38,115 nt of DNA from positions 1-38,115 of the IMG/VR virus record IMGVR_UViG_3300028925_010766; one strand, given 5' to 3'. This document shows, in pieces, positions 1 through 38,115 of this stretch (position 1 is its first letter; each line of letters begins with the position of its first letter). Made by a program: the position numbers and the translations under genes. The notes under the pieces are model-generated. The model was not told where the DNA came from. It saw nothing but the letters and a program-made list of their open reading frames with translations, and ran no database searches. This stretch comes from a virus.

Positions 1-146
1 TATAATCAGCCCGCCCCAGCAATTGAAAACCCGACATATAATCAGCCCGCCCCAGCAATTGAAAACCCGACATATAATCAGCCCGCTCCCCCTCCCCCTG
101 CGGCTTCTGGTCTGGTAATTGAAAACCCAACATATAATCAGCCCGC
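1..146 (+). repeat. In-frame tandem repeat coding YNQPAP units
   Basis: The 14-base core TATAATCAGCCCGC starts at 1, 37, 73 and 133. The first two units are identical 36-base copies (12 codons); the third is stretched to 60 bases by a proline/alanine insert. All copies keep the reading frame, so this is a protein repeat. The array probably continues to the left of the window. Confidence 0.9.
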
Positions 147-852
147 CCCTCCTCCGGCCCCTGATTATTATGGGAATGAAGGCATAGATCCTCGCATTCC
201 AGATCCGGTAGGCCAAGATCCAGGCATCGACAACGGGGCTCCAGTTGCAGGATTGGAACCTGGAGATACAGCAGTTCAATATCAGTCTCCAGAACTACCT
301 GGACTTGCGAACCTTCCCGGCCAGCGTCAGACCTTGTGGGATATGATGACTGGAGAGACCTCTGTGCCGTATCTAGACAAGATTCTTGCCGGTGCGAGTG
401 ACAGGCAGGCTAAAGAAATGGACTACATGAAGGGCGGTCTTTCCAATCGTGGAGTGTTGAACTCTACTCCCGGTTTTGATAGGATAGCCGAACTAGGTCG
501 AGGTCACGATGCGTCTAACGCCCAAATAGCTCTGGGTGGGCTTCAAGCAATTGCTCCGAATATGCAGACTGCAATGAACTCGAATTACACGCAGGACATG
601 GGAGTCGATCAGAACGCTTACAATCAGTGGATGGGCAGCAATAGACTACAATCGGACCTAGACTGGAGACAGGACCAGTCGAACAACCAGTCAATGCAAC
701 TTCTCCTGCAAGCCCTCGGAACGGGAGGCGGCGGTGGAAATGTTCCTGGCTACACTGTGCCTGCTGGCGGAGCGTCGGCTCTCGATAGTCTTGGCAACAT
801 CATAGGCAGTGGACCTCCTGCTGGCGGTTGGTCTTCACTGTTCTCATGGTAA
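1..852 (+). CDS. Proline-rich repeat virion-associated protein, 5' end outside window
   Basis: The frame ending at 850-852 is open to the first base, so this is the 3' part (283 codons) of a longer gene; an ATG at 253 is internal. The N-terminal visible part is a YNQPAP repeat (units at 1, 37, 73 and 133) followed by a Pro-rich stretch ending in PDYYG. The rest is Gln/Asn/Gly-rich with a low-complexity GGGGG segment near the C-terminus, and no enzymatic motif is recognised. It is followed at once by two large helical proteins and the terminase ATPase, at the far end of the late genes, where podoviruses usually keep internal or ejection proteins. A similar APPPDYYG string occurs in the Met-rich protein at 26932-27534. 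A structural role is inferred from context. Confidence 0.75.
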   Translation, partial: YNQPAPAIENPTYNQPAPAIENPTYNQPAPPPPAASGLVIENPTYNQPAPPPAPDYYGNEGIDPRIPDPVGQDPGIDNGAPVAGLEPGDTAVQYQSPELPGLANLPGQRQTLWDMMTGETSVPYLDKILAGASDRQAKEMDYMKGGLSNRGVLNSTPGFDRIAELGRGHDASNAQIALGGLQAIAPNMQTAMNSNYTQDMGVDQNAYNQWMGSNRLQSDLDWRQDQSNNQSMQLLLQALGTGGGGGNVPGYTVPAGGASALDSLGNIIGSGPPAGGWSSLFSW

Positions 853-861
853 GGGTGAGAT

Positions 862-2307
862 ATGGGACTTGGTAGCGCATTAGCACGAGGTATCAGCGGA
901 GTAGCCAGTGGTGTGTCTAGAGCCTCACAGTCTTGGCCTCAAGAGCGTTTACAGCAGGCCACCCTAGACCAGCGTAAGGCTGAGTTTGACGCAGGAGAGG
1001 CCTATCGTACACGGTCTCTGGATAGCTCTATTGCACAGGCTGAGGCAATAGCTGGACACAATGAGAGGAAAATTCTCTTACAGCAACTAGAGGAGGCCAG
1101 AGAAGCCTTCAATATGGGAATTGAGGTCGGCCTAACCCCCGATCAAATGCGTCCACAATGGGACCAGTATCAAGAGCTTCGCAAGGGCTTGACCGCTTCA
1201 ACAATAGATGCCACGGATACTCCGAAAAAGAGGACTGCTGTTGAGGATGCCTTTACCTCTAAGGTTGATACTCCAGAAGCTCCAGAGGTTCCGGCGAGTG
1301 AGGTGCCAGACATTGAAACTGGACCCAGTCCAGAGATTTCCGTAGCTGATCCTTCTGTGACCAATCCAGCAGTTGATATGGTCACTGCTATGTCGGATAG
1401 ACTTTCAAAGCAGAGACATACAGATTCCAGAGACGTTCTAGAAGAGACTGCGAAGAAGTACGGACATGAAATAGCAATGCGTCACTACAGAGAAGCCATG
1501 GGTCCATATCTGACTCCGGAGTTTGAGATTTCGGCAGAGAAGGACTTCAAGGTTTTTGCAGAAGGAACCACAAAAGAAAGAAGAACACACCGAGAGGCAC
1601 TTATCGAGGCCGCAGTTAAGGCCGCGTCTTCTGACGATGAGTTGTCTGGTGAAGTGTGGCGTATGTTGGAATTTGAAATCGACAAGGTGGGAGGATGGGA
1701 TAGCCCAGAAGAGGCCAAGTTGGTTTTTGATCGACTGAGAGCTACTGACTTGTCGATGGATATGTCTGGAGAGAATCAGACAAGGCTCGGACGCATCCTT
1801 GCTATTAAGCAAACACTCGCTAGCACTTTGGCGAATATGTCCGATCCAGATATTGCCAATCTATTTGGAGGACTTGAGGGCGTCGAGACGGAGATTGAAA
1901 AAAGGCTATTCAATTGGTTTGTTCCTGGCCCTGGAGAGTCTCCTAAGAAGTGGCCCGTTCCAATGGAACTTATCTCCGTGTTGAACGAGATGAAAATTTC
2001 CACTGATCTTCTTTCTCGCCTACAGTCAGGTGCCGCATTGACTGAAGATGAGGTTGTGTTCTACCAATCTCTCATAGGAAGCATAACCACCAATCCTGTA
2101 GTCATACGACAGAACATGAAAGACCTTATGACTACGATGCAGAGAATGGAGCAGGGGATTTTTGAGGCTTCATACATACAGAGATATGGAAGCATGGAAG
2201 CCTTGAAGGCAGTAGAAGACAAGTATGGATACGGCAGGCCAGGAGACGGAGAAGATAGAGTTTCGACCAGGGCCAGCATATCTTCAGCAGCAGGAGGGCA
2301 CAGATAA
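862..2307 (+). CDS. Putative internal virion / ejection protein, 481 aa
   Basis: ATG at 862 is preceded by a GGTGAG ribosome site. The N-terminus is a glycine-rich, weakly amphipathic stretch (MGLGSALARGISGVASG), then charged, strongly helical sequence with likely coiled coil around residues 30-95 and an acidic Pro/Glu/Ser-rich linker near 120-165. The remainder is helical and no catalytic motif was found. The gene ends by one-base overlap (TAATG) with the next gene and lies upstream of the terminase ATPase gene. A Gly/Ala-rich N-terminus on a helical protein resembles podovirus core or ejection proteins in character only, so the function is inferred from position and composition. Confidence 0.6.
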   Translation: MGLGSALARGISGVASGVSRASQSWPQERLQQATLDQRKAEFDAGEAYRTRSLDSSIAQAEAIAGHNERKILLQQLEEAREAFNMGIEVGLTPDQMRPQWDQYQELRKGLTASTIDATDTPKKRTAVEDAFTSKVDTPEAPEVPASEVPDIETGPSPEISVADPSVTNPAVDMVTAMSDRLSKQRHTDSRDVLEETAKKYGHEIAMRHYREAMGPYLTPEFEISAEKDFKVFAEGTTKERRTHREALIEAAVKAASSDDELSGEVWRMLEFEIDKVGGWDSPEEAKLVFDRLRATDLSMDMSGENQTRLGRILAIKQTLASTLANMSDPDIANLFGGLEGVETEIEKRLFNWFVPGPGESPKKWPVPMELISVLNEMKISTDLLSRLQSGAALTEDEVVFYQSLIGSITTNPVVIRQNMKDLMTTMQRMEQGIFEASYIQRYGSMEALKAVEDKYGYGRPGDGEDRVSTRASISSAAGGHR

Positions 2308-4310
2308 TGGAAGACAAGCTCACAATAGCAGAGATGGGAATAGAAGCCCAAGCCGCTAATCCTGATGTGTATGGAGGAATGACTGGCCTTGAGGCTGGCA
2401 ATCTATTTCTGGAAAACGAGCCTGACTATTGGACTCTTGTCAGAGAAGAGGATGCTGGCGAAGAGATCAAGGGTGGGTATCGAGATACGATTGGCAACAA
2501 GTTCACGAGAATGTCTGGGTTTGGTGGCATTGCAGACGATCTTGCTGCGATGCGTCCAGGTCAGCCTTTGATGGGTCGGATAAGTCTTGGGATGCAAGAA
2601 GCCGTCCTTCGTGCGCCTGGGAGTCTTATAGACGAAAGCGTGAACACGTACGATGCGCTTATCAACAACACAGCCGAGACATGGCAGGGCGTTAAGGATA
2701 TAGGGGAGGGTCTTGGACGGTCGGCTGTTCGTAATCTTGGCACGAAAGACGACTCTATTCTTGGTCGAGCCATTGGGCAAACTGGTGGACCGGAGTTTTC
2801 TGCTGATGGTCCTCCAACAGAACGACACCCCACAGAGCAGATGGCCTCTGCTGTTATGTCCGACATGCAGTCTAAGTTATTGGACCCTGAGGAATGGATA
2901 AGAAATCCTGGGGGTAATGCTCTCATGGCTTCAGGTCTTTTCCCTACGCCAGCTTCAGTCCCCAAGTGGTCCGCCCTAGTCAATGCTGCGAATCCTACCA
3001 TCCTCGCTCTCAAGGGAGGTCGAGGTGCTTACAGGGCAGTTAAGGGTGCCGCGAAGATGGCAGGTCGAGAGTATCCAGGCCTCTTGACTGGACGTGGGGC
3101 AGAGGCGATTTCCGAGGCGTATAAAGCAGTTCGGTCTGCGGACCCTAAAATCAGAGCAGCTTACTATAAATATGTAAGTGGGAACAATTCTCTTCTCAAC
3201 TTTCATATGATGGCGAAGACTGCCCTTGAGACTGCTATGGATAAGAGGTCTGCGGACTGGCAGAAGATTTGGCCGGACTTGAAACTCCGTCGTGCGCCTG
3301 AAGGAATCCACAGAAGAATCAGAGTTGCTGTAAGGGATGTCCTTTCGGACTTTCAACTTGAAGACGTTAGGGATTTGAAGAGTCCTAATTTCACAAGAAT
3401 TGGCGTCTTTGACGTTGCTGAACAAAACGTAATCCAAACATGGCTCAATGCGGTTGATGATCCGTCTGCGTTTACTAATGCCGCAGGCAAGTTAGACGTT
3501 GGGTCATTCGACCTTCTACGCAAGGCTACATGGCAAGCATCTCGGCATCTTGAGCATGACAGAGTTGGCAGGAAGATGGTTGAGAGGGCATACGGCAAGA
3601 TCCGTGACGTTCTTGAAGAGAACATCGAAGGCGGCTACGGCGACATGCTTAACGACTGGAAGAAATACACTGAACTCATTGGAGACTTTGAGGCAGCTTC
3701 AGGCACACGCGCTGGCGGATACTTGAAGAGAGAGCAGTTGGGCCGAGCCAGGATTTCAGCAGTTAGAAACCTTATCAGGGGATTGAAGGACGATCCCGCT
3801 GGAAGCGCAACCAGAGATATTATCAACCAAATGTCAGAGGCTACGGGTGTCCCGATCCTTCCGGCAGCGGCTGGAGCCCTTTTCAACAACTGGGTTGGGT
3901 CTGGGTTGATTTCTAGGAGTGAGCTTTCTGGTTTGATGAACATGGTAACACAGGGAGCCGTCCTTCATGGGTTCGGAATCAATCCTTTTTTTGTGTTACT
4001 CCAGGCTCCCCTGGTCTCTCCTAAGATTGTTGGACATGGGATTATTCCTGTCCTTGGAACAGCGTCCAGGCATAAGGACACGATTATGAACGTCCTCAAC
4101 TCGATCCACAGTAAGGTTCCTGAGGGTTGGGATACGGCGGGGATGACTTACTGGCAAGCTGCTCAAAGGCTAACAGAGGAACAGAATGTTAAAATTGCCA
4201 ATGGAGGATTCGTCCCAATATACTGGTTAGAGGGACGCAAGCCTCAAGTAGGAGACGAACTTGGAGATGCGGAAACTTCTGTAAATCAGTTGTCAGGAGG
4301 CATTAAGTAG
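2307..4310 (+). CDS. Large putative virion / ejection protein, 667 aa
   Basis: It starts at the ATG of a TAATG overlap with the preceding gene and ends in a TAGTG overlap with the GTG of the terminase gene, so the three genes are one transcriptional unit. The protein is mostly helical and charged, with a long helical central part (about residues 260-500). The C-terminal third is more hydrophobic and Gly-rich (around residues 515-590, including FFVLLQAP), which could associate with membrane. No enzyme motif is recognised. Its size and place at the end of the late operon suit a protein ejected with the DNA, which is inference; a minor structural protein is the alternative. Confidence 0.6.
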   Translation: MEDKLTIAEMGIEAQAANPDVYGGMTGLEAGNLFLENEPDYWTLVREEDAGEEIKGGYRDTIGNKFTRMSGFGGIADDLAAMRPGQPLMGRISLGMQEAVLRAPGSLIDESVNTYDALINNTAETWQGVKDIGEGLGRSAVRNLGTKDDSILGRAIGQTGGPEFSADGPPTERHPTEQMASAVMSDMQSKLLDPEEWIRNPGGNALMASGLFPTPASVPKWSALVNAANPTILALKGGRGAYRAVKGAAKMAGREYPGLLTGRGAEAISEAYKAVRSADPKIRAAYYKYVSGNNSLLNFHMMAKTALETAMDKRSADWQKIWPDLKLRRAPEGIHRRIRVAVRDVLSDFQLEDVRDLKSPNFTRIGVFDVAEQNVIQTWLNAVDDPSAFTNAAGKLDVGSFDLLRKATWQASRHLEHDRVGRKMVERAYGKIRDVLEENIEGGYGDMLNDWKKYTELIGDFEAASGTRAGGYLKREQLGRARISAVRNLIRGLKDDPAGSATRDIINQMSEATGVPILPAAAGALFNNWVGSGLISRSELSGLMNMVTQGAVLHGFGINPFFVLLQAPLVSPKIVGHGIIPVLGTASRHKDTIMNVLNSIHSKVPEGWDTAGMTYWQAAQRLTEEQNVKIANGGFVPIYWLEGRKPQVGDELGDAETSVNQLSGGIK

Positions 4311-5284
4311 TGGCGAACTCCAAGATCGTTCAGACGATGGAGAAGGAGTTCTGGTTAAAGTCCACTGGTAAGAAGATCAAACTGTTCGATCATCAGAAGC
4401 GCATCCTCAACGAGATGTTTCGCGAGGAGAAGGGCAAGCTCGTCTACACGACGATGGTCTATTCCTGCCCGAAGAAATCCGGTAAGACAGAGGTAGCGGC
4501 AGGCGTTACGTACGCATTCGCTCGTAGGTATGGCGGGGAGATGTATTCCATTGCCAACGACGAAGAGGGTGCGAAGAATCGTATGTACGACCGTATGGTC
4601 CAGGCTCTCTTGATGATGAAGGAGAAGGACCCTGCCTTGTTTGATGAGGTAATGCCTGACAACAAGCAGAGGCGTGAGAGGATCGCTCTAGCTGGCTCGG
4701 TTCAGTTCGCAGAAGGCAAGCAGAAGAACTTCGGCCCGCACGTCCTGAAGTATGTCGCCTCAGACTATGCAGGCGAGGCAGGCAGTATGAACGCCATGTG
4801 TGTATTCGATGAGTTGTGGGGCATCTCCAGCGAACGTGGAGAGCGTCTGTGGACCGAGTTTCAGCCGATCCCGAATCTTGAGGCTAGTATCAGGTTTGTG
4901 ACAACGTATGCAGGGTTCTACGGCGAGTCAGCGTTGCTCTGGAGGATCTACGAGAACGTAGTGAAGCCTAACCCCCACACTAACGAAGAGGAAGGCACCA
5001 AGATCCCAGGTCTTGAGGACCTTCCTCTCTACACTAGTGACGATGGCTCAACGATTGTCTACTGGGACCATGAAGCCAGAATGCCATGGCACACTCCTGA
5101 GTTCCTGGCTGCGGCCCAGAACGATCCTTCAGTCCAAGGACGTGACAGTGAGTTTAGACGCCTATGGCTGAACGAGTGGTCGTCTGGAACTGAGGCCTTT
5201 ATCGAGATGGAAGTGGTGGATCGGTCTCAGGCCAGGGGCAAGGAACGAGGACTGATTAACAATATGGACCTTATCCACGTCTGA
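4310..5284 (+). CDS. terL (N-terminal part): Terminase large subunit, ATPase half only
   Basis: This is the DNA-packaging motor ATPase domain. Visible motifs are Walker A (SCPKKSGKT, residues 52-60), Walker B with catalytic acid (CVFDE, residues 164-168) and the coupling motif TTYAG (198-202). The start is GTG at 4310, overlapping the previous stop. The 324-residue product ends in the linker that normally joins the ATPase to the RNase H-like nuclease; the nuclease domain is missing here. A matching nuclease domain is encoded separately at 21162-21743 on the same strand. Together they make 517 residues, ordinary for a complete large terminase. The convergent minus-strand early block begins 29 bases after the stop. 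It probably acts at the portal with the separate nuclease half; that they cooperate is inferred. Confidence 0.92.
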   Translation: MANSKIVQTMEKEFWLKSTGKKIKLFDHQKRILNEMFREEKGKLVYTTMVYSCPKKSGKTEVAAGVTYAFARRYGGEMYSIANDEEGAKNRMYDRMVQALLMMKEKDPALFDEVMPDNKQRRERIALAGSVQFAEGKQKNFGPHVLKYVASDYAGEAGSMNAMCVFDELWGISSERGERLWTEFQPIPNLEASIRFVTTYAGFYGESALLWRIYENVVKPNPHTNEEEGTKIPGLEDLPLYTSDDGSTIVYWDHEARMPWHTPEFLAAAQNDPSVQGRDSEFRRLWLNEWSSGTEAFIEMEVVDRSQARGKERGLINNMDLIHV

Positions 5285-5313
5285 GTAGCTCCAGCATGAA
5301 GCAGGCTCACCCA

Positions 5314-5754
5314 TCAGAGTTCTGCTCCCACTCTGTATTTCTGCTCATATAGGGTCGTAGTTCTAGCAGACGGTTGAGGTAAAAACTTCTCAACAGACTC
5401 ACCCTTATCGTACTTCTCCAGAAGAACATCAATTACGTCCTCATCGGCTCCCATGACCCCACACCATGGGCCTCGATGGTCTTCAAGGAAGATTCTGGCA
5501 TCCCATCGAGTGTCCTCATCCTCGTGGGAGAGAGCTTTAAATGCGCTGTGTATCAGAGCAATTGAAAACCCAGACCATCCGTTGAATCCATGTTGGGCCG
5601 GTAGCTTGCGCTCGTAGTGAGGGGGTCTCTCTCTCTCGTGATCTTTCTCTAGGTAGCAGGCTTTGCATTCAAGGCGTTTACTCCTAGATCCGTCATGCCT
5701 GAAGTAGTATTCCTCCTCTTCTTTGAAGAGGCTGCACTGGTTACACTTTCGCAT
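5314..5754 (-). CDS. Small zinc-ribbon protein, 146 aa
   Basis: The start is placed at the ATG ending at 5754 (MRKCNQC), which has GAGAGG six bases upstream and overlaps the previous gene by 14 bases; an upstream extension in the same frame lacks these signals. The N-terminus holds a two-knuckle zinc site, CNQC then CKAC about 26 residues later, a layout common in small phage proteins that bind nucleic acid. The rest is charged with no recognised motif. It is the last gene of the minus-strand early operon and converges on the terminase ATPase gene. No precise function can be assigned. Confidence 0.7.
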   Translation of the reverse strand: MRKCNQCSLFKEEEEYYFRHDGSRSKRLECKACYLEKDHERERPPHYERKLPAQHGFNGWSGFSIALIHSAFKALSHEDEDTRWDARIFLEDHRGPWCGVMGADEDVIDVLLEKYDKGESVEKFLPQPSARTTTLYEQKYRVGAEL

Positions 5755-5962
5755 TTGTTGCCTCTCTCGCAAGTTCAATCGTAGCCCACCTCGCAAGACC
5801 TCTTTGAACAACCAGTTCCGGAGAATCCTCATGCAGCTTTGTCGGAGGAGGTCCGTGAGCCCACCCCAACTCGTCCAGGCGTTCTTTGCCGCCCTTCCGC
5901 ATCTCGGACTTCAATTCGTTGTATAGCTTCTGAATACCCTGCGTGTGCTTATTAGTCCACAC
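5741..5962 (-). CDS. Hypothetical protein, 73 aa, GTG start
   Basis: The likely start is the GTG at 5962 (then TGG ACT AAT), eight bases after AAGGAG, which sits inside the end of the upstream gene. The product is charged, with a helical N-terminal half and a helical C-terminal tail rich in Ala and Arg. No domain is recognised. Overlaps on both sides (11 bases upstream, 14 downstream) place it firmly in the operon. Function unknown. Confidence 0.65.
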   Translation of the reverse strand: MWTNKHTQGIQKLYNELKSEMRKGGKERLDELGWAHGPPPTKLHEDSPELVVQRGLARWATIELAREATNAKV

Positions 5963-6173
5963 TAGGCTTCTCCTTGTCAATAGCCTGTAGGCGCATCCAA
6001 TCAAAACAACTCCAACACAGGTCCAGGCTTGTCTTAGTCGAGCCCTGTAGGGTCCGGACACTCAAGCTCACTTCGTACGGAGGTTGAGGGGTTTCGTTAC
6101 TCCCCTCTAATGTCAATTCTCTGTCATCAGAATTGATTCTACCTTCACATTCATCACATATCACAACTCGCAT
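5952..6173 (-). CDS. Small zinc-binding protein, 73 aa
   Basis: The start is the ATG at 6173, seven bases downstream of GGGAGG; an in-frame TTG at 6188 is less likely. Two Cys pairs (CDEC near residue 6, CWSC near residue 53) are spaced as in a zinc ribbon with a long beta-rich insert. The size and pattern suit a small nucleic-acid-binding or regulatory protein. It follows the LexA-like gene by 11 bases and overlaps the next gene. Confidence 0.7.
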   Translation of the reverse strand: MRVVICDECEGRINSDDRELTLEGSNETPQPPYEVSLSVRTLQGSTKTSLDLCWSCFDWMRLQAIDKEKPSVD

Positions 6174-6184
6174 ATACGCCTCCC

Positions 6185-6433
6185 TCAAGGCTTCAGGTCA
6201 GTTAGGAACAGTCCTCTGGAGATTTTCTCCAGTCTTTGCAGGTATCCTTTCTTGATTAGTGATTTCAGGCAATTACTAGCGGCTTGGAATCCGGTCACTT
6301 CTTTGCAGTGAGGATAGCAGGCATAGCCAATCTCTCTCAAGGTCGGAGCCATCCCATCTTTTATTCTACTCTTGACGTATTGATACACCTCCTTCTGTCT
6401 ATCCGTCAGGGGGTCTCCATGCTTGTTGGTCAA
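6185..6433 (-). CDS. LexA-like winged-helix DNA-binding protein without peptidase domain
   Basis: The 82-residue product is essentially the LexA N-terminal domain: LTDRQKEVYQYVKSRI, then TLREIGYAC as first recognition-turn, then NCLKSLIKKGYLQR and RGLFLT of the wing. LexA family proteins bind palindromic operators. This one stops where LexA would begin its self-cleavage domain, so it cannot be inactivated by RecA-driven autoproteolysis. The start is TTG at 6433, overlapping the M15 stop (TTGA), with GGAG six bases upstream. It may repress phage promoters or compete for host LexA sites; both roles are inferred. Confidence 0.75.
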   Translation of the reverse strand: MTNKHGDPLTDRQKEVYQYVKSRIKDGMAPTLREIGYACYPHCKEVTGFQAASNCLKSLIKKGYLQRLEKISRGLFLTDLKP

Positions 6434-6840
6434 CTGTAGCTCCAGACGTAGGGACGTGACACATGGCTCAACTCATCCTCAACCAGATCGAAGTGGATAA
6501 ATCTGGACTGCATGGGGCCGGACTGCTTTATCCCAATGCCGTTGAATACTGGCATGAGTAGTTGCAGGACCAGATGTGCCTTGATCCCATAGCAGGCCAC
6601 GTCGCCAGCCTTCCCGGTGGTGTGAGTCCCAGGTAGATCCTTCGCCGCCTCGATAGAGTGTCTCGGACTTCGATACATGGAGGTCATGTTCATACCAGCC
6701 CCAAGCTCGATACGGACTCCCTGTAGTATGTCCATGAACTCTGGGTCCATGTCACACTCACCAGTCTCTTGACAAGCCGCCTCATCGAAACTGAAGTTGG
6801 GCCAGCGTCCTTCAGGCCAAGTCTGTCTTGTGTAAATCAT
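6430..6840 (-). CDS. M15 family zinc peptidase, probable endolysin (L-Ala-D-Glu or D-Ala-D-Ala type)
   Basis: This 136-residue protein matches the small phage peptidase M15 layout. Zinc ligands are visible as H73 and D80 in GTHTTGKAGD and H116 in RFIHFD, with the conserved YRSP near residue 56. Such enzymes cut peptide bonds of peptidoglycan and serve as endolysins. No signal peptide is seen, so release would need a holin, and none is recognised beside it. It overlaps the HNH gene by ATGA and the LexA-like gene by TTGA. A lysis gene within the early-strand operon is unusual but known in phages. Confidence 0.85.
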   Translation of the reverse strand: MIYTRQTWPEGRWPNFSFDEAACQETGECDMDPEFMDILQGVRIELGAGMNMTSMYRSPRHSIEAAKDLPGTHTTGKAGDVACYGIKAHLVLQLLMPVFNGIGIKQSGPMQSRFIHFDLVEDELSHVSRPYVWSYS

Positions 6841-7259
6841 CGGTTCTCCTGTAGGGCTTTGAGCTTCCCCTTCAACTCCTCGGCAAGCTCTCTGTGGTCT
6901 GCGTCTGTGTGTATACGAGGTGGGTTAACGTCCAACTCCCTGAGCCGATCATATCTCTCTGGGCCGAGCCATTCCTTGAACCATTCAACGTGTTCTATGT
7001 TGTGTAGATCCATCCATTGGTGGCATCCAACGGGATACTTTCCTGGTATGGCGCACTTGGCACTGGCGTTGTCAGGTAGGTACTTCATAAAGACGTTCCC
7101 GCCGCCCATGCCCACAGGCAGATGGTGTGAGGCGTGAAGCACTCTAGGATCATGCTCAAAGTTTCTGTGGCACACCTGACAGGTCCACTTGTCTCTTGTC
7201 CGGATGTAGTCAGAAAAGAGCTTTCGCATAGTAGCTAGCTTGAGCCTGCGCTTCTTCAT
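6837..7259 (-). CDS. HNH endonuclease-like protein
   Basis: The 140-residue protein has the zinc-knuckle HNH pattern: CQVC at residues 27-30, the ASHHLP motif near 43-48 supplying the first histidines, an Asn near 64, and a later Cys-His pair (GCH, 78-80). HNH proteins nick or cut DNA, and in phages they may be packaging partners, recombination nucleases or homing enzymes. Here it overlaps neighbours on both sides by ATGA, so it looks like a resident operon gene and not a free-standing homing insertion. The substrate cannot be told from sequence. Confidence 0.75.
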   Translation of the reverse strand: MKKRRLKLATMRKLFSDYIRTRDKWTCQVCHRNFEHDPRVLHASHHLPVGMGGGNVFMKYLPDNASAKCAIPGKYPVGCHQWMDLHNIEHVEWFKEWLGPERYDRLRELDVNPPRIHTDADHRELAEELKGKLKALQENR

Positions 7260-7447
7260 GCGGTTTGAAGTTCTTCTTTCCGGCGTCGATACATCTTACC
7301 GAATCCCACGATTACCGAGTTGGCACACTTGCCACAGGCGTACAGGTCTCCGGATTTCACGTAGCTTTCGCCGCAATCAACATCGACTTCGTTCTTGATA
7401 CAGGACATGGGACCTCGGCAATGTCCACAGACAGGCATGTCACGCAT
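7256..7447 (-). CDS. Small zinc-ribbon protein, 63 aa
   Basis: CGHC near the N-terminus and CGKC about 30 residues later form a rubredoxin-like or zinc-ribbon knuckle pair; the C-terminus is basic (RRRKEE). The start may be 7447 or the in-frame ATG at 7438. It overlaps the HNH gene by four bases. It probably binds nucleic acid or a protein partner; function unknown. Confidence 0.65.
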   Translation of the reverse strand: MRDMPVCGHCRGPMSCIKNEVDVDCGESYVKSGDLYACGKCANSVIVGFGKMYRRRKEELQTA

Positions 7448-7727
7448 TAGCAGTAGCCTTTCGTTGAGAGGGTGCGCTACCTACGGCCACGTCACAACAG
7501 ACGAAGGCGCACCCGCTTTGGGAGATCGGGGCCACTCCCACAGCCGGAGGAAAAGAAGCTGTTGTCGAAGGGAATGACCCCGAAGGATTGGTTGGCGGGA
7601 CTGGTTTCCCCGTAACCCAGTCCCGCCGGTTAGTCCTAAAGCTGATGGCTCCCCACCTATTCCATGAAGTTCCTTTAGCCGAGGCGATCCCGGTGTCATT
7701 CTCCATGGAATTGCACGTTCCCATCAT
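7440..7727 (-). CDS. Doubtful ORF, 95 aa, Ser/Pro/Ala-rich
   Basis: An open frame fills the gap between the SSB-like gene and the zinc-ribbon gene and overlaps the latter by eight bases. The product is low in complexity and rich in Ser, Pro and Ala, has no recognisable domain, and no ribosome site precedes the ATG at 7727. The same stretch holds an 11-bp inverted repeat (7594-7604 with 7617-7627). It could be a divergent gene translated by coupling, or a non-coding structured segment. Confidence 0.3.
   Translation of the reverse strand: MMGTCNSMENDTGIASAKGTSWNRWGAISFRTNRRDWVTGKPVPPTNPSGSFPSTTASFPPAVGVAPISQSGCAFVCCDVAVGSAPSQRKATANA
7594..7627. repeat. 11-bp inverted repeat (hairpin)
   Basis: GGCGGGACTGG at 7594-7604 is perfectly complementary to CCAGTCCCGCC at 7617-7627, with a 12-base loop. 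It forms a strong GC-rich hairpin on either strand. No T-tract follows, so it is not a typical terminator; it may be an RNA structure or a protein-binding site. Confidence 0.7.
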
Positions 7728-7736
7728 AGGACATAG

Positions 7737-8465
7737 CTAGAAAGGTAGTTCGTCTACAAGGTCGTCTCCTGTGAAGTCTTCGGCTGGAACGTCCTTACCA
7801 GGAGGCGGAGGCATATCCGAGTTATCTACATCCCCATCAATCGCACCGGCAACCTTCTGCACAGCAGACTCAGGGGCATGTTGGTACCCCTTTGGGAGTA
7901 CGGATCTCTGGTCGGTCTGAGCAATGAACAGGGTAGTTGCCAGCATCCGAGCTTGTGTCACGCACTCTGTAGGTGATCGGTCGGTCAAGTCTTCGCCAAA
8001 TAGAATATGACAAGCTCTTGAGTATGAGGCGGTGAACACGTCACAAGCCTCTCCCAGAGATATTCCAGATCCTCTCTGTGGGGCCTTTGTTGGAGCCGTA
8101 GGCTGTTTCTGGGCCGCTCCCGGCGCAGGTGGAGGTCCACCACGGCTAGGCTCTGGGTCGGGTGCGTCTGCTGTCCTGCCAGGGGTTGCCAGTTCCCATC
8201 CGTCCCCGTCATAGGTCCAGACCTTCCACTCTCCGTTCTTCTTGCCCTTCTTGATGGCGAGGGGCATACCCACAGACGGGTTGAGAGATTCGATGGTACC
8301 CTGAAGCTCTCCGTCAGTGAACAGGACCTTGTCCTCTCCGTTCTCTTCGACTCCCCAGATCCACCACGGACCAAACTTGCTGTTGCCACCCTTGGCAGGC
8401 TTATCGAACTGCAAGGACAGCGAAACCGTGTCGGCTCCAAATTCTACTTTAGGCTTATCAGCCAA
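7737..8465 (-). CDS. Putative single-stranded-DNA-binding protein
   Basis: The 242-residue protein starts at a TTG with AAGGAG seven bases upstream. Residues 1-95 are rich in beta-strand and aromatic residues (PWWIWGVEE, GEWKVWTY), as in an OB-fold. A Pro/Ala/Gln-rich linker follows (about 98-130), then a helical segment. The extreme C-terminus is acidic and ends in LVDELPF, very like the DDDIPF tip by which SSB proteins recruit replication partners. The tip is the strongest evidence; the OB-fold is inferred. It is the only likely replication protein in the window and is first in its block after a GC hairpin. Confidence 0.6.
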   Translation of the reverse strand: MADKPKVEFGADTVSLSLQFDKPAKGGNSKFGPWWIWGVEENGEDKVLFTDGELQGTIESLNPSVGMPLAIKKGKKNGEWKVWTYDGDGWELATPGRTADAPDPEPSRGGPPPAPGAAQKQPTAPTKAPQRGSGISLGEACDVFTASYSRACHILFGEDLTDRSPTECVTQARMLATTLFIAQTDQRSVLPKGYQHAPESAVQKVAGAIDGDVDNSDMPPPPGKDVPAEDFTGDDLVDELPF

Positions 8466-8488
8466 AACACTTCTCCTTGTTGTTGGTT

Positions 8489-8515
8489 GCCCCCCGGCTT
8501 TCTGAGCCGGGGGGC
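8489..8515. terminator. GC-rich 11-bp hairpin between two minus-strand genes
   Basis: GCCCCCCGGCT (8489-8499) pairs perfectly with AGCCGGGGGGC (8505-8515) over a TTCTG loop. It separates the 78-aa gene (ends 8523) from the SSB-like gene (starts 8465). No T-run follows on the minus strand, so it may attenuate, stabilise an mRNA end, or act as a partial terminator. Confidence 0.6.
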
Positions 8516-8522
8516 TTCTCCC

Positions 8523-8759
8523 TTACTTGGACGTGTCTTCTACAACCTCTGTCTCATAGCCCTCCGGGACGTTCCACCATCCCCCGCCGTGGCTGAACTC
8601 AACTTCATCATCCCCCGTCAGTGCCGGAGTTATTTTAATGACGTAGTGGTTTTTGTCGAACCACTCCTTGCCAACAGTGCCACTCAGCTTGTCTTGTACT
8701 TCCTTCAAGCTCTTACCCAGTGCCCATGCACCGAGAGTCCATCCGAAGAAATCACTCAT
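8523..8759 (-). CDS. Hypothetical protein, 78 aa, first gene after promoter
   Basis: The ATG at 8759 has a good GGGAGG ribosome site and lies about 50 bases downstream of a near-consensus promoter. The product begins with a short hydrophobic Trp-rich segment (FFGWTLGAWALGKSL) followed by a mixed beta/charged region with paired Trp (GGGWWNVPEG). No family is recognised. Its position as promoter-proximal gene suggests high early expression. Confidence 0.7.
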   Translation of the reverse strand: MSDFFGWTLGAWALGKSLKEVQDKLSGTVGKEWFDKNHYVIKITPALTGDDEVEFSHGGGWWNVPEGYETEVVEDTSK

Positions 8760-8809
8760 ATTAAACCTCCCTCAGAGGTCTATAACAAGGACCATTCCCT
8801 GTTACTATA

Positions 8810-8838
8810 AGTATACGAATGTCTACCTTGTATGTCAA
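8810..8838 (-). promoter_or_regulatory. Consensus sigma-70 promoter for 8759 to 5314 genes
   Basis: On the minus strand TTGACA (8838-8833) and TATACT (8815-8810) are separated by exactly 17 bases. The -35 is perfect and the -10 near-perfect. A GTAGAC word inside the spacer is also present in the second minus-strand promoter (10991-11020). Transcription would start near 8803 and read the 8523-8759 gene onward. Confidence 0.85.
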
Positions 8839-8850
8839 GGTGCTTAGTAA

Positions 8851-8894
8851 GAAACCTTTTCCTATTTGAAAGAAAGCTTAGGGAAACCTTTTCC
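8851..8894. promoter_or_regulatory. Two 12-bp direct repeats upstream of the promoter
   Basis: GAAACCTTTTCC occurs at 8851-8862 and 8883-8894, 32 bases apart (about three helical turns). The inner copy ends 12 bp upstream of the -35 of the 8810-8838 promoter, a natural place for a regulator. The outer copy also forms a small GGGAAA/TTTCCC dyad (8881-8895). Confidence 0.5.
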
Positions 8895-8924
8895 CATTGG
8901 ATCATATGGGCAGTGCTTCTTTGG

Positions 8925-9176
8925 TCACTGCTCACTCCTCCACGCTTTTATTCCCTCTGATAGCATTTCTATGTCTTCTTGCAGGAACCGGGGAATAAGA
9001 TCGTTCGTTACTTCTCCTTTGGTTTCGCACATCAACAGGGCTACATAAGAAGTGAGTAGCATCCTTCGGGATTGATCTCTTATGGTGTGTAGGGCTCCGA
9101 GGCGTTTTCTTCTCTCAACCTCTTCCATGTCATCCCAGTCCTGCTCGGTCATCTCGTAATCCTCAGGCTCGGTCAT
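8925..9176 (-). CDS. Hypothetical acidic helical protein, 83 aa
   Basis: It starts with the ATGA overlap at the methyltransferase stop. The N-terminus is strongly acidic (MTEPEDYEMTEQDWDDMEEVE), followed by two or three helices with a hydrophobic central one. No domain is recognised. It is the last gene of the 10943-8925 operon. Confidence 0.65.
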   Translation of the reverse strand: MTEPEDYEMTEQDWDDMEEVERRKRLGALHTIRDQSRRMLLTSYVALLMCETKGEVTNDLIPRFLQEDIEMLSEGIKAWRSEQ

Positions 9177-9940
9177 CGGAAGTCCATCACCTCCTGGGCC
9201 ATGCTCTTAGCGGCGATCTCGCAATACTTCTCTTCAAGCTCGATGCCAATAGCTCTCTTGTTGAGGTTCTTCGCTGTTCTCAGTGTAGTCCCAGAGCCCA
9301 TGAAAGGATCTATCACCACGTCTGCGTTGTGGACCTCAAGGCACCTTGCCACAAGCTCTTTAGGAAAGGTTGCCCCATGTGCAGGATTAGGGACAGGCTT
9401 AATGCGCCAGATATTGTCCATCTCTCCACGAGGGAATGTGGCAGTCTCGAATTGGCGGGTCATAGGATCTCTATTGTCGAATACTAGAACGAACTCATAG
9501 GACGAGTTAAAGGTTCTCTCCTTCATTGCTGGCTCCCCAGATCCCTTGTCCCACACGACAACCTCTTTCAGTGTGTCCTTAAACGCTCCCATCATCTCAA
9601 ACAGGGGGCGTTTATTGCCTGTAGCTAACTGGATATTCCAGAACACCACAGGCACCAGGCCCAGGCACGAGGTTAGCACGTCTGAGGCCATCTCGTAGTA
9701 ATCATTAGGGTGTAGGTTGTCCTCATAGCCGTAGTATTTACTGGAGAACTCGTGCTGAACGACCTGCCTCGACACGTAGTCCCGCTTTCCGTTGACTCGC
9801 ATGTTGAGGTTGTATGGAGGGCTTGTGACAACTGCTCCATTCTCCTCTACGGGCAGGATAGGCAGGATCTCCCTAGCGTCTCCATGATAGATTGTCACCC
9901 AATCGTCCGAGTAGTAGGGAGCTTGGTGGGTAAGTGTCAT
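9173..9940 (-). CDS. Beta-class site-specific DNA methyltransferase
   Basis: The catalytic motif IV is TSPPYN (residues 39-44) and the AdoMet-binding motif I is DPFMGSGTT (211-219), followed by AIGIELEEKY (motif II-like). The IV-before-I order defines the beta class, whose members methylate adenine N6 or cytosine N4. The length (255 aa) is normal and no target domain is obviously missing. No restriction enzyme gene lies beside it, so it is an orphan enzyme, likely protecting phage DNA from host restriction or modulating gene expression. It overlaps neighbours at both ends by ATGA. Confidence 0.93.
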   Translation of the reverse strand: MTLTHQAPYYSDDWVTIYHGDAREILPILPVEENGAVVTSPPYNLNMRVNGKRDYVSRQVVQHEFSSKYYGYEDNLHPNDYYEMASDVLTSCLGLVPVVFWNIQLATGNKRPLFEMMGAFKDTLKEVVVWDKGSGEPAMKERTFNSSYEFVLVFDNRDPMTRQFETATFPRGEMDNIWRIKPVPNPAHGATFPKELVARCLEVHNADVVIDPFMGSGTTLRTAKNLNKRAIGIELEEKYCEIAAKSMAQEVMDFR

Positions 9941-10203
9941 AGCCGATCCATGTCCCGCTCTTCGATGGTATCGTAGGGCATGTCCGGCTCAATGGCCCCG
10001 AAGTCCTCAAGGAACGCCTCTGCGATAATCTCCATGTCACTTGCAGACAGGGCTGCGACAACGTCGATCCTGTCCTCACCCTCTCCAAGCCACACAGCGG
10101 TGATCTCCACTTCAGGTCCCTCAGGCGGTTGCATGAATGTCCCCTTGAATCCTGGCGTTGCCGTTCCCTCAATCTCTACCTCAAGCTCAAGGTCCAGTTT
10201 CAT
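9937..10203 (-). CDS. Hypothetical protein, 88 aa, beta-rich N-terminus
   Basis: The N-terminal half alternates charged and hydrophobic residues as in beta strands (MKLDLELEVEIEG) and contains a PPEGPEVEI stretch seen in small uncharacterised phage proteins as I remember them. The C-terminal half is acidic and helical. It is translationally coupled to the methyltransferase (ATGA). Function unknown. Confidence 0.65.
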   Translation of the reverse strand: MKLDLELEVEIEGTATPGFKGTFMQPPEGPEVEITAVWLGEGEDRIDVVAALSASDMEIIAEAFLEDFGAIEPDMPYDTIEERDMDRL

Positions 10204-10376
10204 TCCATCCGCTCCCTGTCAAGCTCTTTGACGTAGTTGTTCAGACGCTCCTGCAAAAACGTCAGCGTGACGATCTCTTCAGCAGTCATGTTAAGTCGCG
10301 TCCCAGAAACTTCCAACAACGTCAGCACAGTTCCAGCCTCAGTTCGATCTAGAACAATAGGTCTAGACTTATTCAT
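10200..10376 (-). CDS. Hypothetical protein, 58 aa
   Basis: The start is placed at the ATG at 10376 (MNKSRPIVLD), seven bases after GGAG and overlapping the previous stop by eight bases; a longer upstream frame lacks a ribosome site. The product is helical, Leu/Glu-rich. No domain is recognised. Confidence 0.6.
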   Translation of the reverse strand: MNKSRPIVLDRTEAGTVLTLLEVSGTRLNMTAEEIVTLTFLQERLNNYVKELDRERME

Positions 10377-10677
10377 TGGTGAACTCCAAGGCAAAGGGGG
10401 CTGTTGGCATCTTGGCAATACGATAGTCGAACATCCTACCCTCTTCACGCCTACGCTTCTCTACGGTATACCCCAACGGCCTGAGCTTAGGCCGGAGGTC
10501 CCTCACACGTCTCAACGCCTCTCCCTGTCCCTGTGAGTGCCTCTCCTTGATCTCCTTGCCGGAGTGCCACTCTCCGTCGATCAAGATCAAGAAGGCCTCA
10601 CGTATGCCTTTCTGGAGGTCTGGCACGTCCTCGGCAGTGAGGATGCCCACTCCGCCATGCTCTCGGATGAAACTCAT
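10369..10677 (-). CDS. Putative winged-helix DNA-binding protein, 102 aa
   Basis: Residues about 27-90 read as a winged helix: a first helix (REAFLILIDGEWHSGKEI), a recognition helix (GEALRRVRDLRPKLRPLG) and a basic beta-wing (YTVEKRRREEGRMFDYRIA). Such small proteins usually regulate transcription. It overlaps both neighbours. Assignment rests on pattern only. Confidence 0.55.
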   Translation of the reverse strand: MSFIREHGGVGILTAEDVPDLQKGIREAFLILIDGEWHSGKEIKERHSQGQGEALRRVRDLRPKLRPLGYTVEKRRREEGRMFDYRIAKMPTAPFALEFTNE

Positions 10678-10943
10678 TCCCCTACCTCAGTCGAGCAGTC
10701 TTCGTGGACCTTCCACGCCATGTGATAGTCCCTGCCCCAGTCGTCTACAACCTCGCACCATAGCTCAACGGCTTCAGAATCATTAACGAGATGCCCACAG
10801 ACAAAGCAGGGACAGTAGTACTGCGTATCCATGGCAGGACCTTCATCGGCGTAGGTGCTGTTCCGTATTCTTTCTTTCATCCTGTCGGCTTGGTAGTAAT
10901 TCTTTTGGACGGACAGTATGTCGGAGGTTTTCATGCAATCCAT
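10674..10943 (-). CDS. Cys/His-containing small protein, first gene of operon
   Basis: The ATG at 10943 follows GAGGGAG by eight bases and the gene is promoter-proximal to 10991-11020. Cysteines at CPCFVCG near the middle, a later Trp-Cys and a His-Glu-Asp-Cys near the C-terminus could bind one zinc. The product is 89 aa. It leads an operon of six overlapping genes ending at 8925. Confidence 0.65.
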   Translation of the reverse strand: MDCMKTSDILSVQKNYYQADRMKERIRNSTYADEGPAMDTQYYCPCFVCGHLVNDSEAVELWCEVVDDWGRDYHMAWKVHEDCSTEVGE

Positions 10944-10990
10944 CTTAGTCTCTCCCTCAAGAGTGTAGGCTATTCCTTCTGCCTGATAGA

Positions 10991-11020
10991 AGTATACAAC
11001 CGTCTACTGAGACTTGTCAA
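10991..11020 (-). promoter_or_regulatory. Sigma-70-like promoter for 10943 to 8925 operon
   Basis: On the minus strand TTGACA (11020-11015) and TATACT (10996-10991) are separated by 18 bases. The same -10 and an internal GTAGAC are found in the promoter at 8810-8838, pointing to shared design. A second TTGACA lies further upstream at 11036-11031. Confidence 0.8.
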
Positions 11021-11090
11021 GAGAAAAGATTGTCAAGGGACAATAGGAGGAAAATACCTACGAAAAAACTCCAGCCAAGTCACCTAACAA

Positions 11091-11127
11091 AACATGCAGA
11101 CTAAGAAAACTTACCAAACATGCAGAC
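11091..11127. promoter_or_regulatory. 11-bp direct repeats between divergent promoters
   Basis: AACATGCAGAC is repeated at 11091-11101 and 11117-11127. The pair lies between a leftward promoter (10991-11020) and a rightward one (11136-11165), eight bases upstream of the latter's -35, where a regulator could control one or both directions. Confidence 0.5.
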
Positions 11128-11135
11128 CAAATCTG

Positions 11136-11165
11136 TTGACAGGTGGGGAGAGGTTTCTGTATCAT
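11136..11165 (+). promoter_or_regulatory. Rightward promoter
   Basis: TTGACA at 11136-11141 and TATCAT at 11160-11165 are separated by 18 bases. Transcription would begin about 11172, thirteen bases upstream of the ATG of the small Cys-rich ORF. Confidence 0.6.
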
Positions 11166-11184
11166 GGGTATGCCTTGAGGGAGG

Positions 11185-11343
11185 ATGAAGTGTAGGACAG
11201 CACAAGACGTAGGCACGAGGGAGAGCTACTACCAGTCCTATCGTGTAGGCATGAAGTTGAAGCTCGGACAGCCGGAGCATAATACAGGCTTGTGCAAGGG
11301 TGCCGCTTGCCACTGCGGGAGGACAGTATCCATCTCTAGGTAA
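11185..11343 (+). CDS. Small Cys-cluster protein, 52 aa
   Basis: An ATG at 11185 is preceded by GAGGGAGG (spacing short) just downstream of a promoter. The product is basic and its second half carries a Cys/His cluster (GLCKGAACHCGRTV) that could hold a zinc ion. A second in-frame ATG at 11251 would give a 30-residue protein. It lies between two divergent early transcripts, a usual place for a small regulator. Coding status is not certain because of its size. Confidence 0.45.
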   Translation: MKCRTAQDVGTRESYYQSYRVGMKLKLGQPEHNTGLCKGAACHCGRTVSISR

Positions 11344-11600
11344 ACGTGTCTATCCACCTTCAAGCGTCAACGAGTGATAGACTTGTAGTGCAATGGGGCT
11401 GAAAAGCAGGGGCCGAAAGGCCGTAGGTCTGGTGTGGACCTGTGTGGAGAGGGGGGAGTTTAGGTATGTCTAGGCCTTAGACTTTAAGCCTTGACATACC
11501 TATAGTAGTTTACCTACCTTGGAGCCATCGACCTTGGGCATCCCAACGGCTCGATGTGTGCCTAGTGTCCAACTGTCCTAGGCTTGCCTCCCTCAGGCAG
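11344..11600 (+). other. Gene-poor stretch with a 10-bp inverted repeat
   Basis: No convincing gene was found; a 26-codon ORF (11393-11473) lacks a ribosome site. TAGGTATGTC (11461-11470) is the inverse of GACATACCTA (11493-11502), enclosing partially paired AT-rich sequence. A TTGACATACCTATAG word at 11491 closely matches TTGACATAACTATAG at 11641. The stretch is read from the 11136 promoter and ends at a strong terminator, so it may be a 3' untranslated region or a small RNA. Confidence 0.5.
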
Positions 11601-11631
11601 AAAAAGGGACTTCCCTCAGGAGTCCCTTTTT
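11601..11631. terminator. Strong bidirectional intrinsic terminator
   Basis: AAAAAGGGACT (11601-11611) pairs fully with AGTCCCTTTTT (11621-11631) over a nine-base loop. The right arm ends in a T-run and the left arm gives one on the other strand, so it can stop transcription from both sides. Confidence 0.85.
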
Positions 11632-11640
11632 CTATGTACC

Positions 11641-11693
11641 TTGACATAACTATAGCATAGCCGTATCACTATGACTATGTTATAGTGATACGG
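11641..11693 (+). promoter_or_regulatory. Promoter with overlapping 12-bp palindromic operator
   Basis: TTGACA (11641-11646) is followed after 17 bases by a weak -10 TATCAC (11664-11669). The -10 lies inside a perfect inverted repeat: CCGTATCACTAT (11661-11672) and ATAGTGATACGG (11682-11693), nine bases apart. A protein bound there would block the promoter. The next gene is a ribbon-helix-helix DNA-binding protein, so autoregulation is likely (inferred). Confidence 0.65.
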
Positions 11694-11779
11694 AGAGGGA
11701 AATCCAAGCGTCTCAATAATCCGCTGCGTTGAGACCACGTCTCCATACGCGAGAGCCTGAGCGACCTGGACCCCTCTCC
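11692..11779 (+). promoter_or_regulatory. Foldable 5' leader of the ribbon-helix-helix gene
   Basis: GGAGAGGG (11692-11699) pairs with CCCTCTCC (11772-11779), enclosing a second stem GTCTCAA/TTGAGAC (11710-11716 with 11729-11735). The structure ends 12 bases before the AAGGA ribosome site of the gene at 11802. It may control translation; no known riboswitch class is recognised. Confidence 0.4.
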
Positions 11780-11801
11780 ACCATACACACAAGGAATGTC
11801 T

Positions 11802-12002
11802 ATGGCCCAACTGAACGTCAGCATACCTACCCCTTTGCGGCTCAGGCTTATCAAGCACTGTTCTGACCAAGGGGTTTCACAGGGAGAGCTTGTCAGGAAG
11901 TTGATTACAGCTCACCTAGGCGTTGAGTTAGACCGGATAGACAAACTGGAGAACAGGTTAACAGCAGTTGAAGTCAAGGTGGGATTTGAACCGTATTTGT
12001 AA
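11802..12002 (+). CDS. Ribbon-helix-helix DNA-binding protein, 66 aa
   Basis: The start is the second ATG (11802), six bases after AAGGA; the ATG at 11796 abuts the ribosome site. Residues 1-42 fit the Arc/MetJ/CopG fold: a beta strand (MAQLNVSIP), helix one (LRLRLIKHCSDQ) and helix two (SQGELVRKLITAHLG). A heptad-like tail follows (RIDKLENRLTAVEV). These proteins bind DNA as dimers through the strand, often to repress their own promoter; the palindrome at 11661-11693 is the obvious candidate operator. A second such protein is at 19641-20027. Confidence 0.75.
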   Translation: MAQLNVSIPTPLRLRLIKHCSDQGVSQGELVRKLITAHLGVELDRIDKLENRLTAVEVKVGFEPYL

Positions 12003-12017
12003 TACATAGGACCCTGT

Positions 12018-12200
12018 ATGGACACTCAACGGCACCCTGCAACAACGAATCAAGGTATGCGCGTGACGCATACGGACACAGCTACGTGTGTTTGGGTTGA
12101 TACAGTCGATATGTCTTTGAGTGTGAGCCTATCCGAGCAAGAGCTTGAATGGCTTATCGACCAACTACAACGCGCCAGGGTAGCTTGCGCTACCGCATGA
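12018..12200 (+). CDS. Small hypothetical protein, 60 aa
   Basis: It follows the ribbon-helix-helix gene by 15 bases. The C-terminal half (MSLSVSLSEQELEWLIDQLQRARV) reads as a strand plus an amphipathic helix, while the N-terminal 30 residues look disordered, so translation may start at the ATG at 12057. It converges with and overlaps the minus-strand zinc protein by 11 bases. Confidence 0.45.
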   Translation: MDTQRHPATTNQGMRVTHTDTATCVWVDTVDMSLSVSLSEQELEWLIDQLQRARVACATA

Positions 12201-12429
12201 CACAGTGACACACGCTCCCGCCTCTTGCTCGGTCTGGTCGCTCTATCTGCCCTGTTCCGCGACACTTCTTGCAATGCGGGTCAGCATTTGCGTCGAGAAT
12301 AATATCTCCCTGCGATTCTGCGCCTATACGGGCGAGATTCTCAACGCCACCCCGCATCTCTGCTTTCGGGATGCGGGAACTGAGTCGAGGCTGAGATAGT
12401 GCGCGGTCTATTTCTTCTTGTGTTATCAT
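12190..12429 (-). CDS. Small DnaJ-type Cys-rich protein, 79 aa
   Basis: The C-terminus carries CKKCRGTGQIERP followed by CHC, a single half of the DnaJ-type zinc motif (CxxCxGxG) closed by a second Cys pair. The N-terminal part is charged and helical. The ATG at 12429 lacks a strong ribosome site. A similar motif is in the neighbour at 12722-12943, suggesting paralogy. Confidence 0.6.
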   Translation of the reverse strand: MITQEEIDRALSQPRLSSRIPKAEMRGGVENLARIGAESQGDIILDANADPHCKKCRGTGQIERPDRARGGSVCHCVMR

Positions 12430-12499
12430 GTGTAGTGTCTTGCAAAGGCCATGCCAGACTTATCTCTCTCTGGGCGTGATTCTTTTTTAGGTTAAATAT

Positions 12500-12556
12500 C
12501 CGTCTATTCAGACGGGATTCCCGGTTGAAAGGGGAGGCCTTAGGCCTCCCCTTTTT
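12500..12556. terminator. Terminator between converging transcripts
   Basis: AAAGGGGAGGCC (12528-12539) pairs with GGCCTCCCCTTT (12543-12554) over a TTA loop, followed by a T-run to 12556 on the plus strand. A smaller stem, CCGTCT/AGACGG, lies just before (12500-12515). It would end plus-strand transcription from 11641 and probably the minus-strand transcript ending at 12558. Confidence 0.8.
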
Positions 12557-12557
12557 C

Positions 12558-12716
12558 CTATCCTTGCCTCTCCGCCTTCATGGCACGTTCCAACTGACAG
12601 GCGTTGCAGTCGTCATTCCCTGACGCATGGTGCTTACCGTCGCCGGGACAACTACCCTTCGGATGTTCCCACTTCCACTGGCGCATCATATTCTCAGCGG
12701 CTTCTAGTAATGTCAT
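12558..12716 (-). CDS. Small Cys-rich protein, 52 aa
   Basis: The ATG at 12716 follows GAGGGG, which overlaps the previous stop at 12722. The product has one Cys at residue 23 (GSCPGDGKHH) and a CNAC pair at 37-40, with paired His at 29-30, enough for one zinc site. It ends two bases before the terminator stem. Its size alone made it easy to overlook; the start, spacing and composition support a real gene. Confidence 0.65.
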   Translation of the reverse strand: MTLLEAAENMMRQWKWEHPKGSCPGDGKHHASGNDDCNACQLERAMKAERQG

Positions 12717-12721
12717 CTCAA

Positions 12722-12943
12722 TCACCCCTCAGGTGGTAGTTCGTTAAAGGCCTCTAGGACAGCCTCTTTAATGAGATCCTTCCAGTAAGACCTTTCCAAC
12801 TCCTTGTTCATCTCCTGCTGTGCTGACGCCACGCATAGGCAGGGGATGGTGTGCTTTATGCCTCTACTCTGCTGAGGCTCCAACCTACCTTCGCCTTCGC
12901 AGAGCAAGCAACTCGGATCGGCAAGATTCAAAGGTTCTGACAT
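12722..12943 (-). CDS. Small DnaJ-type zinc protein, 73 aa
   Basis: CLLCEGEGR near residue 12 and CLC near residue 35 repeat the CxxCxGxG plus CxC layout of the 12190-12429 product. The C-terminal half is an acidic amphipathic helix (DLIKEAVLEAFNELPPEG). Likely a protein or nucleic-acid binder; function unknown. Confidence 0.65.
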   Translation of the reverse strand: MSEPLNLADPSCLLCEGEGRLEPQQSRGIKHTIPCLCVASAQQEMNKELERSYWKDLIKEAVLEAFNELPPEG

Positions 12944-12949
12944 AACACG

Positions 12950-13213
12950 CTAACCTAGAAACTCGTCAGCAATCTTCTCACAACGGCTTCTCAGGTCCTC
13001 AGGGCTGATGTTGCTCTTTGTGGCAAGCACTCCCTGCATAGCTGCCAGTATGTAGTGATCCCTTGTCGTTAGCACAATGACCGGAACTGCAATATCCGAA
13101 TGGATAACCTCCGGCTCACCGAGGGACCTTTCTTCAACAGGCCTCAACTCCTCTGCCTGTTCTTCAGGGACCTTTTCACTTGTCTCAACGTCTTTAGACT
13201 TCTTCCGCTGCAT
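12950..13213 (-). CDS. Hypothetical protein, 87 aa
   Basis: The ATG at 13213 has AAGGAG seven bases upstream and lies inside the end of the preceding gene. The N-terminal 40 residues are highly charged (basic then acidic), and the second half (HYILAAMQGVLATKSNISPEDLRSR, shown in part) is helical and resembles a motif common in small phage proteins. Function unknown. Confidence 0.6.
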   Translation of the reverse strand: MQRKKSKDVETSEKVPEEQAEELRPVEERSLGEPEVIHSDIAVPVIVLTTRDHYILAAMQGVLATKSNISPEDLRSRCEKIADEFLG

Positions 13214-13535
13214 CCGATTTCTCCTTCAAGGTTCGCATCTTATCTCGGAACTCCATGTTAGGCGACCTGTCCTCCAGTATCGCCCACACCTCCAAAAACG
13301 CCTTCTCTAACGCCACCACTGACTGCGCCCTATCAAGGTCAATCTCTATCGTAGTCCATCGCCAGCGGCACTCTGGGTTAATACACTCCCTCCGTCTATG
13401 TACTCCGTTCACCTCCTGACGTGTTGAGACACGATGGCCTCTCTCTCCACAAGCCGTACATATACGTGGGTCGTTAGCCGTTTGCTTCTGTTCTCTCGTG
13501 AGCTTTACCACGTTTCCGTCATTGCTGTTGTCCAC
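13194..13535 (-). CDS. NrdR-like zinc-ribbon protein, 113 aa
   Basis: GTG start at 13535 with GAGGAGG just upstream. Residues about 24-62 (ICTACGERGHRVSTRQE, then RRRECINPECRWRWTTIEI) closely follow the zinc ribbon of NrdR and Ogr-type regulators: CxxCG, a basic turn, C-x-x-x-x-C and the RWTTIE end. NrdR's ATP-cone is absent. It may regulate transcription by DNA binding; the ribonucleotide reductase link cannot be claimed. Confidence 0.65.
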   Translation of the reverse strand: MDNSNDGNVVKLTREQKQTANDPRICTACGERGHRVSTRQEVNGVHRRRECINPECRWRWTTIEIDLDRAQSVVALEKAFLEVWAILEDRSPNMEFRDKMRTLKEKSDAAEEV

Positions 13536-13846
13536 CTATCCTCCTCTCTGTCAGCGGCTTTCCGCAATGTGCTTATAACACCTTCCTCGTTTTCATACCT
13601 GTCATTCTGGAACGTCCAGTCTCCGGCTTGCCACGCGCAGACCTTTGTCAACTGATCTGTTATGCTATAAAGTCCCTCAATTATCGACCAACTACAACGT
13701 GCTTCCGCATGTACCTTCTGTGACTCAACTCCATGCCGAGCCGGTATAAAATCACCTGTCAATGTGTCGTGCCATACATACACCAGGATCTCCCTATTAA
13801 GACTCGACCTTAACCGAGCCACTCCCTCCGCCTCTCCGAGTGTCAT
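13505..13846 (-). CDS. Paralogous small protein C (EAxGVARLRxxL family), 113 aa
   Basis: The start is the ATG at 13846 in an ATGA overlap. The N-terminus EAEGVARLRSSLNREILVYV repeats with small changes at the start of 14077-14340 and 14342-14563. It appears to be a strand-helix unit followed by an unrelated longer tail rich in Trp. Three tandem copies mean recent duplication. No known family is recognised. Confidence 0.6.
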   Translation of the reverse strand: MTLGEAEGVARLRSSLNREILVYVWHDTLTGDFIPARHGVESQKVHAEARCSWSIIEGLYSITDQLTKVCAWQAGDWTFQNDRYENEEGVISTLRKAADREEDRWTTAMTETW

Positions 13847-14028
13847 ACAGGCTCTCCCGTATACACTACAGTCCAGCAACTACACTCCTCAAGCTCTCTC
13901 CACGTAATGGCCTTTATAGCTTTGTGGCCTCTTTTGCACCTTTTCGATAGATACCTTGCGTATCTACTGGCTCCGGCTCTTGTGGCAAACTGCGAGCCTC
14001 TCTCTTGCGCCTCTGTCAGTTGAGTCAT
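13843..14028 (-). CDS. Basic small protein, 61 aa
   Basis: The ATG at 14028 has AAAGG at good spacing. The product is basic (RYARYLSKRCKRGHKAIKAI) and ends with a strand-rich segment. It sits between two members of the tandem paralog family and overlaps the next gene by ATGA. Possibly nucleic-acid binding; unknown. Confidence 0.55.
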   Translation of the reverse strand: MTQLTEAQERGSQFATRAGASRYARYLSKRCKRGHKAIKAITWRELEECSCWTVVYTGEPV

Positions 14029-14076
14029 TTGGACACCTTTTAACTTCCTCTATAGTTATCAGTATCGACCTTTACA

Positions 14077-14340
14077 CTACATACTGTCAAGCCACGGCTG
14101 AGACAGTGTAGCGCGTCTCTCTCCGGCATAGTAGCAGATATACACGTTCGTACCTATCTGTTCACCTAGGACCTTTCTCTCCGCCTCCGACAAAAACCCC
14201 GCATCATTCCCCGCTTCAACTCCGGACATAGCGCACCACAAGCCGTTTATGTGAGATACAAACATGCTCACATCTCTCTGTAGGCTGGACCTTAACCGAG
14301 CCACTCCCTCGGCTTCTTTCTGAGTTTCAAATTTCCCCAT
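14077..14340 (-). CDS. Paralogous small protein B, 87 aa
   Basis: The ATG at 14340 lies one base after the stop of the previous gene. The start KFETQKEAEGVARLRSSLQR aligns with the paralogs at 13505-13846 and 14342-14563. A Cys/Trp-containing middle and a helical region follow (LSEAERKVLGEQIG). No family is recognised. Confidence 0.6.
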   Translation of the reverse strand: MGKFETQKEAEGVARLRSSLQRDVSMFVSHINGLWCAMSGVEAGNDAGFLSEAERKVLGEQIGTNVYICYYAGERRATLSQPWLDSM

Positions 14341-14341
14341 A

Positions 14342-14563
14342 TCAACACTGGGCACCTTTCTCGTACGCGCCCATAGTCCAGTACTCCAAGCCGGAGTCCT
14401 CAAGCTCGGCGTCTCTCAGCGCGTACCAATACCCAGTGTCTAGCCCGTCGGCTATGCTTTTCTCCTCAACTATGTAGACAACTATATCTCTATCAAGAAG
14501 GGTCCTGAGCTTGGCAACTCCGCAAGCCTCCAATCTTGTGTTAAAGCCTATCAACGTATCCAC
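14342..14563 (-). CDS. Paralogous small protein A, 73 aa, GTG start
   Basis: GTG at 14563 preceded by AAGGTAGG. The N-terminus (LIGFNTRLEACGVAKLRTLL) gives the most diverged copy of the three-member family. The remainder is acidic with several Tyr/Trp. It is the first gene of the minus-strand run 14563-12558. Part of its sequence, GTCCTGAGCTTGGCAA, reappears inverted 94 bases upstream of the gene. Confidence 0.6.
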   Translation of the reverse strand: MDTLIGFNTRLEACGVAKLRTLLDRDIVVYIVEEKSIADGLDTGYWYALRDAELEDSGLEYWTMGAYEKGAQC

Positions 14564-14626
14564 AGGTACCTACCTTTCTGATTTTCACCTATCAACGTCC
14601 TGAGTGGCGTTTGCCAAGCTCAGGAC
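14502..14626. repeat. 16-bp inverted repeat: gene fragment copied into leader
   Basis: GTCCTGAGCTTGGCAA at 14502-14517, inside the paralog A gene, is found exactly inverted at 14611-14626, upstream of its start. A direct repeat CTATCAACGT (14548 and 14590) lies between. The arrangement suggests a small inversion-duplication at the edge of the repeat-rich block, or a long-range RNA pairing covering the GTG start. Confidence 0.7.
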
Positions 14627-14861
14627 TCTCCTCTCTCCGCCTCGGCCTGAGGACGGAGCCGAGCTTGAGCTACTACAGCCGCTCTCTGAGCCAAGATACA
14701 AGCAAAAGAAAGCCGACAAACAACAACAAACCACAGTCCCATATCATAGCACAAAGCTCCTTAGGGAGCCGGAGGGAGCCTCTCAGGCCTCTCCGGACTC
14801 CGTCCGAGTTGGGGTATAGGTAAAGCCTCCGAGGCTCTGAGGGAGCCCCGGAGGCCTCGGC
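14564..14861. other. Intergenic leader and repeat boundary
   Basis: No gene is supported. The left part is AT-rich with CAA repeats and could hold the promoter of the 14563 operon, though no clear -35/-10 pair is seen. From about 14640 the DNA is dominated by GAGCC and CCTCAGG-like words, including a small AGCCTC/GAGGCT dyad at 14824-14836 that may end the VWA transcript. Confidence 0.5.
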
Positions 14862-16124
14862 TTAATCCTCAAGCCGTACGGTTTCTCCGAAAGGTGCAAC
14901 CTCTCGGCTCGTACATGCCCAAAGAGTAGGCACCTCAGGCTCCGAGGGAGGGAAAGGACCGTATAGGTCTGAAAAGTAGATAACGCAACAGGGAGGCTCC
15001 TCAAGCTCCTCAACGGCTGAGAAGAGAGGACGGAAGTCTGTTCCGCCTCCGCCTTTCGGAGTAAAGTCAAGAGCCTCTCCGGCTTCGAAAGTCTCGTGGC
15101 TCTTGACCTCTGTATCGACTGAGAAGATATGGACCTTGCTCGGCTGAACCTCGGATATCATATCCTCTATCTCAGCCGAGAATTTGCCGAGAGCTACAGT
15201 ATCAATTGAGCCGCTTGTGTCGATAGCTATAACAATCGGAGCCATGCTCTGAGAGCGGAGGCTCGGAAGGTACATTCCGCCGTATACGTAGCTCGTATTT
15301 GGCCGAGTCCATGTATAGTCCGCTTTGCTTGTCTCAGTTACAAAACGGCGGAGGATACTCCGCCAGTCAACGTGACTCTCAACGGCTCTCTCAACGTTCC
15401 GCTCAAGCTCTCCGCCAAGCTCTCCGGCCACCATAGCCGCCTCGCGTACGGCTTGCTTCCAGTCCTCCGCCGATGGCTCCCCTTCATCCTGTGGCGCGTC
15501 TCTAACCTCTCCGGCTTGGCTCGGCTTGTCAGGCTCTCCGGAGCCGCTCTCCGGCTCTCCCTCGGCTCCGTCCTCGGAGGCCTCGGAGCCGCTCTCCGGC
15601 TCTCCGTCCTCGTCTCCGTCTCCGTCTCCGTCTCCGTCCTCTCCGCCGTCCTCAGGCTCTCCCTCGGCCTCAGGCTCGGCCTCAGGCTCCGGAGCCTCAG
15701 GCTCTTGAGAGCCGAGCCGGTCAAATATCCATTCGGCGGACTTGCCGGTATACTCGGAGTCGAGTAAGGCTCCCTCAGGCAAGGAAAAGCCGGAGTCCCT
15801 CAAGATAGAATTTATAGCGTAGTCCGCCGCTTCATTGAACCGTACCGGCTCCCGTCCGCCTCTCCGCCATGGGTGGAGGTTGCTGACATGGAGGACTTCA
15901 TGAGCTACGAGTCCGATCAACTCGGCCTGAGAGAGTCCGTCGACGTACTGAGGGTTATAACCGATGCTGACTCCGTCCGTCCACGCCGTCTCCGCCGAGC
16001 CGTCCTCCACGAGCCGGAGACGGAGGGAGAGAGAGCCAAAAAAGCAAGTCCGAGAGTCAAGTAAGAGGACCGTCCGAGCCGCTATAACTCTCCGCTGTAC
16101 CTCAGGATATTGTACGCGCTCCAC
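14862..16124 (-). CDS. VWA domain / predicted metallopeptidase-like protein (DUF2201-like, CobT-like)
   Basis: GTG start at 16124. Residues 1-135 hold a zinc-protease signature, HEVLH (75-79), in a predicted metallopeptidase-like domain. A very acidic Glu/Asp/Gly/Ser/Pro linker spans about 141-225. The C-terminal von Willebrand A-type domain has the metal site DTSGS (302-306) and a conserved GGGGTDF (358-364). This order is that of the VWA partner of MoxR ATPases and resembles cobaltochelatase CobT in linker and VWA. It likely acts with the MoxR-type ATPase and the DUF3150-like protein encoded just upstream to remodel a protein target, perhaps inserting a metal. The target is unknown. Confidence 0.85.
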   Translation of the reverse strand: MERVQYPEVQRRVIAARTVLLLDSRTCFFGSLSLRLRLVEDGSAETAWTDGVSIGYNPQYVDGLSQAELIGLVAHEVLHVSNLHPWRRGGREPVRFNEAADYAINSILRDSGFSLPEGALLDSEYTGKSAEWIFDRLGSQEPEAPEPEAEPEAEGEPEDGGEDGDGDGDGDEDGEPESGSEASEDGAEGEPESGSGEPDKPSQAGEVRDAPQDEGEPSAEDWKQAVREAAMVAGELGGELERNVERAVESHVDWRSILRRFVTETSKADYTWTRPNTSYVYGGMYLPSLRSQSMAPIVIAIDTSGSIDTVALGKFSAEIEDMISEVQPSKVHIFSVDTEVKSHETFEAGEALDFTPKGGGGTDFRPLFSAVEELEEPPCCVIYFSDLYGPFPPSEPEVPTLWACTSREVAPFGETVRLED

Positions 16125-16126
16125 GA

Positions 16127-16990
16127 TTAGGCTCCCTTGCCGAAACTGGCTGACATGGCGGAGAGAATGTCCGTAGCTTTCTGAGCCGTCTCCGCTCGTG
16201 CTACTGTATCCTCTCGGAGAGTCTTAGGATCGAACAAAGTCAACGAGTCGCGGACTGAGATCCTCATAGCCTCAAGACTGGCGTCTCCCGTTACGTTGAG
16301 CCGCTTGAGCAACTCTACAAGCTCCCGAGCGTTATGTACGAGAGAGTCGCGGAAGATAGCATCCGGCTTGCTCAGTCTCTCTTTCATAGCCTCGACAGTC
16401 GTATACAGGCGGTCCCAAATATCTTTCATAGCCTCGGAGGTTGCTACAGTTACGCGATCTTCAATCTGAGATTCGAGGACGTCAATCTGAGCCTGAGGTA
16501 AGTCAAGCCGAAAGTCTCCGCCGGAAGGGACGGGAGAGAAGTCTACAGAGAAACTGTACTTGTCTCTCATTTGGTGCGGAGCCGGATAGTCCGCCTCCTT
16601 ATACATGCCGTTGAGCCGAGTCCGAGCCAGTTCCTTGAGTTGAGGATACTCCGCCACAAAGTCCGAGAGAGCCGAGTCGAAGCGGCTCCGGAGAGTACGA
16701 GTCAAGTCTGTGTACGCCTGCCAGTTGGCAGTTGGCAAGAGACGCCACCCCTCGTCCGTCCATGCAAGAGTATTTGCGTAGTGAGCCGTCCGAGTGTCTG
16801 AGGCTATCTTACTGATGGCCTTGAAAGTCTCTCCCGTCAATAGGTGCTTATTGTACCTGCCAGCGTCCGCCGTGGCACCGTGACTTGCGTTAACCTCCGC
16901 CGTTATGAGCCGGTCAAACCGCCGAGCCGTCCAGGTAGAGATGGAAAGCTTTACCAACATGGCGCGAGAGTGGATAGAGTCAGTAGTCAT
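16127..16990 (-). CDS. DUF3150-like protein of the MoxR-VWA cassette
   Basis: The start is the ATG at 16990 within a TAATG overlap with the MoxR stop; the longer frame upstream runs through the ATPase gene. The 287-residue protein matches what I recall of the DUF3150 family: an early STWTARRFDRLIT segment, a NKHLL segment near residue 53, then mostly helix with a DFRLDL strand. No catalytic residues are known. Its fixed place between ATPase and VWA genes marks it as a third subunit or adaptor. Family name is from memory; operon position is directly visible. Confidence 0.65.
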   Translation of the reverse strand: MTTDSIHSRAMLVKLSISTWTARRFDRLITAEVNASHGATADAGRYNKHLLTGETFKAISKIASDTRTAHYANTLAWTDEGWRLLPTANWQAYTDLTRTLRSRFDSALSDFVAEYPQLKELARTRLNGMYKEADYPAPHQMRDKYSFSVDFSPVPSGGDFRLDLPQAQIDVLESQIEDRVTVATSEAMKDIWDRLYTTVEAMKERLSKPDAIFRDSLVHNARELVELLKRLNVTGDASLEAMRISVRDSLTLFDPKTLREDTVARAETAQKATDILSAMSASFGKGA

Positions 16991-18021
16991 TAGTTTGCTC
17001 CATTCATTAGTTGGCCGAGAGGGGAAGAAACGAGAGAAACGAAAGCCGGAGTCTGGCAGATAGCCGGATCTCTCCGCATACAATCGCGGAGGATGAGAGC
17101 CGCAAACTCTCCATGGAGAGCCGCTAAGAGCCGTTCGCAGTATTTGGATATGTTTGCGAAGGTTGAGACGTTAGCACGAGCCGCTAAAGCCGTAGCCGTA
17201 GCGTATAGAGCCGCTGGCTCGGAGGGTATAAGAGCGGAGTCAGGATCTATCAGGATAGCGTCGATAGAAGGGAGAGCCTTATACATTTTCTCAAAAGTCA
17301 GCCGAGAGAGAGCCGCCGCCTCTCCGACACAACCAATAAGAGCCTCTCTGAGGATGTCCTCAGGTAGATCGAGCTTGAATAGCTGGGAAGCATTGAACCA
17401 AGTACGAGGGCTCGGAGACTGTGTAAGATCGGCTGACGGCTGAAAGTCAGAGAGAAGCTCCGGCCGGAAACGGATATGAGCCACGTCCATGGGGCCCACT
17501 CCGTTGTCAAGAGCCCAAGTGCACCAGTCGTCCAAGTCCGGCTCAAGCTCTACGATAGCCGCAAACCTCGACTTGATAGGCTCAAGCAAGCCTCCAACTC
17601 CGGCTTTATCCGTCCGCCGATTAGTTGTCGCAATAAATACGATACAGTCGGGAAGTACGTGACCGTTGACTCTCCGAGCTAAAAACAACTGCATGTATGC
17701 CGCCTGCATAGCCGGAGAGGCTTGGCCTAGGTCCTCAACATTCCAGACTGTGAGAGTCGTAGCTTTTAGGGCTCTCGCAAGGGCTCCGAAAGGGAGAAAG
17801 GTAGCCGTCTCAGACTCGGCCTGAGGCCATGGAAAGCCTTGAACAACTGTGGGGTCCTCAACTGCCGGGTTCGTTATAATGTGATCGGCTCCGGCCAGTA
17901 AGCAGGCCTGAGCTACTACCTCAGACTTGGCAATACCTGGCGCGCCAGTTATGAGGATCGGAAGCCGAGCCGCTATAGATTGAGCCAAGAAGAGCTTGAG
18001 TTGGGAAGGTGTAAGAGACAT
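16990..18021 (-). CDS. MoxR-type AAA ATPase (CobS-like)
   Basis: The 343-residue protein carries Walker A GAPGIAKS (residues 26-33), a Walker B-like strand ending VEDLGQ (95-100) and sensor 1 ATTNRR (131-136). The Walker B acids are E-D and not the usual D-E, and are followed by LGQ, a variant to note. MoxR/CobS ATPases act with VWA proteins as chaperones or metal chelatases. The gene starts by TAATG overlap with the small upstream gene and leads the three-gene cassette. Confidence 0.85.
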   Translation of the reverse strand: MSLTPSQLKLFLAQSIAARLPILITGAPGIAKSEVVAQACLLAGADHIITNPAVEDPTVVQGFPWPQAESETATFLPFGALARALKATTLTVWNVEDLGQASPAMQAAYMQLFLARRVNGHVLPDCIVFIATTNRRTDKAGVGGLLEPIKSRFAAIVELEPDLDDWCTWALDNGVGPMDVAHIRFRPELLSDFQPSADLTQSPSPRTWFNASQLFKLDLPEDILREALIGCVGEAAALSRLTFEKMYKALPSIDAILIDPDSALIPSEPAALYATATALAARANVSTFANISKYCERLLAALHGEFAALILRDCMRRDPAICQTPAFVSLVSSPLGQLMNGAN

Positions 18022-18215
18022 TACGAGTTCCTCATAGGTGCGAGAGTTTCGGTGAAACTGAGGCCGAGAGTCTCAAGGGACGCCTTGTCTCTATCTGTCA
18101 ATGTTAGCTTGCCTGTAAGCCTCTCAACGGCGGAGGCCTCAGTCCCTCCGATTAAATACATGTGCGACTTGCCGTAGACTTCGCGCCGATAATAGGAAAG
18201 ATTGAGAGTAGCCAA
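18021..18215 (-). CDS. Small hypothetical protein, 64 aa, TTG start
   Basis: TTG at 18215 follows GAGGGAG by seven bases and the stop overlaps the MoxR ATG (TAATG). It reads as a strand-rich N-terminus (ATLNLSYYRREVYGKSHMYL) and a short helix. It is the promoter-proximal gene of the MoxR-VWA operon and may be a fourth component. No family is recognised. Confidence 0.65.
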   Translation of the reverse strand: MATLNLSYYRREVYGKSHMYLIGGTEASAVERLTGKLTLTDRDKASLETLGLSFTETLAPMRNS

Positions 18216-18245
18216 AATATTCTCCCTCAGAGAATAGAGTTGACT

Positions 18246-18285
18246 CCGTCCGGAGACGGAGGTTGAGCCGGAAGAGACCTTCCGG
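18246..18285 (-). promoter_or_regulatory. Two short hairpins in the operon leader
   Basis: CCGTC/GACGG (18246-18250 with 18255-18259) and CCGGAAG/CTTCCGG (18268-18274 with 18279-18285) lie between the 18294-18321 promoter and the TTG start at 18215. They could shape the leader RNA; whether they regulate is unknown. Confidence 0.45.
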
Positions 18286-18293
18286 TAAGGGTG

Positions 18294-18321
18294 AATATAA
18301 TAGACTGAGAGGGGGAGTCAA
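18294..18321 (-). promoter_or_regulatory. Promoter of the MoxR-VWA operon
   Basis: On the minus strand TTGACT (18321-18316) and TATATT (18299-18294) are separated by 16 bases. The resulting leader of about 70 bases ends with the GAGGGAG site of the 18215 gene. Confidence 0.65.
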
Positions 18322-18903
18322 GATAAATAATGAGCCGTTGAGAGATAGAATAGCCTGAGCCGAGCGAGAAACGGCTAGACTACTATGTACAAGGGAGACT
18401 CAGGAAAGTCCGAGCCTGAGCCTCAGGCCGAGCCGGAGCCGTTGAGTTGAGAGCCGGAGCCGAGAGCCGGAAGCCGAGCCGAATGGGAAAAATGTTCTGA
18501 TACTAAGTCCGAAACTACTGCCCAAATGTATATACCACTGAAAGCTCCTGTAAGCCGTCCTGAGCCGTTGAGAGGCTTAGACGGGTATGGACTCAGGCGG
18601 ATAGGAGATCGACGATTTGATGCAAAAATTGCACCGTTGTTTTTATTGAAGTTACGACAGTTTTTTGCCTGATTTTCTTGCCTTTTTTGGGCATTGTCGC
18701 TTGTTTCCAAAGGGAGGAACTACGTGATACTAAGCCGAGGGACTGAGGACGGGAGCCGAGCCACAACGGGTATAGTGCTCAGGTGTGCAGTAGTGTATAC
18801 TTGAGCAGGCCTGAGGCTTGACGATCCTCGGACGGAGTCCGGAGCCGAGCCAACACAAATACTAAGAGAGCCGGAGACCTATGGACATGAGACTTGCCGA
18901 GCC
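18322..18903. other. Divergent intergenic region with AT-rich island
   Basis: No gene is supported. A minus-strand frame (18423-18710) has a TTG start without a ribosome site. On the plus strand a 26-codon ORF (18724-18804) has GGGAGG before a GTG but no recognisable product. Between dense GAGCCG/CCTGAG words lies an AT-rich island (about 18605-18712) with T-runs at 18660-18666 and 18683-18688. It sits where leftward and rightward transcription part, so a replication origin or control region is possible. Confidence 0.5.
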
Positions 18904-19452
18904 TTGCCTTGCCAGCCTGAGCCGAGCCTATCTGAGGCCTTCCTCAGGCCTCAGAGACTTGCCTTGACTGCTAAGACTGCCTCAGGCCTGAGGCCTGACA
19001 AGCCGTCCTCAGGCCTGAGGCCTGAGGGCTCAGGCCCAGCCTCAGGCTCAGGCTCCGCCTCGGCCTCAGGCTCCGGCCTCAGGAATCGCCTCGCCCCCCC
19101 GGCGGGGTCCCAAAGGCTCAGACTGAACGAAAATGGGGACCCTAATCCGCAGACTTGTGAGGCCCAAGGCCTGAGGATTGGGTCCCATACAGGCCGAGAC
19201 TCCTCTACCAGCAGCAGTAAAGGTCTGAGTCTGCGAGAGGTTAACAGTAGGTCTGGCATAGGTTTACCGTGGTTAAAGGCTGAATGTCAGGGACTGCGGG
19301 CTGGTAGGAAGGTTGAGGGCAAGTGGAGGATCGGAGAGGAGGAGGTGGATCGCCTGAGGCTGCGGTGGGAGAGGGCTCGCAGGAGGCAGGTGAACGAGTC
19401 TGGGAGGGGCTTTCGCAGGGGTGGGGAGAAGTATAGGCATGACGGAGGCTAG
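18904..19452 (+). CDS. Excisionase/MerR-like HTH protein with low-complexity N-terminus, start uncertain
   Basis: The C-terminal part (about residues 107-160) has a winged HTH pattern of Xis/MerR type: LSLREVNSRSGI, then GLRAGRKVEGKWRIGEEEVDRL. The basic tail that follows suits DNA binding. Residues 1-85 are encoded by CCTCAGG-type repeats and read as Ser/Gly/Ala/Arg low complexity, so the original 5' end may have been overwritten and this may be a decayed gene. No better start exists downstream in frame (only CTG codons). Confidence 0.4.
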   Translation: MPCQPEPSLSEAFLRPQRLALTAKTASGLRPDKPSSGLRPEGSGPASGSGSASASGSGLRNRLAPPAGSQRLRLNENGDPNPQTCEAQGLRIGSHTGRDSSTSSSKGLSLREVNSRSGIGLPWLKAECQGLRAGRKVEGKWRIGEEEVDRLRLRWERARRRQVNESGRGFRRGGEKYRHDGG

Positions 19453-19502
19453 GCCTCGGGGTCTAGGCCACCCTTGTTTCCATAAACAGCAGGCCCTCCT
19501 TT

Positions 19503-19624
19503 GGCAGTCCCGCAAGGCCTACTGGCAGTCACCTGACTGTCGCCTGGCAGTCAGGCCTTGGCAGTCACTTGACTGTCGTTTGACTGCCGCCTGTGACTGC
19601 CACTTGACTGCCGCTTGGCAGTCA
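19503..19624. promoter_or_regulatory. Array of GGCAGTCA/TGACTGCC half-sites
   Basis: Within 122 bases there are ten half-sites of one motif: GGCAGTC at 19503, 19524, 19546, 19560 and 19617, and the inverse TGACTGYC or TGACTGC at 19534, 19570, 19581, 19594 and 19605. Several form inverted pairs two to three bases apart. The array ends 16 bases before the ATG of a ribbon-helix-helix protein, the typical place for a cooperative autoregulatory operator. Confidence 0.75.
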
Positions 19625-19640
19625 GTCTATATTGAGGCCT

Positions 19641-20027
19641 ATGAGACTATCCATTAGGCTGGATGAGGAGTTAGCAAAGAAGGCTCAGGCCTCGGCTGGC
19701 GGTATACCTATGGCTGCTTGGGTTCGGTTGCTGATTGAGACTGAGATTGGGGACACGTCTCCAGATCCGACTGCGGAGCGTTTTAAGCGGATGGAGGCCA
19801 GACTCCAGGCTGTGGAGGACGGTCGGGATGAGCGACTGTCTATAATCGAGAATCTGGTCTTTGCCCAACGAGCCGGTAAGCCTTGGGGTCCCGTTGAAGA
19901 CGATCCTATCGAGCCGATTCCTGACATGGACCGGACAATCACCTGCACGGACGAGCCTGCGACTAAGGCTTCGTTCCAGCGAGAGTTCCCTAAAGACCTA
20001 CCACCCTTACCTGGAGAAGACGAATGA
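19641..20027 (+). CDS. Ribbon-helix-helix protein with coiled-coil tail, 128 aa
   Basis: The start is the ATG at 19641 preceded by TTGAGG. The N-terminus MRLSIRLDEELAKKAQ gives the DNA-contacting strand and first helix, and IPMAAWVRLLIETEIG the second helix of a CopG/Arc-type fold. A heptad-rich segment (about 53-80, FKRMEARLQAVED) may form a coiled coil, and the acidic proline-rich tail may contact partners. The 19503-19624 array is its likely operator. It overlaps the next gene by ATGA and so starts the plus-strand run leading to the head genes. Confidence 0.75.
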   Translation: MRLSIRLDEELAKKAQASAGGIPMAAWVRLLIETEIGDTSPDPTAERFKRMEARLQAVEDGRDERLSIIENLVFAQRAGKPWGPVEDDPIEPIPDMDRTITCTDEPATKASFQREFPKDLPPLPGEDE

Positions 20028-20335
20028 TTAAGGCTGTGGAACTGAGCGTGGTAGAAAAGGCTGGTGGTGTACCCATGGCTGCTCCTGAGGAAAAGGGTCC
20101 CATCCAACCCAATCCTGAAAGCCTGAGGGGCAAGTTGTTAAGACTTCTTCTCAAGCAGGAACAGGTAGAGCGGGCGCAGTCCAAGGCTATTCTTTACGAG
20201 GAAGAGGCCAAAGAGTTGAACGAACAGGTCGTAGCCCTTGTCACCGACGATATTCTTCTTCAGCATCAGAATCAGTTCTTTGTAGTTGCCGCTCTTAACG
20301 GAGAGATCCAGTTCCGGCGAATGGATAAGGCGTAA
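20024..20335 (+). CDS. Hypothetical protein, 103 aa
   Basis: ATG at 20024 within ATGA overlap; ends by overlap with the next ATG (TAATGG). A disordered N-terminal 30 residues leads into a long charged helix (about 34-75), likely coiled coil, and a short strand-rich end. Function unknown. Confidence 0.6.
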   Translation: MIKAVELSVVEKAGGVPMAAPEEKGPIQPNPESLRGKLLRLLLKQEQVERAQSKAILYEEEAKELNEQVVALVTDDILLQHQNQFFVVAALNGEIQFRRMDKA

Positions 20336-20562
20336 TGGATAACAACCAGCGAAGGATTCTCTTTTGTGTGTGGAGTAGATGGTTCGGAAGGGTTCTTCCC
20401 AAGGCTAAGTCCGATTGTCAGCACCCAGAACTGTTCGTCGGGGATGACGACGTTTTCGGTCCCGTAATATCTTGTCCTGACTGTGACAGACGGATTGATG
20501 AGGCATTTCTTGAGATGGCCTCAGAAAGAGGAACCTTCAACATGCAAAAGCCGAATGGATAG
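20335..20562 (+). CDS. Small zinc-binding protein, 75 aa
   Basis: The product has a C-x-H pair (DCQHPEL) and a CPDC knuckle, giving one possible zinc site as in small phage zinc ribbons; the N-terminus is basic and aromatic. Its last codons lie inside the first copy of a 24-bp repeat (20555-20578). Confidence 0.6.
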   Translation: MDNNQRRILFCVWSRWFGRVLPKAKSDCQHPELFVGDDDVFGPVISCPDCDRRIDEAFLEMASERGTFNMQKPNG

Positions 20563-20578
20563 AGTCACCCCTACCAGC
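20555..20578 (+). repeat. 24-bp direct repeat, copy 1 (copy 2 at 20801-20824)
   Basis: This stretch, which begins ATGGATAGAGTCACC, is identical to 20801-20824. Copy 2 is the first eight codons of the 20801 gene; copy 1 opens an ORF of only 14 codons that stops near 20599. Both copies also contain the TAG that ends the gene before. The 213-base gene between (20596-20808) is thus bracketed by a duplicated gene junction. Confidence 0.85.
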
Positions 20579-20595
20579 ATCTGTCTCCGGAAGAG

Positions 20596-20808
20596 ATGAA
20601 GAAGACGATGAGGGATAGGCTAATCCGAGACTTGAGGGCAGGCCTCTTTAATGAGGGCAAGTGGTTCGCGGCCCAACTCTTTCTGTTGATTGCCAAGGCC
20701 GACGAGGAGAACCTCAAGTTGTTGAAGAAAGGCTTCCCCAAAGAGGTCAAGTTGTATGTCGAGTTCCGCGATGTCGGCGGCAAGATGTTTTTGGAACTCG
20801 ATGGATAG
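20596..20808 (+). CDS. Hypothetical protein, 70 aa, flanked by direct repeats
   Basis: ATG at 20596 with GGAAGAG upstream. The product is a basic helical N-terminus (MKKTMRDRLIRDLRAG), a hydrophobic helix (FAAQLFLLIAKA) and a strand-rich end. It ends in the second 24-bp repeat, which suggests it arrived as an extra gene between its neighbours. Function unknown. Confidence 0.6.
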   Translation: MKKTMRDRLIRDLRAGLFNEGKWFAAQLFLLIAKADEENLKLLKKGFPKEVKLYVEFRDVGGKMFLELDG

Positions 20809-21178
20809 AGTCACCCCTACCAGCGTAGGGCAACTTGAAATCGGAGCCGTCTACCAACTAACCGGCAAGGCTAAAGGCCTGGACATAATTCCGACCCAAG
20901 TCTTCCGACTGGAGTCGATGAACACGAATCCTGTCAATGGGACTCAAGTCCTTGTAGGTACGCTGTGGTACAAGTTCTGGATCGAGGGAAGATGGTATTC
21001 CGGCACCTACAAGAATCATCAGGTATTGTCTCACAACGTCTCCATAGGCATGACGACAGGCAAGCATGACTTCCACCTCGAACGGATAGACCCGAACAAG
21101 GTGAAGGAAGTCCTCGGTCAGGGTCGAGCCTACGGGGACTACATCCAGCAGACGTTTATAGATGAACGACAGACTTGA
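20801..21178 (+). CDS. Hypothetical protein, 125 aa
   Basis: The true start is the ATG at 20801 (MDRVTPTSVG), not the upstream ATG in the neighbouring gene. The protein is strand-rich with aromatic residues (WYKFWIEGRWYSG) and ends with a helical segment; an OB- or SH3-like barrel is conceivable. It overlaps the terminase nuclease gene by 17 bases and may drive its translation by coupling. Confidence 0.65.
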   Translation: MDRVTPTSVGQLEIGAVYQLTGKAKGLDIIPTQVFRLESMNTNPVNGTQVLVGTLWYKFWIEGRWYSGTYKNHQVLSHNVSIGMTTGKHDFHLERIDPNKVKEVLGQGRAYGDYIQQTFIDERQT

Positions 21179-21743
21179 TCCTGTCCTTTATCTTGGGCTC
21201 GACGTAGCCACCAAGCGGGATACCTGCGCCTTAACTGCTATTACGCCTGATGACGACTTCGAGACCTACAGGCATTGGGGGCATAGGATCTGGAAGCCAC
21301 CTGTAAACCTCGTGACACAAGTCCTGCCTATGTTGGTAGAACTGTTCACGAATCATCGAGTTGCGGGTTTGTGGTATGACCCCTATCAGGCTATCACCCT
21401 GGCTCAGCAGTTGAAAGTCATGGGGCACGGCTACAAACTGTTTGAGGTCAACCAGATGACACAGATGACACAAGCCGGTAATACCCTACACTCTCTGTTG
21501 AATGAAGACCGACTTACGCTAATATCCGATGAAGAGGTCAGGGCTCAAATCTCATGGGCGTCAGCAAAGCAGACTGAGAGAGGCTGGAGGATTATCAAAC
21601 TCGTACAAACCAAACCCATCGACTTCACAGTCTCTCTTGCTATGGCTGCAATGGGAGCCAATCAGGAACACGGTCACGGCACGTTCCCGGCATGGAGTTC
21701 AACCAAGCACGTCCGAAGTCCATTCGTAATGGAAGGCTTCTGA
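21162..21743 (+). CDS. terL (C-terminal part): Terminase large subunit, nuclease half only
   Basis: The 193-residue protein is the RNase H-like nuclease domain of a large terminase on its own. The metal-binding acids are visible as D14 (YLGLDVATKRD), D73 (AGLWYDPYQ) and D154 (KPIDFTVSLAMAA), in the correct order and spacing. There is no ATPase motif. A TAG stands directly before the ATG in frame, so no N-terminal extension is possible. The missing ATPase half is at 4310-5284, 15.9 kb upstream on the same strand. It cuts concatemers at packaging start and end, presumably after assembling with the ATPase half. Confidence 0.85.
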   Translation: MNDRLDPVLYLGLDVATKRDTCALTAITPDDDFETYRHWGHRIWKPPVNLVTQVLPMLVELFTNHRVAGLWYDPYQAITLAQQLKVMGHGYKLFEVNQMTQMTQAGNTLHSLLNEDRLTLISDEEVRAQISWASAKQTERGWRIIKLVQTKPIDFTVSLAMAAMGANQEHGHGTFPAWSSTKHVRSPFVMEGF

Positions 21744-21817
21744 TGAAAAGGGACTCCTTTATATTCGTCTTCGCCACTTTCGCTGCATTCTACGGACTCT
21801 ATCAGGTGATGCGATGA
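21743..21817 (+). CDS. Tiny membrane peptide, 24 aa
   Basis: The ATG at 21743 overlaps the terminase nuclease stop (TGATG) and the TGA overlaps the next ATG (ATGA), so the ORF fills the gap exactly. The product is a basic tip (MKRD) and one hydrophobic segment (SFIFVFATFAAFYGLYQVM), a single membrane helix. It could be a mini-holin, a membrane anchor or a coupling peptide. Small size keeps confidence moderate. Confidence 0.6.
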   Translation: MKRDSFIFVFATFAAFYGLYQVMR

Positions 21818-22596
21818 ACGATCACCTAGCAACGTATCCCACAGCAAAGGGCGTCAACGCTCTGTGGACAACCAATCAAGTCTCGCCTGCCGATGAGATG
21901 GCCCACGAGATGCACGGCATTCCCCTCCCGAAGACTCGCAAGTTGGAGATGGGGTTTCGCCGTATCGTGATGGGCATGTGCTTCGATCCAATGTTCGTCA
22001 CAGTCGTAGCCGAGAGGTGGTTCGAGTTCGAGGAGCGTTCCGAGGCTGTGTTTGTAATTCTCGATGAGATCATAGACACGACAGTTACTTCAGACGTGTT
22101 CAAGCAAATGATCGAACTCAAAGACAAATACCTTGTAGACCACATCTTTGCACCAACTCAGCCTGGGTCCTTTACCGAGACTCTCCGCAGGACAGACGGA
22201 CTGACGTATTACTCTGAGCCTAAGATCGAACAGGTCGCCGGGACCCGCTGGCCTAGCTTCGTCAACTTCGATAATGTTCCACGTGTAACACTAAGAGACA
22301 TTCCTTCTACGGAAACCCTCACAGCCGAACTCAACGATATGCTTCAGTCCGAGGCAGTAGATCCCAAGACCCAGTATGCCATGCGAGGCAACGATGGAGA
22401 CGCGATCCCGAAACTCTTATTTCTCGATGACATGCCTATGCTTAGGACTTTGCAGTCTGTTAGGACTGGTAACATGGCTGGCTCCCTCGCTCTTTGGAAT
22501 GCAGTCAAAGGAATGGCTAGTTCTGCTGTTGTTTTAAGCGTAGACCAAGATGAATACATGGAGCAAAAAGGTGGAAACTTAATCACGGGGTATTGA
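21814..22596 (+). CDS. Protein with possible second RNase H-like fold, 260 aa
   Basis: The order of predicted elements is reminiscent of a terminase nuclease: a strand with acid (IVMGMCFDPMFVTVV), a second strand with hairpin (EAVFVILDEIIDTTV), a helix, then a strand-helix (VDHIFAPTQPGSFTETLRR). The expected catalytic acid in that last strand is replaced by Pro/Thr, so activity is doubtful. It sits between the terminase nuclease and the portal genes. It may be a degenerate paralog with a structural role, or unrelated; pattern reading only. Confidence 0.45.
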   Translation: MNDHLATYPTAKGVNALWTTNQVSPADEMAHEMHGIPLPKTRKLEMGFRRIVMGMCFDPMFVTVVAERWFEFEERSEAVFVILDEIIDTTVTSDVFKQMIELKDKYLVDHIFAPTQPGSFTETLRRTDGLTYYSEPKIEQVAGTRWPSFVNFDNVPRVTLRDIPSTETLTAELNDMLQSEAVDPKTQYAMRGNDGDAIPKLLFLDDMPMLRTLQSVRTGNMAGSLALWNAVKGMASSAVVLSVDQDEYMEQKGGNLITGY

Positions 22597-22599
22597 ATC

Positions 22600-22665
22600 A
22601 TGGCAAAGAAGAAAGCACCTAAGAAGGTTCGTAAACCGAAGCCTGGTCCCAAAAGAGGATATTGA
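22600..22665 (+). CDS. Very basic mini-protein, 21 aa
   Basis: ATG at 22600, three bases after the previous stop. The product alternates Lys/Arg with Pro (AKKKAPKKVRKPKPGPKRGY). Similar Lys-rich short proteins occur at 22723, 29171 and 33654. It may bind DNA or RNA. The ribosome site is weak. Confidence 0.4.
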   Translation: MAKKKAPKKVRKPKPGPKRGY

Positions 22666-22681
22666 TCACAAAGTGACATCC

Positions 22682-22697
22682 GAGCCAACACTTGAAG
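22682..22697 (+). repeat. 16-bp direct repeat, copy 1 (copy 2 at 22933-22948)
   Basis: GAGCCAACACTTGAAG occurs here and again at 22933-22948, where it encodes residues 3-8 of the gene starting at 22927. The gene at 22723-22926 lies between the copies, the same layout as the 24-bp repeat at 20555/20801. Confidence 0.8.
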
Positions 22698-22722
22698 TTC
22701 ACGTAACTCTCCGGAGAGAATT

Positions 22723-22926
22723 ATGGGAAAGCGCAAGGTAAAAATCGGCGGCACGGTGGATGCACGGCCAGATAAGACCAAAGCGAAGTCAAAGACTAAG
22801 GCAAAACTCAAGAGCAAGGTTAAGCCGCCATCGAACAAAAAGATCAGTTTGATACAATGGGCGGAGCAGGAAAGGATAGACCGTAAACACAGAGAGAGAA
22901 ACAAGAAATCGAACAAGAAGAAATAA
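22723..22926 (+). CDS. Lysine-rich small protein, 67 aa, flanked by repeats
   Basis: ATG at 22723 with GGAGAG upstream. Residues 1-40 are a Lys-rich low-complexity stretch (KAKSKTKAKLKSKVKPP), followed by a short helix with Trp (ISLIQWAEQERIDRKHRER) and a second Lys-rich tail. Histone-like composition suggests nucleic-acid binding. It is bracketed by a 16-bp direct repeat. Confidence 0.6.
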   Translation: MGKRKVKIGGTVDARPDKTKAKSKTKAKLKSKVKPPSNKKISLIQWAEQERIDRKHRERNKKSNKKK

Positions 22927-23304
22927 ATGCCAGAGCCAACACTTGAAGATTTATACCAAGCCCTAGACTGGTCAGGCTCAGACGAATCCCTTGAGGCCTG
23001 GAAGAAAGAGCATCCTGAGGTAGAGGAAACTCAGGAGTCAGGCTTCGCAAGGAACTGGAGGCTTACGCTATTACTCTATGCGCTACCAAAGGAGATCACC
23101 GGAGATCAAGCCGAGGACTGGTCTGAGGAAAAACAAGAATCTGCTCGTGGGGCTCTGCATCATGCAGGCGTCTGGCCGCAAGTGTGCGACTGGCTCATCC
23201 AGAACGACCTAATAGACGTATCAGCAGTTGTAGAAGATATAGCCAAGAAGTCCCTCATACAGAAAGGCAAAGATTGGATACGATCACAGAAGTTAGACCG
23301 CTAG
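22927..23304 (+). CDS. Acidic helical protein, 125 aa
   Basis: It begins right after the stop of the basic protein (MPEPTLEDLYQALDWSG). The sequence is strongly acidic and Trp-containing with several helices. No domain is recognised. Its stop lies 30 bases inside the GroES-like gene. Opposite charge to the preceding basic protein invites the thought of a pair, which is speculation. Confidence 0.6.
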   Translation: MPEPTLEDLYQALDWSGSDESLEAWKKEHPEVEETQESGFARNWRLTLLLYALPKEITGDQAEDWSEEKQESARGALHHAGVWPQVCDWLIQNDLIDVSAVVEDIAKKSLIQKGKDWIRSQKLDR

Positions 23305-23576
23305 CGGATCGGGTTTTCGTAAGAAGGCTCGATACTGAATCTGAAACCACAGACGGAGGCATCATCATTCCGGACAACGCCCAGGAGATGGGTGACGCCG
23401 CAGAGGTCGTGGCCGTGGGCCGTGGCGGTTTGATGGATGGTGAAGTATTCCCTATCGAGCTTGATATTGGGCAAAAAGTTCTCATCAATAGATTCTCCGG
23501 AACAGAGGTTGTATTTAATGGAGAGTCTTGCTTAGTACTGCGAGAATCGGACATCCTGGCGAAGATAACCGACTGA
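23274..23576 (+). CDS. groES-like: GroES-type co-chaperonin
   Basis: From a TTG at 23274 (AAAGG upstream) the 100-residue product aligns with GroES along its length: EVRPLADRVFVRRLD at the start, GGIIIPDNAQEM as the GroEL-binding mobile loop, AEVVAVGRGG, the GQKVLINRFSGTEV strand pair and the end LVLRESDILAKI. The hydrophobic III tripeptide in the loop suits binding of host GroEL. Phage GroES homologues help fold capsid protein in an enlarged cage; the placement upstream of head genes agrees. No GroEL gene is in the window. Confidence 0.92.
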   Translation: MDTITEVRPLADRVFVRRLDTESETTDGGIIIPDNAQEMGDAAEVVAVGRGGLMDGEVFPIELDIGQKVLINRFSGTEVVFNGESCLVLRESDILAKITD

Positions 23577-23586
23577 GGTTGCAGGA

Positions 23587-23635
23587 ATCCACGATATATG
23601 GTAGGTTTCAAACGAAACCACTATATATCGTGGAT
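23587..23635 (+). promoter_or_regulatory. Long hairpin abutting the ART start codon
   Basis: ATCCACGATATAT (23587-23599) pairs with ATATATCGTGGAT (23623-23635); after a small internal mismatch the stem continues as GGTTTC/GAAACC around a short AAAC loop. It ends five bases before the ATG at 23641, leaving no room for a normal ribosome site outside it. It may end the GroES transcript, be an RNase processing site, or control translation of the next gene. Confidence 0.7.
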
Positions 23636-23640
23636 AGTCT

Positions 23641-24588
23641 ATGACAATGATGCCCAATCTCGACCCGCAGCTTATGAGGCTTATAGCGTCAGCTATGTCT
23701 CAGAATCTGCCTGCGGATCGGATGCAGTCATTTCCTCCAGGCAAGGAACTGGAGGATTACGCTCTGCGCCATTATCGTCCTCCTGCTCCTCCTGAGTTGT
23801 GGGGGATGGAGGATTGGGTTGTAGATAATCCGGATCGACTTGATGATGCAAAGGCACTGTATCCAGAGCAATTCCCTGTTGCCGAGATTCCGCTGGAAGG
23901 TGGAGACTTAACTGCTCTACTGAAACTGACCAAAGCCCTAGGCCGCTCCCATCCCGCAGTCGCTGCGGCGAAGAAATGGTTCCATGGAGGTGAACAGGGA
24001 CTAAGGGCACAAGACATAGATCCATTCAGAGGAGACCATAAGGCCTTGTTTGGACATGGCTTTTATACTTCTGACGAACCCAAGATTGCCAGGGGTTACG
24101 AAAAGGCGAGATCAACTAAGGGGGGATGGAAAAGGCCAGGGGCACCAGACGCGACAACTTATGAGATGGAGTTGGCTCCTGAAAAGATTTTAGACTTAGA
24201 GGAGCCTATCCCGAGTAATGTAGCCGAAGTGCTAAGACGTAGATCCAGCTTTGTTTATGGTGATGATGATGGCCTTGTTGCGATTAAAGTGGGCCGAGCC
24301 ATAGCAGAAGAGGGCGCAACTACAGAGTCTGTATTCAAGGCATACAGAAAAGGTCTACAAGACGCATCTAATTATAATCAAGTGCCCGAATCAGAATACG
24401 TAGAAGACTTTCAAGACCTTGTAATTGAACTAAGAGAAATTGGATACGATGCCCTCACGCATACTGGCGGAAAACTAACTGGGAACGACCCTCATCAAGT
24501 TATGATAATGCTCGATCCGAACGATGCCTATAGTCAAACCGGCAGAGGCAATCAGATTTCCAACATGAAGCCAACGGCACACGAATGA
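23641..24588 (+). CDS. ADP-ribosyltransferase-like protein with shared N-terminal tag, 315 aa
   Basis: Residues about 110-330 show an ART-like layout: KKWFHGG (111-117) as the NAD-contacting His strand, then ALFGHGFYTSDEPKIARGY (135-153) as the Tyr-containing strand-helix typical of toxin-like ARTs, then EMELAPEKILDL. This suggests an H-Y-E type enzyme that transfers ADP-ribose from NAD to a target. The first 20 residues, starting MTMMPNLDPQLMRLI, resemble the N-terminus of the L,D-transpeptidase (27797) and the Met-rich protein (26932). Located next to the portal gene, it may be packaged and delivered to the host. The stop overlaps the portal start (ATGA). Activity is not proven. Confidence 0.65.
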   Translation: MTMMPNLDPQLMRLIASAMSQNLPADRMQSFPPGKELEDYALRHYRPPAPPELWGMEDWVVDNPDRLDDAKALYPEQFPVAEIPLEGGDLTALLKLTKALGRSHPAVAAAKKWFHGGEQGLRAQDIDPFRGDHKALFGHGFYTSDEPKIARGYEKARSTKGGWKRPGAPDATTYEMELAPEKILDLEEPIPSNVAEVLRRRSSFVYGDDDGLVAIKVGRAIAEEGATTESVFKAYRKGLQDASNYNQVPESEYVEDFQDLVIELREIGYDALTHTGGKLTGNDPHQVMIMLDPNDAYSQTGRGNQISNMKPTAHE

Positions 24589-26930
24589 CTGAAGCCTTTA
24601 CTGGTCTCAATGGTTCTGTAGAAGAAGCCCCACGGTTTCCTGATCCTGAACCATTGGTGCTAACCCCAGATGAGCGTGATGAAATAGCAACCACTATTAA
24701 AACGCTCCTACGGGATAACATCCAGTCTAGAAAGTCGTGGAATAAGAGACATCTAGACTACGATCTTATGTTCCGAGGAACTCTGGATGCTAATCGCCAA
24801 GGCCCTTGGCCCAATTCGTCTAATTTGCACGTGCAAATGCCCTACTGGCTCTGCGATGCCTACAATACGCGGCTGGTTTCAGGGATGTTTGACCAAAACC
24901 CCCTTGTAGTAGGCAAGCCCCAAGAAGATGCGGACGATGAAGTGGCTAGAAATGCCGCTTCCTTAATCCAGTGGCACTTTGAGCCCAAAAGAATGTCAGC
25001 TAGGGCAGCTTGGAGCCGTATTTCTAAGGCCAGGGTGATTCACGGTCGAGGTGTAGGCATTGTTCCTTGGGTAAAGGATGAGTACACCTACCGAGTCCGT
25101 GGCGAGAAAGAATGGAAGCGGGACGAGAACGATGAGATCATCGAGGACGAGTTCGGTGAGCCCATAGAAGAGGAAAGCAAGCCTATTCTCAAGAAGGCAA
25201 CTCGGATGGACGGGCCGCTGCTGATTCCCGTAGCTTGGGATGACGTGATTGATCCTATGGATGGAATCAATCTCCAGCCAGTCTGTCCGGCTAACCCGCT
25301 TGGCGCAGACTATGTAGGCGTTCGGCAGTGGGAGCCTTTGAGTCTGATCTGGAAAAAGAAGGACCTTTCTTACCCTTATATAGACGACGACGAGAAGCTC
25401 AAGGACCGAGAGAGTTGGCTAGATTTCGCCCCTTCTCAGGATCGCTCCGGTTCCGGTTCGACCGGATCTGAGAATCAGGAACGTGTCAGACTTGAGGATC
25501 ACGTTACTGGAAAGAACCGGAATCAGGCGAATCACAAGCGTTCGCCTACGGCCCAACAGAACCCAGAGTTCGAGATCGTCCAATGGTTTATGCCTTGGGA
25601 GATCGAAAACGATCAGGGCGAGAAGGAAGAGGCTGAATGTCTTTTCTTCTACCTATCTGAGCCTAACAAGATTATTGGCGGGTATCGACTCTCTGACGCT
25701 CAATGGAAGAACAAGAGACCTCTAGTTGAGTTGAACTTCCAGACAGTCGGCACTCGCCGTGACTCGATGGGGATCTGTGAGATCGTTCAGCACCTGTCAG
25801 CAGAGCTAGACACGATTCACAACATGCGAATCGACGTTGGCTTCGCCACGAACATGCCATTCTTCTTCTATCGGGCTACCTCGACCATCCAGCCAGAACG
25901 CATTGTCCTACGCCCAGGTAAAGGTGTTCCAGTAGACGATGTCCGAGACGTTCACTTTCCCCAACTTCAAAGCGTTACATCCTTCTATTACCAGGAGGAA
26001 CAGCTTCTCTATTCGTTGGTAGAGAGAGTTTTAGGTGTAACAGACCTATTCTTAGGCGTATCTCCAACTAGGGGTGCGGCTGCTCGTCATGCTACGGGCT
26101 TTGTCGGCACACAGCAAGAGGCTCTGGCCCGCACGTCCGAGGTGATGAATAGCGATTCTGAGGCATTTTCACATCTATGTCATTTGGTGTATGAGGCCGA
26201 AGTGCAGTTTGGTCCAGACGAGAGGATCATGCGACTGCAAGGCAAGGAGGGTCCTCTTACCCAGAAGTTGACTAGAGACGAACTGTGGTTCCGAGGCGAG
26301 TATGACTTCAGCCTTGGTGCAAATCATGGCATGTATTCTACGATGATGAAGCAACAGCAGGCACAGACGCTGATGCAGATGGTCCCGACTAACCCGTTTA
26401 TGAACCAAGATATGGGTAGGCTGTGGGAGGTTCACAACTTCATTGTTGAATCCATCGGTATCCCCGATCCGCATAGGTTTATTGGACCAAAGAGCGCGAC
26501 GGGAGTTTCCCCCCAGAAAGACGCCGACGAAGAAAATGGCGAGATGGATCAGTCTCTGTATGGGATTGGCACTCCGGCTCCGGTTCATCCAAACGATAAC
26601 GATGCCAACCACCTTAAATCCCACACAGAACACATCAGTTCTCTTGGGTATGAGGCCATGGGCAGGCCAAACCTTCAAGCACATCTTGGACATATTCAGG
26701 CAACGCAAGCCGCCATGCAGCGGAAACAGCAGATGGCACAGATGCAGGCCGAGCAGGCTGCGAATGGAGGACAGCCTTCCGGTCAGCCTGGACAGCCTCA
26801 AGCAGACGCAAGGAATGTCGCAAGCCTCAAGGGCGTCGAGCAACAGGGCGGCATGGGAGACGTGAATATGTCTCCAGCCGCAACTAATGGTTCAGCAGGC
26901 GGACCTCAACCGGCAGCAGGGAGACAGTAA
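24585..26930 (+). CDS. Portal protein, 781 aa
   Basis: The order of genes (terminase nuclease, portal, scaffold, capsid) and the sequence of the first 130 residues (long charged helix, WPNSSNLHVQMPYWL, then GMFDQNP) fit podovirus portal proteins. It forms the dodecameric ring through which DNA enters. The length is large for a portal; the C-terminus is Gln/Gly/Pro-rich (about 700-781) and probably disordered or barrel-associated. It begins in ATGA overlap with the ART gene and is followed after one base by the next gene. Confidence 0.85.
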   Translation: MTEAFTGLNGSVEEAPRFPDPEPLVLTPDERDEIATTIKTLLRDNIQSRKSWNKRHLDYDLMFRGTLDANRQGPWPNSSNLHVQMPYWLCDAYNTRLVSGMFDQNPLVVGKPQEDADDEVARNAASLIQWHFEPKRMSARAAWSRISKARVIHGRGVGIVPWVKDEYTYRVRGEKEWKRDENDEIIEDEFGEPIEEESKPILKKATRMDGPLLIPVAWDDVIDPMDGINLQPVCPANPLGADYVGVRQWEPLSLIWKKKDLSYPYIDDDEKLKDRESWLDFAPSQDRSGSGSTGSENQERVRLEDHVTGKNRNQANHKRSPTAQQNPEFEIVQWFMPWEIENDQGEKEEAECLFFYLSEPNKIIGGYRLSDAQWKNKRPLVELNFQTVGTRRDSMGICEIVQHLSAELDTIHNMRIDVGFATNMPFFFYRATSTIQPERIVLRPGKGVPVDDVRDVHFPQLQSVTSFYYQEEQLLYSLVERVLGVTDLFLGVSPTRGAAARHATGFVGTQQEALARTSEVMNSDSEAFSHLCHLVYEAEVQFGPDERIMRLQGKEGPLTQKLTRDELWFRGEYDFSLGANHGMYSTMMKQQQAQTLMQMVPTNPFMNQDMGRLWEVHNFIVESIGIPDPHRFIGPKSATGVSPQKDADEENGEMDQSLYGIGTPAPVHPNDNDANHLKSHTEHISSLGYEAMGRPNLQAHLGHIQATQAAMQRKQQMAQMQAEQAANGGQPSGQPGQPQADARNVASLKGVEQQGGMGDVNMSPAATNGSAGGPQPAAGRQ

Positions 26931-26931
26931 G

Positions 26932-27534
26932 ATGTCTATGATGAACCCAGAAATCATGCGTATGATGGCGGCAACTATGGGAGAGCCGAGCGCACCTCCG
27001 CCCGACTACTACGGCAGGGCTTCTCGGATGCCCTCTCAGAACTTTATGGGATCGCCGGGACCCGACATGGGACCGCCGTTGCCTCCTGAGTTGTCATCTA
27101 TGATGGATAGCTCAGCACGGCCATCATATAAGAGGATCTCTGATCCTAGGGGATACCCACTCCAAGGAGGCCATGGAGGAACAAACACACAACCAAGAGG
27201 ACCTTCTAACTCAGAGATTCAAAAACGCATTGCATTAGGCCAAGGTTCAGGCGGCGTTACTTTGGGTAATATGTTTAGACCAGGAGTGAACCATCAGATA
27301 AACAGCCGAAATGAGAATATGGTTTACCAAACCGCCAATGGCACAATGGACTCAGACCAAATTATGATGGCCCTAAACTATCCTCAATACGCAGCACAGA
27401 TGGGGTTGAGTCCTCGTGATTTACAGGACATTTCGGATATGATGGGTGGTGGCATGGGCTCACAGTATGGATCACAAGGACAAGGACCGTGGGCTAATTC
27501 AGATTGGGGAGATACGCGAGGTCCCAATAGATGA
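26932..27534 (+). CDS. Met/Gly-rich protein with shared N-terminal tag, 200 aa
   Basis: The start is ATG 26932, just after the portal stop (an upstream ATG in frame lies inside the portal gene). The product opens MSMMNPEIMRMMAATM, close to the MTMMPN tag of the ART and the L,D-transpeptidase, then APPPDYYG as in the 1-852 protein. The rest is Met/Gly/Pro/Gln-rich and probably disordered. Likely a virion component or an internal passenger; no enzyme motif. Confidence 0.65.
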   Translation: MSMMNPEIMRMMAATMGEPSAPPPDYYGRASRMPSQNFMGSPGPDMGPPLPPELSSMMDSSARPSYKRISDPRGYPLQGGHGGTNTQPRGPSNSEIQKRIALGQGSGGVTLGNMFRPGVNHQINSRNENMVYQTANGTMDSDQIMMALNYPQYAAQMGLSPRDLQDISDMMGGGMGSQYGSQGQGPWANSDWGDTRGPNR

Positions 27535-27797
27535 GCTTTCCAGCAGACATCCGCTCTAGGCGAGACCTAGTAACGAATCCAGCATTTGCTGATGTACACG
27601 CGGTGCTAGATGAGATGGTTAGACTGGAGACTGTCATACTGACCAACGATGCCAAGGGCAACAACTTGGAAAAGGTTAACTATCAGGCTGGAGTACTCGA
27701 AGGTATCAAGAGAGTTCAGACTAGGCTCGGAAACTACCGAGAGGATGCCTTGAGTGACTTTCACAAAGACAGTAACGCAATTCCTGATGGCCCATAA
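27531..27797 (+). CDS. Small head-region protein, 88 aa
   Basis: ATGA overlap upstream and TAATG overlap downstream. The helical product (DVHAVLDEMVRLETVILTND) has two helices and a charged tail. Position in the head operon suggests a minor structural or assembly protein. Confidence 0.6.
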   Translation: MSFPADIRSRRDLVTNPAFADVHAVLDEMVRLETVILTNDAKGNNLEKVNYQAGVLEGIKRVQTRLGNYREDALSDFHKDSNAIPDGP

Positions 27798-28999
27798 TGA
27801 CGATGATGCCCAACATTGATCCGAGAATGCTTGAGATGATTTCTTCGTCTATGTCTTCGGGTGTCATCTCTGATGAGGAAGCCATGTCTTACGGAGTAGG
27901 CCCTGCGGGTCCTGGCAGGAAGTGGATGAGATCTAACGATCAGATTGCACTGATGGATGACAATAGGGGTCTCATTTTCAAAAAGACTATAGGCGGATCT
28001 TCTCCAAAGCCTCGGCCCCAACCTCAGGTACAGCAAGCCCCACAGAGACCATCAGCCCCAATGGGGTTTTCTTATTCTGCAAACAAAGAACCTGAGGACA
28101 TTCCTTTTCCGCAATTCAGTCCAGCACCTGAACCATTAGAACAGCTCATTGGTTCGGCTATACGGAAACTACAATTACAAGGCGAAGATTCCAGTACGGA
28201 ACAAGCTGTTCCGGAAACAACCCTAAGGCGTTCTGACATGCCAAACATGCCAGATGTCAGGTTTAATGCTGAGACGCCTCCTGTAAGGGGAATGGAATTT
28301 CAGCCAAGGCGCGATTCATTTAGCAAAGACATGCCGCCAAGAGACGACTTGTACACAAGTACGTTGCCAAGACAAGCGGCTTCTTTGACTCCAAAGGAAG
28401 AGAAAGTGAAGGACAGTCTTCAATCGAAAGATGTCCTTGTTCCATCTCTATCCATGGTTAAGCTCATAGAGGCCTCGGACTCTCTCAGGCTGATGGTTGA
28501 AACAACTGCGGAAGAAATAGGTGGAATAGAGTCTCCTGCTGATTCTGTTATTGTTACACCAACTGCCCTAAATCAAGTATCTGTTTCTAATGGCCCATAT
28601 CGGTTGGTGATTGATCCTAACACTAACGAAGCATGGGTAGAGTCTGCTGACGGGGAACTGGCAAGATTCCCTGTTGGCACCGGAGATATTACTGGTAATC
28701 GGTACGGGAAAAAGTATTTTTCCCCGGTGGGAACACATAAGATTGTTAGCAATGTGGACTATGAACAAGTTCAAGGCAGTTATGGTCCTACGTGGTTAGG
28801 ATTGGATGCCCCAAAAGCTGCAAGCGGACAAGGGTATGGATTGCACGGTCCTTACGAGAGAGAATCTGTAGAAGGTGATTCATTTGCTAACAAAGGCTAT
28901 GTTTCTCATGGGTGTATGCGGTTTAGAGAAAAAGATTTGATAACTCTTGGACAATGGCTCGACGTAGGGACCGAAGTTCAAGTATTGCCTTATGACTGA
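27797..28999 (+). CDS. L,D-transpeptidase (YkuD domain) with shared N-terminal tag, 400 aa
   Basis: The C-terminal 135 residues are a YkuD domain: PYRLVIDPNTNEAWVES, then KYFSPVGTHKI, then the catalytic pair H350 (GYGLHGPY) and SHGCMRF with nucleophile C373. Such enzymes cross-link peptidoglycan or attach proteins to it, or can be adapted for cell-wall cutting. Residues 1-20 (MTMMPNIDPRMLEMI) match the tag of the ART protein. Residues 30-260 are Pro/Gln-rich and disordered. Lying between portal and scaffold genes, it may be carried in the virion and act on the wall during entry. No signal peptide is seen. Confidence 0.88.
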   Translation: MTMMPNIDPRMLEMISSSMSSGVISDEEAMSYGVGPAGPGRKWMRSNDQIALMDDNRGLIFKKTIGGSSPKPRPQPQVQQAPQRPSAPMGFSYSANKEPEDIPFPQFSPAPEPLEQLIGSAIRKLQLQGEDSSTEQAVPETTLRRSDMPNMPDVRFNAETPPVRGMEFQPRRDSFSKDMPPRDDLYTSTLPRQAASLTPKEEKVKDSLQSKDVLVPSLSMVKLIEASDSLRLMVETTAEEIGGIESPADSVIVTPTALNQVSVSNGPYRLVIDPNTNEAWVESADGELARFPVGTGDITGNRYGKKYFSPVGTHKIVSNVDYEQVQGSYGPTWLGLDAPKAASGQGYGLHGPYERESVEGDSFANKGYVSHGCMRFREKDLITLGQWLDVGTEVQVLPYD

Positions 29000-29174
29000 C
29001 ATGCCTCAGAGTGTGCAGGATGCCATTGCCCGAAACGTGCTAAAAGGCAAGCGGTGGGTCATGGTAAATATGGATGTAACACCCCCTGTCGTCGTAAAGC
29101 GCGGCGATATGAACCACGCAGACTGGCTTGAGGTTTTCAAGGCGGTCAAGAAACACGCGGAGAAAGCACTATGA
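28992..29174 (+). CDS. Small hypothetical protein, 60 aa
   Basis: It overlaps the L,D-transpeptidase by eight bases and the next gene by ATGA. The product has a helical start (SVQDAIARNVLKGKRW), a strand pair and an amphipathic basic helix at the end (LEVFKAVKKHAEKAL). Function unknown. Confidence 0.55.
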   Translation: MTDMPQSVQDAIARNVLKGKRWVMVNMDVTPPVVVKRGDMNHADWLEVFKAVKKHAEKAL

Positions 29175-29293
29175 AATCTGGATTGAACAAAGCACCCAAG
29201 ATGGCTAGTTCCGGTTCCAAGGGAATGCCTCCGAAGGCCAAAGCAAAAGGTGGGCAGTCTCCCACCACCAAACGTGCTTCCAAGCAGTACTAA
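29171..29293 (+). CDS. Basic mini-protein, 40 aa
   Basis: ATG at 29171 in ATGA overlap. The product is Lys/Ser/Gly/Pro-rich (KAPKMASSGSKG, PPKAKAKGG) with no fold expected. It matches the style of the other Lys-rich mini-proteins at 22600, 22723 and 33654. Confidence 0.55.
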   Translation: MKSGLNKAPKMASSGSKGMPPKAKAKGGQSPTTKRASKQY

Positions 29294-29324
29294 TGAATCC
29301 CCTTAGCCAAGGAAAGAACTCGCC

Positions 29325-30179
29325 ATGACAGAAGTCGTGGACAACACTAGTGCGACGGAGCCTGTCGATGCTAGTGCAGCAGACCCTGATCCGCAGGCCG
29401 TAGACAAAGAAGAGGGCACAGAGCCTACTTCTACGCCGGATTCGGAGCCTAGTGATAGTGGTGCGCTAAACTCCACTCAACAGGCTACCGTCCGACGACT
29501 TATGGAACAGCGGGATCAGCAATGGCAACAGTGGCACCAAGGTCAACGAAACGCCCAGGCAAACGCCGGAGCCCAAAGTGCGGCGGCAGCAGCCGAAGTG
29601 GACGAGATGACTCAGGAGCTACGAGGGTTGTATACAGACGATGAGGTCGGACAAAAGACGTTCGAGACTATCGAGAAACATTTGAAGAAGCGACTTGCAG
29701 CGGGGGGCCAAGGTCCCAACGCATCACAGGTGGCTCAGATTGCACGACAGGAAGCGGACAAGGTTCGCAACCAAGTGCAGTCTGGCGTAGCAGTTACTAA
29801 TGAGGTGAGAGCCCTCGTGTCTGAGGGCGTCATCTCTACTCAGTCCGAGCAGAGGATTGTAGAAGCCGAATACACCAATCGGTTAAGCGATCCTTCAATG
29901 GCGCAGGCTGCTTCTACTCCTATTGGAGCGGAGATGATCCTAAAGGGGGTTGTCTACGACCTAATCAAGACCAAGAAGATTAAACCTGGGGCAAAGCCTA
30001 AGCCACCTGCGAATCCTCTTACCTCCGGTGGAAACGGCTCTCCTTCTCCTGTTGCGTCAAAAGAAGCCTTGGACCCAAGAAAGTCTCCGTTTGCATCCGT
30101 TCGGGCCATGTCAGAAGCAGACGTAAGGGCTGCGGCTGACACGTCTCGCGGTAACTTTGCGGGGGCTGCAAATGGCTGA
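29325..30179 (+). CDS. Putative scaffolding protein, 284 aa
   Basis: An acidic disordered N-terminus (about 1-50), a long Gln/Ala-rich helical centre (50-190) and a Pro/Lys-rich stretch (220-245) before a short C-terminal helix fit phage scaffolding proteins, which form the inner core of the procapsid and are later removed. Position before the capsid gene supports this. It starts at ATG 29325. No protease motif is visible. Confidence 0.65.
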   Translation: MTEVVDNTSATEPVDASAADPDPQAVDKEEGTEPTSTPDSEPSDSGALNSTQQATVRRLMEQRDQQWQQWHQGQRNAQANAGAQSAAAAAEVDEMTQELRGLYTDDEVGQKTFETIEKHLKKRLAAGGQGPNASQVAQIARQEADKVRNQVQSGVAVTNEVRALVSEGVISTQSEQRIVEAEYTNRLSDPSMAQAASTPIGAEMILKGVVYDLIKTKKIKPGAKPKPPANPLTSGGNGSPSPVASKEALDPRKSPFASVRAMSEADVRAAADTSRGNFAGAANG

Positions 30180-30963
30180 AAAGGGACTTATTGAGCGAAC
30201 GACAGATAAAGCCAAGGCTGCTATCAATGAGGCCGAAACAGAAAAGAACGTACCCAAGTTCCGCAAGGCTGTTGATTGGGCTATGGCCCAGTCAATCGAA
30301 AACCACGGAACAGACTGCGGTATCTGTGGATGGAAACCATGGTCACATAACAAAGAGCAGAGCTTACAGGCGCACATCACCCGAAAGCACCGCTCTACCA
30401 TTATTGACTTATACGACAATCAGGTTTTAAACCTATCTGATCTTTCGCCAGCAAACCCTTCGGATGATGATAATGAATTGTTTGCTACCGCAGGGATCAC
30501 TCGTGTAGAAGACCTAGATCGGCATGACTTCCTTGCAGTCCCTCAGGCGATTAAGGACAAGATTGAGGGAGACGGTGGAGTTGGTAGATGGGTAAGAGAT
30601 GACCGTCTGGAGCATTTTAAGAATCAAGGTGCCACGATCACTCAAGGCGCACATGGAACCAACCAGCCCAGTAGTGAAAACGGCGCATTGCGTACCAATG
30701 AGTTGACACACGTCACTATGCCGCACGAACTGGCAGAGAGGCGATCCCGCCAGAAAGAAGCTCGTGTTAACGATCAGCTTGTGGCTAGGGCTGAAGAGAT
30801 CGAGAAAACAAAGGACAAGTACGAAAAGAAGACCTATGACTATCTCCGGAAGGAACGGGGTCTGGATCATGGGAAAGCTGGACAGGTGGCAAAGGCTTTG
30901 GCCGGACGCCGCCAGCGTGAAGGTGGCGACGGCAATGGATTACGCATTACCGATGGCCGCTGA
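30172..30963 (+). CDS. C2H2 zinc-finger-like protein, 263 aa
   Basis: ATG at 30172 overlaps the scaffold stop and follows a G-run. A candidate zinc finger, CGICGW then HITRKH, lies at about residues 43-67; the rest is helical, with a long charged helical segment near the C-terminus and a basic tail (GRRQREGG). C2H2 fingers are unusual in phages. It is placed between scaffold and decoration genes, so a structural or DNA-binding role in the head is possible. Confidence 0.55.
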   Translation: MAEKGLIERTTDKAKAAINEAETEKNVPKFRKAVDWAMAQSIENHGTDCGICGWKPWSHNKEQSLQAHITRKHRSTIIDLYDNQVLNLSDLSPANPSDDDNELFATAGITRVEDLDRHDFLAVPQAIKDKIEGDGGVGRWVRDDRLEHFKNQGATITQGAHGTNQPSSENGALRTNELTHVTMPHELAERRSRQKEARVNDQLVARAEEIEKTKDKYEKKTYDYLRKERGLDHGKAGQVAKALAGRRQREGGDGNGLRITDGR

Positions 30964-30996
30964 GTAAGGGTCAGTGCGGTACTGCTGAACCCATAA

Positions 30997-31014
30997 GCGG
31001 AAGGGCAATTCCGC
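30997..31014 (+). terminator. Small hairpin before the decoration gene
   Basis: GCGGAA (30997-31002) pairs with TTCCGC (31009-31014) over a six-base loop in the gap before the decoration gene, and a partly overlapping GGAAGG/CCTTTCC pairing is also possible. It may separate scaffold-region and capsid transcripts. Confidence 0.45.
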
Positions 31015-31047
31015 CTTTCCGTACATGTACAAGAAGGGAGATCACTG

Positions 31048-31560
31048 ATGGCTAATGCTGATCGACCGCATGGGTTCGTACCGTATTCGGCCCTATTGCG
31101 CTGTCGTCCGTATGGCTGTGATGGTTCAGAGATTCAGTATGAGAACGATGCGATGCACGTTGAATCTGACGGGCTTGTACACGTTGCGACTGCTGGTTCT
31201 TTGACTCACATTGGCAGCAATATTGCATACCATGCTGCCGTTGCTGCTAGTGCAACTTCTGCTAATCCGGTTATTGTTTCGGATCACACAGAGCAGTTGT
31301 ACGAAGCACAAGATGATGCCCAGGCTACTAGCGCACAGGCTTCCGTTGGAAGTATGTGTAATGGTAGCGTTACTACGGGCTCTACAGTTACGCTACTGTC
31401 GAAGCAAGAACTCGACATGAGCGGCATTGGCGAAACCACAAACACTTGGCAGATTTTGGGACTGGTCCCGCGCATTGATAACGCTTTTGGTAGCAATGCG
31501 GATCTGGTGTGTCAGTTGAACGCTGGTGAAGGCCTCTTAACCGTCGCAGCGGGGATCTAA
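31048..31560 (+). CDS. Head decoration protein, 170 aa
   Basis: It opens MANADRPHGFVPY, typical for capsid decoration proteins, with strand-rich Ala/Thr/Ser sequence. ATG at 31048 follows GGGAG. The gene lies directly before the capsid gene, as usual. It probably covers the shell's outer surface and stabilises it. Confidence 0.8.
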   Translation: MANADRPHGFVPYSALLRCRPYGCDGSEIQYENDAMHVESDGLVHVATAGSLTHIGSNIAYHAAVAASATSANPVIVSDHTEQLYEAQDDAQATSAQASVGSMCNGSVTTGSTVTLLSKQELDMSGIGETTNTWQILGLVPRIDNAFGSNADLVCQLNAGEGLLTVAAGI

Positions 31561-31563
31561 CCC

Positions 31564-32469
31564 ATGGCTGGAATAGAACAGACCGCCAACTGGACGAACG
31601 CTACAACTTTGCGTGGAATCGACACTGTCGTTTTTCACAAGTGGCGTCAACGTCCCGCAGTAGGCCGTACAGTATTTAACGTCAAAGAGTCCACACAGTA
31701 TCGTGAACACTCTCTGACAGCAGGTGGAGTCGGCGTCATGCAGCAGGTTGCTGAAGGCGAGCAGATCACCTACCTGAGCAACAATGAAGGGTTCCTCCAG
31801 ACCTTCACTCACCTGGACTACGCGAACGGCTTCCGAGTCACTCGTCGTATGTATCGGGACGAGTTGTATGGTCTCATGGAGGACCTCGCCGGAGAACTGT
31901 CCTTGAGCGCAGATGCGTCTGAGGAAACGATCCTGGCGAACCACTTCAATCGTGCCACCAACTCCAGCTATACCGGGGCCGATGGCGTCGAGTTGTCTTC
32001 ATCCGCGCACGTTCGTGAAGACGGTACGACCTATTCTAATGAGTTGTCTGCTGCTGCTGATCTGAGCCAGACCTCTCTTGAACAGGCTCTTATCGACTTC
32101 TCGGACTTCCGTGACGGTGGCAGCAAGCGGTTGCAGATCGAGCCGCAGTATTTGCTGGTTCCTAAGGAAGAGCGTTTCAATGCTGATCGTCTGCTTCAGT
32201 CGAGCCAGACGCCGGATGACAACACCAATGCGATCAATCCCGTCAAGGGTATCGTCCAGCCTCTCGTGTGGAACTACCTGACAGATACAGATCGTTGGTT
32301 CGTACTCTCCGACAAGCAGGACCATGGAATGACCCTATACACTAGGGAAGAGCCTTGGACGGACTATGAGTATGATTTCGATACCAAGGATTACAAAGTC
32401 ACTCTGATGTTCGCTCAGTCAAGTGGTTGGACTGATCCGAAGGGTGTATACTGCTCCGCGCAGGCATAA
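31564..32469 (+). CDS. Major capsid protein, HK97 fold
   Basis: The 301-residue protein lies four bases after the decoration gene. Residues 1-125 fit the N-arm, E-loop and spine helix region (YREHSLTAGGVGVMQQ), and later parts have PQYLLVPKEERF and the strand DYKVTLMFAQSSGWTDPKG of the peripheral domain. It forms the icosahedral shell. A strong hairpin follows it. The HK97 fold is inferred from gene order and pattern. Confidence 0.85.
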   Translation: MAGIEQTANWTNATTLRGIDTVVFHKWRQRPAVGRTVFNVKESTQYREHSLTAGGVGVMQQVAEGEQITYLSNNEGFLQTFTHLDYANGFRVTRRMYRDELYGLMEDLAGELSLSADASEETILANHFNRATNSSYTGADGVELSSSAHVREDGTTYSNELSAAADLSQTSLEQALIDFSDFRDGGSKRLQIEPQYLLVPKEERFNADRLLQSSQTPDDNTNAINPVKGIVQPLVWNYLTDTDRWFVLSDKQDHGMTLYTREEPWTDYEYDFDTKDYKVTLMFAQSSGWTDPKGVYCSAQA

Positions 32470-32477
32470 ATAGGTAG

Positions 32478-32508
32478 GGTAGGGGAGGGCATTCGGCCCT
32501 CCCCTACC
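32478..32508. terminator. 13-bp GC-rich hairpin after the capsid gene
   Basis: GGTAGGGGAGGGC (32478-32490) pairs with GCCCTCCCCTACC (32496-32508) over an ATTCG loop. It may lower downstream expression relative to capsid protein or protect the capsid mRNA; only a short T-pair follows. Confidence 0.7.
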
Positions 32509-32577
32509 GTTCCGCCAGTTCAGGAGGTGACTGGCTCAATTTCGCACGGATGCGGCATTTAGGGACGGAGAATAAAC

Positions 32578-33654
32578 GTGGCAAATCTTTCATTTAATGG
32601 AACTAGCGGTCTTTGGGTTAATCTGGACAAACCTGGAGGTAGGGTATATTTCGTTGCTGATCCCGGTACGGCCAGTGTGCCTAGCACCTATGGTGTGGCA
32701 GCAAAAGGCCGCACAGGCTCAGGACTTAATGCCTCGGACGACAATGATGGCTTAACCCCAGAACGTCCTCTGGCTACAATTCAGTCTGCTATTGGCGACT
32801 GCACAGCAGGTCGCGGCGACACGGTAGCCCTTCTTCCTGGGGCCATTGCCATTACGGCGGCAATTACAATCGGTAAAGACGATGTGACATTGACGGCTGC
32901 ACAGCCCGTTAGTGCGCGTCAGTATCCGAATGTGACGATCTCGACTGCTACTGATGTCAGTATGCTGGAAATCAATGCGAACAATGTGACGATTGATAGT
33001 ATCAGGTTCGACGATAACGTCACTGCGGCAACGGCTGGATCTGCATCTATCGACGTAAATACGTCAAGCACTGGAGAAGACTTTTCTGGTGTTCGTATTC
33101 TGAATTGCTGGATTGACCATGTCGGCATGACCGATTCAGACCGGGACGGTGTTAGCCTAGGTACGGACGCTAATGATGGTGCGATAGCTGCACTGGTCGA
33201 AGGCTGTACAATTATCGAGGCAGGTCGAGATGCCATCGTAATCAATGTCGGTTCTGAGCATACTACGGTTCGGAATTGTAAGATTTATGATGTTGCTGAC
33301 GTAACACTGAACGGCGTTAAGGTTTTGGCAACTTCCTGCACAATCGAAGACTGCGATATTCTTACCAGCGGTGCTGATGGGACTGGGTGCATTCACAATG
33401 GCGTTGCTGCGGCCCGCATGGTTGCGAACAACAACAACCTTGCCGCATTTGGCGCACATACTGCGTGTATTCATGTAATCGCAACTGCCACACAGCGGAC
33501 GCATAACAATCACATGACCGCGACTGCGGCTGGAAACTTTGTTAACTACATCGGTGACAATACGACTCCAAGCGCAGACACTGGTTTTGAGAACGTATTT
33601 GCTGGTACGTCTGGCATCACGGTGTTCTCGAACTCCACAGATGACGGCAGCTAA
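32578..33654 (+). CDS. Right-handed beta-helix (pectate-lyase-like) protein, 358 aa
   Basis: GTG at 32578 with GGAG upstream. After a short N-terminal part (about 1-45) with a glycine-rich turn, the sequence shows repeating turns with alternating Val/Ile and Asn/Asp (NVTIDSIRFDD, GVRILNCWIDHVG, TVRNCKIYDVADV). This is the pattern of a parallel beta-helix as in tailspikes and NosD-like proteins. It sits between capsid and tail adaptor, so it may be a head fibre or a decoration rather than the tailspike itself. No polysaccharide-lyase residues can be assigned. Confidence 0.7.
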   Translation: MANLSFNGTSGLWVNLDKPGGRVYFVADPGTASVPSTYGVAAKGRTGSGLNASDDNDGLTPERPLATIQSAIGDCTAGRGDTVALLPGAIAITAAITIGKDDVTLTAAQPVSARQYPNVTISTATDVSMLEINANNVTIDSIRFDDNVTAATAGSASIDVNTSSTGEDFSGVRILNCWIDHVGMTDSDRDGVSLGTDANDGAIAALVEGCTIIEAGRDAIVINVGSEHTTVRNCKIYDVADVTLNGVKVLATSCTIEDCDILTSGADGTGCIHNGVAAARMVANNNNLAAFGAHTACIHVIATATQRTHNNHMTATAAGNFVNYIGDNTTPSADTGFENVFAGTSGITVFSNSTDDGS

Positions 33655-33809
33655 TGCACGATGATGTAATTAAGACGTTATTAAAACAGGGATTGTCCGA
33701 CAAGGAGATCCATGAGCGTCTTAATAATACTCATCGAGAATGCACCTTGAAGGATGTTCAATTGGTCTTAAAGTCTAAACCGAAGGCAAAAGCCAAGTCA
33801 AAGAAGTAA
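33654..33809 (+). CDS. Small basic HTH-like protein, 51 aa
   Basis: TAATG overlap with the beta-helix stop. Residues 8-40 (KQGLSDKEIHERLNN) suggest a small HTH with a KPKAKAKSKK tail. It resembles the other Lys-rich mini-proteins of the late operon. Function unknown. Confidence 0.6.
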   Translation: MHDDVIKTLLKQGLSDKEIHERLNNTHRECTLKDVQLVLKSKPKAKAKSKK

Positions 33810-33879
33810 TCGACGGGAGCGGGGGCTACTGCTATGGTCTCCGCTCCTGATACGCACAATAAATTGAAAGGATACAAGC

Positions 33880-34290
33880 ATGGCAGTTCCTAGCGGTGGT
33901 GCGGGTCTAGTAACAGCACTTTACAACAACGGAAAAGCTTTTGTCGCCACATGGTCTGGAACCTGGTCTGGCACGGGCGAGTTTACGAACACAATCATCG
34001 TGAACCTTTCCGATCTCAATTACACCAACAATATGCGGATCTCCAAGGTCCACGTCTCTGCAACTGCCGGTATCTCCGCACAGTTGGAGTTCCATGATGC
34101 GTCGTCTAATGATCTGATCTACAAGCATCAACTTGGCAATACTGGGAATGTGGTGCTGGATTTTTCAGACATCGGCGGCCTACAGAGAGAGCGTAACTAC
34201 GCAGCAGATACCGGAAACATTGTAATGACGACTCTGTCGGCAGCGTCGGCTGATGCAATCAGTGTGGTTGTTATTGGAACCTGTGCGTAA
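33880..34290 (+). CDS. Small virion protein, 136 aa
   Basis: ATG at 33880 with AAAGG upstream. A strand-rich protein with a probable jelly-roll or Ig-like layout (GISAQLEFHDASSNDLIYK, IVMTTLSAASADAISVVVIG). It resembles the small structural proteins often placed between capsid and tail adaptor. Function inferred from place. Confidence 0.6.
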   Translation: MAVPSGGAGLVTALYNNGKAFVATWSGTWSGTGEFTNTIIVNLSDLNYTNNMRISKVHVSATAGISAQLEFHDASSNDLIYKHQLGNTGNVVLDFSDIGGLQRERNYAADTGNIVMTTLSAASADAISVVVIGTCA

Positions 34291-34355
34291 GTCTTGTCTA
34301 TGTTTCGGGCATTTTTGCGTAGCAAGCGGAAGGGAATATCTAAAGGGGACATCTA

Positions 34356-35378
34356 ATGCCCAAAGCACTAGGGAAGATCATCAACGCAGGCATGAAGGAA
34401 GTCGGTGAGCCCGAAGTCACGTCTTTCGACGCAAACAACATCCTTCAGCAGAGACTTATCGAGGTCGCCAATAATGCCGTCAGAGGCCTAGTAGATCGCC
34501 TAGACTACGACTGGCTATTCAAGCGGACGACTCTGTCTACTACGGATGACATCAACGCAGATTCCGCAGCAGTTACAAAGGACAGCACGACAGTTACCTC
34601 TGTAGATTCAGGCGGGGTGAATGCCAATTCGTTTACCGGGGCCGCAGCGGGGATGTATTTCCGAGCAAGCGGAACACAAAAGTCCTATCTAATCAACTCT
34701 GTGAACCTCTCAGGCTCTCCACATACAGTAGTTCTTGAGACTGCTTATTTAGATACGACCTCTGCGAGTAAGGGTTATAGGATATTCCAAGACACCTACG
34801 CCATTACTGACGCAGACTTTGACTTTGGGTCTCTATCAATTGCGTCTTATGGAGACTCTGGAACATGGTCATCAGGAATCTCTGGACTACTGGAGGACAA
34901 CCACCTGGACCTAGTGACTCTTCCGGAGCTTTACCGTAGAAGCGGTGGAGATCCTCATAGAGACACGTCCGGCAGGCCGATCCTCATTGCTCCAGTCAAG
35001 GCAGACTCCAGTAGCAATCCTCAGTTCAAGCTCTGGCCGTTCCCGACTGATGATTTCCTGATTGAACTATGGTATATCGCCTTCTTTACGGAGAACACTA
35101 CATTTGCTACTAATATGTTTGGAGGTGACGCACCAGAGAGTGCGTATGACTACGTCGAACATAAAGTAGTGGGCGCGGCTCATAAATGGGATGAGGCGTT
35201 TGACCATGCAGCCGTTGCCGAGCAAGAGGCAGAAATAGCCTTGATGAACGTCATCCGCAGAGAGAACCGAGAGAAAATCAACGTAGGATTCAACGTAGAG
35301 ACCTACCGTCGATCTTACGGAGTGAGATACCCTACTAGGTCTGGTATTACCTTTGATACTGTGAGACGGAGAGGGTAG
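34356..35378 (+). CDS. Tail adaptor / tail tube A-like protein, 340 aa
   Basis: The N-terminal helical region (residues 1-50, GKIINAGMKEVGEPEV), a strand-rich insertion (60-145) and a helix-strand core with FKLWPFPTDDFLIELWYIAF (about 225-245) fit podovirus tail adaptor (gp11/gp4-like) proteins. They join the portal to the tail nozzle. It is followed without a gap by the next gene. Assignment by pattern and gene order. Confidence 0.65.
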   Translation: MPKALGKIINAGMKEVGEPEVTSFDANNILQQRLIEVANNAVRGLVDRLDYDWLFKRTTLSTTDDINADSAAVTKDSTTVTSVDSGGVNANSFTGAAAGMYFRASGTQKSYLINSVNLSGSPHTVVLETAYLDTTSASKGYRIFQDTYAITDADFDFGSLSIASYGDSGTWSSGISGLLEDNHLDLVTLPELYRRSGGDPHRDTSGRPILIAPVKADSSSNPQFKLWPFPTDDFLIELWYIAFFTENTTFATNMFGGDAPESAYDYVEHKVVGAAHKWDEAFDHAAVAEQEAEIALMNVIRRENREKINVGFNVETYRRSYGVRYPTRSGITFDTVRRRG

Positions 35379-36929
35379 ATGTCATATAGGCGCGACCCCC
35401 ACGAGTTGCTCGGTAAGGGTATCTACCGGCTTTCAGGATCTAACAACCCAGAGTTCCCTAACGGAGCTTTATGGGCTGCAAATAATATGGTCTATGACCG
35501 ATCCAGCCAGGAGCCTGAGAAAGTTCGGGGTCATGTCTTGTTGGGCAATACGGTCAATGGGGCAGTGTCTGGCTTATTTGACTATTCTGAAGGCACAGAG
35601 ATGATCGCCACATCTGAAAATGGCGGCATATACAAGCGTACGACAGGGGATTGGTCAGCGGTCGCCGGTGGAGGAGCATCCACGTATAACACGGCATCTG
35701 GCACAAGGTGGACAGGTGGGATGTTCTATGGGGCCACAACTACTGAGAACCTTCTGGTCTTCTCGAACGGCATAAATGCTCCCCAGAAGTATCGCACGAG
35801 CGCAGGAACGTCGAACCTGGGCGGAAGTCCTCCGGCCACTGGAAAGTTCTTTACGCCAGCATTTGGGCGCATGTGGTGTATCGTAGACGATACTCTTCAC
35901 TACTCTGCGGCTGATAACTGCGAACAGTGGTCTACGGGTGCAGGATCTTTCCAGGTAGACCGAGGCACGGGAATCGTCACAGGTTTGTCTGAGTTTATGG
36001 GAACTCTACTGATCTGGAAGAAACGATCCTTGTTCAGACTAGCTTCTGGGGCAACGCTGGCAAGTGCTTCTATTGAGCGTGTGTCCGGAGCTATAGGCAC
36101 CCAATCTCACTTGACGATCCAAGAGACTACAGGGTCGTATAGGTCTGGTTCTATGCTCTTTCAGTCTGATGAGGGAGTTCACGAGATAGTCCCCGGCAAT
36201 GCCACAGGCGGGTTCTTCGTGCGAAACGCTGGAGAGTGGGTCAAGCCTATCTCTGACAGAAGAGATTTAGCTAACCAAGGAACGAACTGGGCTACCTACA
36301 ATCCTGCTAGAGGAGAGTATTGGTGGCAATACACTCTAAGCGACGTAAGTCCTGATGAAGGATTAATTGCCAATGTAGCCGGTGGAGGCAAAAACGCTGC
36401 TCCTAGGTGGACTTCTCACGACCTAAGGAACCGCACGGCAGGCATGATGTATAGGTCCTCTGGAGAGTTAATTCAGGTTATTGGCACTGGTGCAGGATTG
36501 GTTTATAAGATGCACTCTGGGAATGATCGGGCAGGAGCTTCTTATACTGGCTCCGTCACCCTGCCTTCCTACACGCAAGGCTTCCGGTCTGGAATGAAAA
36601 AATACGGAAGGATATATATAGACGCCGAAACAGAAGGAGTGTATCCCCTATCTGTATACACGACTCTTGGTCGGTCTGGCCTTCCGACTCCTGGTGGGAC
36701 TTCACATCAAGTATCTGGATTTGGAGACTCTTCTGGATGGGGAGATGGGGAATGGGCATCAGCCCAATATGGAGGTGCAACTGTATCAGGTAAGTGGTTT
36801 AGACCTGGATTAGTGCGTAGAGGATCGTTTTTAAGAGTCCGAATCGAGTCAACGGGCGCAGACCAATGGTTTAAGTTAAATGGCGTCGATTTAGAGTATG
36901 TGTATCGCAGGGCAATACTGGCCGCATAG
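35379..36929 (+). CDS. Tail nozzle / tail tube B-like protein, 516 aa
   Basis: It directly follows the adaptor gene. The sequence is strand-rich, with propeller-like motifs (GALWAANNMVYDR, GTLLIWKKRSLFRL, MLFQSDEGVHEIV, PARGEYWWQYTL). The gp12/gp10-like tail nozzle proteins of podoviruses have this composition and a beta-propeller. Probably the conical tail tip. Confidence 0.7.
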   Translation: MSYRRDPHELLGKGIYRLSGSNNPEFPNGALWAANNMVYDRSSQEPEKVRGHVLLGNTVNGAVSGLFDYSEGTEMIATSENGGIYKRTTGDWSAVAGGGASTYNTASGTRWTGGMFYGATTTENLLVFSNGINAPQKYRTSAGTSNLGGSPPATGKFFTPAFGRMWCIVDDTLHYSAADNCEQWSTGAGSFQVDRGTGIVTGLSEFMGTLLIWKKRSLFRLASGATLASASIERVSGAIGTQSHLTIQETTGSYRSGSMLFQSDEGVHEIVPGNATGGFFVRNAGEWVKPISDRRDLANQGTNWATYNPARGEYWWQYTLSDVSPDEGLIANVAGGGKNAAPRWTSHDLRNRTAGMMYRSSGELIQVIGTGAGLVYKMHSGNDRAGASYTGSVTLPSYTQGFRSGMKKYGRIYIDAETEGVYPLSVYTTLGRSGLPTPGGTSHQVSGFGDSSGWGDGEWASAQYGGATVSGKWFRPGLVRRGSFLRVRIESTGADQWFKLNGVDLEYVYRRAILAA

Positions 36930-36938
36930 GGAGATATA

Positions 36939-38115
36939 ATGGCAACGGTAATTTTTGATAGTCTGACGGACCATAGCCCACTAGATGGAACTAACACTGC
37001 CATTTTGGGGTCTGCGGTTGATCTGAACCCACAGATTGTGGCGAAGATTATGGATGGCACAACGCAGACAGACATGGCAACGGACGCAGCAGTCGATGCT
37101 CGATTCACGCAATCGAGGGGCGCACTTCGGCTAATTAACCTTGATAATGCTGCCGGTGCAATCGGTGACGCCCTGACAATCGAATGGGACCCCGCTGACG
37201 GCGGGCAGATGACGGATAATAGTTCCGGAGTCGGGGTTGTTTTCAAAATGCCTGATGCCTCAGATAATCAGGACATTTTTGCCCGTATCGCAGCAATCTG
37301 CCTTGACGATACCGCCACGGCGGAAGATGGCGAATTGAGCTTCCAGGTCATGCTGGCCGGGACTGTAACCGAGATAATGACAGTCGGGTCTCTGGACGTA
37401 CAGGTCGGAGGGGGCTATGGAAGCACGGGCGTTACCGTCTCTACTGCTGGCGTTATACAGGCCAATGGAGCCATTACGAGCGACGGGGCCGTTACGGGGG
37501 CAACGCTTGCAGGGACCGTGTCTACCGCCGCCCAGAACTCCATTACTGCCGCGACTGCTTTGGCGTCTGTAGGCGCACTGAATAGTGGATCAATTACCAG
37601 TGGATTTGCCAACATTAATAACGGCAGTTCGACACTTGATACGGGGGCAGCCACCCTCGCATCACTAACCTGCACGGCAGCAGGCACGTTTGGAGGTGGC
37701 TACGGGGCTACCGGAGCTACAATCTCAACGGCTGGAGTCATACAGGCCAATGGGGCCATTACAAGTGATGGAGCCGTTACAGGCGCTACGCTTGCAGGAA
37801 CTGTTTCTACCGCTGCTCAAAACTCTATTACTGCTGCAACTTCTCTGGCATCTGTCGGAACGATTACCAGCGGCACATGGCAAAGCACGGCAGTTGCCAG
37901 CGCGTATCTCGACGCTGACACAGCCCACTTGGGAGTAACGCAGACGTTTACTGGAGCAAAGACTTTCACTAATACAGTTACTGTAGGCGTGGATGACGCT
38001 GGACACGATGTGAAAATCTTTGGCAATGCTGCCGGTGCCTACATGGAGTGGGATACCAGCGCAGACCAGTTGCGGATTATGGGAGCATCAGCCGACGCAG
38101 TTACCAGCACGGGCA
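36939..38115 (+). CDS. Tail fibre / appendage protein, 3' end outside window
   Basis: ATG at 36939 after GGGAGA; the frame stays open to the right edge (392 codons seen). Residues 1-155 look like a strand-rich attachment domain. From about residue 157 there are Gly/Thr/Ser/Ala-rich repeats, two of which (starting 37407 and 37692) are almost identical in protein over 45 codons. Downstream of the repeats comes VGVDDAGHDVKIFG and YMEWDTSADQLRIMG, a motif I know from tail fibres of aquatic phages. It probably binds the host surface; a C-terminal chaperone domain may lie outside the window. Confidence 0.8.
   Translation, partial: MATVIFDSLTDHSPLDGTNTAILGSAVDLNPQIVAKIMDGTTQTDMATDAAVDARFTQSRGALRLINLDNAAGAIGDALTIEWDPADGGQMTDNSSGVGVVFKMPDASDNQDIFARIAAICLDDTATAEDGELSFQVMLAGTVTEIMTVGSLDVQVGGGYGSTGVTVSTAGVIQANGAITSDGAVTGATLAGTVSTAAQNSITAATALASVGALNSGSITSGFANINNGSSTLDTGAATLASLTCTAAGTFGGGYGATGATISTAGVIQANGAITSDGAVTGATLAGTVSTAAQNSITAATSLASVGTITSGTWQSTAVASAYLDADTAHLGVTQTFTGAKTFTNTVTVGVDDAGHDVKIFGNAAGAYMEWDTSADQLRIMGASADAVTSTG
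37407..37859 (+). repeat. Two 285-bp-spaced tail fibre repeats
   Basis: Repeat units begin at 37407 and 37692 (95 codons apart). Over 45 codons (37440-37574 and 37725-37859) the protein differs at one residue (Ala/Ser), while 25 further codons differ by synonymous change. Confidence 0.85.

What the first reader, a model, noticed from the sequence alone, without database searches (positions are those of the whole stretch)
4310..21743. Large terminase split at its domain border, halves 15.9 kb apart on the same strand
The ATPase domain (4310-5284: Walker A at 52-60, Walker B at 164-168, coupling motif at 198-202) ends in the linker. The RNase H-like nuclease (21162-21743: D14, D73, D154) begins just before its first strand, with an in-frame stop directly before its ATG. 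Neither half contains the other's motifs, and together they are 517 residues, like an intact terminase. The block between holds the early genes, mostly on the other strand. So the packaging motor must either assemble in trans from two polypeptides or be rejoined in some other way.
Basis: partly seen in the sequence, partly recalled or inferred. Interest (0 to 1): 0.85.

Follow-up and report, generated by a model that had tools for sequence, protein, structure and literature searches.

The report
Phage DNA-packing motor made in halves
A family of uncultured phages encodes the engine and the DNA cutter of its genome-packing motor as two separate proteins, from genes that can lie 16-22 thousand bases apart, although relatives make one joined protein and the well-studied phage T4 motor stops pumping when cut at the same joint.

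Summary
The ATPase half (4310-5284, 324 aa) and the RNase H nuclease half (21162-21743, 193 aa) match consecutive parts of one large-terminase (TerL) profile. Both structure models have HK97 TerL as best match. No intact TerL is in the record.

It is neither a misassembly nor a private accident. About 40 IMG/VR contigs carry the nuclease as its own gene; wherever the ATPase is also held, it is a separate gene ending at the same domain border. The split forms are one clade (bootstrap 97-98) apart from more than 60 fused relatives. Both halves are under purifying selection (dN/dS about 0.1).

Arrangement varies inside the clade: ATPase 0.9-2.4 kb upstream of the nuclease; 16-22 kb apart (window and three other long contigs, one with overlapping ends); and, in two assemblies, nuclease BEFORE ATPase. 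The reversed order, the independent starts and stops, and the lack of intron, intein or junction repeats make rejoining very unlikely: the halves act in trans.

In T4, cutting TerL at this linker abolishes DNA translocation (PMC3012670, PMC9958956), so these phages must manage without the covalent hinge. Whether the halves form one ring or the nuclease joins only to cut is unresolved.

The parts
4310..5284 (+). Stand-alone TerL ATPase subunit, 324 aa, GTG start
   Evidence: phrog_9 positions 193-471; model pLDDT 91.1, best PDB match HK97 TerL 6z6d; invariant Walker residues
5210..5281 (+). C-terminal tail of the ATPase (residues 301-324), conserved in split forms only (G...GL.N.M-like); candidate docking element
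   Evidence: tails compared in split and fused forms; the function is inference
21162..21743 (+). Stand-alone TerL RNase H-fold nuclease subunit, 193 aa
   Evidence: phrog_9 positions 482-668 and Pfam TerL_nuclease; model pLDDT 87.8, best PDB match 6z6d; D14, D20, D73, D154 invariant
21681..21740 (+). C-terminal tail of the nuclease with H-x-R-S motif, absent from fused forms; low model confidence; candidate docking peptide
   Evidence: the function is inference
20756..21178 (+). Small conserved gene of unknown function overlapping the nuclease start; its homologue lies just upstream of the nuclease in most split relatives
   Evidence: synteny; in L233 the homologue follows the ATPase instead
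5314..18710 (-). Block of genes, mostly on the - strand, between the halves: M15 peptidase, N6/N4 DNA methylase, MoxR-like ATPase and VWA proteins, many small unknowns
24585..26930 (+). Portal-like protein of the late module
   Evidence: phrog_332 and phrog_1216
31564..32469 (+). Major capsid protein
   Evidence: phrog_4523, Pfam Phage_capsid_4

Best explanation
This is a large terminase that underwent one ancient gene fission at the ATPase-nuclease linker. It now works as two separately translated proteins in trans. Shown: the two genes with their own starts and stops; conserved catalytic residues; monophyly of the split forms; purifying selection on both halves; variable gene order including the reversed one; no intact copy. 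Inferred, most likely (about 0.6): the nuclease protein docks non-covalently on the ATPase ring at the portal, one per ATPase, perhaps through the conserved C-terminal tails. It would then supply both the DNA-gripping surface during translocation and the cut at initiation and termination, replacing the covalent hinge of ordinary TerL.
For: Same phrog_9 profile split between the two ORFs. HK97 TerL is the best structural match of both models. The split point is conserved at the domain border in all split members. Monophyly: bootstrap 98 concatenated, 97 ATPase, 90 nuclease, with the same main groupings for both halves, i.e. joint inheritance (97 after adding members). dN/dS about 0.12 and 0.10. 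Separation of 15.9, 17.0, 18.8 and 21.6 kb in four long contigs, one closed by a 123-bp end overlap and holding no intact TerL. Nuclease before ATPase in L233 and L234. No Rfam intron, no intein domain, no junction repeats. Tails conserved in split forms only.
Against: No direct evidence of the proteins, the complex or packaging. In T4 gp17 separation at the linker abolished translocation (PMC3012670, PMC9958956), so a split motor needs some compensating interface, which was not modelled. The sister group of the split clade among fused TerLs is not firmly resolved and differs between the half-trees.
Confidence: 0.88

Rival explanations
1. Uncoupled motor: the ATPase ring alone translocates DNA, and the nuclease is a separate enzyme recruited only to cut at initiation and termination, not a subunit of the moving ring. 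It shares the 'two proteins in trans' part of the main explanation and differs in the mechanism.
For: The genes move independently, with order and distance variable. phi29-type motors package with a C-terminal domain that is only a vestigial nuclease (title and abstract of PMC7672431).
Against: T4 needs both domains in one protein for translocation. Both halves are always kept and have matching trees; the tails conserved in both split proteins suggest contact.
Confidence: 0.3
2. The halves are rejoined: by trans-splicing, a split intein, or programmed DNA rearrangement in infected cells.
For: Intron-split terL genes are spliced in Jug phages (PMC12363816), and a TerL with a LAGLIDADG-bearing insert occurs among the fused relatives (L100).
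Against: Own starts and stops, no intein domain, no Rfam family in the window, no repeats linking the two borders, gene order reversed in L233/L234, distance varying from 0.9 to 21.6 kb.
Confidence: 0.04
3. Misassembly or chimeric contig in the window.
For: The record is incomplete and begins inside a 36-nt tandem repeat, which shows one assembly break.
Against: G006, G014 and G022 show the same layout at 17-22 kb, G003 agrees at both borders, and about 40 contigs have the split itself.
Confidence: 0.02
4. One of the halves is decayed or has another job, and another enzyme packages DNA.
For: None found; TerS was not identified, so the packaging set is not fully annotated.
Against: Both halves are under purifying selection, catalytic residues are invariant, there is no other TerL match, and both halves occur in every split contig long enough to tell.
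Confidence: 0.03

Closest known systems
HK97-type large terminase (PDB 6z6d; PHROG phrog_9)
   Same: ATPase and RNase H nuclease folds, motifs and catalytic aspartates; best structural match of both halves
   Different: One polypeptide in HK97 and in all close fused relatives seen here; two unlinked genes in this clade
Intron-split terL genes (Jug phages, PMC12363816; Bastillevirinae, PMC11878797)
   Same: The terL coding sequence is interrupted
   Different: There, group I introns are removed and one protein is restored; here no intron was found, each half has its own start and stop, and the order can be reversed
Herpesvirus UL15 terminase gene (from general knowledge, not tested here)
   Same: A terminase gene in two pieces with genes on the other strand between them
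   Different: UL15 exons are joined by RNA splicing; nothing comparable was found here
Artificially divided T4 gp17 (PMC3012670, PMC9958956)
   Same: Cut at the ATPase-nuclease linker; separate domains keep ATPase and nuclease activity
   Different: The T4 pieces do not translocate DNA; the natural clade persists with the split
PHROG families phrog_4914 and phrog_2699 (short TerL families)
   Same: Each matches one half of the window protein
   Different: Judged from match coordinates, they break inside the ATPase domain rather than at the domain border; their members were not examined

Membership tests
Large terminase (TerL), HK97-like | P-loop ATPase with Walker A, Walker B and coupling motif | tested here: met
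Large terminase (TerL), HK97-like | RNase H-fold nuclease with catalytic aspartates | tested here: met
Large terminase (TerL), HK97-like | Both domains in one polypeptide | tested here: not met
Large terminase (TerL), HK97-like | Gene next to TerS and portal | tested here: inconclusive
   The nuclease lies about 3 kb before the portal-like gene, the ATPase far from it; TerS not recognised
Large terminase (TerL), HK97-like | Drives ATP-dependent DNA packaging | not testable with these tools
   needs an in vitro packaging assay
Intron-split terL | Group I intron between the coding pieces | tested here: not met
   No Rfam family at gathering score in the window; reversed order in L233
Split-intein terminase | Intein halves fused to the ends of the two polypeptides | tested here: not met
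   No intein domain; the ATPase ends about 24 residues past its domain and the nuclease starts 7 residues before its first strand

The most novel reading that the evidence does not exclude
In this clade the engine and the cutter of the packaging motor are fully uncoupled: the ATPase ring pumps DNA on its own and the nuclease is a separate, exchangeable cutting enzyme. That would be a packaging-motor architecture for HK97-fold tailed phages not found described in the papers searched.
Probability: 0.3. Interest if true: 0.88.

Novelty: new variant of a known kind. Interest (0 to 1): 0.72.

Why it matters
How ATP hydrolysis in the TerL ATPase is coupled to DNA movement through the nuclease (C-terminal) domain is an open question, and in T4 the covalent linker is reported as essential for translocation. 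A natural clade that dispenses with the linker gives a direct test of whether non-covalent docking is enough or whether the nuclease domain is not needed for movement at all. It also gives two components that can be purified, titrated and swapped independently. For annotation, such phages are easily scored as having a truncated or missing TerL, a common marker gene.

Tried and rejected
Misassembly: rejected, because several independent contigs, one with overlapping ends, show the same separation. Intron, intein, DNA rearrangement: no Rfam match, no intein domain, no junction repeats, reversed order in two assemblies. Third intact TerL: none found. Cultured relatives: tblastn of the window and L008 halves against 50,697 phage records found nothing. 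Host: the nuclease-half search of GTDB species genomes found nothing; the ATPase-half search found only distant relatives, at most 40% identical, fused except one incomplete or frameshifted case, L226. Ancestral gene arrangement: not resolved; one or two rearrangements at least, depending on whether G018, whose ends are not closed, is counted as near-linked. Published precedent was searched with several phrasings; only intron-split or intein-containing TerLs turned up in the open-access library, so a precedent elsewhere (or in the annotation of isolate genomes) cannot be excluded. TerS was not identified.

Full report
Observation. One PHROG family, phrog_9 (terminase large subunit), matches the ATPase half at positions 193-471 and the nuclease half at 482-668. 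Pfam TerL_nuclease matches the second half only. A profile of each half finds HK97 TerL (6z6d) in the PDB, the nuclease at E 8.5e-11 and the ATPase weakly at 0.06. AlphaFold2 gives confident single-domain models (pLDDT 91.1 for the ATPase, 87.8 for the nuclease), and Foldseek ranks HK97 TerL first for both (E 5e-8 and 1.7e-8). No further TerL match exists in the record.

Relatives. Searches of IMG/VR with each half and with alignments gave two sharply separate sets. More than 60 loci encode a fused TerL; their ATPase is at most about 42% identical to the window's. About 40 contigs encode the nuclease as an independent ORF that starts shortly before its first strand. Wherever the ATPase is also held, it is an independent ORF ending 20-30 residues after its domain. 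Maximum-likelihood trees make the split forms one clade with bootstrap 98 (concatenated), 97 (ATPase) and 90 (nuclease), and the main groupings inside the clade are the same for both halves; adding G024 and L233 keeps the clade at 97. Hence one ancient fission, followed by joint inheritance. The sister group among fused TerLs is not firmly resolved.

Arrangement. The distance between the halves is 15.9 kb in the window, 17.0 kb in G006, 18.8 kb in G014 and 21.6 kb in G022. G022 has a 123-bp end overlap, so it is probably a closed 46.1-kb map; it holds one copy of each half and no intact TerL. G003 gives the complementary view: its + strand module runs unbroken from nuclease to ATPase, and it shows that the window lacks about 5 kb between its end and its start. 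In other members (L003, L004, L006/G002, L008, G023, G024) the ATPase lies 0.9-2.4 kb upstream of the nuclease, with for example a C5 cytosine methylase and small conserved genes between. In L233 and L234, 99.5% identical over 6.1 kb and from two data sets, the nuclease comes first and the ATPase 2.3 kb later, with a sigma-70-like factor between them and a GIY-YIG protein overlapping the nuclease start. The direction of these changes is not resolved.

Function. Catalytic residues are invariant through split and fused forms. Between window and G003, dN/dS is 0.12 for the ATPase and 0.10 for the nuclease (dS is above 1, so these are rough). Split members share tails not seen in fused ones: a G...GL.N.M-like motif at the ATPase C-terminus and H-x-R-S near the nuclease C-terminus, each altered or missing in a few members. 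They are candidates for docking elements; this is inference.

Rejoining. There is no Rfam match in the window, no intein domain, no repeat pair joining the two borders, and each half has its own start and stop. The reversed order excludes simple cis-splicing for those members, and by descent makes it very unlikely for the clade.

Known context. [quoted passage not shown] PMC9958956). Known split terL genes are intron-interrupted and spliced (PMC12363816; PMC11878797), and inteins occur in a cyanophage TerL (PMC7156551). Literature searches found no description of a TerL naturally encoded as two unjoined domain genes, with the limit that only open-access papers were searched. No cultured phage record matched.

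Verdict. Real, clade-wide and functional by all sequence criteria available. It is a two-gene large terminase acting in trans. Whether the halves reconstitute a hinge-less ring (favoured, about 0.6) or divide the labour (about 0.3) cannot be decided from sequence.

Noticed in passing
window 1-155: The record starts inside 36-nt tandem repeats (unit TATAATCAGCCCGCCCCAGCAATTGAAAACCCGACA) in a Pro/Asn-rich coding region, a likely reason for the assembly break.
   Followed up: partly
window 23184-23576: Phage-encoded GroES-type co-chaperonin (Pfam Cpn10, E 4.9e-25), conserved in several split-TerL relatives.
   Followed up: partly
window 14862-18021: Putative MoxR-like ATPase (phrog_1297), DUF3150-like gene and DUF2201 metallopeptidase/VWA protein in a row, conserved in G003 and G004.
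   Followed up: no
window 27797-28999: L,D-transpeptidase (YkuD) domain in a late-module protein, unusual for a phage and possibly a wall-acting virion protein.
   Followed up: no
L100:4690-7314: Fused TerL with an insert of about 330 aa inside the ATPase domain that carries a LAGLIDADG domain, probably an intein.
   Followed up: partly
L233:4490-4786: GIY-YIG domain protein overlapping the start of the stand-alone nuclease gene, a hint that a homing endonuclease may have had a part in moving or splitting the gene.
   Followed up: partly
window 20555-20578 and 20801-20824: Exact 24-nt direct repeat (ATGGATAGAGTCACCCCTACCAGC), 246 nt apart, near the start of the small gene upstream of the nuclease.
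   Followed up: no
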